Assembly: GCA_032622095.1 (NCBI GenBank)
Contig: CP136068.1
Span: 121,649,989-121,713,988, forward strand
Direction: 5' to 3'
DNA: 64,000 bases
From: Siphonodentalium dalli
Lineage: Eukaryota > Mollusca > Scaphopoda > Gadilida > Siphonodentaliidae
Part shown: one piece after another, positions 1 to 64,000 of the stretch
Position numbering within the stretch: position 1 is the stretch's first letter
How the letters are laid out: each line of letters opens with the position of its first letter
Notes under the pieces: generated by a model
Told to the model about the DNA's origin: nothing
Databases searched by the model: none
Seen by the model: the letters and a program-made list of their open reading frames with translations, nothing else
Translations under genes and position numbers: made by a program

Positions 1-442
1 AGATTTCATTGCTCAGTGAAGCCATTTGGGAACTGAATTTGATGGGTCAAGTTAATGTTCACTCAAGCCAGCTGGGATTATGACCAGCAGGTGCTGTGAC
101 CCATGAGAATAAGAATATTATATCCTGATTGGGGTACCCTCAGATTGAGGATTACACAGTTCTTTTGTCAAGAGATTCACAACACACCACTGTCCACAGA
201 TATTAACACTTAACTGTCACTTCACAATAAGCGATGTCAGGCAAGTTACTCAAAAATTTGTAAACAATTGGTTCTTAGTAATTTTATCAAAGAATGCTTG
301 ATAAATATGAATATTATTTTATTGTTCATCATTCTTCACAGTGTTCAGTACACATTGCCATATTGTTTTCTTAGATATGGAGTTTGTGTTTGTTGAATTT
401 GGGTTCGAAAAAATAGATTTTAAAAACCTCTATAAATTTCAC
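1..442. other. Unassigned non-coding stretch
   Basis: I see no convincing exon or repeat structure here. It ends with ATTTCAC (436-442), which is the left copy of the target duplication of the next element. Confidence 0.5.
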
Positions 443-1642
443 CACAGTTACTGGACATAAAGTCCCAAAAATAAGGTTTTAATTGAGTTTATAAATCGGT
501 ATCCCTATATAGAGAGCACAAGTTGTGCATCTATTACCATGTGGCCGGACAAACATATCTCAAATAAAAGCCCCTAACACAAAATACCGGCCATATGTCG
601 CCTGTTTCCTATAAATAACATACTCTCCTACAACTCTGCAGCAATAAAAAGTCATTAGCTCCTGCGTCTGGTGAAATTCTGGCGCCACCCTGTAGGCCTA
701 TTATTAAAAACTACGTAGGTCTATAGGTCTATTTCGTCAACTCTCATTAGCTTGAATAAAAGTCTGCCCACTTTAATAATCTTCTATGTATTATGGCATA
801 TTCAGCAACTTTTATACTGTCTTTGGTTGCTATTGTTTTAAATGTTTGATATTGTATTTAGAGGTAATGAGCAAATTAATTACAAAAACTAAAATGGCTT
901 TGGTGAGATATCGGTAGGCCGTTATTGAGTGATATGTGATAGGTGGGGTATACTATATAGTAATGGTTACCTCTGTATGTCGGTTTACCTGCTATACCAA
1001 CAAACCAAGCAATCTAAGGAAAGACAAATAGGTCGACCACATAGCGTATAATATTAATAGGCCTAAAATGGGGATTTGTTGACGATGACCATGTATAATC
1101 TCATCTAATTCTATAGTCAACACCTATTACTGTACATAACTACAACTTTTGAATAATTCGCTGTTATAATTCACAAACTACTAGTGAGATAATCATGTTT
1201 TCGGCCTCCGATAAAGCCATATAGTAGATCCACTTTTCCTTCCGACGTCCAAAACGAAAAATTGCGATCTCCCAATTGTTCCGTTTTAGTGGGTTCGCAT
1301 TTTTCATTTGCCAGTTTTTTCGGCTTCCGATTACTTTCGATTGAGAATTCATGGATGGTGACGAGTCACTGGCCGATATTAATGGTGAAAAATGTTTTAA
1401 ACTCCGTTAATTTGGTGTCCGGAACGATTTTATTGCTGCAGAGTTGTAGGTGAGTATGTTATTTATAGGAAGCAGGCGACATATGGCCGCTATTTTGTGT
1501 TTAGTGCTTTATTTGAGATATGTTTGTCCGGCCACATGGTAATAGATGCACAACTTGTGCTCTCTATATAGGGATACCGATTTATAAACTCAATTAAAAC
1601 CTTATTTTTGGGACTTTAATGTCTTTATGTCCAGTAACTGTG
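443..1642. mobile_element. Non-autonomous DNA transposon with ~210-bp inverted arms
   Basis: Arms at about 443-650 and 1428-1642 are reverse complements with few differences; the right arm has about 9 extra bases near 1616-1624. The ends read CACAGTTACTGG and CCAGTAACTGTG. The exact 7-mer ATTTCAC flanks both sides (436-442 and 1643-1649) and looks like a target-site duplication. No transposase domain is visible in the short interior reading frames. The superfamily is not certain: a 7-bp duplication does not clearly fit one of the common animal superfamilies. The high arm similarity suggests a fairly recent insertion. Confidence 0.8.
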
Positions 1643-2190
1643 ATTTCACATTTAGTATACTATTTCTATCATATTCCACCATGAATTATACTCTTAAAAT
1701 ATTGCATTCATGGGTTTGGTTACTGTGATCGGAGGGAAGTCGGTAGCGAGGGAAGTCGGTAGCCAAGAGGAAGCGTATTGGTCTCTCGTGCTAGCGGACC
1801 GGGGATCGCAACCTGGTCAGGGTATTCTGACAAAAATCAGAACACGGTCAGATACCAAGTTTGTCAGGCTAAAAAGTCTCATTCGAGATCACTGAATAAA
1901 GATCCGAATGCAAAATGACGACTTCCCCCCCCCCCACATATCCAGGTATGTTGTCGTGGGTGCAGTACGATGTCCGATCGGGCGCGGACATTAATGGCTG
2001 ACCCGTGTACACGCCTCGGAGTCACCACAGGGTTATAAAGTTACTCGGCCGTGGTAGCACCTGGACCAGTGCGTCTACAACCAGAATTGGTTCCTGCACT
2101 GTAATATCTACAGATACAGATAATCACTACCTGGAATTTATTAAAAATAACGTACACGGAAACGGTACGGTGAGTACCCCTTTTAATTCA
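1643..2190. other. Unassigned stretch with C-run
   Basis: There is no recognisable gene. It contains a direct repeat of GGAAGTCGGTAGC (about 1735-1762) and an 11-base C run at 1925-1935. Confidence 0.4.
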
Positions 2191-3182
2191 ACAGGTCGGG
2201 CACACATCCAAAACGGTCTACGTGGCTCGTTTTGTCTACTGTAGCCCGATTGAGCCACGTATTTAATGTGATTTACACACCTCCATTGATTACCGCCATA
2301 CCACGAAAAAAGCGCATTTCGAATTTTCGTTCATTAGTTGTGTACTACTATCACGTCTACAAAGAAACAAAACGACTCACCACGGCTTTAATACCTTTTG
2401 AGCGATTCAAAATCAATTTGTTTTGGTTAATTCACCATTAAAAACGTTAAGAAATTATCATCAAAATCTGTTGATCGAAATGAAAATCTTCATCAAATCT
2501 GAGGAACTTCCGTTCGCAATTGTGTTCGCTAAACACCGTTTGTTGCTATAATCTGATTGGTTGCATTTTGCCGGGGATTAATGGTAGGTTCTTAATGGGA
2601 TTTCAGTGTAACATATATCTGTTGGAATGTACGGAACGACAAATGGACAATCATATTTGTATAACTGTAATGTTACGCGAGGTGCTTCCAAATTTCATAG
2701 TAGAGTTGTGAATCGTGTTTCCGTAGTTGTCTTCTCTGAATGGCGTTCGCCAAACATTAAACAAATAGTCGTCTCCGAGCGAAGCTGTTCGCTTTATCCA
2801 ATCTGGTAAGCCACATAAACTGGACGTTCTTGACCTTAAAAAATAAATATCCTGAAAAAACAAATGGATCTTTCCCTACTTTTTATGGCAAAATCTTATA
2901 TTTTCTGGAAAGTCACTACCAAAAGCTAACAGGTCTTAATTAAAACATTGTTAATTGCGCCTAAGTCGTGGTGAGTCATTGAGTTTTTTGTTTCTTTGTA
3001 GACGTGATAGTGCATTAGTAATTTAGTGGTACACAACTAATGAACGAAAATTCTAAATGAGGTTTTCTTGTGGTATGGCGGTAATCGATGGAGGTGTGTA
3101 AATCACATTAAAAACGTAGCTCAATCGGGCTACAGTAGACAAAACGAGCTACGTATACCGTTTTGGATGTGTGCCCGACCTG
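2191..3182. mobile_element. Non-autonomous DNA transposon with ~200-bp inverted arms
   Basis: The left arm from 2191 (ACAGGTCGGGCACACATCC) is matched by a right arm ending at 3182 (GTGTGCCCGACCTGT). Pairing continues inward through the CACGTCTACAAAGAAAC block (left arm to about 2385, right arm from about 2965). The interior of about 580 bp has only short frames with no recognisable domain. I could not identify a clean target duplication. It lies in the presumed first intron of the minus-strand exon at 3225-3342. Confidence 0.75.
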
Positions 3183-3224
3183 TTCTGTGTTCAATAAATT
3201 GAATAATTAAATTAAAATTATTAC

Positions 3225-3342
3225 CTAGATAAAGTGCATATTGGATGAAAGTTGGGGTTTCATTCTGGATAACGTTTGGGTGATGAATAGGATCCTCTTC
3301 AAAGATTTCTTCTGGTTGTTCCATGTTCCCTTCAGTGGCCAT
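3225..3342 (-). CDS. Candidate first coding exon of a small protein, MANBAL/UPF0239-like (tentative)
   Basis: Read on the minus strand, an ATG at 3342-3340 sits in a strong start context (AAAGATGGCC). It opens 39 codons rich in Glu, Pro and His, and ends ...NETPTFIQYALYL before a good donor (ATCTAG|GTAATAATT at 3225/3224). The intron phase is 1, and a Gly would complete the next codon. The ending PTF-(x)n-YxLYLG resembles the start of the membrane helix of the small MANBAL/UPF0239 proteins, which continue AIFQ in the family. That is recalled family knowledge and a weak match. The next exon is not visible in the window; two transposons (443-1642, 2191-3182) lie in the downstream direction. It could be a chance open frame. 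Confidence 0.35.
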
Positions 3343-5007
3343 CTTTAGATAGAATGATAGAATATATAATAATTGTTGTCCAATTTGCTTACGTATACGT
3401 ATCTTTCGTGTACATAACGGAACCGGAACATGTTAACATCGGTGACTGATTAATGCTTCTTGTCCAGGATGGGATGGGGATTTCGTACCCGTCGACGTAC
3501 CCACTGATATTGGGGTCTTTCTATCTTATTCGTGACCATTTCTATCTTATTCGTGACCAAAAGTAACAATAACGATACGAAGTTACTGAAAATATTCATA
3601 ATTGCGAAAGAAAGCACTCGTGGGATGTGATATGTCTAGGTGCAACATTTTGTGTGTGAATGGAAATGATTGTTTTTTCTTTATTATGGTAATGGGCATA
3701 ATGCGACATGCCGTCCGCGGTTGATTGATTGATTGATTTTTATTTTGATAATTTCAGCATTTTTACAATATATAATTACAGAATACAATCATTGATAAAA
3801 GTAATAAATAAAGTTGACAGCGCTGAAAATTTGAATGAGAAGGTATTTGTGTCAACTGGCTTATAAGAGGCTGTAGCCTAAATACATGTTATCGCTGCAG
3901 TGAATTGATCTGGATTTGGATCAATTCACTGCAGCGATAACAGGTTTATTATATGACATGCTTTTTTATTTAAAAAGCACAATTTCTCTCATTAATTATG
4001 AAATGAAACCAATTGCACACGCTCGCTAGTATCAAAAATAAAAAAGGACTGTCCTGCTTTTTCCGGTCATGCGCAGTATGCGAGATAGAGAAGGGTGGTA
4101 TGATATCGGATCAAACTGTAGCTGATCCGATGGTCGGGAAATGATCACATTACTATAGTGGTATTGGGGAATGAAAAACGATAGTCATATGTATAATACA
4201 GATAGTGATGTTAGAGAGGAGAGTAGGTGGGCAGACTAATCGAAAATAGGAAGATAAATGCTGAAGGCTATCAAGGATGACACAAGAGGGGACTTATTCC
4301 CATTCACTGTGGTCCTTAAACAGGAAGCTCCCAGCGATACGTAACGAGAGTGTTGAAATGATTCCACTGCTGCCACAATTGGTCAGTTGAGTTTTGTATT
4401 AATTAAACAAGTATGAGACTATACGTAATCTATGACAGGAATTGGGTTTTAAAATATTGGTATAAAATTACTTCATTAACACTTTCAGTTGATAATTGAA
4501 AGTAACTAAAAATTCTGGGGAGGATATACCCAGATGGTTATAACGGAGTAAGGGAAGGGGGGGGGGGGGTCATCGTTTGTTTAGTGCATAAAAGGGGTGA
4601 GTGAGGGGGAGGATAAAATGTGGAAAAGTTAAGATGTTAATTATAAAGACACTGATTGAAGTCTCTGGGTTCTGCGATGGGTTCAGCAGCCTATTGAGGG
4701 TGGTATGGCGGGCACCAACTTATGAACACTTATACTCCATTGCACAACACAGAGACCTCAGACATATATGCCTTTGTTGGTTTGTGAGGTAGGCCTATAT
4801 AAGAAATTTTCCTCAAATAGCTATCAAGTCTACAAGACGTCCAGATCTCCTATCAAATGTACTTAATTTTTGTACCAGACTCTTTGAGCAAAAAACGATA
4901 ATTCGGGTTTGTCCTTTTGATTGTTGCAATTAACCACACATGTATATGCTGAGACTAATTTCTATATTTGCCCCTGTTTGGGGCTATATAGGGGCGCTCC
5001 AAAATAA
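3343..5007. other. Unassigned stretch; possible upstream region of the minus-strand exon
   Basis: No exon is recognised. Contents are a (TTGA)n run near 3721, the hairpin at 3887-3942, and a 13-base G run at 4557-4569. The part directly next to 3343 would be the 5' leader or promoter of the candidate minus-strand gene, but I see no definite core promoter motif. Confidence 0.35.
3887..3942. repeat. Perfect 24-bp inverted repeat (hairpin)
   Basis: The arms 3887-3910 and 3919-3942 are exact reverse complements (TGTTATCGCTGCAGTG... / ...CACTGCAGCGATAACA) around an 8-nt loop. It is not part of any larger element that I can delimit. Confidence 0.9.
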
Positions 5008-8000
5008 CCCAAAATCACTTTTAATTACACTTTCACGTACATCCGTCATTTTTGGTTTTAATGTTAACTAACGTTCACTGATCATAGAAACATAACTTAA
5101 GAAACGATATTTCCTGGCGTTTACAGATAAGAAGGGGTATTGTGGGACCACCCCCTCAAACCTGATGTACAAATTATGTGTAGAATGATGTAACTTGAAA
5201 CGGTTCACTTTTGATTACACTTCCTTGTATATCTGTCATTTTTTGTGTAAATATCCACTAGTATTTACTGATCATAAAAACATAACTTAAGACCCGAATA
5301 TTTCCTGGCGTTTACAGATAAGAAGGGTTTTTGTTACTACCCCCCCCCCCCCCCCCATCCGATTTTATATCAGATTCGAAATTAATTGATTGCGCCCATC
5401 TTCCGACATAGAATAATCAAATTGTCATAGCGGGAGAAGAATTCTGCCAAACCTAATCCGTTAACTGAATTCTAGATTGATGAGAAGCTACTTGATTCCC
5501 ATTGATTCATTTGTAGGAATGTTTATAGCCACTATATGTTCATCAAACAGCCATATATATATATATAGTACAGGATACATTGGTCGACATATGCACACCA
5601 GGAACACAGGAGCTTTATTTGAAAGCTTGATAGTTTGGTGGTATGGTCGGCGTTTTTATCATCCTCGCTCAGGGTTATATACAGCCTCGACGGCAATGGC
5701 TGTGAACGTTGCGGAAATCATCCAAAGGTCTAAGTGACCTTTTATGATTATATAGCATATAATTAGACTATATATAGAGGTTATGTCTCATGCACATGAT
5801 ACGAATTGTGATGTTGCCAAGAAACCACTTGGTGTACCCATCGTGTGTTGAACTGCATGATTGCAATATCATCAACGCAAATTTTCTGTAGCTGTTCTTC
5901 GCACTGACCATGCATCCCTTGCGTTAATGGCATTAATGCATGTGTTCTTGAACCACACCGACCACCACCCAGCGCGAGTATGACATATCACCAACATTTC
6001 AAAGGCATCATCTTTAAGACTACACCCCAGACATGGGGAGGTTGGGTTTATATAGTAGTATCCAAAGGTACACGCCTGATCCAGTTGATTAAGAAAGGCT
6101 TCAAAACGGGTGGGTAAATACTATCTCTTAGAATACAAGGAAAGCAAAGCCACGCATGAGATCCTGTATGTATCTGAAACATGACAGATGAAGGGGCGGT
6201 GCAGTCATGTCCTATTTCATTTCCACTACCATGACACATGCCCACAAACTAGTACCATGTGTATTGTTATTATATGCTTGGAGCTGTTCGACGAAACGGC
6301 TGCTGGATGTTACCAAGATTGTTTAGGATCATGGGCCCGAAATGTGGATACATTGTACGCCCTTAGCGGATGGCATCCGTCGAAGATTAGGCTTTCAGTC
6401 TTCGAAGCCCTATACAGAAGTTGTCCATGTACGTCAATGCGTTCGAGTATTATGGGATTTGACGAACCATATATTGAGAAGCGGCTGGCTGGAATGATCA
6501 CTATGCTTGTGTAGATGTTGTTATCAGGTCACCAAAGCTGATAAATACGTAGATATAGAGTCCTTCTGAAAGCTATACTATATTCATCGACGGTTTACCT
6601 TTCTAGTTTATCTCACAAGAAGACGCTCAAATCCCATATGTAGCAGCTGAATTATATCATATTCTACATCGAATGAAGCTTAAGATAAGAATAAGATTAT
6701 GATAAGAATTCCCAGCTTTAAAACGTTTTCAATGGGGAACTATATGATTTATGCACCGTTTCGTCCATACATATCAATATTATGACAAAAAGATGAAAAT
6801 ATCATGTGAAAATATCGGCGACTTTTCAATTTGTCCATCAGTTTGGTCGCCATCTTGGCTGTGAGTATCAATTGCCCAAATTAAACGAATACTCCGTATC
6901 AATGTTCCCTATCGGCATGTAACTGTGGGCAGAATTCGCATAACAATAACGCCATTGAAAGAAAGTAAAGGAATGTAGGCGTGATTTCAAATTTCGGACG
7001 CCATACTGGGCGCCATCTTCGATTTCGAAAGGCATTTTTTTGCATGAGATGTAATTAAGGTAATTACGTCACCTCAGCATTCCCAACTCAAATGTAAGCA
7101 TGGTGGAGTTGTCGTGGCAATAACGCCCAATGGTGTGAATATGAGCCATTTTGGATTTGGGGAACTTTTTGTTGGATGTGACGTAAGGACAGTATTACGC
7201 CTCAGTGTTCCCAACTCACAATAGTTAGCATGTGTGGAGTTGTCATGACAATAACGCTCGCCGACGTGAAAATCTGCAGTTTTCGGCGATTTTTCCATTT
7301 CTGGTGGTCATTTTAGCCGCCGTCTTGAATTTGGGTGAACATTTCTCAACTCAGGTATAAGTGGAATCCTACCCGGCTATATCGTACACATATATATGCA
7401 TGGGAGGAGTTATAATAACAATAACAACCACTGATTCGAAACAGACATTGTGTTATTATAGCGTCGATTCGGCTTTGACCGGATTATACCGGCATTTGGC
7501 AAAACGTGATATCGGACAAAACTTGAGTGTCCGGTCATGAATGTATATTAAGGACTCATTGTATGCGTAAATGATTCTTTGACACGATAAATGTATAAAA
7601 GTACGCCAATATAACCATGTGTTCCACAGAGACAAACGACTGGTGGTGAAATATCAAAAAACTGCAATTTTTCACATTTCGGCCGCCATCTTGGCCGCCA
7701 TCTTGAATTTTGGTGTCGGATTTTTTGCTAATTTGTAAGGGTTGTATATTAGCATAACAAATCGAGCGGCAAAGACGACAGCGTGTGATACTATATTTAC
7801 TATAGTGGCGATCAAATTACCTGGTGCATATCAAGGAAAATGGCCGCCATAATGGATGCCATCTTGTCCGGAGTCTCTGCGGCCAGTTTTCTTCTGTTAA
7901 CATCCGAAAATAATTAGATGAGACATTAAGGAAGAAAATTAGTGGGGTTAAGTTGAGTCCTGGCGTGCATAGGTCGACCAATATCTCCTGGACGATATGG

Positions 8001-9121
8001 ATGTTTGTTGAACTTATATTAGCTCCTAACATTCCTACAAATGAATCATTGGGAATCATGTAACTACTCACCAAGCGAGAATTCAGTTAACGGATTAAGG
8101 TTTGGCAGAATTCCTCTCCCGCTATGATAATTTGATAAGTCTATATATCGGGAGATCGGGAAATGCATGGGCGGAATAAATTTATTTTGAATAGTGAGTT
8201 TATAAACATCGGATTGGGGCAGGGGGTGGACAAAATTTTTTTTTGGGCACGTATGCCTGGGTGGGTGGGTGGTCGATAGGACCAACAAACAATTTTTTCC
8301 GCAACTCAAAAATATTTTTCCTGCAAGTCTTTTTGACTGTTTTTGCAATGAGTTTGGCTTAAAACACATCTATATGTCAATATTAACATAAATGACAAAT
8401 TTCATGATGATCAGACAAACAGTATAGCCTGTAGCCCATGCTAATGGATTGAATTTTGAAATCCAAGATGGCTGCTGACAGCCATGTTTTTTTTCACCGA
8501 ATGACCCCAAAATGACTTTTTCCTATTTACATGTCAATGTTAACATCCATGACTATAATAGTATGCACATAAAGTCATATACAGCTGTTTACAGTGAATT
8601 TCCCCCGCAAATCTCTGTTTTAATGTTAAAAGGGGGTGGGTGTTCAAAAATGGTCGGAAAAAACTGCCGAAAACGGGAAAAAATTTGGACGCGGGGGTGG
8701 GTGGGTCCCAACAAGGGTCGAAAGTAAATAATCAGCATACGTGTCTGCAAATTTTTTCCGACTCCCCCTGATTGGGGCGGGTGTAGTCACAACAAGCCCT
8801 TCTTATCTGTAAACGGCAGGAAATAACGTTTCTTAAGTTATGTTTTTATGGTCAGGAAATAATAGTGAATATTTAGACAATAATTACAGATGTACACGAA
8901 AGTGTAATTAAAAGAGAACCGTCTCAAGTTTCATCGTTCTACACATAATTTGAATACCACGTTTGAAGGGGGTATTCCCAAAAGCGTCCTTCTTATCTGT
9001 AAATGCCAGGAAATATCGTTTCTTAAATTACGTTTTATGGTCAGTTAACATTTTGATATTTAAACCAAAAATGACGGATGTACGCGTAAGTGTAATTAAA
9101 AGTGATTTTGTGAGGTTTTGG
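5008..9121. mobile_element. Foldback-like element with long, internally repetitive inverted arms
   Basis: The left side has two tandem subrepeats (5008-5150, 5205-5340), each running from a TTTTAATTACACTT-like block to TTTACAGATAAGAAGG. A third block follows (about 5390-5600, GTTAACTGAATTC... GGTCGAC). The right side carries the same blocks inverted: about 7965-8150, 8790-8910 and 8985-9121. About 630 bp of extra sequence (8160-8785) lies between right-hand blocks. The interior (5740-7960) has no transposase. It holds degenerate CGCCATCTTGG motifs (6848, 7000, 7310, 7680-7700, 7840) and some weak frames. Tandem subrepeats within inverted ends are typical of Foldback/Galileo-type elements; the assignment is inference. 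Confidence 0.65.
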
Positions 9122-9492
9122 GTCTAAACGCCAGGATTGCGAAACTTATTAACTGGGTTTTCTGCGATGATTCAAGGGTGATATCAAATCTAGGGTATCA
9201 AACCTTTCGTACGTGATAGTGTAATTAAAACCCTCTGGGCTCCCTGTCTTGTACGAACTGGATGTATTGTGATGCATCGAGATCAGTTTGGACGATCAAA
9301 CGTTGTTTCTTTCCCAAAATTAAGTGAAATAATTAACCCATATACCGGTTATAACCCACGCAGTGTGCTTTAATATACCTTCGCGACGTGTGTACCCAAA
9401 ATACTTCTTTTGCAGGCTCTGCATGGAAAATTCAAGCTAAAATGGACCAGTAACGTGGGAACACATATCAGAAATCACGTCTTCGTCGTCTA
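9122..9492. other. Flank between the foldback element and the Helitron array
   Basis: There is no gene. The part around 9230-9400 resembles 24780-24900 (shared GATGAATCGAGATC-like and GTGCTTTA-CCTTCGCG words), so it looks like an old dispersed repeat. The last base before the array is A, as expected for Helitron insertion at A|T. Confidence 0.45.
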
Positions 9493-10054
9493 TCTCATAT
9501 ATATTTTGAAGACCTCTGTCTGTATGTATGTTTGTTTGTTTGTTTGTTTGTTTGTTTGTCTGTCTGTCTGTCATTTATACAAATCTACGATTCTCGACCG
9601 ATCGGGACGAAACTTGGTACGTGTGTGTAGTTTGACCAGGCGGTGAACGTTGTCGTATTGGCGAGCCCGTGCGGCGCCCGCTTCGCGCATGCGCAGACGA
9701 TATATCGGAAACGGGTGGAGCTATCGACTTGAAATTTGCTAAGTGAATGTATCTTGCCCCGGATACGAATTGTATCGGGTCGCCGAGCCCGTGCGACACC
9801 AGCTTCGCGCATGCGCAGACGAGATCTCGGAAACGGGTGGAGCTATCGACTTGAAATTTGCTATGTGAATGTATCTTGCCCCGGATACGAATTTTATCGG
9901 GTCGCCGAGCCCGTGCGACGCCAGCTTCGCGCATGCGCAGACCAGATCTCGGAAACGGGTAGAGCTATCGACTTGAAATCGTCGGGCTGGGTAGAGCTAT
10001 CGACTTGAAATTTGGTTTTTGAATAGCCCGGACAACGTCGGGCTCATCGGCTAG
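9493..10054 (+). mobile_element. Helitron unit A1
   Basis: The unit starts TCTCATATATATTTTG. A (TGTT)n(TGTC)n tract follows, then three 122-bp core repeats. The end is the hairpin GCCCGGACAACGTCGGGC, 7 bases and CTAG (10051-10054). It is nearly identical to unit A2. Confidence 0.85.
9662..10000 (+). repeat. 122-bp tandem core repeat of unit A1
   Basis: The word GCGCATGCGCAGAC/CC recurs at a 122-bp spacing (about 9688, 9810, 9932). It is flanked by GAGCCCGTGCG upstream and CGGAAACGGGTGGAGC downstream. The same core occurs in units A2, B, C and in the minus-strand Helitron. Because 122 is not a multiple of 3, the long open frames through it on both strands are not protein repeats. Confidence 0.85.
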
Positions 10055-10617
10055 TCTCATATATATTTTGAAGACCTCTGTCTGTATGTATGTTTGTTTG
10101 TTTGTTTTGTTTGTTTGTTTGTCTGTCTGTCTGTCATTTATACAAATCTACGATTCTCGACCGATCGGGACGAAACTTGGTACGTGTGTGTAGTTTGACC
10201 AGGCGGTGAACGTTGTCGTATTGGCGAGCCCGTGCGGCGCCCGCTTCGCGCATGCGCAGACGATATATCGGAAACGGGTGGAGCTATCGAATTGAAATTT
10301 GCTAAGTGAATGTATCTTGCCCCGGATACGAATTGTATCGGGTCGCCGAGCCCGTGCGACACCAGCTTCGCGCATGCGCAGACGAGATCTCGGAAACGGG
10401 TGGAGCTATCGACTTGAAATTTGCTATGTGAATGTATCTTGCCCCGGATACGAATTTTATCGGGTCGCCGAGCCCGTGCGACGCCAGCTTCGCGCATGCG
10501 CAGACCAGATATCGGAAACGGGTAGAGCTATCGACTTGAAATCGTCGGGCTGGGTAGAGCTATCGACTTGAAATTTGGTTTTTGAATAGCCCGGACAACG
10601 TCGGGCTCATCGGCTAG
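10055..10617 (+). mobile_element. Helitron unit A2
   Basis: It begins directly after the CTAG of A1 and ends in CTAG at 10614-10617. It differs from A1 by a handful of substitutions (for example near 10290 and 10511) and one extra T in the TGTT tract (563 against 562 bp). This points to a very recent shared origin. Confidence 0.85.
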
Positions 10618-11334
10618 TCTATTATATATTTTGGAAGATCTGTGTGTCTGTGTGTGTGTGTGTGTGTGATCGCGATGGACTCGATAACGGCCGACCCGAT
10701 TTCGATGAAACTTGGTATGTGGGGGTATTTTCTGTCGGGAAGTGGCATGGGCCTATTAATTTTCAGATCCGAGCTCAACTTTTCACGTGCCGAGGTCAAA
10801 TCTGTTTTTACGCCGTTTTGCGCTAATATATTTCAGTTCGGTGCTCACAAATCGATTCGATATAGCGCGAATAATAAATTGCCAGTCATATCATTTGCAC
10901 GGTTAGAATCTGTGGCGCTTCATCTTTCCAATGATGTATCACACGCCTGTGTACGTTTAAAGTTTCTACCTTAATTATCGGGAAGAACGCAGGACCATGC
11001 TTCGCTCATCGAAAAACATTGCGTAAATATATTACGCCATCAACAGATCGTGACGTGATCGCGTTAACTCTTAATCGGCCGATGTCGCGTTAACTCATCA
11101 CCGGTCGAGGTATCCGCAAATGACATTGGGCTATATATCTCGGAAACGGGTGGAGCTATCGACTTGAAATTTGGTATGTGAATGTATCTTGCCCCGGATA
11201 CGAATTTTATCGGGTCGCCGAGCCCGTGCGACACCAGCTTCGCGCATGCGCAGACCAGATCTCGAAAACGGGTGGCGCTATCGACGTGAAATTTAGTTTT
11301 TGAATAGCCCGGACGAAGTCGGGTCACCTTCTAT
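10618..11334 (+). mobile_element. Helitron unit B1
   Basis: It starts TCTATTATATATTTTGG with a (GT)n tract. It contains a distinct middle section (GATTTCGATGAAACTTGG ... TTACGCCATCAACAG) and one copy of the 122-bp core. It ends GCCCGGACGAAGTCGGGTC and CTAT, where CTAG is expected (11331-11334). Confidence 0.8.
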
Positions 11335-12054
11335 TCTATTATATATTTTTGGAAGATCTGTGTGTCTGTGTGTGTGTGTGTGTGTGTGATCGCGATGGAC
11401 TCGAAAACGACCGAGCCGATTTCGATGAAACTTGGTATGTGGGGGTATTTTCTGTCGGGAAGTGGCATAGGCCTATTAATTTGCAGATCCGAGCTCAACT
11501 TTTCACGTGCCGAGGTCAAATCTGTTTTTACGCCGTTTTGCGCTAATATATTTCAGTTCGGTGCTCACAAATCGATTCGATATAGCGCGAATAATAAATT
11601 GCCAGTCATATAATTTGCACGGTTAGAATATGTGGCGCTTCATCTTTCCAATGATGTATCACACGCCTGTGTACGTTTACAGTTTCTACCTTAATTATCG
11701 GGAAGAACGCAGGACCATGCTTCGCTCATCGAAAAACATTGCGTAAATATATTACGCCATCAACAGATCGTGACGTGTTCGCGTTAACTCTTAACCGGCC
11801 GATGTCGCGTTAACTCATCACCGGCCGAGGTATCCGCAAATGACATTGGGCTATATATCTCGGAAACGGGTGGAGCTATCGACTTGAAATTTGGTATGTG
11901 AATGTATCTTGCCCCGGATACGAATTTTATCGGGTCGCCGAGCCCGTGCGACGCCAGCTTCACGCATGCGCAGACCAGATCTCGAAAACGGGTGGCGCTA
12001 TCGACTTGAAATTTGGTTTTTGAATAGCCCGGACGAAGTCGGGTCACCTTCTAG
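11335..12054 (+). mobile_element. Helitron unit B2
   Basis: This is a close copy of B1 with the canonical CTAG end (12051-12054). The middle and core sections line up base by base with B1 apart from scattered substitutions. Confidence 0.85.
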
Positions 12055-12239
12055 TCTCTTCTATATATTTTGAGAACTCCTTGTATTCGAGAGATAGCCC
12101 ACACCCTCCGGACCTCAATGATATGATCGTGAATGAGTATTGATATACCCCACTAAACTTTGACAAACACCAGTAATGGTGTGTAGATCATTTACATATC
12201 TCTCCTATATATTTTGATACAATCTATCTAATTTACATA
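12055..12239 (+). mobile_element. Two 5'-only Helitron fragments
   Basis: Helitron-type 5' ends begin at 12055 (TCTCTTCTATATATTTTGAG) and 12199 (TCTCTCCTATATATTTTG), but no 3' hairpin or CTAG follows either. The word ATTTACATATCTCTC precedes both 12199 and 12240, giving a 41-bp direct repeat. Confidence 0.6.
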
Positions 12240-12900
12240 TCTCTCTTATATATTTATGTTTGTGTGTGTGTTGTACTTCATACAAATCTACGATTCTCGA
12301 CCGATCGGGACGAAACTTGGTAAGTGTGTGTAGTTTGACCAGGCGGTGGTCGTTGTCGTATTGGCGAGCGCGTGCGACGCCCGTGCAGCGCATGCGCAGA
12401 CGAGATCTCGGAAACGAGTGGAGCTATCGACTTTAAATTTGCTATGTGAATGTATCTTGCGCCGGGTACAAATTTTATCGGGTCGCCGAGCCCGTGCGAC
12501 GCCCGTGCAGCGCATGCGCAGACGAGATCTCGGAAACGGGTGGAGCTATCGACATGAAATTTTCTATGTGAATGTATCTTGCGCCGGGTACAAATTTTAT
12601 CGGGTCGCCGAGCCCATGCGACGCCCGTGCAGCGCATGCGCAGACGAGATCTCGGAAACGGGTGGAGCTTTCGACTTGAAATTTGATATGTGAATGTATC
12701 TTGCGCCGGGTACAAATTTTATCGGGTCGCCGAGGCCATGCGACGCCAGCTTCGCGCATGCGCAGACCAGATCTCGGAAACGGGTGGAGTTACCGGGTAC
12801 AAATTTTTCTTATTGAAACGCGTGGAGCTAAAAATTTAAAAAAAAATTTAAAAAAATGTCATGTTTCGGACAAGCCGCCGGTGGCGGGCTAACCTGCTAG
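12240..12900 (+). mobile_element. Helitron unit C1
   Basis: It starts TCTCTCTTATATATTT with a short GT tract. Four core repeats follow, of the variant GCAGCGCATGCGCAGAC in three and CTTCGCGCATGCGC in the last. It ends GCCGCCGGTGGCGGGC, TAACCTG and CTAG (12897-12900). Confidence 0.8.
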
Positions 12901-13572
12901 TCTACTATATATTTTGAGACTTCCGTATATAAATATGTGTGTGTGTACTTTATAGAATCGAAAACGGCTGGTCAGATCGAGCTCAAACTTCCTATCTAAG
13001 GGTAAAAACCCACGAGAATGGCCGTCGTCGCGTTTTGGACAAACTCTGAGCACTCATTCTCCAATCATCAAAATCACCGCAAGCGGCACTGCGGGGGTTA
13101 ATCACGTTGATAGTTAAAGAGCGTTCCTATCCGCAGTGTAGTTGATAAAGAGCGTATGTGCGTAATGTGATTCTTACGTCTGGGTTTGGGCGTGTGCGTT
13201 AGTATACAGACATGAGCGTGTTGTGTGATTCTAACGTACTTAGGGCTTCCTAGAAACGCGGATCGGGCCAGTTTTTCCGCCCTAGGTGATATTCACCTTG
13301 AAACGGGTACCCACAAATGATATATATGTGTGTGTCCTTTATAGACTCGAACTGATTGAGCTCAAACTTGCTATCTACGGGAAGTGTCGTGGACCGGTTA
13401 AAGTGTGACCCCGACCTGACCTTGACCTTGAAAATGATCAATTCAAGGTCAAATCGGGTAACATATTGAAAAACCAAAAATTAAAAACAAAAAATTTTAT
13501 TAAAAAATTAATTTTAAAAATTATAAACTCATGTTTCTGACGAACGCCGCCAGTGGCGGGCTAACCTGCTAG
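12901..13572 (+). mobile_element. Helitron unit D1
   Basis: It starts TCTACTATATATTTTGAG and ends GCCGCCAGTGGCGGGC, TAACCTG and CTAG. It lacks the 122-bp core and has its own middle section (GACTCGAACTGATTGAGC and CCTGACCTTGACC). Confidence 0.8.
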
Positions 13573-13675
13573 TCTATACTATATATTTTGAGACTTCGTA
13601 TATATGTGTGTGTGTGTGTGTGTACTTCATAGAATCCAAAACGCGTGTACATATTGAGCTCAAACTTCCTATGTA
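13573..13675 (+). mobile_element. 5' fragment of a Helitron unit
   Basis: These are the first 103 bp of a unit (TCTATACTATATATTTTG, long GT tract), cut off at the duplication breakpoint. The same 5' end continues as a full unit at 14974. Confidence 0.8.
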
Positions 13676-14301
13676 ACTTCATACAAATCTACGATTCTCG
13701 ACCGATCGGGACGAAACTTGGTAAGTGTGTGTAGTTTGACCAGGCGGTGGTCGTTGTCGTATTGGCGAGCGCGTGCGACGCCCGTGCAGCGCATGCGCAG
13801 ACGAGATCTCGGAAACGAGTGGAGCTATCGACTTTAAATTTGCTATGTGAATGTATCTTGCGCCGGGTACAAATTTTATCGGGTCGCCGAGCCCGTGCGA
13901 CGCCCGTGCAGCGCATGCGCAGACGAGATCTCGGAAACGGGTGGAGCTATCGACATGAAATTTTCTATGTGAATGTATCTTGCGCCGGGTACAAATTTTA
14001 TCGGGTCGCCGAGCCCATGCGACGCCCGTGCAGCGCATGCGCAGACGAGATCTCGGAAACGGGTGGAGCTTTCGACTTGAAATTTGATATGTGAATGTAT
14101 CTTGCGCCGGGTACAAATTTTATCGGGTCGCCGAGGCCATGCGACGCCAGCTTCGCGCATGCGCAGACCAGATCTCGGAAACGGGTGGAGTTACCGGGTA
14201 CAAATTTTTCTTATTGAAACGCGTGGAGCTAAAAATTTAAAAAAAAATTTAAAAAAATGTCATGTTTCGGACAAGCCGCCGGTGGCGGGCTAACCTGCTA
14301 G
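13676..14301 (+). mobile_element. Helitron unit C2 (5'-truncated duplicate)
   Basis: This is the duplicate of 12275-12900, lacking the 5' TC end and ending in CTAG at 14298-14301. Confidence 0.85.
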
Positions 14302-14973
14302 TCTACTATATATTTTGAGACTTCCGTATATAAATATGTGTGTGTGTACTTTATAGAATCGAAAACGGCTGGTCAGATCGAGCTCAAACTTCCTATCTAA
14401 GGGTAAAAACCCACGAGAATGGCCGTCGTCGCGTTTTGGACAAACTCTGAGCACTCATTCTCCAATCATCAAAATCACCGCAAGCGGCACTGCGGGGGTT
14501 AATCACGTTGATAGTTAAAGAGCGTTCCTATCCGCAGTGTAGTTGATAAAGAGCGTATGTGCGTAATGTGATTCTTACGTCTGGGTTTGGGCGTGTGCGT
14601 TAGTATACAGACATGAGCGTGTTGTGTGATTCTAACGTACTTAGGGCTTCCTAGAAACGCGGATCGGGCCAGTTTTTCCGCCCTAGGTGATATTCACCTT
14701 GAAACGGGTACCCACAAATGATATATATGTGTGTGTCCTTTATAGACTCGAACTGATTGAGCTCAAACTTGCTATCTACGGGAAGTGTCGTGGACCGGTT
14801 AAAGTGTGACCCCGACCTGACCTTGACCTTGAAAATGATCAATTCAAGGTCAAATCGGGTAACATATTGAAAAACCAAAAATTAAAAACAAAAAATTTTA
14901 TTAAAAAATTAATTTTAAAAATTATAAACTCATGTTTCTGACGAACGCCGCCAGTGGCGGGCTAACCTGCTAG
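14302..14973 (+). mobile_element. Helitron unit D2
   Basis: This is a duplicate of unit D1, 672 bp like D1, with a CTAG end at 14970-14973. Confidence 0.85.
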
Positions 14974-16051
14974 TCTATACTATATATTTTGAGACTTCGT
15001 ATATATGTGTGTGTGTGTGTGTGTACTTCATAGAATCCAAAACGCGTGTACATATTGAGCTCAAACTTCCTATGTAAGTGTCAAATCACACCGACACGAC
15101 CGTGGTCGCGGTTTAGAGAAACTCAGAGCACCCGTTCTCCAATCTCAAATCACCGCAAAGGCACGGCGTGGGTTAATCAAGTGATTATTTAATGAGCGTT
15201 TGTTTTTGACGCATCTCTATAAAGAGCGTCTGTTTCCCATTCAACGTTATTATCATCTGCATAGTTATACGGGAACGCAAACGTTATCGCTCGAAATTTA
15301 TTCCCTGCGAGCACGGATGGCGCGCTTTGTTTTTACAGTATATACCTTCGGTATATACCGAAATCATCCCAGATAATCACGAATATAGCATCAGATTTCT
15401 CCCCAGATATACCGTTATAAAGCTACTGGAATCTGCCAATCTACTATTAATATGTGTGTATATATGTGGGTACTTCATAGAATCGAAAACGCGTGTAGGA
15501 ACGGGCATCCCCACGGCAATGTCGGCAAATATATATGAGTGTGTCCTTTATAGACTCGAACCGATTGAGCTCAAACTTGCTAAATATTTACTGGGAAATT
15601 CCAGGCAATGCCGATTGAGCTCAAACTTGCTACCTACGGGAAGTGTCACATATATGTGTGTGTCCTTTATAGACTCGAACCGATTGAGCTCAAACTTGCT
15701 AAATACGGGAAGTGTCATGGACGGGTTCATTGAAAAACCAAAAAAAATCGGGTAAAATTGAAAAACAAAATTAAAAAGGCACAATTAACTCCTTGAAAAA
15801 CAAAACAAAATCGGGTAAAATTTAAAAACAAAAAATTCAATTAAAAAATTAAAAAAGCACAATTAACTCATTGAAAAACTAAATAATTAACTCATTGAAA
15901 AACAAAAAATTAAATTAAAATTGTCATGTTTCTGACTATATATTGCCGAAATTTGCTGCAAATGCAGCACAAGTGTATCGGAACCTGTTGCAATTGCTTT
16001 TTCGACCAAAGCCATGGGACGAATGCCGCCAGTGGCGGGCTAACCTGCTAG
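14974..16051 (+). mobile_element. Helitron unit E1
   Basis: It starts TCTATACTATATATTTTG. It carries a palindromic ACCTTCGGTATATACCG section near 15343, several copies of GATTGAGCTCAAACTTGC, and an A-rich 3' part. It ends GCCGCCAGTGGCGGGC and CTAG (16048-16051). Confidence 0.8.
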
Positions 16052-17078
16052 TCTATACTATATATTTTGAGACTTCCGTATGTGTGTACTTCATAGAATC
16101 CAAAACGCGTGTAAAGATTGAGCTCAAACTTCCTATGTAAGTGTCAAATCACACCGACACGACCGTGGTCGCGGTTTAGAGAAGCTCAGAGCACCCGTTC
16201 TCCAATCTCAAATCACCGCAAAGGCACGGCGGGGGTTAATCAAGTGATTATTTAATGAGCGTTTGTTTTTGACGCATCTCTATAAAGAGCGTCTTTTTCC
16301 CATTCAACGTTATTCGCATCTGCATAGTTATACGGGAACGCAAACGTTATCGCTCGAAATTTATTCCCTGTGAGCACGGATGGCGCGCTTTGTTTTTACA
16401 GTATATATATACCTTCGGTATATACCGTAATCATCCCAGATAATCACGAATATAGCATCAGATTTCTCCCCAGATATACCGTTATAAAGCTACTGGAATC
16501 TGCCAATCTACGGGAAATTCCAGGGAATGCCGATTGAGCTCAAACTTGCTACCTACGGGAAGTGTCATATATATGAGTGTGTCCTTTATAGACTCGAACC
16601 GATTGAGCTCAAACTTGCTAAATAAGAAAATAGCCCCCAATCCGTAAATATCAACAACAACGATATTACTAAATACACGTTTTCGGCAATGTGAGAGTTT
16701 TCGGGGAGCCGTGATGCCAACAACAACGACCCGAAGACAGATTTCCCGACGGGACGCGTTTGTTTTAAATTCAATGCAATGTTAAGCGTTGTCTGTCGTT
16801 CCTAGGAAGGGGGGGGGGATTTCTACGGGTAAATTTTTCCGCCAGAAAAAAAAAATATAATTAAAACAATTTACAATTTAATTAAAACAATTTAACATTA
16901 AAAAAAATTAACAATAAAAAAACAATTCAGAAACAAAATATATTAAATTTAAAAAACATTAAATTCATATTAAAAAATAAAAAACAAAAATAAATAAAAA
17001 CAAAATAATTACAAAAATGTCATGTTTCTGAAACAAAGCCATGGGACGAATGCCGCCAGTGGCGGGCTAACCTGCTAG
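16052..17078 (+). mobile_element. Helitron unit E2, last of the array
   Basis: It is related to E1 in its 5' half and in the last 50 bp. The interior between about 16620 and 16990 differs (Asn-rich-looking A/T sequence and a G-run near 16808). CTAG at 17075-17078 is followed by T, the expected host base. Confidence 0.8.
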
Positions 17079-18068
17079 TATTATATATATGGACAAATAT
17101 GTCCGTATTATACAAGAAAGCCAAACTGCGCACGTCATGAATTCCACGAAAAGGCGGCCATGTATACCGAGAATGGGTATTTGCATCATTAGCATGTCAT
17201 CGGGGAATGTCGTTGCTTCTTCTGTATTTCATTATTACTATCCAATGAATATATTTTGGAATGGTCACTGCCCTCACTATAATACAATCTCTTAAACACT
17301 AGTCCGTAAACCTGACTTTTATTATCAGAGCATAGCTCTATAAAAGTCAGGACTGTATATCACTGAAAGCAGTACTCCGTCACCAATATTTGGTATGGAC
17401 ATTTACTCGACTTTTCACAAGCGATAACACACACTAAAAAATATTATTTAACAACCAGAACTCCCACATACTTGTAGATCAGAGCTTCTAGTACATTTCT
17501 AGTGTGGTGTCAATGCATGTTTAAGATGTTAGTCGTGTCATTCTTCGCATAAAGCGAGAGCATATTTCTACCGCCTCGAACTTTCAGCCATTTTGTATTT
17601 GCAAAAATCCGTCAAAACAGTGAATTAGGAATCGGAAACGGAACGAACATAATTGGATTCCGGCTATAACATGTTCTTGTTTGTTTCGAGTTTATTTTCG
17701 ATTCAAATATTTATAAACATGAGAAATAAACTTAATGATTATATATGTATATATGCATGTAACCATTTCATAATCACCATCGTCATCATCCGACATCAAC
17801 ATATTATTATTAAAATCATCATCGCCATGATATCATCATAATATATTATCAAATCAATTTTTTTTCAAGGGCGTGGCTAAAGTGCCTTATTAAGTGTCCA
17901 AATTATTATTCCAACCTCTTTCCATCCTAATTGATTGAGAATTTTCCAAATTGACACCTTAACTTACCAACTGTCGTCAAATTGTAATATAAGGTAGCCA
18001 TACGGTCACTTATCGGCGTAGGTAATCGGCTTAAACTAATTGACGACTCTAAGACTATAATATTCAGA
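17079..18068. other. Unassigned stretch
   Basis: No gene is recognised. A small hairpin lies at 17311-17351 (CCTGACTTTTAT / ATAAAAGTCAGG). The remainder is AT-rich. Confidence 0.4.
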
Positions 18069-19147
18069 TAGTGATGGGCGGTTAACCGAGAAAACAACTC
18101 AGTTTCGATTTTTAACAATAAACCGAAAACCGACCCACGCGATTCTGCTCAAACCGATATTACGTTTTTTTTATATGTTTATTTTTCACTTAAATCAACT
18201 TATTATACCTCCCCAGGTACTTATTAGTTGATATTGTTATCAAATTATCGGCCTCACTGATCAATATTATATCGGAATGTGTCCATTTCGTCTCAGATAT
18301 GTGTTGTTATAATATCGTATAGGCGACTGTTTTTGTTCTTTTTCAAAACATATGGCCGAACAAAATAACGAACATGGTTCAACAAAAAGCCCTGTTTGGA
18401 GTTATTTTACGCGTCTAACTGGAGACGACTGCAAAAAAATGTCGCTGCTTAATATGTCATAAAACGTCGCTTAAACCAGAGTCCGGCTAACTATATGAAT
18501 GCCGAACGTACACAAGTCCAAATAAGGCGATAATCGCCAACCAAACTAACTCGAAAACTTAAGTAAATGGTATGAACACTTTGGTCGTCTGGACATTCCG
18601 ATGTGACGTAATCTGGTAGAAGTTTGCAGCCATTGTGCAGCTTGTAAAATATGTCGCAACATCACACACATAAAAGCGATCACACCGCAGTCATTGAATG
18701 TGGGTCAATCATACACGTGTCAATAATTGTTACACAGTCAGGTCAAGGACGCCCACTGTTTGTGAATTTGCTGCTGTTTGTGGTTGAATTCTCAGACACT
18801 AATCAATGCATATAATATGATAAATATGTTTTAAACATGTCAGAAAGGGATAAACAGTGAAGATGGGGGTGTTTATTTTTTAAAATACCGAATTGTACCG
18901 GTATCATCTTATCACGTTGGATTCAGTTTGCGTCGGCATTTTGTCCCGTTGTTTACCTGTGATCGCATTTCCTTCCTAAAAAATTGAACGTTATTGGGAC
19001 ATTATTGACTCTAATTGCGGTTACTTTGAAAGTATATTCATTTCAGTATAATTTCACTATCTAGTAAAAAAAAACGAACCGAAACCGATGTTTTTTCTCC
19101 CAGAAAAACCGAAACCGAACATAAAAAATCAAAACCGCCCATCTCTA
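18069..19147 (+). mobile_element. Decayed hAT-type element
   Basis: The ends read TAGTGATGGGCGGTT and AACCGCCCATCTCTA, a typical hAT-like terminal pair. Subterminal AAACCGAAACCG words occur at both ends. The interior encodes a broken BED-type zinc finger (18352-18490). The flanking 8-mers do not match, so the target duplication is lost or the exact ends are off by a few bases. Most of the transposase is gone. Confidence 0.65.
18352..18490 (+). pseudogene. hAT transposase N-terminus, BED zinc-finger fragment, frameshifted
   Basis: An ATG at 18352 opens a frame reading ...SPVWSYFTRLTGDDCK, which fits the W-x-Y-F start of a BED finger. The cysteine part CRCLICHKTSLK continues only in the +1 frame, after a run of seven A at 18433-18439. 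The shifted frame stops at 18488-18490. In intact hAT proteins the BED finger precedes the DDE domain and binds the element's subterminal repeats. Nothing of the catalytic domain is recognisable downstream. Confidence 0.6.
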
Positions 19148-20614
19148 CTCGGTTTCGACTCCATATTGTCGCTAATGCTTTGTCAACGTTATTGGCACGT
19201 AAATCTTATGTAAGCATAGCGATGGCGACGTGGTCGGAACTTGGGCGTTTGATACCGAGACCACTATTTGAATATTAATGTGTGTTCCAGAACGAAAAAG
19301 TTGAAGAAAATTGACAAATTTGTGAATTTAAAAACAGTTCAAACGTTAGTGTATTCCATGCCTCAGCCCGCACATATATACCAAATTTCATTAATATCCA
19401 TTGAGAAACAACGGTCCAAACATATAACACCCCGTTTACACATTTTATTTGGAGCCGGCCACGGCCTTGGCTTACACTTTATATTGTGTCCCCGCACATA
19501 TCGCCACGCCCTTGGTCATTGTTTCTTTGAAATCAAACTCCATTGTTTATTAAAACTTCAAATTCAAAAATGATTTGTTGCTGTTGCTTTCACTCGGTCG
19601 ATCGTTCCCGTAATTATCTGATCTCCTTTCCGGTTATGTAGTTGAAAGTTCGTTCCGCCTTTTCCGTTCCGTCAATTTACTACAGATCAAGTTTTAAATG
19701 TTGACAAATTAACGGTCTCGGATTTATCTCAAAGTTCGGATTATATTTCAAGAGTCAGGTATTGTACACAATGACTTCGTAATCTGCCACTATCACTTGA
19801 CCTTACAACATAATGGTAGCAGATAAAACCATCTAGTTATATGTGAATTTGGTGATTGAAATGAGGCGGGGTAGTGTCTATTTTTTTCCCGAAATAGTTT
19901 TTCGGCAAGCAGTCTACCATGTATTTTTAAAACAACTACAAATGTCACATTTTTATTTTTTTCGTCGGGTAGCTTGTTGATACTCACTCAGAACAGATTA
20001 GTCTTCAACATAATTTATATACAATGTTTGTATTTTCATGTTATAAGTGGGAAAAAAATTCATAATAATGGAAAAGCACTTGGAGGTCGTGAATAAAGCT
20101 ACGGCGGCCCAACTATTCGAGAGCGTCTAGCTCTGTTTGAATAGTTGGGTCCACCAACTACTTAAACACCAGATATTGTGTGACTGCATGGGGATCAATG
20201 ATGCGCGCATGCGCAGTCAACGCATATTTTCAGATTTGGCCAAATAAGGTCAAATGAACCAAAATATCATTTTCAAACAGCTCAAGAGTCATTCTATGTT
20301 AATAGTGAGGCATGTGTGGAAATGTTATGTTTGTCACATTTCCCATATCACAATCTGCCTCAATTACCATAGTATCCCCTTTTTGCACATATATTTTAGT
20401 ACTATGACGGTTTAACCCCTACCAACAACCCGTTTCTAAGGTAAAAACAGTCGCATAGCAAGCAACCGTTGCCATGGAAAGTATTTTCGTGATTGCCCCC
20501 ATATCTGAAAATAATACGTGGGACCTAATATACACATGTGCCAAGTTTTATGCTTTTATGACAATGTCCGCACTTAATTGTTACACAAAAAACTATACCA
20601 AAAAAAATCGCACG
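19148..20614. other. Unassigned stretch
   Basis: An imperfect palindrome lies at 20108-20149 (CCCAACTATTCGAGAGC / GCTCTGTTTGAATAGTTGGG). A single CGCGCATGCGCA site lies near 20204. The frame at 19268-19573 has no recognisable domain, so I do not call a gene. Confidence 0.4.
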
Positions 20615-21020
20615 GTGATTCCGTCACGCCCTTTGTGTGATTCCGTCACGGCGAACAAACCGAGTTAACTAGTAATATACACACAAGTGTGTGACAATGC
20701 GGCTTTTTTCTGCAAGTATAATGTATCTACTTTACTAATAGGGAACTTTTTCCAGGTCAGCTTGGCTGAATGAGCAGGGTTCTTCAATAGTACGGACCTA
20801 TACCCTCATATTGATGGCACTTTTTTGGTGATTCCGTCACGGACACAATTTGACCCAGAGTGAGATGATACTTAAATACACATATAGTTGTATATAATCA
20901 AACAACTTAGTATAGTATGTACAATGTTTTTTATTTTAAGCGGTACCCTACTGATCATAATTTTAGATTTTATAGGCCACAGAAACGTGAAATTCCGTAA
21001 AATTTGGTGATTCCGTCACG
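20615..21020. repeat. Four copies of the dyad GTGATTCCGTCACG
   Basis: Exact copies lie at 20615-20628, 20637-20650, 20828-20841 and 21007-21020. The word itself is a short inverted repeat (GTGA..TCAC). Three of the copies are preceded by G or TTTGG. The spacing is irregular (22, 191 and 179 bp). Its function is unknown. Confidence 0.85.
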
Positions 21021-21113
21021 CTGGAATTCATGACGTGCGTGCTGTGTTAAGTGTAATTGTTACTAGAAAACATTTGTGATTTAACCCCTGAAATACCATT
21101 GTATAATAAAATA

Positions 21114-22307
21114 CTAGCAGGTTAGCCCGCCACTGGCGGCATTCGTCCCATGGCTTTGGTCGATCCATTAATTTTAGTTTTTCAATGTAACCCCGTACAG
21201 GACCGGGCTACTCAAAAACCAAATTTCAAGTCGATAGCTCCATCCGTTTCCGAGATCTGGTCTGCGCATGCGCGAATCTGGCGTCGCACGGGCTCGGCGA
21301 CCCGATAAAATTCGTATCCGGGGCAAGATACATTCACATACCAAATTTCAAGTCGATAGCTCCACCCGTTTCCGATATCTCGTCTGCGCATGCGCTGCAC
21401 GGGCGTCGCACGGGCTCGCCAATACGACAGCGACGACCACCTGGCCAAACTACACCCACGTACTAAGTTTCGTCCCGATCGGTCGAGGTGTTGGTATCTG
21501 ATGCAAAAGACGAAATTGTGAGTGTTGGTCAATAGTCCCTGCCGTGAACCTCATCGTCGCAAAGAGCGGACAGTCAATTAACCCCGTTGTGAACCTCAAT
21601 CACCAACGCGACGTAAACATGTGTTGCGTTCTAAAAATAGGAAAGCACTTTCTCTCTGCATAATTCTGCTGATGCTAATAACGTTGCTCCCCGTAGGTAG
21701 CAATATCGTTGTTGTTGATATTTACGGCTTGGGGGCTATTTTCTTATTTAGCAAGTTTGAGCTCAATGGGTTAGAGTCTATAAAGGACACACTCATATAT
21801 ATGACACTTCCCGTAGGTAGCAAGTTTGAGCTCAATCGGCATTCCCTGGAATTTCCCGTAGATTGGTAGATTCCAGTAGCTTTATAACGGTATATCTGGG
21901 GAGAAATCTGATGCTATATTCGTGATTATCTGGGATGATTTCGGTATAAGGTATATACTGTAAAAACAAAGCGCGCCATCCGTGCTCGCAGGGAATAAAT
22001 TTCGAGCGATAACGTTTGCGTTCCCGTATAACTCTGCAGATGCGAATAACGTTGAATGGGAAAAAGACGCTCTTTATAGAGATGCGTCAAAAACAAACGC
22101 TCATTAAATAATCACTTGATTAACCCCCGCCGTGCCTTTGCGGTGATTTGAGATTGGAGAACGGGTGCTCTGAGCTTCTCTAAACCGCGACCACGGTCGT
22201 GTCGGTGTGATTTGACACTTACATAGGAAGTTTGAGCTCAATCTTTACACGCGTTTTGGATTCTATGAAGTACACACATACGGAAGTCTCAAAATATATA
22301 GTATAGA
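21114..22307 (-). mobile_element. Single minus-strand Helitron related to the array
   Basis: Read on the minus strand it starts TCTATACTATATATTTTGAG at 22307. It ends GCCGCCAGTGGCGGGC, TAACCTG and CTAG at 21117-21114. Flanking bases are A (5') and T (3') in its own orientation. It is a mosaic: the 5' half matches units E1 and E2. The 3' half holds two 122-bp cores and a GCCCGG-type internal end like units A and B, followed by the last ~60 bp of the E type. Confidence 0.8.
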
Positions 22308-23254
22308 TGATTTCGTTATAATTCTGTTAATTGAGCAAGTGAACTATAAAACAATAAAAGTAGTCCTATTACATACATATTAAAGTGATGTGAAACACTC
22401 CGATAGGGTTATCAAATATATAGACATTGAGAATACTCTTGCTCAAAGTGGAGATTATAATTTTTTTTACGAATATTTAATCCAAATTCAGAACATGCAC
22501 CGTCAATCTTATATATTAATTAAATGTAATGACTCTCAATGGCGAAATCATTTCTTTTAGCTTATCGTCGATAGTTGCGTCCCGAAGGTATCTGGAGAAG
22601 TCGGCCCCGCGCGAAGTCGGTCCCATACGAAGACGGTCGCACGCGAAGTCGGCCTCAGAGAAGTCGGCCCTATATTAATTAGAATCGAGATGTAAATATT
22701 TACAATCGAGCTTATTTCAGACGGAGTTTTTAATGGAGTGACATTATCGATTTCTTTGCAATTTTGACGATGTTAAAGGCCCACTTAATTTTCGAGTCGC
22801 CAATTATTATTTTTATAGTGACTTGATATACCGGTACGGTTTTAATAACAATCTATGCCATAAAATATGATTTAAATGCTATAATTCACCACTATTTGAA
22901 ACATTTGTGTATCAAGATGCCCACAGATAAATAGAAGACCCCCCCCCCCCATCTGTCACCCAGAAGGGGAAGAAATATCTTTACTATATAGAGTTATTCC
23001 CCCTGCATTGAAAATAATACTGATTTTTACTTCATTCTTGATGACAAAACGCGTTGGCAACTCAACAAAAACAATATGTCTACAGTTTATTACACCGGAT
23101 AAGTTGATTACAATGTTTTGGAGCTTCCTCTTTCAAATGGTATAATATGGCATATATTTTATATAATGTAATCTGGGGGATAGAACATTAAGTGGGCCTT
23201 TAATAGAATGCTACATTCCTCTAGTTTTTATCATTTTCACCCACCCAAAAAAGT
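22308..23254. other. Unassigned stretch with GAAGTCGG repeats
   Basis: Degenerate copies of GAAGTCGGCCC lie at about 22595-22670. A C-run lies near 22940. No exon is recognised. Confidence 0.4.
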
Positions 23255-23646
23255 CCCTTTACCCAACAGAAGGGCCCTGTGCCAATGCATTCTCTTATAT
23301 ATGCGAGTCGACCATAGGTCGCCTCGCATATATAAGAGAATGCATTGGCTTAACACATTAAAAATTATAAAATTGTTAAAGAATGTAAGAAAAAATGGTA
23401 AAAAGTGTTAAAAAAAGCTTTTTATTAGGCCAATGCATTCTCTTATATATGCGAGGCGACCTATGGTCGACTCGCATATATAAGAGAATGCATTGGCACA
23501 GGGTATAACTGTAACTATCACAATGTGGTCAATGAGCCGGTTCCAATGATATCCATATTTGTATGGTTTTATTGAGACAGACCCAAGATAATTTAGGCTG
23601 TTGCAGCTTTATTTGGCCGGTTTTGGCCGGTTTGTTGGGTAAAGGG
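23255..23646. mobile_element. TTAA-type MITE, family 1, with twin palindromes
   Basis: The ends are CCCTTTACCCAACA and TGTTGGGTAAAGGG. TTAA follows on the right (23647-23650); the left flank reads AAGT, so one TTAA is degenerate. Hairpins of 69 nt lie at 23281-23349 and 23429-23497 in opposite orientation, separated by 79 bp. CCC(T) ends with TTAA targets are known of piggyBac-type elements. No transposase is encoded. Confidence 0.8.
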
Positions 23647-23653
23647 TTAAGAG

Positions 23654-24041
23654 CTAAGATAAGATAAGATAAGATAAGTTTATTGGCTCTTGAATCATGA
23701 AACATTGTAACAGAGTAAGAATAGGTAACATATGTATATGTGTTATATGAGGTTGTAAATAGAATCTAGATGTGACTGTAGAGTATAAATGGAATCAGTA
23801 ATAAAATAAGTATAAGCAGATTCAGTGAGACATGTCACAGAGTGGGACAAGTTTCATGAGATCTAGAGCCAACAGGGTTGCACAAAAAGCTGGCATAGCC
23901 AATTTGATTCCATTGTGGACCCTGCTGACTTCAGATCACATGACTCCTCGACCACACCATGAAAATTGCTTCCAACTATATATACTATATAAATGCCAAA
24001 AATGATCAATCAATGGGGGATTTGCTTACTTCAACCTTATT
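23654..24041 (-). mobile_element. 3' tail of a non-LTR retrotransposon
   Basis: In minus-strand orientation this is the 3' untranslated part of the element whose reverse-transcriptase fragment lies at 24042-24761. It ends in a pentamer microsatellite (AAGAT)n on the plus strand at 23654-23678, as seen at the 3' ends of CR1/L2-like elements. Confidence 0.55.
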
Positions 24042-24761
24042 TCAAAAGTATTTATAAATGCTTTCATCGCTTTGTTTGATATATATCCAGATTCTTTCAA
24101 CAATGTCGGCTCTCCATTGTTTCTCATTACATAAAGGATCTAAATATTTTACAACATTATTCCAGCATTTAATGCCGGAATACATAAAACTCTTCGAACC
24201 AAAAGGTCCAACAGAGGGGATATTATATTTGAATTTTCCAGATCTTGTGTCATGGGAAGGATTTGCTAAGGTAAACATAGAATTGAGGTAATTTGGGCCA
24301 TTATTATCATAGATCTTTTTCATGAGTATCAATTTTCTTTGAATTATCCTATTCTCTACTGGGAACATCTTGAGATGTTGAAAGTGATCTAAATTTATAT
24401 GACTGAAACTTTCTAGACCAAGAATAAATCTAACCATCCTATTTTGGGAGGTCTGAAGTTTTCCTTTAGTTTTGACTGTAAGTGGAGAAAACCAAAAGTT
24501 GCATGCATAATCAAAATGACATTGGATAAGAGACATAGCCATGAGTTTCCTACAGTGCTGATTTAGAAATTTTGCTTTTCGATACATATATTTAATACGA
24601 GAATTGATTTTCGTCAAAACTGACTCAGCCATCATTTCTCCATTTAAATTTTGGTCCAATATTGCTCCTATCAGAAATAATGTCTTCGCCGTATTATAGG
24701 GACAAATTAACACACGGCAGGCCATTAGTGGAATGTGCTTCAGCTTCGTGAGTCGTGACAT
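24042..24761 (-). pseudogene. 5'-truncated non-LTR retrotransposon ORF2, C-terminal part of reverse transcriptase
   Basis: An open frame of 239 codons. From about residue 32 it reads like the end of a CR1/L2/Jockey-type polymerase: IGAILDQNL, then KINSRIKYMYR, then LIQCHFDYACNFWF (thumb region), then KLQTSQNRMVRFILG. Its tail holds HDTRSGKF and a terminal KQW. The catalytic YADD part and everything upstream are absent, typical of 5' truncation during target-primed insertion. The first ~25 residues may be flanking sequence. The frame is uninterrupted, so the insertion is not very old. Confidence 0.75.
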
Positions 24762-26106
24762 GTGCTTTACATTCGTGACATAATTGAAGTATTTGGTGAC
24801 CCAGAACTGGACGATTTATGATGAATCGAGATCATTAGGACGATCAACATTGCCCATTATATATTACCCAATGTGCTTTACCTTCGCGGCTTGCATCACT
24901 CACATCACATAATATTGTTGAGCTAAATTCCTAAGATCATCATAGTAAGATGGTTGAAATCATATTTATAAATACGTGGGGAACTCAATTTCTTAAATTT
25001 CTACAGCAGAATATCTAGACTCCATATAAAGTACGAGATAACTCGTAGTGGCTTCAGTCTGGAATATAGTGCAGTACGAGATAACTCGTAGCCGGTACTC
25101 AACGTGTTAAATAAAAAATAATTTAAATACGAGCAGATAAAAATTCAAGTAATCGTACCTAGATTGTACTCTATATGTGACGTCATCGATGACGTTTCAT
25201 CATCATGCGGAATACATTAATCCGTAACCATTTTTGACGACACTGTGGACTGAATCGATGTTGATGTTCTGATTGGACAATCGGAGCATTACTGGGACTA
25301 TGGGAATTAAAATTAATATGGTTTATTATTATCTTTAATATTTATAAATTTTGTACATTTATATCATATGCGAACTAAAACGATAAAACATATAATTTTA
25401 ATTGGAATATAAGAATTACAACCTATTACGTAACTATAGAAACATTAAGTGCTCGGACATATTCAATTTCAAGATGGTCGCCGAAATAGCTTGACGCTAT
25501 CGGATATCCCTATTCGGATAACAACAACACGGGACTAAACGATTTTCACACCTGTAGTGTGTTTACATAATCAATACTGACATTAGGTACACTCATAAAC
25601 TTGAAGATGCATTTGCATTTGACTTGTACAACATCCGAAATGTCCTAAATTCCACAGGGGGTGATGAATTTGGCGAAGACTCAAGAGTCAGAGACTCGCT
25701 GAACTTCAACTTGTGATTGTGCAATTTGTGAAGTAAATTTTGATATTTTAGAACGCAAACTGTTACGATTATGTCGCGATAATGAATATTATTTCAAGTG
25801 AAATTATTTGATAAATGTAGATACCAAGTTTTTACCAAGCTATCAAACAATTGACACGAAATGTGTGGTCTCGACTCTTGAGTCTTGTAACTTATGTAAG
25901 TTCAAGTTGTATCACTGCCAAATTCTCCACTTCACTGTCTGCAGTCAAACCAGTTTACAGTTAGCCATGAGTTACTGAGTTATATATAGTCACTTAGTGA
26001 AGCATGAACTTGATGAAGCCATTGAAGGAATACAAATGAAGTCGGCCGAATGCGAACTTGACCCTAGGCTATAGCCTAGTATAGGCTATATACAAAGTCA
26101 GACTTA
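24762..26106. other. Unassigned stretch with small inverted repeats
   Basis: The dyad TACGAGATAACTCGTA occurs twice (25032-25047 and 25075-25090). A loose inverted pair lies around 25668-25690 and 25865-25885 (AGACTCAAGAGTC). No exon is recognised. Confidence 0.4.
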
Positions 26107-26806
26107 AGCGTGCCGCACACAATCAGTGACAATGCGATATTTGTTGCACGATATTTGTCGCAGAACCTTGCGACGTAAGATCTTGTTGTGCATACGGTAC
26201 GATTTTAGTCGTCCGACTTCTTTTTTTATCACTTATGGTAGACCACCGCACACTATGCGATCGGATCGTACGATCTGCTTGTTTACTTTCTTGTGAATGC
26301 AATGGGTTACCGTATTATTAACGTGCTATATATAGGCTATACGCTAAATATTAATTTAATATTATGTACAACTGTTTGTAGTTCAATAGACTATTAGGCC
26401 CTATACCTGATTTAATTCCCCACACAAATTCACAATAAGATATTATTTTGACACCAATTTGCTGGTGTCCAGTCCATCTAGCTGTTTCAATTGTAGTTGT
26501 ATTGTAGAGGCATGAATGTATTCCGCTACTCTGACTTTGAAGCACACTTCATGGACGCCATGTTGTTGTGAAATAAAGCATGTGATGATGTGATCGCTGC
26601 GTGATCATATTAATAGTTGAATCTGATTGACTACTTCGAATAAATCGTATGATTCAATCGTAGATAATCAAAATTATTTGATTTTTTGCGGGTCCGATTG
26701 TGCGACAAAATGTCCTGCGATTTTCCACAGCACATGCTACGATTTGACCTGTAACCGGTGCCCGATATTTGTCGTACAATATATATCACATCGTGTGCGG
26801 CACGCT
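26107..26806. mobile_element. Harbinger-type MITE
   Basis: The ends are AGCGTGCCGCACAC and GTGTGCGGCACGCT. They are flanked by the 3-bp duplication TTA (26104-26106 and 26807-26809), which fits PIF/Harbinger targets (TWA). Inner repeats GATATTTGTCG occur near both ends. The 122-codon frame that overlaps the right end is not a transposase. Confidence 0.7.
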
Positions 26807-26939
26807 TTAGTCAGCCCCCACTCGAACTCGACCACAGAGATGTCGGCCCCATTAATGACAAACATTATTTATCATTTATTTGATATCAATCTAAAACTAG
26901 TCAATACAATAAAAATACAGACCTTCTCAAAAGAAATGG

Positions 26940-27150
26940 CCCTCCCGACCGCGTTACGACCGCGTTACGACCGCGTTACGACCGCGTTGGAGTAACGTTA
27001 CGACCGCGTTGATCCAACGCGGTCGTAACGTTACTCCAACGCGGTCATGATTTTTTTCTCAACGCGGTCGAGGAAACCGTCAACGCGGTCGGCATGACCA
27101 CCAACGCAACAAACGCGGTCGAGATAACCGTCAACGCAACAAATGAGGTC
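26940..27150. repeat. AACGCGGTC repeat cluster
   Basis: Four tandem copies of GACCGCGTTAC open the cluster. The 67-bp palindrome (26980-27046) follows, then spaced AACGCGGTC words joined by AACCGTCAACGCAACAA. The same word recurs at 28890-29170 and 30720-31100. Confidence 0.85.
26980..27046. repeat. Perfect 32-bp inverted repeat with 3-nt loop
   Basis: The arms 26980-27011 and 27015-27046 (GACCGCGTTGGAGTAACG... / ...CGTTACTCCAACGCGGTC) are exact reverse complements around ATC. It could extrude a cruciform. Confidence 0.95.
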
Positions 27151-28889
27151 GGGAGAATAGCTTATCAACTGTAATAATAATTATTGAATAACATTGTAAA
27201 CAAGAACTTTGAGACATGAACTCATTTTATTAAAAAAACATTAAATTGAAAAGAGAAAATGAACGACGGACACCAATTTTAGTTTCATACAATTTTCTGA
27301 TAGGAAACAGAACAAAGTGTTGTAATCAATCGAGACGGTGACCGTGTGTTTGGATTGGGTGATGCATGATTTATTGGTGATGTTTTACATTTACATTTAG
27401 AATTTTTCTGGAAAAAAAATAATAAATAAATGCAGATCACATCGATCGCGCTGCACGAATTAATAGAGAATTTAGAGATGCAATTGAGATTTCTAACAAA
27501 CAAAAAACTTTGAGTTCACGTTGCAATGTACATGTACGTGTATTCTTTGAATATTTAATATTCAGCGTCACCTCCTACTAAAGGTCAATAACCTGTACGC
27601 CAAGGGTCCGATGTCATTTGAAATCTTCGTGAGGGTACGATAAAACACACATCTACATTTACACGCACGTGACGTTGTAATTGACACATGGATATACATG
27701 TACAGTGATGCAAATAATTTAGAATATTAATTATCCATGTGTTGTGAAATACATGTAAAACAAACAGCGCTCAGATTTGGTTACCAGTGATTTGTCACTT
27801 TAAACCAACAGACCGTGGATCAAAAGCATGCCGCGAATGATTGACAGCGGTGTCAATAGACGCAAATACAATACGGGGCGTGTCTTCGGTAAAGTTGAAA
27901 GTGATACCATGTGACTCAAACGGAATTCTCGATTGAAAACGTGCTGTCATAACTTCGTCGGTTTTGATTGGCTAGTGACCACTCGATGAAGTCTTGTTCA
28001 GGTGTTACTTAATTCATTGATGATGAAATAACGAAATCATTCATATTCAATGGTGCTACAAAGAGACCAACAATGTATAATCCGCTATTGTGTAGGCAAG
28101 CATATGATAAATATAAACTTTTTTTTACCGTAGGATATATAAGTTGAATAATTTTGTTAAATTATGTTTTTTTTCACCGGAATTAAATCACTGCAATTCA
28201 ATTATTTATTTGTCTTCATCAAATATTTGAAAACAATGTACATTTGAAGATCCAAGTGCCGTCCGATGCAGTAGATACCAAATTAGACAAAATTGTTTTT
28301 TTCTAGATTTCCGGGTTATAAAAGAAAACTTTAATATAGTCACCATCAATTATTATGTCACAGAAATCGCCAAAAAAAACACACAAATGTCCACCGTTTT
28401 ATTATCGATCTATATTTACATACGTTTGTGGTTTTACATTGAAAACGAGTACAAACTATCATAATTTAAACGCTCTTTATTACATACCACATTTCGGTGT
28501 AAACATGGACGCTCTTTATTAGAAGCGATAATTTGAATATTTTTGCAAGACTGACAACAAGTGAGTTAAATGTATTCTCTTGAAAGCCGATATCTAGTCA
28601 TCAAAACCTCATATAATAAAAAGTTCTTTTGCACATATATTTACAGTATTCTCCGAAATTCGTTATCATTTCTACTGACAAGTACATCGTAAAATATTAA
28701 CAATTCAAATCACAAGTCTACAGTCGACACATAATGGCTTACCCATTTGATTTCAAACGCCGATGCCGGACAAAATATATACGGTAATTTAATGTCCCGC
28801 TAAAAATAAAAAACACACACACCACCACCGGATAATTTTCTGTAACTCCACCCATATTTGAAAATTGATTGATATGTGTACATGAATTA

Positions 28890-29170
28890 TGTAAAAATCG
28901 GCATGACCGCCAACGCAACAAACGCGGTCAAGTTAACCGTCAACACAACAAACCGTCAACGAAATGGAATGTTTCCAAAATAATACAATGTTGTTTGCGT
29001 GACGAGAGTAATGCATTCTGATTAGTGTTAAATGTTTTACATATAGGCCCACATTTAGATTTTTCCGGGAAAAAAACTAATAAATAAATGTAGATCACGT
29101 TGATCACAACGCGGTCGAGTAAACCGTCACACAACAAACGCAGTCGAGATAACATCAACGAAATTGAACG
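28890..29170. repeat. AACGCGGTC words, second cluster
   Basis: Spaced AACGCGGTC and AACGCAGTC words with AACCGTCAACG linkers resemble 27050-27150. They lie inside the diverged duplication. Confidence 0.6.
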
Positions 29171-29618
29171 TTTCCAAAATAATACAATGTTGTTAACGTG
29201 ATGGGAGTAATGCATGATAGATTTGTGTTAAAATGTTTTACATATTGGCCCACATTTAGATTTTTTCCGGGAAAAAATAATAAATTAATGTAAATCACGT
29301 TGATCGCGCTGCACGAATTAATGGAAACGTAATCGAGACTGCTAACAGACAAAACATATTGATGTCACGTCGCTATGTACATGTATGTGTGTTATTTGAA
29401 TATTTAATATTCAACGTCATATCCGATTAAATGTCGATTACCTGTACGCTCATAGCCTCATGTATAGACCAAGGGTATTGTGTCAGTTCCGATGTCGGCC
29501 GAAACTGTATGAAACAATAAAGCGCATATATATACGCCATAAACAATTCCAGAAATGTGAACAATTCCAGAAATGTTCACGACGCTTGTTATGTACAATG
29601 TATACCACCATACACGTG

Positions 29619-30005
29619 CATGTACCCCGCTGGACAAAACAAGTGTCCATTGGCACTGCGGTGTATTTGCCGTTCAGCTGCAGTGTCAGAGTTTGTAACT
29701 GCAGTTGAGCACCGCGGCCGAACGGCAAGTACACTGCGGCCAAACGGCAAGTTCACTGCGACCAAAAGGCAACTACCCTCACGGTCGAATGGCATGTGCA
29801 CCGTGGTTAGATTTCTGGTTTGTATTGTCTTTTTTCAGTTTGATGAAAGTACACCGTGGCAAATACACCATGCTGAATGGCAATTACACCGCGGCCCAAC
29901 TGTAGTTAGCCGGTGGAGCCGCGGTGTAGTTGCATTTCGGCCGCGGTGGCAATGCTAACCGCACCGCGGTTAAGTGGACACTTGTTTTGTCCAGCAGGGT
30001 ACATG
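29619..30005. mobile_element. Short element with ~32-bp inverted ends and internal CCGCGG-type repeats
   Basis: The left end reads CATGTACCCCGCTGGACAAA and the right end TTTGTCCAGCAGGGTACATG. Pairing extends through AACAAGTGTCCA. Inside are degenerate 20-24-bp repeats of the form CACTGCGGCCAAACGGCAAGT. The short open frames are by-products of that repeat. Confidence 0.65.
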
Positions 30006-30162
30006 TACATGTAGCATTAAATAAACCAAAAATCATTATAAAATAAACACGATTTGTGATTTATGTCGAAGAATACAATGACTTGATTATTCGGACTTTC
30101 ATTAGCCTCTCGTCGGCAGTTCGTAAAATAGTATCCAGATATCAGTGCCCCTTTAATACAAG

Positions 30163-30352
30163 GAAACCATAACTTCCCCATCGCGAACCTCTATTGGACC
30201 ACGAACGCTGCTGAATGGTGACATTGTCTCGTTCTTTGAAGTTATTATTAAATTTAGATCAAAGGAATTTCTGCAAGATATTTTTATACCATGTAGCAAC
30301 TTTGTGAAGATGACTCCTCCTACCAGCTTGTATTCTGTATTGATTGACTGTG
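30163..30352. repeat. Dispersed repeat, copy 1 (inverted to 31918-32117)
   Basis: It shares AACTTCCCCATCG, AAGTTATTATTAAATTTAG and GAT(G/T)(A/G)CTCCTCCTACCAGCTTG with the reverse strand of 31918-32117. A weakly shared translation (SINTE.KLVGG.IF) exists on the minus strand here and the plus strand there. It is too short to call a gene. Confidence 0.6.
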
Positions 30353-30719
30353 ATTCAAACACAGAATTCTTGACTGGACACGTGTAAGCATAACTTTGTC
30401 TGTTTTGATTGGCTAGCGGACATCGTGTGCCACAATGATCACTCAATGAGTCCGTGTTGCTTTCATGATGATGAAATAAACTTACTCAACGTGGCTTCGA
30501 AGAGACGTTACATGTTTCAGTAATTGTCCGCTATTGTATTGACAAGCATACATGTATGGTAAATATTAACTAACTTTTTACCGTAGTATATATAAGTTTA
30601 ATAATTCAGTTAAATTCTGTTTTTCTCACCAGAATTAAATCACTGCAATTCAGTTTATTTATGTGTCCTCGTCAAATATTTAAAAACAAACATATACATT
30701 TGAAAACGTGTGTGCGACT

Positions 30720-31110
30720 GTGCGTTGATCCTTAGCGCAACGTGTTTAACGTAAACGCAGTCTGCGTTAAACTTCAACGCGGTCCGTTGATTTTCAACGC
30801 AGTCGTAATGTATCACCAACGCGTTATCGACGTAAAAAACGCGTTACGTTGGTGTTATGACCATGTTGAGGACCGCGTTAAAAGGGCCACTTATTTTAAG
30901 AAGGTGTGTATACACATATTCTCAAAATTAGTGTCCCTTTTAATATGGTCCTCAGCCATTAACAACGCGGTCATAACATCAATACAACAGGGTTGTCTAG
31001 TTGATAATGCATTGAGTTTACACTATGACCATGTTGAAGTTTAACGCAGACCGTGTTGAAGTTCAACACATTGCTCGGGAGTCAACGAGGTCGCGTAATG
31101 TCAGCGCTGA
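30720..31110. repeat. AACGCGGTC words, third cluster
   Basis: AACGCGGTC/AACGCAGTC-type words in both orientations are mixed with GACCATGTTGA and GACCGTGTTGAAG variants, about one per 25-40 bp. Confidence 0.6.
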
Positions 31111-33183
31111 ATTGTGTTAGCCTATTTTGTAGTATCTTTTAAAAATGTTTTATTTACATTCACATTGAATAATTCCATCTCATTTTCCAACTCCTGTTCT
31201 CCGTTCGGACGCCGTTCAAAATGATGTTGGAAAAATATCAAAGACGACACAATAAATAAGCCCTTTCATGGAAATAAATTGTCCTGTTCCCGGTTGATAT
31301 TATATATAGATACTTAGGCCAAAAAAAAAAAAAAATGCGTTTAGGGTTTCCCTACCAACCCTAGAAAAAGGTGACTACCCAAAACTCTTTTTATTGGACT
31401 GTAGACGGATATTATTTTTTTTCTCAGTGGGAAGGGCATCGAAAGGTATCTTGCCCATTTTCAAACCTCTCCTATAAAAAAGATTTAGAAGATTTATTAG
31501 TCTAGTGCTCTGATTAATTCAAGATTAACAATATTTAGTATTGACTATTGAACCTTTCAGTTAATCTGAATTGTGAAGCTTTCTAGATTGAATTGTCAAT
31601 GACCCAATGGAATTCAGAATAAAAAAATAAATAAATAAATAAAAATACCAACCTACCCTACCGGTAAATATACCCTAAACACAGGTATATATTTTGTTTG
31701 CCTTATGGGGAAGCATTGGAATGCCCAGATATAACAGAGAATCAACAACATATTAGCATCACTGCACTAATTAAATCTCTGACACACTCATTGGAAGACA
31801 CACCTGTGCATTGTTAAGAAGAAAGTCAGAACTTCAATCTACTTGAGAGACGTCCATGTGTGCGAAGTACGCAACAGAGATTGAACATTTCGAACCAACA
31901 CTCCAAATTTGCCATACTGTCAATCAATACAGAAGACAAGCTGGTAGGAGGAGCCATCTTCAAAATGCTACAGTGTAATATAATATATTTCCCCAGAAAG
32001 CTACAGATGCAGAATGGCCTTTGTCCTAAATTTAATAATAACTTCAAAAGAGGAGACAATTTAACAATGTGAGCGCGTGATCAAATAGAGGTTCACGATG
32101 GGGAAGTTATGGTTTTTCATGCAAATTCAACAAGGCTTTTACAAACTTTATGCATGTGTATAATTATGTCAACGAAAGGATAATTAAAGTCAGAATAATC
32201 AAGTCCTGATATTCTTCACCGTAAACAACAAATCGTGATTATTTTATAATTATTGTTGGTTGATTTTATACCAGGTATATGGTATGCATGGTATGAATTA
32301 TGAGTCTGTGAATATCTTAAAACGACTGGAAAATTTCAGTTTTTTCATGGCGTTTGCTCGTAAAGTATATGAACGCTCTTTATAGAAAACAGTTTCGGCC
32401 GACACATGTGTGGTTCCGTACATGTATGCGTCTCAAACTGTGAAAACATTAATCTGAGAGACTTGCAACTCTGTTCATCGGTTAGTGTATTCTACCCCCA
32501 CCACCCCTCCCAGAATGTTAGTCAATACACGAAGAAGAAAGTACTATTTTAGTTGATGTATTTTTGCGTGGGTGAAATTTATTGTCAATTATCGGTTGCT
32601 ACATGGTAGGTAATCTTCCTTTCCGCATATTTCACGAGGCCATTTACTCTGTGACAATTAACACGTGCTTGTCGCTTGATCATATAAAAGGGCCGGTGGC
32701 CCTTGGTGGGAAAAGATGTACAATACAGAATAACAACAATGTCATGATAAGAGACGGAAACATGTTCTAATATGTTACATATAAACGCACTACTCTTGGG
32801 CTCCAAATAAAAGTGCAGACCCAAATAAATGCGCAGGGAGGAAATCTTGACACAATTTAATAAAAGTGCAGACCCAAATAATAGTGCAGGGTGGAATTCA
32901 TCTCAGTTTAATCAATAATTTATTATCTATTCTAGACTGAGATGACTTAAATTCAACTAAAATAGGTCTTACAAGATACTAGTAGGTACATGTATGTCGG
33001 AATATTCATAGATGTATACTGCTAGCATAAAGTGTGTTGATTTTATAATATACATGTAACTACTGGTTTTGAGCTTCGTCCTTGTAACGGAAATGTAATT
33101 TTATTATCATATAATTCGGTAGAAATACAAATTGTACACTTAACATGTAAACATGGCAAATTTGTATTGGAACTGAAAGTGAA
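31111..33183. other. Unassigned stretch
   Basis: It holds the second copy of the dispersed repeat (31918-32117, inverted relative to 30163-30352). It also holds two copies of AAAAGTGCAGACCCAAATAA (near 32808 and 32861) and a (AAAT)n run near 31621. No exon is recognised. Confidence 0.4.
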
Positions 33184-33654
33184 TATGTGACCCGCCATAT
33201 CAAATCCAGTCGGAAGTCGGGATTTTTTTTACTCTGTGCCAATGCATTCTCTTATATATGCGAGTCGACCATAGGTCGCCTCGCATACATGTATATAACA
33301 GAATGCATTGGCCTAACAATTTTTTACAATTTTAATAATTTTTTCTTGTATTCTTTAACAATTTTATAATTTCACCCATAGAGCCCCAGACAAACATGAG
33401 CAGACAACACTCTTCTATATGCTTCTATATATATGTGTGGGGCTCCCTGCAGGGTAATGGATGTTTTTTATTTTATGTCCTAAAAATTGTCAGAAACATT
33501 TATTTAAAAAAAATGATAAAAAATTGTTAGGCCAATGCATTCTCTTATATATGCGAGGCGACCTATGGTCGACTCGCATATATAAGAGAATGCATTGGCA
33601 CAGGGTAAAAAAAATCCCGACTTCCGACTGGATTTGATATGGCGGGTCACATAT
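33184..33654. mobile_element. Inverted-repeat element (family 5) carrying the twin palindromes
   Basis: The outer arms ATATGTGACCCGCCATATC... and ...GATATGGCGGGTCACATAT pair over about 45 bp. Inside are the two hairpins (about 33239-33312 and 33532-33600) in opposite orientation. The left hairpin has an extra CATGTA insertion. There is no TTAA or CCCTTT end, so the hairpin module here has a different outer carrier. Confidence 0.75.
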
Positions 33655-33830
33655 GAGAGTAAGATACTGGGATCCCATGAGGTAGCTTTGCATGATTACA
33701 CAATATTACAGAAAATAGTTCCCGAATAAATCACTGCTTAATTGTTTTATAATCACAAGGACATTAAGTCCAATATTTGTTCGTGAATAAAATGAAGCAA
33801 ATGTGTAAAATATTGACGTACATGTATATT

Positions 33831-34879
33831 TAGGCCAAACTTTTTTATTTTTATGCTTTACGGATTTTTTTTAACCTTGTTTTGGTAGGGTCGGTCGGAA
33901 AAAAAATAAAAATAAAAATGCTTGAACCATTTTATTTTTTTTGGACATTCGCTAAGGTGGTAATTGTGTCTTTATATTTCTCTGTCAGTCACTTACAAGT
34001 TACAGAGAACAGTTTTCGGATGTATATCACAAATTTCAAATCCAGTACTATTATTTGAATCATAACTCAGTTTATTGAATAATATTGAAAAAATCCAGAA
34101 ATAAAGAGTTTGTTTTTATTCAACATTTTAATTATTGAATAAATGGACTCCCCCATTCAGTTATAATGTATACATTAAAAAAGTCCATTATTCATCTGGA
34201 TGGATGTCATGGAAAAATAAGTAGCCGACAGATAATATATGTGCAGAAGGATTCCTATTAGTTGGTGGGAAATGATCAGATAATAAGTGTAGAACTTGTT
34301 GAACTTATTATCTGAACATTTCCTAAGAAAACTACTTGTCTGGTCAATGAGTATTTAGTATAGAGAGGGTTAATACACACATGGGAATGGTGAGATTAGT
34401 GGTAATGATAAATAGTGAATGTGTAACTTGAGCAAGCCCACACTGAACATACTCATTAGCTTGTCATTCCCATCTAAGAACCTTGTGGACTGTTGTTGGT
34501 CTTCAGTCATAAAGATCACCATAAATTCCCAGGAATACAACATGTATTCTAAAGGCCATTTAGAGTTTTAAAGAGATGTCAAGATTTATAGAAAGCATAC
34601 ATGTATCTTGAAGTTATAAACTCAAGCTGACTTCTCAGTTTTCATCTTGGATGTAGTTAAAAGTAATTAAAGCCAGAGATATCTATAGTTGGTGGTGTCC
34701 TAGGCATCTTTAATTACCAGTGATATGTGGTTAGATAATTTGTTACTGATAAGCAGAAACAGCTAAGGTAGGCTGTGAAAATAAAAATAAAAATTATATT
34801 TGATTTTTATTTCCTTGTCGAGCCACAGAAAACAGGGTCGGCGAATCCGTAAAGCAGTAAAATAAAAAAGTTTGGCCTT
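33831..34879. mobile_element. Element with TAGGCCAAA inverted ends
   Basis: The left end TAGGCCAAACTTTTTTATTT... CTTTACGGAT is matched inverted at 34840-34879 (ATCCGTAAAGCAG... AAAAAAGTTTGGCCTTA). A related pair of ends occurs at 44975-45412. A family-4 element is nested inside. Confidence 0.6.
34130..34369. mobile_element. TTAA-type MITE, family 4 (left end degenerate)
   Basis: It is related to 51939-52144 and 59582-59842 (shared GAATAATGGA-type, CAGATAATAAGT and TCAATGAGTATTTAG words). It ends GTATAGAGAGGG followed by TTAA (34370-34373). The left CCCTTT end is not visible. Confidence 0.55.
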
Positions 34880-35767
34880 ATGGACACGTACATGTATAGC
34901 TCCAAAATCGTGAAGTACATTATAGAGTACGTGGTTGCCTTTTCTAGGAAATTTTAGCATGCTGTACCTAAGCTACTTGACTGAATTGAAATTGCAGGGG
35001 GACCTCAACCAAATGAGGACGATCTTACTCAAAAAATAAAATGAAACTATGGCCAATTTCTTAATAAACTATTAATGCATTTTATAAGCCAACAAGACAG
35101 ATAAAAAAATGGTCGTTATATGGCATATTGCTCGGCGGACAAAACATGCTATCATAAACAGGCTATCATAAAGACATCCCGACGTATGTGCATTGCAATC
35201 CAAGGCACCACCCCGTTTTGTTTACGACCACCTACATGGTTGGCGGTTATATATTATTTGGCATTGAGACATAGAATGAATTTGCCATCACTATGATTTA
35301 ATTTCACCCTAAATCCCCCACCCATCACTATTATTAGGCCATCAAGATTCCTGGGAGTACAATCAAAAATCTACGGTAGCTTATTCTTTGAAACACCAGA
35401 AAAATTCCCATTTTGAACAACATACTGGTAAATCACTTGACTGTTCAATTCTGTCATAGAAATAGAAATATCCTTTTACATGTAGTTGGTGTTTCAAAGT
35501 ATCTGTTTCATTTGTTATAAAAAGTCTATGGCAGGATGATTCGTCTCACGTTAGTTTCTGTAATTTCAGCTATCTTTGTATTTGTTTCAGGTATTTTTGT
35601 TGCTGTATGCTATGATCAAGAATCTGGTGGTTAACGAGTGTTTCTCACCTGGTGATGCCTCGATCTGATCACTTAACTCAAAAACGTTGTTTCTTAGTTC
35701 AGACATGGATTCTAGATTAACTTGACATATTTTCAAAGGGTTTGTCATGTCAAATTGATATACATGT
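34880..35767. other. Upstream flank of the USP2-like gene
   Basis: No further coding exon was recognised. A promoter or untranslated exons may lie here or further upstream. An in-frame stop (TGA, 35756-35758) precedes the modelled start. Confidence 0.4.
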
Positions 35768-36487
35768 ATGATACACCAGGAAATGCCACGCACACAAGTG
35801 CTTTCTCAGGCCAGATTGTATTCCACCAAAGATAGCAGTATGCCTGCATATGGATCTTCAACCAGAAATGATTACCTTAGCAGTTACTCCTCTTCATATT
35901 CCTCTTCTTCATATGGAACCTTGCCTAGGAAATCAAGTGGTACTTATTCAAGTTCCACTGCATCAAGTTCATATACATCACGGCCATTGCCGCCCGGGCC
36001 TGGACCACTGGATTCTGACGGCCGGAAGTTATCGAACTTCTCGTACCGCAATAAACCTCTGATAACAGCGAAAGTTTCATCCAGTATTTATGCCGGGCGG
36101 AGTGATTATGATAGGACGTCAGATATATCACGGTCTAGATTAGATTCTCAATACCGACCAAGCTCAGGTTCTCTTCACAACAGATCTCCAAGCTTAGCCA
36201 GCTTAACTAGTGATCTGAGTTTGCACGACACAAAAACTGATTCCGGTGTCAGTTCAAGGACATCTAGCCGATTTCTGGATAGAGATGCAGATTCTTACAG
36301 TAGAGTTCGAAATAGTCGAGCTTACACTGTCGAGAGGGACGATTATTCTAAGCCAAGTACATACGGACGAAATAGCTCATTGGTCCGTGACACTGTGACT
36401 GGGACAACTAGAAGATTTTCCGTTGATAGAGAGTCTTCAGTAAAACCATTGTCTCGACAAGATTCTAGTAGTTCAATACATGTTACG
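35768..36487 (+). CDS. USP2-like: USP2-like exon 1 (residues 1-240)
   Basis: It encodes the low-complexity Ser/Tyr-rich N-terminus (runs such as [13 protein letters not shown] and [14 protein letters not shown]). No structured domain is visible. The donor is ACG|GTAAGA, phase 0. The 5' limit is uncertain: either ATG 35768, or an acceptor at 35809/35810 with the true start upstream. Confidence 0.8.
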
Positions 36488-39400
36488 GTAAGAATATGAT
36501 TCATTTAGGCCAAGGTTAATTAATTTTCTGTTTATGCAGTGATTATCTATTACTAATTTTCCTGACTTGCTTTCTGAAGTTACTTATGTAGCATAATGGA
36601 TATAATAACTGTTACCACCAATCTTGCTTACATTCATTTTATGCAACCCGACTCAATAAGAGAAAATGTTCATATCTGAATTTTCATGTAGGATACTTCA
36701 CTGAACCTGAACATTGTGCCAATAATTAATCAAATGCGTTATTATACCCCCCGCAACGAAGTTAGGGGGGGTATACTGGAGTCAGCTTGTCCGTCCGTCC
36801 GTCATCCGTCCGTCCGTGGACACAAATTTGTCCGGAGTTTTTCTCAGTCGTTTTTTTTATCAATTTCCTTGAAACTTGGCACAGACATCAATCACCATGG
36901 GAACCTGTGCACCTGCGATTATGACGTCTGTCGGACCTTTTTTGGTGGAGTTATCCCCCTTTTTCGACTTAGAATTTTTTTGCAACATGTATACTTTTGT
37001 CCGAGCTTTTATTCCCACATTTTTAGGTCAATTTTTAAAAAACGTGGCACAGATATTTAGTACCATGGGAAATTGTGCACCTGCGATTATGACGTCTGTC
37101 CGACTTTTTTTGGTGGAGTTATCCCCCTTTTTCGACTTAGAAATGTTTTTGGCAACATGCATAATTTTGTCCGAGCTTTTATTCCTACATTTTTCGGTCA
37201 ATATTTTTTAATCTTGGCACTGATATTTAGTACCATGGGAACCTGTGCACCTGCGATTATGACGTCTGTCCGACATTTTTGTGTGGAGTTATTCCCTTTT
37301 TTTTACTTAGAATTTGTTTCGCAACATGCATAATTTTGTCCAAGCTTTTATTCCAACATTTTTCGGTCAATAGGTTTAAGATTAGGGTTATGGTTGTACA
37401 CCTGCAATGGGAACTGTTATTTTATTATTTTAACTAAATGTTTACTGACATGTGAAACATCTTGGTATTTTAAAATCAGGGGGGTATCCGTAGTCCCATT
37501 GGGACAGTCACACCTCTAGTTATTTTTCCATCAAGGCTGCAAATTATGAGGCGATTGATGCTAAACATGAAATTAATTAACCCTTTCATGATGTGATGTG
37601 CACTGGTGTAGCATTAAAGATCCTGTGCCAGTACATTCTCTTATATATGCGAGTCTCCCATAGGGAGCCTCGCATATATAAGAGAATGCACTGTCTTACA
37701 AGGTCAAGGTAAATATTGGCACAGGGTTTTCACAATAATTTAAATGGACGATTTTTGTAAATTCCGCTACAAACTGAGGAAGAGTTGTAGATTCTATTTA
37801 TTACATGATTCAAAACCTCGATAAAACATATGTAAATCAACAAATGCGATGTGAAACTAACATCAGCTTCCATAAGTCCTGCGATGATGTTTCACGTAAC
37901 TATGCGTTGTTTACCCATGTATAGAAATAGTCCCAGATAAATTATGACTCTTTGACTTTTTTAAGGGCGCGTAAATTTAATTACATAACTTTTCAAACTC
38001 TTCATTCAGTAGAGTTTGTTGAAAAAATATTGAAAGCCATAGTATTTTGAGATATAGCGTATGGAATGTAAACAAACGACAAAGCGGGGTAACATGATAT
38101 CTCCCCCTGGATATCTTCCCCCGAGGGGGGAGGGTGGAGGAAGCTATACTAGGATATCTTCTCCCCACCCTGGATATTCCCCCCCCCCCATTTATCACTA
38201 AAATATAATTTTGCTCATTTGATATCATTTTTTTTTTCAAATATCCAAGCCTGGATATCCCCCCCTCACCCAGCACCTACATGACAAAAAATCCTCTTAT
38301 AATGGTTTTATTGCTTATTTTCTTACGAGAAAAAGTTATTTTGTAAGGGTTTGGGATATCATGGCCTGGACATCTCCCCCGCCCCCCACCCCAAACCCTG
38401 ACTCACTTTTCCCGGAAGAAGTTAATTTCTTGCTGTTTCATGACTACATGCATATAAAGCAAAATAAGCAATAAAACCATAAGAGGATTTTTTGTCATGC
38501 AGGTGCTGGGTGGGGTGGGGGATATATCCAGGCCTGGACATCCACCCCCCCCCCCCCCCCCAAACCCTGACAAACAACTTTTCTCGGAAGAAGTGAATTT
38601 TTCACCGTTTCATGACAGTATTAAACCCCACCTTGACAAACAACTTTTTCACGGAAGAAGTAAATTTTTCACCGTTTCATGACAGAAAAAGAATTTCCTG
38701 GCCATTTCAGGGACAAACGATATCAAACCCCCCAACCCTTGGGTGGGGGGGGGGGGGGAGATGACGTGTTACACCGGAAGTCAAAGGTATCATGTGCGCA
38801 ACAATAGTACACCTGTCACTATTTCCTGTTATGCAACGAACATTGCATTTCACAATTTATTTAATGTGTTTATTGAATGGGATAAGGTTAGGATCGTCTA
38901 ATAAGCATGTATATATATAGATATGCGCAATCCCTCTTTATATTGTTCAATTATTAAGTTCTTTAGCCACAACAACTTTACCCAGCACCTCTGTTGGAAC
39001 TCTTGTTTTCTTCTTGGAGAATGGTAAATTCTCACCCAGGATCAATTATACAGTATTGGGACAGTTTGTGGAAGTATATTTTGTAAATGTTGAACCCAGA
39101 TGAGCAATTCATTTACTCTCAAATCTCATATTTTCAGTCTTCAAGTTCCAATTCATCTGATAACGGCACAGTAGGACTGAAGAACCTTGGAAATACGGTT
39201 AGTACTGAATATCTTTGTACTTTATTTCATTTAGGTCACCTCTTCAGCTCATCTATGGATTGAAAAGATCGCACCATGCATTAATGAGTATAATATGAAT
39301 CATACGTGGCATGTAGAGGAGCAACCACACATGCTGTGCCTCACATATGCCTTTTATCAGCGACATAAAGCTAAGAATAATTTATGTAACATAATGCAGT

Positions 39401-42400
39401 GGTCACGACGGAGATGACATGACAACTTGATAAAAGATGTGTCGTGGATTGTGCAATCTTGTCTGTATTCTGGCCCACAAATCCAAAATGACGTCAGAAT
39501 CTGTATCATGATGTCTTCATTTTCGTTTTCCTTAAGCTGAACAACGAAATTGGTCTAAATGAAATTAAAAGGCCTAAATCACATGGGAATTCTTCGTAAG
39601 TTGTACTGTCATTTTCATCGCGATGCTCCATTCCTGATTCTCTGTGTTTGGCAATCACCACACTGTTGCTAACCGGAAGTCACATGACAATTTCTCCAAA
39701 ATCCATACCCGCGATGTTTAAAAAATCACTGATGGATATAGGACATATGCCTGATGTATAAATAACCATGTGCACCTGCGGCACGCTGGTGGTTGCTATT
39801 ACATTGAAATATTAATCATTCCATGACTACAGCTTCATGAAATTTTGCGAAAACCCTGTGCCCGTCCCACGCATATATAAGAGAATACATTGGCCTAACA
39901 ATACATACCTTGACCTTGTAAGCCAGTGCATTGTCTTATATATGCGAGGCTCCCTTTGGGAGACGCGCATATATAAGAGAATGCACTGGCACAGGATATT
40001 TAATGCTGCACCAGCGCAGCTCCCGCCATGAATGGGTTAATGAAAACGACTAATATTGATATAAAACAGGAAAATTTTGACACAAATGCACACAACTCAC
40101 ACCATCTGGAAGGACTTGTACATAGCACATTCACAAAAGATTGCAGGTATTAGCAATTTCTTTGCTATATGTATTCTCCCATTTAGTTATAAAAGTATAC
40201 ATTGGAATGGTCTATTATTGATATGCATAGGGGTTTTCAAGAAATGTAAGCAGACGACTGATAATACATGTCTAGAAGGAGTCCTATTTATTGAAGAGAA
40301 ATGTTTAGATAATAAGTTCAACATTCAAATTATTATCTGAACATTTTCAAAGAGAGATACTCGTCAATGAGTAATTAGTATAGAAAGCATTCAAAAATCA
40401 TTATGAAAATTACCAATTCTCATTTGTGGTGCGCTTCTACACTGGGATTTTACTTTGGCTCATTTTTATTAGCACATCAACAAACTTAAGGTGATATATT
40501 ATTCCATTTTGAAACAATACACTACCGGTACTGACGGTACATCAAATCCTACAATTGGTCAGATTGAAGTTTCCAGTTCAAATGCCACTCTTCCTGAGCC
40601 AGGAGGGCAAGAATCCTATGACATAATGATGTAATCAGACATTCTACCAACTTGACCATCGCCCATCCTGAGTGTATACATGTAAATAAATAATCGAGTA
40701 TTAATATGTTTTACACAGCTAGGTGATTGTTGCCTATGTCACCATCAATCAACATTTACTCTTGTGTCCAGAATAGACAATAGAATGCGGCATTTAGCTA
40801 ACGCCGATTGCCTTCTAAAAAATTGCTCTTTCAAATGTTTGTTTTTATCGCGTTTTGGCGAGTTACATATGATCTTGTCAGTTTAAAATTAATAAAACTA
40901 ATAAACGTATAGACCGGAATAAGCTCGTATAGTGCGACAATTTTCATGAAAAAAACTTAAACGTACATATACCGGTATGTACGTTTATTCAGGACACGAG
41001 AGTAGACGACCAATTTGTTAACCCTTTACCCAACAGAAGGGCCCTGTGCCAATGCATTCTCTTATATATGCGAGTCGACCATAGGTCGCCTCGCATATAT
41101 AAGAGAATGCATTGGCTTAACACATTAACAATTATAAAATTGTTAAAGAATGTAAGAAAAAATGGTAAAAAGTGTTAAAAAAAGATTTATTTTAGGCCAA
41201 TGCATTCTCTTATATATGCGAGGCGACCTATGGTCGACTCGCATATATAAGAGAATGCATTGGCACAGGGCATAACTGTAACTATCACAATGTGGTCAAG
41301 GAGCCGGTTCCAATGATATCCATATTTGTATGGTTCTATTGAGATAGACCGAAGATATTTTAGGCTGTTGAAGCTTTATTTGGCCGGTTTTGGCCATTTT
41401 GTTGGGTAAAGGGTTAAGTAAAATGAGGAAATGTTCAGTCCTTTCAAGTTGAGCTACAGCTTTTGACACTTTTATCTTTTGTTATTTCAGTGCTTTATGA
41501 ATTCTGTCTTACAATGTTTGAGTAACACCAAGCTTCTAATGGACTACTGTCTAAATGACGAGTATCAGAGAGACACGAACAAAACTTCAAGTAGTATGAA
41601 GGGAGCCTTAATGAGTGGTTAGTATCCTCATTTATTACACACCCATGATGAGTACCAGAGAGACACCTGGAAATGTTTTAACAAATTACAGTATTGCTAA
41701 ATAGGAAATTAATGAGATTCAATATTAATAACTATGAACACTAAAGCTTGATCAATTTGATCAACTCTGATTCTAAAATAATACACACCCAAAAAACCCA
41801 CAACTAACATGGTACATTTGAGATTTATCAGTCATTTCAATATCCCAAAGTCGAGACTTTGTCATCTAAAATACTGGTGGCAGAATTTTGACTATTTCTT
41901 TGATACATATAGATCTATGTTAATAGATAAAGCATAACCCACAATGTTGAATTTGATGGTTGGTTTATGTTCTTCTGAGTTCTGATATAAAGTTCTTGTT
42001 TATTTATTTCAGCCTATGCCAACCTCATGTATTCATTATGGAAGAGTGGCAAGAACGAAACTTACATCTCACCAAATAATTTCAAGACCCAAATACAGAA
42101 GTTTGCCCCCAGGTTCATGGGGTATTTGTAAGTATTCATTATTGTGTTAAGCTTAAAGATGCATAATCCGAATTAATGCTGCCAAATGACTATTTCTTTG
42201 GCTTCAGGGGTGAAAAACATTTGATTCGAGTCAAGGAACCCACCCATCAAAGCTCAGAGTGATCAGATATAAATTTTTGAATTTTTTTTTTTCGCGAAAT
42301 GTAAAAAAATTTGTGGCCCAGAAACGAGTCGTCAAACCAATTGTCTCGGACAAAATTGCGGATGAAGATGGATAACTCTAAAATCAAGTGGTAATGCGGC

Positions 42401-45400
42401 CAAATTTTGTGATACGAAAGTGATAATACAGCCATATTTCGTTGAACAACATGTTGATAAATATCACGTTTTGGGAAATTTTATTCCATAGTTGACAGGG
42501 GTTAGCATTATTTTGTTGTAATTAATTGATTCTGATAACAAAATGTATTTTGTAGAAATTTTGTTGTTGTAACTTGATGATATGGGGACCGTCTGAACAG
42601 ATTGAGTAACGACTTAATCTGAGAAAACTATTATAGTTAATTAACCCTTTCTTGACGGGAGATACGCTGGTGCATCATTAAAGATCATGTGCCATGCATA
42701 ATGTTATATATGCGAGTCTCCCTATGGGAGACTCCCATATATAAGAGAATGCACTGGCTTACAAGGTAAATTGAAATATTTTGTTAGGCCAATGTATTTT
42801 CTTATATATGCAAGCATATGTAAGAGAATGCACTGGCTTACAAGGTCAAGGTAAATATTGTTAGGCCAATGTATTCTCTTCAATATGGGAAGCTCCCTAT
42901 GGAAGACTCGCATATATAAGAGAATGCATTGGCACATGGTTTTCACAAAATTTCAGGGAGCTCCAGTCATGGAAGGGTTAAGCTTACTGACTTACTCTGA
43001 GAAAACTATTATAGTTGAAACCAAGCTGTTATAAACCTATACCATAGTAGGGTAGAACTTGTAGAATGTCGATCTGGATTGACCATTCATAATTCATCCA
43101 CCTACTTATTCATGTTCTTGGCATTCAGGTGTGTTTTTTATCGAACCAAATTTTGATTGAAACAAAAGACCATAGTCAATGATAACTATCCGGTATATTG
43201 TCACCACAGGCTGTCCAAACCCCCAAGTTTAATGGACAATTGTGTTGAAATATTTCGAAAAAAGATCAATCGAAAAGGAATAAAAAACAAATTTGGGAAC
43301 GCAGTTTGACAGGAATACAGTTTGACAGGAATACAGTTTGACAAGAATACAGTTTGACAAGCAGTGTATATTGGCCATGTTATAATGGTTATTTGAAATT
43401 TTATTGGCTATCATCCATTGCTGTACAGTCTCTAAATAGTCAGCAGAATAAGTGAATCAAGACGTTCTATGATAGTTTGGAAGATCACTTTATCTTTTCA
43501 TTTCGACTGTATTTACGTTCAATATTTTTATATGGCATATATATGAACGGATATGTAGTTCTGTGTGCTGTTAAAAATGCTTGTGTCGATAATGCTCATC
43601 CCAATAAAGGTAATCCCTATATGATGTAAAAATAAAAATAAAATCCTTGCTCCCTCATTGATTTAAAAAAAAATTGCCTGAGAATCAAATCATTTTATTT
43701 GATTATGTGGGTAGCACTTTCAGTATCAGATTTTATTTCTTTTTCTTTTTCCTTCTAATAATTGAACTATTAATCTTACAGGCAACAAGATGCCCAAGAA
43801 TTTCTCAGATACTTGCTGCAGGGACTCCATGAGGACGTAAATAAAGTTACCAGTAAACCAAAACCACATATACTAACAGATGAAGATCTCGAGCTAAAAA
43901 GGTTTGTTATACGTCTAAATAAAGTTACCAACAACCAAAAATGCATATACGAATAGATACAGCAGATCTCAAGCTGACAAGGTTTGGACACTTATATGAC
44001 TTAAAAAGTTGAAATGCTATGGGGTGGAATTAATTCACAGAGTCTATATTAAATTAACATTTCTATGTGGGTGCTTTCACACCGAAGGCTGACTCTCGGG
44101 GGGCTTAAAAATATGTAATAATTTATGACCAATAAAAACCTTACTTAACTTCTTGTTTAGCATGTATATCTGTCACACATTTGACAACTTATCTCAACAA
44201 ATTCTCATCAAGAATAAAGAATAAAATAATTTATTGGATTTTGTCCTGCAGATTGTTTCGGGAGTAAATTAACATAGGTTGTTTGTTGAATGTATAAAAA
44301 ATTAACATTTCCCACCAATGAATAGTATTCCTTCTGTACTTTCTATTATTTGTTGTCTGCTTATATTACATGAACATCCCTCCAGATGAATAATAGACCA
44401 TTCCATTATATTCTTTTATAACTGAATGTGAGAAACGGTTAATTCTTTTTACCACAAATATTCCGATTTCTTTTTCAGTGATATGGAAAAAGCGAGAGAA
44501 TATTGGAGAGCATATTCAGCTTTCGATCAAAGCAAGGTGGCTGGTGAGTAACTTGCAAAGAAGTATATATACCCAGAATGACACAAGTGTGTTAACCCTT
44601 TCATGACAAGAGCTGTGCTGGTGCAGGATTAAAGACCATGTGCCAGTGCAGTATCTTATATATGCGAGTCTCCCATAGGGAGCCTTCCATATATAAGAGA
44701 ATGCACTGGCTTACAAGGTCAATGCGAGGCCAGTGCATTCTAGGTGGTTAGTTCATAGATACCACTACACAGTCTGGTCAAGCCAAGGCTGACATGGACA
44801 CAAATTGGGACTGATTTTCAAACTTTGATCTGAGTTTATGGATACTTCAATGTGAAGATCAGTTAAAAACATGGCCATTTCATTAAGAGTTTATCCAAGC
44901 ACTTTACAAGTCAATGAACACCTCATAGCGAGCCAGTGCATCAAACATTTATGATACACACTGCATTGAATATTTAGGCCAAAAAAAAACACCTTTGTTT
45001 CCAATACCCTGCCTGAGATTTTCTTGCCTGCCTCAATTTTTTTTCAATTTTCTCCAGAAAGCTAATCTATATATTTACCTGTTAGAGTGTCAATTTGAAT
45101 ACTTATCGTTTTCCCCAAAAGCAAAAATAAGTAGGTTATTAAGCTCAACGTTGGTTGAGATCTTTTTGCAGAGTGAATGAATTCAAGGGACAACATCAAT
45201 CAATGCTTCATGCTTGGCTTATTTTCATTACACAATGATCTACCATATTCCATGACACCATGACTATGTTGACTACATGTATTATATCGCTTATGGCTTA
45301 TGGCTGGAAGGATTAAAAAAAAAATTGCAAAATAACCCCAAAAACTCTTCCCGCCTTACTGGAAAAATTTCCCAATGTTATTGGAAACAGAGAAGTTTTT

Positions 45401-48400
45401 TGTTTTGGCCTTATACCCCCATGACTGCTAAATTTCCTTTTTCAGATATCTTTGTTGGTCAGCTTAAGAGCGAACTGAAGTTTACCGATTGCGGTCATAG
45501 GTCGGTGACATTTGACCCGTTCTGGGACTTGTCACTACCAATTGCAAAGGTATGATGAAATATTTATCTAGGGGTCTGCAGTTCTCAAATTTTAGAATTG
45601 CAAGCCTGCAAATAATGTGCATGGTGGACTAGCATCACCAAATTCACCCTCTGGGAACCTCATTCTGCTTAGGCCTCAACTGCTATGTGAGACCTAGGCA
45701 GTGAAGGATCCAGGGATTTTTTGGGGACACCTGTTTTTCCGCCAAGGAGAAGCCCTCAACTGAACTATATGGATTACGTCTCCGGCCTTGTGTCAATCAG
45801 GAGGGTTAAAATTTTATTGCTGTGCCGACCCCACTCACATCCGTGTCCAGATTAGTCTCGCATGAATACACCCGCATTCTATCTATTGTCTAGTCAGTTT
45901 TTATTCCTCCTCGCCAGGACAGGATCGTTTCTATTTTCTCAAGGTTGTATCTTTCTGTGTTGCGAGTTTATCGACTCAATATTTATTGTTGATATTACAA
46001 ACTTGCAATTTATTGTACCCGATAGTTAATTAATATTTCTCACATCCGAAACGGGAACTTTTTTCGTTTCACTGTATCCGTAATTTGTTTCCGTGTTTTC
46101 TGTTTTCCTCAAGACGGCTTTATCTTCCAACAATTGGAATTAAGATGGCCATCTTGACAATGACTAAAGAAGCACATAGCTTACTTGTGGCAAAACCACA
46201 TAGTGCATATTGTGCCACACATACGGCGTGATGACTATCATGACTTACAATTGAGGACGCAATGTAGTACGGTATGCGATGTCTCCTAATTTCGTGCTAC
46301 ACGTGTTTCACTTTACATAAGTTTCCGTCGACTCGCTTCGGTTATTTCGTAAGTTCCGTTGCTTTGTATCATAATGTATACTGCCAAATCATACATGGCA
46401 CTGCTCTGTTAATTCGCTGAAAGTTGCACAGGACAGCCATATCCTCCTTTGTAATAATTTACATGAATAAATACGAAAGATAGTACTTGTTATCACTATC
46501 AGATGACAATTCACATTTCTTTCGACTGAGCGATCTGTAATATTGTTTTAACGATCAATACCTGCAAATCTACGCCCGCCAGTATGTATGAGCGCGTGGT
46601 CTTGTTAGACACATGACAAATGTAATAACACATTACATCGACTTCAAGGTATTTCGAAAATTCTACCTTGTCTATCACGATTAAATATCATATAACTCAT
46701 TGTATCATCAGTACAATAGTTACTAACACTCCGTAACAGGGGGATGGTATTCGTTATCACATATATAACCACACTTCGAATTGATGTGTTGTCTGACGTT
46801 CTAAATATTGTGTTGCATTCTTTACATCCATGTATGTACAGTTTGGGTTCCTACGAACTATTGTTCACCAACTGCAATGAAGTGAAAACTTTGTGGCCTG
46901 ACACTAAGCCATCTTACCGTAGGCTCTAATATGCCTCGGCGTGGGCGAGCTTGCAATGATGTATTGCACGCCGTAATAGTTCCATACATTGTACATGACA
47001 ATCATATCGTATCAGGGCCTCATGTATGCTGTCAGAACTGACTACTAGTATGCTTACATATGGTGAACAGTTTTCATCCCAATACTGACATACTTTGCAG
47101 TTTCATCAGTGAATGATAACGGCAAACAGCGAAATAGAAAGAATACATATTGTCACGTGCTCCAGATTCACTGCCAATAGTCTTTCCAGTAGAGACCATC
47201 ACTTGGCTCACTAACTTCTATTTCCGCATATATCAAAACGATATTCTGCCACATAGCTTTCACTCGTGTATGATGCGCAGTTACATGCAACACATTTATA
47301 TTGCGCAGAAAGGACTGCATTTGTATTGTTACATGTCTAAAGCGAGCTTACATGCGCAGCGTTTATATTGCGCACATCTACTGCCAATATATTTCCGAAA
47401 CCGGCCATGACATGGCTCTTCGTCTATGGCGGCTGTTCTGGGTGGGGAAGACTCGTTGTCACGTGACGCTCTTGCTCTCATAGACATAGCGCACCAGCCA
47501 AATGGCCTTCTTACTCTTCCCCATGGTGCAGTGGCCCACATCATTACAAGATGGGGTCCAGTCGATCCCCTGGAATAGTAATACCTTCGGGATACATCCG
47601 GGCCTGCTCCTCCGCAGTCATGTGATCATAGTGGTATATCATCGACATATCCACTGATTATGTGACAAAACGATTCGATACAATCATGACGAAAATACAG
47701 GCATTCGTATCTTCACGTCCGCTGTAAGCGCACTTTCCTAACGGAAACCGCCTAGTTCTTGCCTATGTGCATTCGGAACTCATCGTCCTCATATACGAGA
47801 AAAGACAGTATCTTACCTGTCATAGCAGGTAAGATCACGTGGCCAGGGGTATAACGTGATTTTATATTAACCTTACTTTATATTCAATAACCTAGGTTGT
47901 ATTGTGTTATGTATATTAACCTTGCTTTGTTATAACTAACAGCATGTCTTGCAGTCGAACATGATTCGAATTTGATGGCCACACACCGTGCAGGTTGCTC
48001 ATTCACGGGTGTATTACTTGTTATCGTTGGGTAAGGGCATATTAGTCAATGATTACCTACTTTGAGCAACCGTACCAGTCTTTACCTCGGGCAGGACCAG
48101 TTCTGGCCCCCCAGGTCCTGCTACGGCAGTTGAACCAATGGTAGGCGGGTGCTGCATGCGGTTGATTCGGGAAACCAATCTTCACGGGCGATTGCTCCGG
48201 CACCTTTCTCTCAGGTGCCTAATGGTAGTGGCAATACGATTATTAAATTTCGAAAAAATTCACATCGATATACTATTATTCCACATAGAGTGAAATTTCC
48301 ATCAGTATTTTGATTTCGGCCTGGATTCCTGCCACGAAGATCTGTTTATTGGGCACCTGGGAGTAGCCTTTGGCGGCTGTTCTGGGTGGGGAAGACTCGT

Positions 48401-51400
48401 TGTCACGTGACGCATATGCTCTCATAGACATAGCGCACCAGCCAAATGGCCTTCTGACTCTTCCCCATGGTGCAGTGGCCCACATCATTACAAGATGGGG
48501 TCCAGTCGATCCCCTGGAATCGTAATACCTTCGGGATACATCCGGGCCTGCTCCTCCGCCGTCATGCGATCATAGTGGTATGTCATCGACATTTATTCCA
48601 GTTTGGTCAGGACCACCTGCATTTGGGGGATTCCATGGAAGGGGCTTCCTCTGATCAAATGGCTCATCAGAACTTATTCCCTCTGGCCTTGGGGGCGCAG
48701 CTTGATGATGCCCCAGAATTTGAGGGGGTGACCTTGGACAGGCCATAGCTACTTATCCCAAATGCAAGAGCATTTGTCTTGCGTCGAACCATTTCAGAGT
48801 AGGCCTCTTCCACAGTCTGGTATCCCAACCTGATGCAGCCAATTCTGTTGGCGTCGATCTTGACATGCTTCTCTGCATCGCATGGCGTCGGCAGGTTTGA
48901 CGACGATGAGCAAGAATCGCGGGCCGACAGTGGGTCGTCAGGCACACTGTCGGACGAGGATTCTTTTATAAAAAGAAGAAAAGAAAAAGAAAGAAGAAAT
49001 AAAAAGAAGAAAGAGAAAAAATAGCCTTTGGAGGATGTTCTGGGTGGGGTAGACTCGTTGTCACGTGACGCTCTTGCTCTCATAGTCTAGACATAGCGCA
49101 CCAGCCAAAATGGCCTTCTGACTCTTCCCCATGGTGCAGTGGCCCACATCATTACAAGATGGGGTCCAGTCGATCCCCTGGAATCGTAATACCTTCGGGA
49201 TACATCCAGGCCACTCCTTCACCGGTAGGAAAGAAAGGCTGAATGATCTGGGTGGGGAAGACTTGTTGTTGCGTGCCTCCAAGTGCTGCACCAACCAACC
49301 TTCTAACTCTTCCCCATGGTGCAGGGGCCCACATCTCCACAAGATGGGGTCCAATCCCCTGGAATCGTAATACCTTAGGGATACCTCCAGGCCACTCCTT
49401 CACCGGTAGGAAAGAAAGGCTGAATGATCTGGGTGGGGAAGTCTTGTTGCGTGCCTCCAAGAGCTGCACCAACCAGCCTTCTATCTCTTCCCCACGGTGC
49501 AGTGGCCCACATCTCCACACGATGGGGTCCAATCTCCTGGAATCGTAATACCTTCGGGATACCTCCAGGCCACTCCTTCACCGGTCATTTTGCAATTTTG
49601 ATCATTCTGCTACATTTGATCATTTCGAAATGTACCCGACACTCGTTATGTGCGCCATCATAGATCACTGATGCTTCTATGCTTGTTCATCAAGTCCGCT
49701 GTGGTGTTCTCTAATCCCATATATACTGGTATGCAATGATACCTTGGATCATGATGGCGTTCCCTGCTCTCTACATTATACGAGGCTGGAGTACAGATGT
49801 GTGGCATGATATAATGAAACCTCATACCTCGCTATGATATCTGCAGCATATCATTTTTATATCTGGTTTGTGTATCACAGGGAGCAATTTACTTTCGATA
49901 TCTGATTAGCAAATAATCTCACATTGACATGATTAGATAGCATTTTTATAACATCATACATGTATAAAGAAATTCCTCGCTATTACCGGTATCCACATTT
50001 CAGTGGCAAATCGCGATGCGATTCCAGTTAATTTGCTCCCTGGTGTATCATAAGCATTCTGATATCTTATGGCCTACACAATGGCTGCATGTGACATCAG
50101 TTCATAATGTGAACTGTCGAGAGAGCGAAGAAGATGACAAAGAGAATAGGATGCAGCAAAGTTGTACTTGCTCGGTTGTCTCGCTAGCATGAATTATATG
50201 GCACTACCTGGGATGTTTATTCCAAAAACAAGGGGGGCGGGCGGTACACATTTGAGCAATGTCGTAATCTGAATTGGGAGCTCTTTCACGTAACATAATC
50301 ATATCTGATTCATGACTAAATCACATTTACATGAATCATGTTTCGGAAGAGTACATTCCCATCGAATTTGGATATTAATTAACTTTATTGCTCGTGCCTC
50401 CTCCTGGGCTTGCATTCTAATCCATATAGTTCAGTTGAGGGCTTCTCCTTGGCGGAAAAATATAATATTTATAAATAATATTACTTTTTCCTTAAGGGAA
50501 GCCCGAAACTGAACTATCATAGATCCCTCCCATGGTGGTGCCATTCCCAACCCCGCGACTCGCAAATCTCATGATTAAGTCGGAAATAAAAAACTGACTA
50601 GACAATAGATAGAATGCGGGTGTATTCATGCGAGACTAATCTGGACACGGATGTGAGTGGGGTCGGCACAGCAATAAAATTTTAACCCTCCTGATTGACA
50701 CAAGGCCGGAGACGTAATCCATATAGTTCAGTTTCGGGCTTCCCTTAAGGAAAAAGTAATATTATTTATAAATATTATATTTTTGGGCAATGATATGGCA
50801 AAGGCATATCCTGAAGACCTGAGGGAGGTTCGGGAGGGGGTAAACCTGATGGTGAGGGGTCTGTGGGTTTTGCACCCTGAAAATCTTTTGAAAATCCAAT
50901 GCATTGAGAGCTAATCAGGGATCTTGGAGTCAGTATTTTGAATTTTACTGAGAAGTCACTTTGGTCAAGTTTCTCAACTTTGGAAATTTTTAGATATGTA
51001 TATGGATTGGAAATGCTTATAATTTATTGTCAGATATCTTTTGGTTCAATGAATTATGCTTATCCTGCTTGAAATGAGACCGTTATCACTCTACTAGTAA
51101 TTCATATAATATTCTATTTTCTAAAATTCATGTGAGAGACACATACATAATATACCAGACAGTAGTACAGAAATAATATCTATTAAGTTAGTAATTACTA
51201 ATCTCTATGTTAATTATTCATTTGGTATTATGAGATCTCACATGCTAACCAGGTTGATTTGATCAAATTGTCACTGTTCCTGTACTGTATTGTGTAATTT
51301 CACTTGAATTTGAATGAAATACTGAAGTCTGAAGGCTGAATGATCACAAACCTGAACTCAAACTATTTGAAGTTTTCACAGATGAAAGCTAGATAAAGCC

Positions 51401-54400
51401 AAACATACTTTACTAGTATAGTACGATTCCAACTGTTCAAACTTAAATTTTTTGTAAACTAAAATGTCTTATGTCAATATATATATCTTGTTTATGATAT
51501 GAATTGGGACCCTTTTTTTTTTTTTTCGGGCGTCAGGAGTTTGGGTGCCCAAACCGGTAAATGGTATGAAAAACGGCCTGGATATATCCCTGGACCTAGG
51601 ACCAGATTGAAGTTCCCCAGTTGAAGTTGGTTCACCTATTAGTCACCTCGATTTTGCATTTTTTCTTCTGCAAATTAGGGGATATAAAAATTCCCAGAAG
51701 GGAAAAAGTAACTAAAAACAATGTTCGTTTGAGACTATTGATACTTCCTAGAAGATGAGGTCTAAACAGAATGATGTCCCCAGAGGTTGAATTTGGTGAT
51801 GCTAGCCCGCTGGTAGTGTCACTAAATTCACCCTCTGGGGACCTCATTCTCCAAATGACAGATGCACTAGTTGAAGGCTTGTAGAATATTTGCACATGAT
51901 ATATGGCTTAACCTTAAACAGGAGCTCAACCGCTTTATCCCTTTCTTAAAATACTCATTGATTCATGAGTAGTTATGGAAATGTTCAGATAATAAATATT
52001 TCCTATCCAGGAATACGTTTCCTTCTGCACTTGCATTATCTGCCATCTGCTTATTTTTCCTGAACACCCCTCCAAATGAATAATAAATCATTCCAATATA
52101 TACTTTTATAACTGGGTGAGAGAATCCATTTAGTATAGAGAGGGTTAAACATTATGATTAGTTAACCCATACAATCAGTTCACTTATCTAAATTGTGTGT
52201 GCTCTTTCATTGTGCAGGTCAGAGGTGATGTGTCTCTTCTCGATTGTGTCAGTCTATTTATGAGGGAAGAAACACTTGGTGAAGACGAGCGACCGGTAAG
52301 GTGTCATTAACCCTTTGAATGGGAGTACAACATTTATGTCGTATTGGTGGGTGGAGCGACATATATGTCATTTACAGTAGCTTTAGGGTAATAATTTCTT
52401 CATAACTTCGAAAACTTATCTCCTAAAAGGAAACTTTTCATGGATATAATGTGTATATATGTTATTTTTGTCCCCCGAAAAAAATATTTTTGGGAGACTA
52501 TAGAAACGGGCTCGGTCCGTCTGTCGAGCCGTCCGTTCATCGAGCCATCTGTCCGTCCGTCCGTTGCACCGTCCGTTCGTCACACTGTTGAGTACCTTCA
52601 TGGTGTTATAATCTCCTCCTTTCTACAGATTTCATCCCAGAGATTTGAAACTTCAGAATATTGTTGCCCATATATTGAAGATGTGCAACATGTATATAGA
52701 TGATGGAAATTTTTTTTTTTTTACGGGAGTTATTAACCCTTTTCGATTTCAACATTTAAAAAAAATTCATGCTTTTAATAATGTTGTCTTTATAATTTAT
52801 TTGTCACAATAGGCAATTATTAAAATATTTATTTCCAATAATATATTCACTCATGAATATGATATCAAATATGATGTACTCACCCGTCAAAGGGCATTAT
52901 TCCAACAGAAATTGAATCCTGAAATTTTTATGACATAGGATTACAAAATATAAATTTCCCCATCTCATTTGGAAATTACTTCAACCTGATCCTGGAATAA
53001 TGAGATATGACTTTTTAAAATAAAAGAAAAAATAGCAGGATTAAGGCCACAAAAAATATTAAAAAGCAGGATTTAGGCCATGCTCACATGATCACAAAAC
53101 CCTGCCCATGTAACCTTTTTATTCATGTTGATAATGTCAGGGAATTTTTTTATCAGTATATATCGAAATAATTGTGTTACAGATATGCATTGAAGTGAAA
53201 ACAAACAGCAGTTTCTTGGTCTAGATTTCCGATTCATTACTGTAAATGGCAGTTGGTTCAAACATGCCTTAAAACTGTGTCTGTGTTACTTGATTTTGGA
53301 CGAAATAATGCACACAGGATCTTATCAACAAACTTTTTATGGACGCCTGAAATTAAGACCCGGAGCTAGCCAATATGGAGGTTGAATGCTTCATTGATGT
53401 GTGCCCCATAAAATAAAAAGTAAAATATAAAATATCTCAATTGCATGCTTTAAAAAGAATTTTGGCCTGAGAACATTGACTTATATTACATTTACCTGAA
53501 TACTACTGTTTAAATCTTGACTACTTTCCTTGTATATAAATTTGAATGAATTAAAAGACATATTAAAATTGGAAAACAGTCAAATGGCTTACTGAGGAAT
53601 AAACTTACTAGCGACATCTTTCTCTATTTCAGAAATGCTTCAAATGCAAATCAAAACGAAGTTGTACAAAGAGTTTCAGCATCCAGAAATTTCCGAAGAT
53701 ATTGGTGTTACGTATCCTTTATTTCTAGAAAAATCATAAATTGACAGATTGACTGACCCTTACACGATTTCTGCTAGGGGTTGGGGGAATGGTTCCCCTA
53801 TTGTTGCTGGGGGAAATCTCAATCCATAAAATATGTGAATATCTACTAGTATTTATGTTCCGTAAACTTGTGAAACAACGTCAAAATAAATTCACGTAAA
53901 ATAAGTGAGCTGACAATTTTTTGTACTGCCACCAACATTGGTAGAGGAAATTGTTAATGTTAAAATTCTCAATTTATTTTGAAGTCCTGATTCATAACAA
54001 CATATTATACCATGAAATGTTCCGGATCATTCTTCAGTGGCTAGCATCTGGACCGTGTCTACATAATCATTAATGAGAACCTTAAAAATTTACTTTGGCC
54101 AAAATCTCATAGCAGTTAATAATCATAGTGTGATGCCCAAATGACAGCAAGCCCAATTCAAACGCATAATGTCTTCCTGTTATGATGTCATGAGTGTAGC
54201 ATGCTAACACCTATTTCCATATCTCACAATAGTTGCTTTAAACCAAGTGGTGAACATTTGTGGGTGAATTTCAGAGATTTACTTTGATATTTAGCCTTGA
54301 CTCACTAATAGACTTGAAACGCTTTAGTCAAGAAAGATACAGCAGAAAAGTCAGCACATCGGTTGATTATCCTTTAGCAAATTTGGATCTCACAGAGTTT

Positions 54401-56482
54401 GCTGCGGAGAAAGGTCAGTGTATGACATGATTGTAGTTATCCACCAATGAAAGCCATTTTGATGGTCATCCTAGATTTGTAATCCCAATTAATTTCTCCT
54501 CTTTGGATAGTACAATATCTTTGTGTTGTGAACATAGAAGATAGGATGCAGCTTTATTTGTAAAATGCAGATCAGACCAACTAGGTACATATTAATTTAT
54601 TGAAGGCCGCCATCTTTGACGCCATCTTTTTTCTTCCATTTGCAAAGCTAGACATAATTGGGAACAAAATGAGTGTGGTAAAATTGAGTCCTGTGGGGAG
54701 CGATGGTAGAAGCCGTTAGGTGCAAGAAAAGCTTTTTGTCATTATCCCCTGAACTATTGTGACAGGGCCATAATAAAAATATGGCTTTTTCGCAGTCACC
54801 CACCTATTGTCCTTAAAAGGCACCTACCCAAATTATTTTTTGGGCCTCTCCAGAAATTTTGTTTGTTTGCGATTTACTGTCGATATAAACCTGTGTATTT
54901 CAATGCAGCAGTCATATATACAAATAATTGCACTTGTCTGACTTTTTATTTCTTCAATGGGAGGGTGCCGGTATGAGCTAATACATCATGTGACATATTA
55001 AAACTACACAATCTGTCACTCACCCTTAGGCGACACTTTGATGAAAAGCCACAGCAACACTTTAAACCTACAGGCTGGTCTCTGCATATACAGCCGGCAA
55101 AAAAATATTCTACCTACCAACCCACACAGTGACCCGCATAGAAAAATGCGCTGGTGTAGCATTAAACATCCTGTGCCAGTGCATTCTTTTATATATGCGA
55201 GTGTCCCATAGGGAGACTCGCATATATAAGAGAATTCACTTGCTTAAAAAGCTAAGGTAAATATTGTTAGGCCACTGCATTCTCTTATATATACGAGGCA
55301 TCCCGCGCATATAAGAGAATGCATTGGCACAGGGTTTTCGCATACTTTCAGGAAGCTCCAGTCATGGAAGGATTAATAGTGGCCCAACAAAAAACCTTTT
55401 ACTTTCAACAATTTCACCCCCATGGCTGACTATTGTAGAATAACTTATCTCTCTTGATTCCCAGGTGAAGGTCGAGTGATGTATAACTTGTATGCAGTCA
55501 GTTGTCACTCAGGTAGCACACACGGTGGGCATTACACAGCCTATTGCAAACATCCATTCAATAGCCAATGGTACTACTTCAATGATACTCGGTAAGTTTT
55601 AGGTGCAAATGATGATATTATGCAATAACATACTCTTACAGTAAAACCTCACTTAACCGGACCCTCTATAAACTGAATCCCTCTCAATACTGAACTGTTC
55701 CCTTCCGAATTGACCCATATGTCTCCTTATGTCACGATATGACCATAGCTATTGAAATTGACATTAACCCTTTACCCAACAAACCGGCCAAATAAAGCTT
55801 CAACAGCCTAAAATATCTTCGGTCTGTCTCAATAGAACCATACAAATATGGATATCATTGGAACCGGCTCCTTGACCGCATTGTGATAGTTACAGTTAGC
55901 CCTGTGCCAATGCATTCTCTTATATATGCGAGTCGACCATAGGTCGCCTCGCATATATAAGAGAATGCATTGGCCTAAAAAAAAAACTTTTTTTAACACT
56001 TTTTACCATTTTTTCTTACATTCTTTAACAATTTTATAATTTTTAATGTGTTAAGCCAATGCATTCTCTTATATATGCGAGGCGACCTATGGTCGACTCG
56101 CATATATAAGAGAATGCATTGGCACAGGGCCCTTCTGTTGGGTAAAGGGTTAAACACCATTTAACTATGATATCAAACTGAAATTTAGGGGCTTGAGAAA
56201 AATGTATTATGCATTGACAATTCAAAGACCAATTTCTTGATAGATAGTTTATACTGTCTTCTAGAATAGAGAACTCACTTGCAAATTCTTCTCTCAAATG
56301 AAAATATTTTGCATTTGGCAAGCAGCATCGCTAACCCTGCTGCCAGGCTTACTTTTCTGTTCCTTCCTCTTTCAACATGTATATTTTATTTTTTCAGGGT
56401 GTCGCCGAGTTCTCCTCGAGCTGCTGTTACCTCAGATGCCTATGTTTTATTCTACGAGCTCACACGTCCATCCATGTTATAA
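35768..56482 (+). CDS. USP2-like: Ubiquitin-specific protease, USP2/USP21-like (12 coding exons, whole gene)
   Basis: A deubiquitinating cysteine protease that removes ubiquitin from proteins. The modelled protein has 593 residues, close to the long vertebrate USP2 isoform. Residues 1-250 are a Ser/Tyr/Arg-rich, probably disordered extension. The USP domain follows: [13 protein letters not shown] with oxyanion Asn256 and catalytic Cys261, QQDAQEF at 342-348, [11 protein letters not shown] near 425-435, HLKRF at 490-494, GGHYTAYC with catalytic His546, and FND with Asn563/Asp564. The C-terminus carries [10 protein letters not shown]. The zinc site has C418, C465 and C468, but the expected first ligand is F415. 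All 11 introns obey GT-AG and the phases join without a frameshift. The introns carry many MITEs and a DIRS-like element. The start is the first Met after an in-frame stop. An acceptor-like CTTTCTCAG at 35801-35809, in phase, would allow a separate upstream first exon. Confidence 0.93.
36735..37520 (+). mobile_element. Intronic dispersed repeat with (TCCG)n start and Helitron-like 3' end
   Basis: It starts near TATACCCCCCGCAACG with a short CGTCCGTCCGTC tract. Three tandem copies of a ~160-bp unit follow (GTGCACCTGCGATTATGACG ... TCCGAGCTTTTATTCC). It ends with the hairpin GTCCCATTGGGAC, 10 bases and CTAGT (about 37490-37521). The 3' end fits Helitron rules, but I do not see a clean 5' TC end. 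It lies in intron 1. Confidence 0.5.
37581..37730. mobile_element. TTAA-type MITE, family 2 (partial)
   Basis: TTAA (37577-37580) precedes CCCTTTCATGATG. A single hairpin of the GTCTCCCATAGGGAGCC loop type follows (about 37628-37695), then TTGGCACAGGG. The second hairpin and the right end are missing. It lies in intron 1. Confidence 0.65.
38083..38776. repeat. Inverted-repeat element rich in C/G runs
   Basis: The inner arms at about 38267-38320 and 38461-38513 pair almost perfectly (CACCCAGCACCT... / ...AGGTGCTGGGTG). The outer ends GGGGTAACATGATATCTCCC and the complement of GGGGGAGATGACGTGTTACA also pair. Several C or G runs of more than 8 bases lie inside, with direct repeats of AACTTTTTCACGGAAGAAGT. 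It lies in intron 1. Confidence 0.6.
39138..39197 (+). CDS. USP2-like: USP2-like exon 2 (residues 241-260)
   Basis: The acceptor is TTTTCAG and the donor ACG|GTTAGT. It encodes [11 protein letters not shown] and then VGLKNLGNT, the first half of the Cys box with oxyanion Asn256. The intron splits the box directly before the catalytic Cys codon. Confidence 0.92.
39850..40036. mobile_element. TTAA-type MITE, family 2 (left end lost)
   Basis: It begins in a half hairpin (CCTGTGCCCGTCCCACGCAT). A full hairpin follows at about 39923-39990, then GCTGCACCAGCGCAGCTCC and ATGAATGGG before TTAA (40037-40040). It lies in intron 2. Confidence 0.65.
40171..40391. mobile_element. Family-4 related repeat
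   Basis: It shares TCTCCCATTTAGTTATAAAA, TTATTATCTGAACATTTTC and GTCAATGAGTAATTAG with the family-4 elements at 51939 and 59582. The ends are degenerate. It lies in intron 2. Confidence 0.55.
41022..41413. mobile_element. TTAA-type MITE, family 1, intact ends
   Basis: TTAA flanks both sides (41018-41021, 41414-41417) of CCCTTTACCCAACAG ... TGTTGGGTAAAGGG. The twin hairpins lie at about 41048-41116 and 41196-41264. The length of 392 bp equals the copy at 23255-23646, to which it is very similar. It lies in intron 2. Confidence 0.88.
41491..41617 (+). CDS. USP2-like: USP2-like exon 3 (catalytic Cys)
   Basis: The acceptor is TTATTTCAG. The first codon is TGC, catalytic Cys261, followed by [12 protein letters not shown] and the DYCL motif typical of USP2. 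The donor is AGTG|GTTAGT, phase 1. Confidence 0.95.
42013..42127 (+). CDS. USP2-like: USP2-like exon 4 (residues 303-341)
   Basis: It encodes [13 protein letters not shown], then the [14 protein letters not shown] segment just before the QQDAQEF box. The donor is TATTT|GTAAGT, phase 2. Confidence 0.95.
42645..42977. mobile_element. TTAA-type MITE, family 2 with three hairpins
   Basis: TTAA (42641-42644) and TTAA (42978-42981) flank CCCTTTCTTGACGGG ... CATGGAAGGG. Hairpins lie near 42690-42757, 42786-42834 (collapsed) and 42866-42935; the middle one looks like an extra damaged copy. It lies in intron 4. Confidence 0.75.
43302..43360 (+). repeat. 16-bp tandem repeat, ~3.7 copies
   Basis: CAGTTTGACAGGAATA is repeated, with G to A changes in the last two copies. 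It lies in intron 4. Confidence 0.9.
43782..43901 (+). CDS. USP2-like: USP2-like exon 5 (QQDAQEF box)
   Basis: The acceptor is CTTACAG. It encodes [20 protein letters not shown] and an acidic stretch (LTDEDLEL). The donor is AAAAG|GTTTGT, a weak but usable site, phase 2. A partly duplicated copy of its 3' end (AATAAAGTTACCA...) lies in the intron at about 43917. Confidence 0.93.
44220..44435. repeat. Family-4 related repeat, degenerate
   Basis: ACATTTCCCACCAATGAATAG, TCTGCTTAT and CCAGATGAATAATAGACCAT align with family-4 elements. It ends near GAGAAACGGTTAA. It lies in intron 5. Confidence 0.5.
44479..44543 (+). CDS. USP2-like: USP2-like exon 6
   Basis: It encodes [20 protein letters not shown], the linker helix before the zinc-finger fingers region. 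The acceptor is TTTTTCAG and the donor GCTG|GTGAGT, phase 1. Confidence 0.92.
44596..44750. mobile_element. TTAA-type MITE, family 2 (3' truncated)
   Basis: TTAA (44592-44595) is followed by CCCTTTCATGACAAGAGC and one hairpin (about 44641-44710). The second hairpin is reduced to GCCAGTGCATTCT. It lies in intron 6. Confidence 0.65.
44975..45412. mobile_element. Element with TTAGGCCAAAA inverted ends
   Basis: The left end TTTAGGCCAAAAAAAAAC...TTTCCAAT is matched by the right end ATTGGAAACAG...GTTTTGGCCTTA. It is the same end type as 33831-34879. It lies in intron 6. Confidence 0.5.
45446..45549 (+). CDS. USP2-like: USP2-like exon 7 (first zinc knuckle, one Cys missing)
   Basis: It encodes [11 protein letters not shown], then KFTDCGHRS, where family members have C-x-x-C, then [16 protein letters not shown] (Phe415) stands where TGT or TGC is expected. 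The acceptor is TTTTTCAG and the donor AAG|GTATGA, phase 0. Confidence 0.95.
47415..49590. repeat. Five tandem or spaced modules inside the DIRS-like element
   Basis: A ~180-220-bp module (GGGTGGGGAAGACT ... CTCTTCCCCATGGTGCAG, GATGGGGTCCA, AATACCTTCGGGATAC) recurs at about 47430, 48385, 49045, 49237 and 49424. The first two copies share about 200 bp almost exactly. The last two are tandem at ~187 bp. The 138-codon minus-strand frame at 48667-49083 crosses one module; I recognise no domain in it. It is rich in Ser and Lys/Arg. Confidence 0.75.
50421..50517. repeat. Internal complementary region (ICR) of the DIRS-like element
   Basis: Bases 50421-50460 are the reverse complement of 45734-45773. 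Bases 50461-50517 are the reverse complement of 50723-50779. The join between them marks the circular junction of the element's two ends. Confidence 0.88.
51745..51850. repeat. Hairpin family AGAATGAGGTCCCCAGAGGG
   Basis: The arms GAATGATGTCCCCAGAGGTT and TCACCCTCTGGGGACCTCAT pair around GATGCTAGCCCGCTGG. Other copies lie at 57685-57792 and 63228-63292, with a half copy at 45634-45668. It lies in intron 7. Confidence 0.75.
51939..52144. mobile_element. TTAA-type MITE, family 4
   Basis: It starts CCCTTTCTTAAAATACTCAT (the left flank TTAT is a degenerate TTAA) and ends AGTATAGAGAGGG followed by TTAA (52145-52148). It carries no twin palindromes. It lies in intron 7, about 70 bp before exon 8. 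Confidence 0.7.
52218..52295 (+). CDS. USP2-like: USP2-like exon 8
   Basis: It encodes [20 protein letters not shown] and then GEDERP, matching the family segment between the two zinc knuckles. The acceptor is TGTGCAG and the donor CCG|GTAAGG, phase 0. It follows the 6.7-kb intron that holds the DIRS-like element. Confidence 0.93.
52475..52700. repeat. Dispersed repeat with TCCG tract
   Basis: It contains CGGTCCGTCTGTCG... and CTGTCCGTCCGTCCG, then ATTTCATCCCAGAGATTTGAA. A related but diverged start is seen near 61168. It lies in intron 8. Confidence 0.45.
53633..53711 (+). CDS. USP2-like: USP2-like exon 9 (second zinc knuckle)
   Basis: It encodes [18 protein letters not shown], with CxxC at residues 465/468, then KFPKILVL. 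The donor C|GTATCC is weak, phase 1. Confidence 0.92.
54312..54413 (+). CDS. USP2-like: USP2-like exon 10 (HLKRF)
   Basis: It encodes [18 protein letters not shown], then [16 protein letters not shown]. The acceptor CTCACTAATAG has a poor pyrimidine tract but preserves phase and the HLKRF motif. The donor is AAAG|GTCAGT. Confidence 0.92.
55133..55370. mobile_element. TTAA-type MITE, family 2, ends degenerate
   Basis: GCGCTGGTGTAGCATTAAAC leads into hairpins at about 55172-55241 and 55270-55326 (the second with a shortened loop). It ends CCAGTCATGGAAGGATTAA. It lies in intron 10. Confidence 0.7.
55465..55591 (+). CDS. USP2-like: USP2-like exon 11 (catalytic His and Asn)
   Basis: It encodes [20 protein letters not shown], with catalytic His546, then WYYFND with Asn563. 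The acceptor is TTCCCAG and the donor ACTCG|GTAAGT, phase 2. Confidence 0.95.
55768..56149. mobile_element. TTAA-type MITE, family 1 (inverted), intact ends
   Basis: TTAA (55764-55767 and 56150-56153) flanks CCCTTTACCCAACAAACC ... CTGTTGGGTAAAGGG. The hairpins lie at about 55905-55973 and 56066-56134. It lies in intron 11 of the USP2-like gene. Confidence 0.88.
56398..56482 (+). CDS. USP2-like: USP2-like exon 12 (C-terminus, stop)
   Basis: The acceptor is TTTTTTCAG. It encodes [20 protein letters not shown] and then ELTRPSML, followed by TAA at 56480-56482. The [10 protein letters not shown] block closes the USP fold. Confidence 0.95.
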
Positions 56483-57680
56483 TTTACAGATTTACTGAGG
56501 TTATGGTTGTGCCTTATTTATTTGTTTGCGTGCTGTGAACTGGCAGATGTGTAATGGTCATTATTAAATCCAGGGCTCGTATTAACCAATGGGGTTTATT
56601 TTATAGTAGTTTATTTGGTGGCAGCTGAACGCACACTGTACCTATAGCATTTATGACACACAGTATCATCGATACGATTGACCCAATATATCATATTTAC
56701 CATTTATCGACACTGTCTCATGACTAAATTGAAAACACTCTCCGAATTAAATCTTAAAGACTTAATCTTTCTAAGGAATGAGTGTTGAAGATATGATGTA
56801 GGATGGAGCATACTTCCTGTCTCTATATGTTCAAGAATGTGGATGATAATACACAAAAACAATGCCCATGAAATGAACCAAGTATGTTTACTGCTGCATG
56901 CGAATGCGATCAACAGTTGTGGCCAATCTATGTTATCCGTCAAATCCCCTTGTTTTGGATGATCCTATACCGCCGTGATGTCAATCTGATCAACAACCAC
57001 AGATAGCTACGCGTTGAGCCTCGCCTGATATAAAATAACTGGACTATATATAAACCCAGTTGGTGAATACGAGCCCAGATGTTTAGTAATGCTTGGCACA
57101 CATGCTGTGATATTTGTCATATGATTCTTGTCAGGCGGCTCAGGCCCTGCTTTTTGAATTTATAACATGTTAACATGTGTAGTATGAAATCATATAATTT
57201 GAATCGTCGTATTTCCAATAATTTATATTTTCTACGATAGCGTCATGATTTATGCAAAGTACCTAATCAGCGTCACATAACAATTTTCTAATGTAGCATT
57301 CAAATATTTTACTTAACAACAGATGGCTTCTACTGGCTTTTCACTAACATGTCAATTTTGGAATGGAGACAAGTAGGTAACGTTGATCGAGGCATGGACA
57401 TCACATCCATACCTATTGGAAATGACTTCTGAGGACTATAAAAACAAAAACGATAAATTATCAGCAATGATGGCAATTACTGATTTCTTGGAAAATGTTA
57501 GCTAACTACCAATTACAGTGTTACAAAAGTTCCCAGATGTGAATATTGTGATATGCACCCATTGGGCACCTAGATTATGCAATGTGTCTTCTTCCAATTT
57601 GGAGATACAGAGAAACTCAACTAAAAAAGTAAAATAATCGAAAGCAACTAAAAAAGTTGTTAATAAAGATACTTTCCAGA
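56483..57680. other. 3' flank of the USP2-like gene
   Basis: This is presumed 3' untranslated and intergenic sequence. No repeat with clear borders and no further exon was recognised. Confidence 0.45.
56563..56568 (+). terminator. Possible polyadenylation signal ATTAAA
   Basis: This variant hexamer lies 81 bp after the USP2-like stop codon, followed about 15-30 bp later by GGGGTTTATTTTATAG-type sequence. It is a candidate only. No transcript evidence is available and other A/T-rich hexamers exist downstream. Confidence 0.3.
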
Positions 57681-57684
57681 GAAG

Positions 57685-57792
57685 ATGAGACCTAAGCAGA
57701 ATGAGATCCCCAGAGGGTGAATTTAGGGATATTAGCCTGCTGTGCAGGGTAGTGTCACAAAATTCACCCTCTGGGGACCTCATTCTGCAAAT
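57685..57792. repeat. Hairpin family AGAATGAGGTCCCCAGAGGG, second copy
   Basis: The left arm CAGAATGAGATCCCCAGAGG and right arm CACCCTCTGGGGACCTCATT pair around TATTAGCCTGCTGTGC. See also 51745-51850. Confidence 0.75.
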
Positions 57793-57832
57793 GTACGGCA
57801 CCTTATTCTCAGGCCTGGTCTGCGACAAGAAT

Positions 57833-57971
57833 AGAATTATGGGTAATTTTTCAGGATTTAGTCGGAAATATGGCTTGTTGCCATTCATCGGAAAGCTCTC
57901 AGTGAGAGCTTTCCGATGCATGGCAACAAGCCATATTTCCAACTAAATCCCTAAAAATTACCCATAATTCT
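57833..57971. repeat. 139-bp near-perfect palindrome
   Basis: Two 69-bp arms meet at a single G (57902): GGAAAGCTCTCA, G, TGAGAGCTTTCC. Pairing runs outward to AGAATTATGGGTAATTTT / AAAATTACCCATAATTCT with only a few mismatches. No direct flanking repeat was found. Confidence 0.9.
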
Positions 57972-58015
57972 GAACAAATATCAAAGCGTTTGCACCCTGC
58001 TTAAGAACTCTGTAT

Positions 58016-59185
58016 CAGTGTTCGCGCTGGACCGAAAAAAACTTTAGCCAGAAGTTTAGCCAAATGAAAATTTTATTAGCCAAATGAAAAAAACTTTAGC
58101 CAAATGTTTTTTGGCCAAATAAAAAAAAACTTTGGCCAAATTAAATCATCGTTTTCTGGTCGGTTCACAATTAATGACTAAAACGTAAAATCTAACAGAC
58201 AAAGGTAAAATACACAATGATTTAAATAATTTTGATGAATTACAAGTATTTTTATATATATCATTTATTAAAAATTTATTAATCTTTATGTGAAAGAGTG
58301 ATTTGGGGGGGGGGGGGGGGGGGGTAACCCGGTGTTGTCCTTCTTAATGTCATTATTTTTTTGTTTTATATCAATATCTATTTTTAAATCATTAAATATT
58401 TATCCTTGCGAAAATATCTAAGTGACATCTGGAAACTAATAACTTAATATTGTTACGCCATTATCAAATTACAATCTGTCATAAAAGCATGCATATTATT
58501 TTTGACTGTATCGGTATTGACGACAAATAGCCACAAAATATCTGTCGTGATTCACATTTGGCTGATTAAGCTATTGTCTTACACTTGGTGCTCATAAACC
58601 TCGACCGTCATAAATACAATGTCATCATAAACATGCATTGTGCAGGTGCGCCGTGAGTGACCAGACAGACAATGGGCTGAATGTGGGATTAGGGGATTAA
58701 ATGTAAAAATTAATAATGACCTTTTGCTGCTTAGTGCAGAGTGACGTAATCTTTCTCCAGATTAAAACAGCCTGCACATGTTACGAACAAATTGCTTATA
58801 TCCCGGCGTCAATGCACTTTACTACAAAACATTGCTTTCTTCACATTGTCATAATTCAACCACGGTCGGTTTAATGTCCATGCGCCTTTGAATGTCCGTC
58901 TTGTGAAAACTAAAGATGATTGCATTGATTGAGTTGTCGATCGGGTTTCCCTTTGTACGATATTTCATAAGTACGAAAATAATGAAATACTTTCGTCACC
59001 TAACTTCGCCTTGAATGTCGATATATTGAGCGCTTTTATTAATTAGCTTTCTGGCTCCATGCTTTCAGTCTCCATTTGGGTTCAAAAAAAGTTTAGCCAA
59101 AAGTTTAGCCAAATGAAATTTTTATTAGCCAAATTCAAAAAAGATTAGCCATTGGCTAATTTGGCTACCGACAGCGCGAACACTG
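58016..59185. mobile_element. Non-autonomous hAT element with perfect 8-bp target duplication
   Basis: The ends CAGTGTTCGCGCTG and CAGCGCGAACACTG are flanked on both sides by CTCTGTAT (58008-58015 and 59186-59193). Clusters of TTAGCCAAAT lie just inside both ends, the kind of subterminal repeats that hAT transposases bind. The interior has no transposase. It has a G run of about 18-20 bases near 58306-58324. Confidence 0.9.
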
Positions 59186-59581
59186 CTCTGTATGTTATAA
59201 TATGACTTCCAGACAATGTATCCCTGACTGTGATTTGTTATGTTGGATTTCTTTTGTTTATGATGTTAACTTTTGTATGATCTGCGGATGTTGGGTGTTA
59301 ATTCTGGTTGTTAATGAAGTGTTTAGCCCGTTCTTCCAGTATTTAACAACCTGAAAACCCAAATTCAGATATTAATTAACCATGACTATTGTAGTTAAGT
59401 TAAACTATGGAGATGTCCTCCCATATTTAGAATTACTATTAAGAATTATTTGGGGATTTGTACCTTCAAATTGGTAGTGAGTCTAAAGAAATCCTCCGAC
59501 CTCCGTAGTTATGGTACTTTTTAGATTGACTGCATTTATTATTCTTAGGTCAGCTCTGGCTTTGATATGTGATTTAATTAA

Positions 59582-59842
59582 CCCTTTCTTTACTAAATAC
59601 TCATTGACGAGTAGTTACCTTAGGAAATTTTTTTAGATAATAAGTTCAATAAAGGACCATGGACCGTTTGTGGAACTTATAGCCTAAACATTTCCGACCA
59701 ATAAATAGGAATCCTGAAATTTTATTTTCTATTCGTCTGTCTGTCATCAGCTCATTTTTCCTGAACACCCCTCCAAATGAATAATAGACTATTCTAATGT
59801 ATACTATAACTGAACGGGAGAATCCATTTAGCAAAGAAAGGG
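59582..59842. mobile_element. TTAA-type MITE, family 4, intact ends
   Basis: TTAA (59578-59581 and 59843-59846) flanks CCCTTTCTTTACTAAATAC ... TTTAGCAAAGAAAGGG. The inner section has GATAATAAGTTCAATAAAGG and no twin palindromes. Confidence 0.85.
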
Positions 59843-59901
59843 TTAAAGAGAACTGGATTGGAGCAAGATCATTACATAAATCTGTAACATTGCACTCTTA
59901 A

Positions 59902-60156
59902 CCCTTTGATGACTGGAGCTGCGCTGGTGCAGCATTAAAAACCCTGTGCCAGTGCATTCTTTTATATATGCAAGTCTCCCATAGGGAGCCTCGCACATAT
60001 AAGAGAATGCATTGTCTTACAAGATCAAGGTAAATATTGTTAGGCCAATGTATTCGCTTATATATGCGAGGCTCCCTATGGGAGACTCGCATATATAAGA
60101 GAATGCATTGGCACAGGGTTTCCCCAAAATTTCAGGAAGCTCGAGTCATAAAAGGG
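59902..60156. mobile_element. TTAA-type MITE, family 2, intact ends
   Basis: TTAA (59898-59901 and 60157-60160) flanks CCCTTTGATGACTGGAGC ... CATAAAAGGG. The hairpins lie at about 59947-60014 and 60044-60111 with the GTCTCCCATAGGGAGCC-type loop. Confidence 0.85.
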
Positions 60157-60574
60157 TTAACATGAATATATGAATGTTATCAACATAAGATCTAATCGAA
60201 TCAAATCGAGAAACCTGGATTGCAAAATATAAATAAAATCTTAGGTATTCGAAATATTCATTGTTACAGAGCAGCTTTGTATAATTTTGTCTCATTATAC
60301 CTATATATGCTTTTTGTTAAACTGTCAATAATGGTGAGGTTTAAATTGGAGAACATGTCATTGAAGAGAATGTATAACCAGGAATGGATCCAAGGCCCTT
60401 TTCATACCTGTAACCGAGTTTCAATATCAAAAACACCTCAACCATTTAACAGATGTTTGTAAAATGCACATAATCCTTTTCACTCGTAAGTACAATAAAT
60501 CGTGCAACAAATATCTAGCTCCTTCACTGCATGAGTTCCAGATAGCAGCTATCCGAACATTTTATAGAAGCGAC

Positions 60575-60671
60575 GGTTTAGATAATTATTTCAATAAACG
60601 ACCTATGGTCTTTTGTTGAACTTATTATCTGAACATTTCCTGAGGGAAATGAGTATTTAGTAAAGAAATGG
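60575..60671. mobile_element. Family-4 fragment sharing a TTAA with the next element
   Basis: GAACTTATTATCTGAACATT and GAGTATTTAGTAAAGAAATG end at GG before TTAA 60672-60675. That TTAA also serves as the left target site of the family-3 element. Confidence 0.55.
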
Positions 60672-60675
60672 TTAA

Positions 60676-60903
60676 CCCTTTTAGTGCCAGGGGCCGATCT
60701 CATCGGCCCTAATTTATGGTCTGTAGAGTGCTCTAAAAAAAAAAAATGAAATATATATTTTTTTTATATATATATTTTTTGGGTTAGGCCAATGCATTCT
60801 CTTATATATGCGAGGCGACCTATGGTCGACTCGCATATATAAGAGAATGCATTGGCACAGGGTATATGGGTCGATACAAAAATCGGACCTGGCACTCAAA
60901 TGG
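60676..60903. mobile_element. TTAA-type MITE, family 3, one hairpin
   Basis: The ends are CCCTTTTAGTGCCAGGGG and CCTGGCACTCAAATGG. GGGCCGATCTCATCGGCCC lies subterminally. A single full hairpin lies at 60788-60856. TTAA lies at 60672-60675 and 60904-60907. Confidence 0.8.
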
Positions 60904-60907
60904 TTAA

Positions 60908-62391
60908 AGTTATCCAATCTGAACCTCACAGTTATGCTTAAAGATCCACAGTCCGATTTGACACGAAATTAGTCAAACTTTGCCAAGGTCATTTTAACTT
61001 ACCAGACAAAGATAAATTCTTTCAATAACCATCATTTGTATGGCACAGGCATTGCTAAATTCCACTAAATCATCCATCAGATTTACATTGAAAATGTGTA
61101 GAAATGATTGTAATTGAGAGGGCCTTTTATTATATGCTTGTTTGAAAACAAAATGGTTGTATTATGTATTCAGTCCGTCTGTCCATTAACAATTTTGGTT
61201 TCCAACCGATAACTCCAGTTTGGATTATTTGATTTGAGTGAAAGTTGGTATGTATTCCCAGCTAAAAACACAAGCCAAGTTCGAATATGGGTTCCGTCCA
61301 ATTATTTTACATGAGTTACGGACCTTTTTTTGACTTAGAATTTGACTGCATTTTGGCATTGAAATGTAGGGGTATATCAGATGTTCTTTCTAAGCTCAAA
61401 TTGTTATTGTATTTTGCAGTAATAGACTTTGAAATGGCTATTCGGCCACACCCCAGCAATACTCTTGTTATCTACTGCTTTTGGGAAACGGAAGCATGAA
61501 TGCTCTTTATCATTGGAATTTTTATATTTAAAAACATGTTAAAACTTCTGCTTTTGAAAGTCTGACCTTCAGAACCTCCTATTGATGGGTTCAATGGCAC
61601 GATCTTAATTATTTTTTGGTATATAAAACGTACCAATAGTAGCTTTATGGTGTCATATTAGGCTGTGTATCTTAAAATGTGTTGGCGCAAATTAAACCAA
61701 AAATCAAAATTGTCTCAGTCACTATGCTTTTTATCATTAGACCAGATTGAGTATGGAGCATAAAATAATAAGCCCCATCTTCATAGGATGTTCATGTTTA
61801 TATATATATTTGTTTTTGAAGGGATATCTTTGTTGTTTAATATTCACTGACATTTTAGTTATACAACTGAATATGGTCGTTATAGTCTTGAGTTTAGCAT
61901 TTTACGCTCCATACTGAATGAAGTCTCAAAATATAGAAGTCAATTTGTTGCTTCATAATATATGGTATCAATGCACTGACCTTCAGTTTATATATTCAAC
62001 CATGACATCAAATAGTTGCACCAACCATGGTAAATGTTGTATTGCTGAATTTTGACTACATACAGGGCCAGGAACCTAAGTCACTAATCAAGTCTCTGGC
62101 AACAATTCTTTTGGCGCCGTTACCAGAAACATGTGTCCATTTTACTTTGGCCTCAGGGCCAGGAACCTATGTCATTAATGTAACCTCATACCAAAAGCGG
62201 TTTTGATATTAAATTTGTTTAAAACATATATAAACTTTTGTCTGATGGGATAAACTAGTATACGAGCTGTGGAAATCCACAATGCACATTCAAATTTTTT
62301 TTAAATCAGTAATTGTTAAAAATCATATTTATAACTGACATTTACATGGAAAATAGCTATCGATTGTGAACATCAAACACACCTCAAGCAT
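60908..62391. other. Unassigned stretch
   Basis: A weak TCCG-type dispersed repeat starts near 61168. GGGCCAGGAACCTA occurs twice (near 62064 and 62156). No exon is recognised. Confidence 0.4.
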
Positions 62392-62395
62392 TTAA

Positions 62396-62615
62396 CCCTT
62401 TGAGTGCCAGGTCGATTTTTGTATCAACCCATATACCCTGTGCCAATGCATTCTCTTATATATGCAAGTCGACCATAGGTCGCCTCGCATATATAAGAGA
62501 ATGCATTGGCCTGACAATTTTTTTTTTACAATTTTAATAATTTATTCTTATATTCTTTAACATACTTACTTTGCAGGTTTAGGGCCGATGAGATCGGCCC
62601 CTGGCACTCAAAGGG
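62396..62615. mobile_element. TTAA-type MITE, family 3 (inverted), intact ends
   Basis: TTAA (62392-62395 and 62616-62619) flanks CCCTTTGAGTGCCAGG ... CCTGGCACTCAAAGGG. One hairpin lies at about 62445-62513. Confidence 0.85.
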
Positions 62616-62679
62616 TTAATAGATGTTCGTAAAATACACATAATCACTTTCACTTGTAAGTACTTACTTCCTGCTTTAA

Positions 62680-63058
62680 CCCTTTACCCAACAAACCGGC
62701 CAAAACCGGCCAAATAAAGGTTCAACAGCCTAAAATATCAATAGAATAATACAAATATGGATATCATTGGAACCGGCTCATTGACCACATTGTGATGGTT
62801 ACAGTTATGCCCTGTGCCAATGCATTCTCTTATATATGCGAGTCGAACATAGGTCGCCTCGCTTATATAAGAGAATGCATTGGCCTAAAAAAAATCTTTT
62901 TTTAACACTTTTTACCATTTTTTCTTACATTCTTTAACAATTTTATAATTTTTAATGTGTTAAGCCAATGCATTCTCTTATATATGCGAGGCGACCTATG
63001 GTCGACTCGCATATATAAGAGAATGCATTGGCACAGGGCCCTTCTGTTGGGTAAAGGG
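62680..63058. mobile_element. TTAA-type MITE, family 1 (inverted), intact ends
   Basis: TTAA (62676-62679 and 63059-63062) flanks CCCTTTACCCAACAAACC ... CTGTTGGGTAAAGGG. The hairpins lie at about 62815-62883 and 62966-63034. The left loop reads GTCGAACATAGG, one change from the usual form. Confidence 0.88.
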
Positions 63059-63227
63059 TTAAATATCTAGCTCATCCACTGCAAGAGTTCCAGATAGCAG
63101 CTATCAAAACGGCTGAAGCGACGGTTTAGAGATTACATTAGTGATGGAGGTTCCTGGCCTTGACATATCTGATGGCATTTTGAGCAAGTTGGGGAAAAAA
63201 AGCTATTATTCTGTGTGCCGGACATTT

Positions 63228-63292
63228 GCAGAATGAGGTCCCCAGAGAGGAGATAGCATCACTAATTTCACCTTCTGGGCACCTCATTCTTC
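63228..63292. repeat. Hairpin family AGAATGAGGTCCCCAGAG, third copy
   Basis: The left arm TGCAGAATGAGGTCCCCAG and right arm CTGGGCACCTCATTCTTCA pair around a loop with ATAGCATCACTAATT. Confidence 0.7.
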
Positions 63293-63460
63293 AAATGTCC
63301 AGCACTATATTTTGAGGTCTGTTTACTTCATTCTATCTTATTCTCAAGCCAGCTAAAGCCATGGATTTTGTGTGCATCTAATATGTGTATTGCTGCATAT
63401 AATCTGACACTTCACCAGAACAAAAGTATGTGAAGAGAATCCAATACCATATTGCTTTAA

Positions 63461-63687
63461 CCCTTTCATGACGCTGGTGCAGCATTAAAGATCTCCCATG
63501 GGAGCCTCGTGCATATATAAGAATGCACTGGCTTACAAGGTCAATGTAAATATTGTTAGGCCAAAACATTCTCTTTTATATGTGAGGTTATATATGGGAT
63601 GCTCCCTATGGGAGACTCACATATATAAGAGAATGCATTGGCTCAGGGTTTTGAGCAAAATATCAGGAAACTCCAGTCATGGGAGGG
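63461..63687. mobile_element. TTAA-type MITE, family 2, first hairpin shortened
   Basis: TTAA (63457-63460 and 63688-63691) flanks CCCTTTCATGACGCTGG ... CATGGGAGGG. The first hairpin is missing its left half; the second lies at about 63562-63640. Confidence 0.8.
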
Positions 63688-63716
63688 TTAAATGATCTTA
63701 TCTGAATTGATCTTAA

Positions 63717-64000
63717 CCCTTTACCCAACAAAACGGCCAAAAACGCCCAAATAAAGCTTCAACAGCTAAAATATCTTCGGTCTGTCTCAATAACACCATA
63801 CAAATATGGATATCATTGGAACCGGTTCATTGACCACATTGTGATGGTTACAGTTATGCCTTGTGCCAATGCATTCTCTTATAAATGCGAGTCGACCATA
63901 GGTCGCCTCGCATATATAAGAGAATGCATTGGCCTAAAAAAATATTTATAATATTTTTCTACATTCTTGACAATTTTATCATTTTTAATATGTGTTAAGC
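63717..64000. mobile_element. TTAA-type MITE, family 1, cut by the window end
   Basis: TTAA (63713-63716) precedes CCCTTTACCCAACAAAACGG. The first hairpin lies at about 63867-63935. The second hairpin and right end lie beyond the window. Confidence 0.85.

Follow-up and report, generated by a model that had tools for sequence, protein, structure and literature searches.

A palindrome-edged module shared by short DNA transposons with different ends

Related mobile elements

Short hairpins arranged in inverted pairs as a repeating unit are familiar from bacteria, where REP pairs (REPINs) resemble the module described here; they differ from it in being bacterial, mobilised by the RAYT transposase and devoid of an outer carrier. 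Most carriers of the present module are themselves reminiscent of non-autonomous piggyBac-type MITEs. Among the tip motifs of piggyBac transposons, CCCTT is conserved best, and target duplication usually involves TTAA (PMC10813416); three of the four carrier families considered here (C1, C2 and C3) likewise combine TTAA flanks with CCCTTT-type tips. What the piggyBac literature consulted does not describe is an internal palindrome module shared with a carrier that is not flanked by TTAA. Kolobok transposons (PMC9587614) have a TTAA target duplication in common with C1-C3, but their tips read 5'-RR...YY-3' as against CC...GG here, and KolobokP was rejected as an explanation on that ground.

Composite and passenger MITEs are already known. 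AgaP2-P12MITE of Anopheles is a composite MITE in which ends from different P subfamilies are joined (PMC1562414); it is likewise assembled from parts of different families, but it joins two ends, whereas the present elements combine a single internal block with several ends. In the Mariner-type MITE MER6, which contains the SINE V domain (PMC6887750), a foreign conserved block is similarly multiplied as a passenger; the difference is that MER6 is a single MITE with a variant and its block is SINE-derived, whereas the palindrome block described here has four carriers. These two precedents, the only ones that our literature searches for shared internal palindromes and chimeric or nested MITEs retrieved, make the original prediction, that no named system matches, too strong as to kind. 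None of twelve strings from the palindrome and the ends was found in the literature searched.

The source of the internal sequences of MITEs, and the reason why some of these elements amplify, are open questions, and the module bears on both. An internal block with one constant edge and four end types offers a concrete test of helper versus passenger: if the palindrome aids amplification, one would expect sister elements that lack the module to be scarcer and to move less, an expectation that does not apply to a mere passenger. Sharing of the module would also show that modules can cross between transposon superfamilies.

Palindromes and carriers in the window

The stretch of DNA analysed (64 kb; hereinafter, the window), which resembles part of an animal genome, contains 26 copies of a palindrome of 67 nt (69 nt with a flanking G/C pair), of which 19 are exactly 67 nt long, four are full copies of 56-81 nt and three are short or partial. 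The near-perfect fold consists of 26 bp, one T.C mismatch, 5 bp and a 3-nt loop. The motif CCAATGCATTCTCTTATATA has 48 matches at no more than three mismatches, all between 23,282 and 63,932, compared to none in 100 dinucleotide shuffles. All 26 palindromes lie inside 15 short elements (carriers) between 23,251 and 64,000 (Table 1); positions 1-23,250 hold no copy and none lies outside the carriers anywhere in the 64 kb, the 24 of 185 BLAST hits outside them covering spacer only.

Table 1. Carriers, their palindromes and an example of the complete module (window positions)
Feature	Family	Positions	Strand	Palindromes	Ends and remarks
E1	C1	23255..23646 (392 bp)	+	23282-23348, 23430-23496	TTAA right only
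Complete module, example in E1		23275..23503	+		CCCTGTG - palindrome L - 81-nt AT-rich spacer - palindrome R (opposite orientation) - CACAGGG
C4 carrier	C4	33184..33654	+	33239-33311 (6-nt insertion, one base change), 33532-33598	ATATGTGACCCGCC ends, long inverted repeats
E3	C2	37577..37740	+	37628-37694	right end missing
E4	C2	39812..40040	-	39923-39989, partial 39854-39893	TTAA both sides
E2	C1	41018..41417	+	41049-41115, 41197-41263	TTAA both sides
E5	C2	42641..42981	+	42692-42757, 42789-42836 (shortened), 42866-42932	TTAA both sides
E6	C2	44592..44760	+	44643-44709	right end missing
E7	C2	55140..55376	+	55176-55242, 55272-55327	left tip missing
E8	C1	55764..56153	-	55907-55973, 56056-56122	TTAA both sides
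E9	C2	59898..60160	+	59949-60015, 60045-60111	TTAA both sides
E10	C3	60672..60907	-	60789-60855	TTAA both sides
E11	C3	62392..62619	+	62443-62509	TTAA both sides; inner flank 62510-62562 matches C4
E12	C1	62676..63062	-	62817-62883, 62965-63031	TTAA both sides
E13	C2	63457..63691	+	partial 63492-63531, 63561-63641 (insertion)	TTAA both sides
E14	C1	63713..64000	-	63866-63932	cut by window end

By their ends, the carriers fall into four families, namely C1 (CCCTTTACCCAAC, five copies), C2 (CCCTTTCATGAC, seven), C3 (CCCTTTGAGTGCC, two) and C4 (ATATGTGACCCGCC, one). The first three, which together comprise 14 of the 15 carriers, are flanked by TTAA, as originally predicted, and have CCCTT-type tips; the one C4 carrier has unrelated ends. 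TTAA is present on both sides in nine of these 14 and on one visible side in five, four of which have one end missing or altered while the fifth runs past the window end. The tips present in C1-C3 read CCCTTT or depart from it at one to three of the six leading bases; they are in inverted orientation, CC...GG, save for base changes in single copies. The flanks of C4 (...AATA|TGTGACC...GGTCACA|TATG) would fit the TA duplication of a Tc1/mariner-type MITE, but in a single copy whose flanks continue the inverted repeat; because there is only one copy, its inverted repeats are what marks C4 as a putative mobile family.

The prediction that every carrier holds the same pair of hairpins, always in opposite orientation, held in part. 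The repeat is real, and at least two palindromes are present in 10 of the 15 carriers (partial ones counted; three in one carrier), but four have only one (E3 at 37,577, E6 at 44,592 and the two C3 carriers at 60,672 and 62,392) and another is truncated where the window ends. Opposite orientation can be read from the loop and the mismatch in seven of the ten (E1, E2, E8, E9, E12, E13 and C4); in E4, E5 and E7, these features are missing or altered in a copy.

A Pfam scan of nine of the 13 ORFs of at least 120 aa in the window identified no transposase family, and no module-less copy of the C1-C4 arms was detected in the window at an E-value of 0.01. Two patterns of 18-21 bases searched against prokaryotic genome contigs and three against viral contigs gave no matches, nor did carrier E2 against phage records. 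A 17-base part of the palindrome occurs in seven viral stretches, with no palindrome within 60 nt of the match, and these were taken as chance. Two further candidates were rejected: E3 and E4 as opposite ends of a single 2,464-bp element, given that each retains remnants of both of its own arms, and a C4-like end on E7, with a score of 11 (32 of 2000 shuffles) compared to 12 for unrelated places in the window.

Module edge, arms and inner flanks

All 23 outer junctions that were lined up switch at the same place from carrier-specific sequence to CCCTGTG followed by the palindrome. This edge, which is found with six arm types, is exact in 14 junctions and has one or two base changes in the other nine. 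Outside it, arms from different carriers are dissimilar past CCCTTT. Once their first 6 nt are taken away, the scores of the eight between-carrier pairs of C1-C3 arms are attained by 116-500 of 500 shuffles, and those of the C4 arm against the other five by 177-500 of 500. One pair, formed by the C2 left and C3 arms, stood out when CCCTTT was included (10 of 500 shuffles attain the score, compared to 353 of 500 without it).

Inside the edge, the relationships are different. The inner flank of C3-E11 is identical to the left one of C4 at 47 of 50 positions and to the right one at 42 of 50 (CCCTTTGAGTGCC versus ATATGTGACCC carriers), and the heptamer plus palindrome shares 71-74 of 74 aligned nucleotides between C3 and C4. 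The left inner flank of C4 also aligns with its right-hand counterpart in C1 (53 nt, 87%). The spacers are partly conserved across carriers, as had been proposed, and the combination of shared flank and unrelated arms supports passage of the module between elements. Comparison of distances showed that the relationships of module and ends disagree, C3 and C4 sharing the flank and not the arms. Descent of all carriers from one ancestral MITE, the outer ends of which diverged around a conserved centre, would account for the CCCTTT-type tips common to nearly all TTAA carriers; however, with 40- and 49-nt arms that are unrelated (177 of 500 shuffles) next to flanks that are 47/50 alike, simple descent of whole elements fails, as gradual divergence cannot give this pattern, and we consider this scenario extremely improbable.

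The right inner flank of C4 fits the C4 left and C2 right flanks (0 of 500 shuffles each) and the C1 right flank (1 of 500). Both inner flanks of C4 resemble the right-hand type, so the twin palindromes of C4 may have a separate origin. The distinction between left and right flanks is weak in places: the first 30 nt of the C4 left flank fit the C1 left flank (25/500) nearly as well as the C1 right one (20/500).

No direct repeat or target duplication is present at the module edges of C1, C2 or C4 (C3 has one edge only), and accordingly no nested copies with target duplications of their own were found there. The flanks at the edges read AGAAGGG|..|YATAAC in C1, AAAGAY or AAAAA|..|TTTTC in C2 and TTTA|..|TAAA in C4. 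Because the module edge itself starts with CCCT, nested insertion of the module in the manner of piggyBac was considered; it was rejected, there being neither TTAA nor a direct repeat. At the C4 module edge, a TA pair is indistinguishable from the inverted repeat.

Origin of the module and conservation of the palindrome

The constant edge is compatible with an old insertion of the module. In the account that we place first, with about even confidence, an old hairpin-ended cassette whose outer edge does not vary, CCCTGTG-palindrome-(CYTAACA... AT-rich spacer)-palindrome-CACAGGG, would have entered the founders of at least four families of short non-autonomous DNA transposons (MITEs) by insertion or capture. 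The transposases of the carriers, presumably piggyBac-type for C1-C3 and a different one for C4, would then have multiplied it as a passenger, and the right half of the cassette, which is single in C3 and doubled in C4, may have sufficed for capture. Subsequently, the palindromes would have been kept alike across carriers by exchange (template switching or gene conversion where the DNA tends to form hairpins) or by constraint. The constant edge, the unrelated arms, the shared inner flank, the TTAA flanks and the lack of a target duplication of the module's own are observations; insertion or capture as the first joining, the mobiliser of the carriers and the cause of palindrome similarity are inferred from them. 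A bolder version, in which a self-spreading palindrome cassette parasitises DNA transposons of different superfamilies, keeps its copies alike and outlives each carrier family, either via hairpin breakage and template switching or via insertion aimed at MITE centres, appears unlikely.

Several observations stand against the cassette account. The module edges show no target duplication. The window has no free-standing palindrome and, at the E-value given above, no module-less copy of the arms, although a cassette that inserts would be expected at other places too. C4 is a single copy, with its module positioned symmetrically between identical arms, and insertion need not give symmetry. The weak distinction between left and right flanks and the C2 comparison reported below count against it as well.

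To compare the palindrome with its surroundings, the heptamer plus palindrome and the inner flank were taken from the same side of the same copies, and mismatches were counted over aligned positions. Between the four right units of C1 and the right side of C4, there are 0-2 mismatches in 74 positions of the palindrome unit and 11-14 in 56-59 positions of the flank (p from 4.3e-6 to 0.0021); the respective values are 1-3/74 and 10-11/54 for C3-E11 (p from 3.1e-4 to 0.015), and 2-3/74 (plus the 6-nt insertion) and 7-9 of 61-63 for the left side of C4 (p from 0.023 to 0.078). Within C1 (all five carriers, E14 in part), the palindromes are less diverged than the rest (3/604 versus 37/1222, p 2.4e-4), also when only private changes are counted (3/604 versus 29/1222, p 0.0036; without E14, 2/536 versus 16/936, p 0.026). 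Within C2, they are no better conserved (51/658 versus 67/736 substitutions, p 0.39) across all seven carriers, each for the parts present: six left palindromes, four right ones (excluding the partial copy in E4 and the middle copy in E5) and seven spacers, with E5 used twice. Both within-family tests were planned after the sequences had been seen. The C1 data and most comparisons between carriers point to constraint or homogenisation acting on the palindrome, whereas the data within C2 do not; this null result, together with the p range for C1 versus C4 left, argues against homogenisation acting everywhere. The number of covarying pairs, given below, also speaks against constraint or homogenisation.

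Near-identical palindromes beside diverged spacers are also what swapping of ends would produce, if breaks or stalled replication caused by palindromes are repaired by switching template to the palindrome of another element, giving modules new arms with no cassette insertion ever. Such swapping would also account for carriers with one palindrome (C3) or three (E5), for the two right halves of C4 and for the lower divergence of the C1 palindromes. The contrast between palindrome and rest is, however, absent within C2. Furthermore, an arm without a palindrome offers no homology for recombination, so that the first joining would be illegitimate, and a junction shared to the nucleotide by six arm types would be unlikely. 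Overall, we regard end swapping as possible but doubtful.

The palindromes might instead be a cis-acting part of transposition (a transposase or host-factor site, or a hairpin that aids excision) selected in every amplifying family, as envisaged in the original prediction that the module supplies something every carrier needs. Binding of subterminal palindromes by the paired C-terminal domains of piggyBac and piggyBat transposases (PMC11707139) points in this direction, as do the start of the module 38-49 nt from the tip in four of the six arm types (C2 left, C2 right, C3 and C4) and the T.C mismatch kept in 18 of the 19 full-length palindromes. However, the published piggyBac sites are 19 bp long, not 67 nt; in C1, the distances from tip to module are 20 and 143 nt; C4, which lacks TTAA and CCC ends, is unlikely to share a transposase with the other families; and a TTAA/CCCTTT MITE without the module is present at 59578-59846. 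Two-sided changes at 3 of 31 palindrome pairs, which such a role would favour, are not above shuffles (mean 2.7; 308 of 500) and may represent only two or three events; the covariation alignment included 16 of the 26 palindromes, leaving out E1p2, E2p2 and E8p2 (C1, identical to others) and the seven of other length or partial. We consider a role of this kind quite improbable.

Finally, the elements could exploit the palindromes as precursors of small RNAs (miRNA-like or siRNA). The 3-nt loop is unfavourable to this interpretation and no Rfam family reaches the gathering score in the window, and we deem it very improbable; in its favour, the 69-nt E1 palindrome, folded as RNA, has an energy of -54.3 kcal/mol.

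The palindrome module and its carriers

Matches to the reported core at up to 3 mismatches number 48 in the window and 0 in shuffled sequence. The palindrome unit comprises 67 nt (a stem of 26 bp, a T.C mismatch, 5 bp and an ATA loop), is extended to 69 nt by an outer G/C pair, and is present in the window in 26 copies, whole and partial together; all copies found lie within 15 elements with four end types, C1 to C4. No free-standing palindrome was detected in the 64-kb window: the 24 of 185 BLAST hits outside carriers cover only the AT-rich spacer. TTAA flanks 9 of the 14 C1-C3 carriers on both sides and the remaining 5 on the one visible side. As described in PMC10813416, the most conserved tip motif of piggyBac is CCCTT and its usual duplication is TTAA, whereas Kolobok, which also uses TTAA, is given RR...YY tips (PMC9587614). 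Judging from the combination of TTAA and CCCTTT-type tips, we therefore place C1 to C3, for which no transposase was found, as probable non-autonomous piggyBac-type elements. Immediately left of the TTAA with which one C3 element (E10) starts, the sequence agrees at 19 of 20 positions with the end of the module-less element at 59578-59846.

Carriers and other features of the window
Feature	Position	Copies	Size	Characteristics
C1		5	379-392 bp where complete	CCCTTT-type tips
C2		7		CCCTTT-type tips
C3		2	228 and 220 bp	CCCTTT-type tips
C4	33184-33654	1	471 bp	inverted ATATGTGACCCGCC ends
TTAA element	59578-59846			CCCTTTCTTTACTAAAT ends, CCCTTT-type; no palindrome module
USP2-like exons	41490-56480			introns between
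Perfect palindrome	26980-27046			32-bp arms, 3-nt loop (GACCGCGTTGGAGTAACG...); adjoins 11-nt CGACCGCGTTA tandem repeats
Inverted repeat	57833-57971			69-nt arms, 1-nt loop, 65/69 paired
Hairpin repeats	51768-51850, 57696-57788, ~63230-63295			AGAATGAGGTCCCCAGAGGGTGAATTT...
Tandem arrays	9662-14190, 21203-21487	2.6-3.5 at each of four places	122-bp unit	
Open frame	24042-24815, minus strand		257 aa	

Module anatomy and kinship across end types

A complete module reads CCCTGTG-palindrome-spacer-palindrome-CACAGGG. Its two arms, as measured in the four C1 elements that are complete, are 79-80 nt long, 96-99% complementary and 71-72 nt apart. The original prediction placed the same hairpin pair in every carrier, which holds for 10 carriers with two or more palindromes (partials counted) but not for four with a single one (E3 and E6 of C2, and both C3 elements); one further carrier is cut. 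The left-hand inner flank type (CTTA...) is found on the left sides of C1 and C2, and the right-hand type (CCTAACAATTTTTT) on the right side of C2, in the C3 element E11 and on both sides of C4, with an altered form on the right side of C1; E10 retains only CCTAAC of the inner flank. The left side of C4 is alignable to the C1 right-hand flank across 53 nt, and the first 30 nt of its inner flank fit the left and right sides of C1 about equally (25 versus 20 of 500 shuffles); the right inner flank of C4 fits the right sides of C1 (1 of 500) and C2 (0 of 500). In our reading, C4 combines two right halves and C3 has a single one, so that the component common to all four carriers would be the right half rather than the pair.

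In a side-by-side comparison of mismatches per aligned position, the C1 right units differ from C4 right at 0-2 of 74 positions in the heptamer plus palindrome, against 11-14 of 56-59 inner-flank positions (p 4.3e-6 to 0.0021), and from E11 at 1-3 of 74 versus 10-11 of 54 (p 3.1e-4 to 0.015). The contrast is weaker for C4 left (2-3 of 74 plus a 6-nt insertion versus 7-9 of 61-63; p 0.023 to 0.078); the others hold. The closest between-carrier inner flanks in this comparison are those of E11 and C4 left (3 mismatches in 50). Because the module kinship of C3 with C4 crosses end types, module and outer-end histories do not agree in full, as simple descent would require, and descent of whole elements fails.

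Within C1, substitutions relative to the majority affect 3 of 604 palindrome positions versus 37 of 1222 elsewhere (p 2.4e-4), a contrast sought after the sequences were seen and in only five copies; private substitutions yield 3/604 versus 29/1222 (p 0.0036) and, without E14, 2/536 versus 16/936 (p 0.026). No palindrome-versus-rest difference was detected in C2 (51/658 versus 67/736, p 0.39). The lower C1 divergence is what either exchange among the many palindrome arms or constraint in active lineages would be expected to produce. The inner stem exists in two versions, CGACC/GGTCG (C1, C3, C4) versus CTCCC/GGGAG (C2), so that two adjacent pairs are changed on both sides; at the fourth pair, G-C replaces A-T in four C2 left palindromes. 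In a covariation test on 11 distinct palindrome sequences, 93.3% of cells are paired versus 89.7% in shuffles and 12 cells carry two-sided changes versus a shuffle mean of 4.7 (0 of 500 equally high); the count of pairs with such changes, 3, is not above shuffles (308 of 500), and the changes may represent two or three events. Since the T.C mismatch is retained in 18 of 19 full-length palindromes, we infer that these are not simply rebuilt from a copy of one half.

A constant edge in unrelated arms

In all 23 aligned outer junctions, the shared sequence starts at CCCTGTG, exact in 14 and with one or two base changes in 9. After removal of CCCTTT, the six types of arm (carrier sequence outside the module edge) are mutually unrelated, except for the two arms within one carrier (0 of 500 shuffles for C1, 1 of 500 for C2). 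Such a constant edge in unrelated arms fits an inserted or captured unit, and we consider it most likely, though with equal room for doubt, that an old cassette was inserted into or captured by the carriers, would then have multiplied as their passenger, and exchanged palindromes between copies. Repair-driven recombinational end swapping, which we rank second and regard as a tentative alternative, accounts for the near-identity of the palindromes and for their single, double and triple arrangements but leaves the constant first edge unexplained. The lined-up junctions contain no direct repeat at the module flanks, so no recent nested insertion with its own target duplication is seen; this lack of duplications, the lack of free copies and the central position of the module in C4 argue against a plain nested transposon. 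By analogy with the short subterminal palindromes that, according to PMC11707139, are bound by piggyBac-type transposases, a role of the palindrome in transposition is possible, but C4 makes a common transposase unlikely. MITEs put together from foreign parts have been described, namely a composite of two P subfamilies (PMC1562414) and MER6, a Mariner-type MITE with a SINE V domain (PMC6887750). The literature searched yielded no case of a single hairpin block shared by four end types that include a non-TTAA one.

Surroundings of the carriers

Several carriers are located between exons that code for a USP2-like ubiquitin hydrolase (USP2 chains are the best matches, E 6.2e-50; UCH domain in Pfam, E 2.4e-13). 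These intron-separated exons mark the window as eukaryotic, in all likelihood animal; its G+C content is 35-44% in 4-kb steps. The perfect palindrome at 26980-27046 equals the studied hairpin in size and is unrelated to it in sequence; the inverted repeat at 57833-57971 is apparently another hairpin MITE, and the three hairpin repeats look related to one another. The minus-strand open frame has no match in Pfam and may encode a C-terminal fragment of a LINE-type reverse transcriptase. An inverted copy of the 122-bp tandem repeat is present near 21.2 kb.
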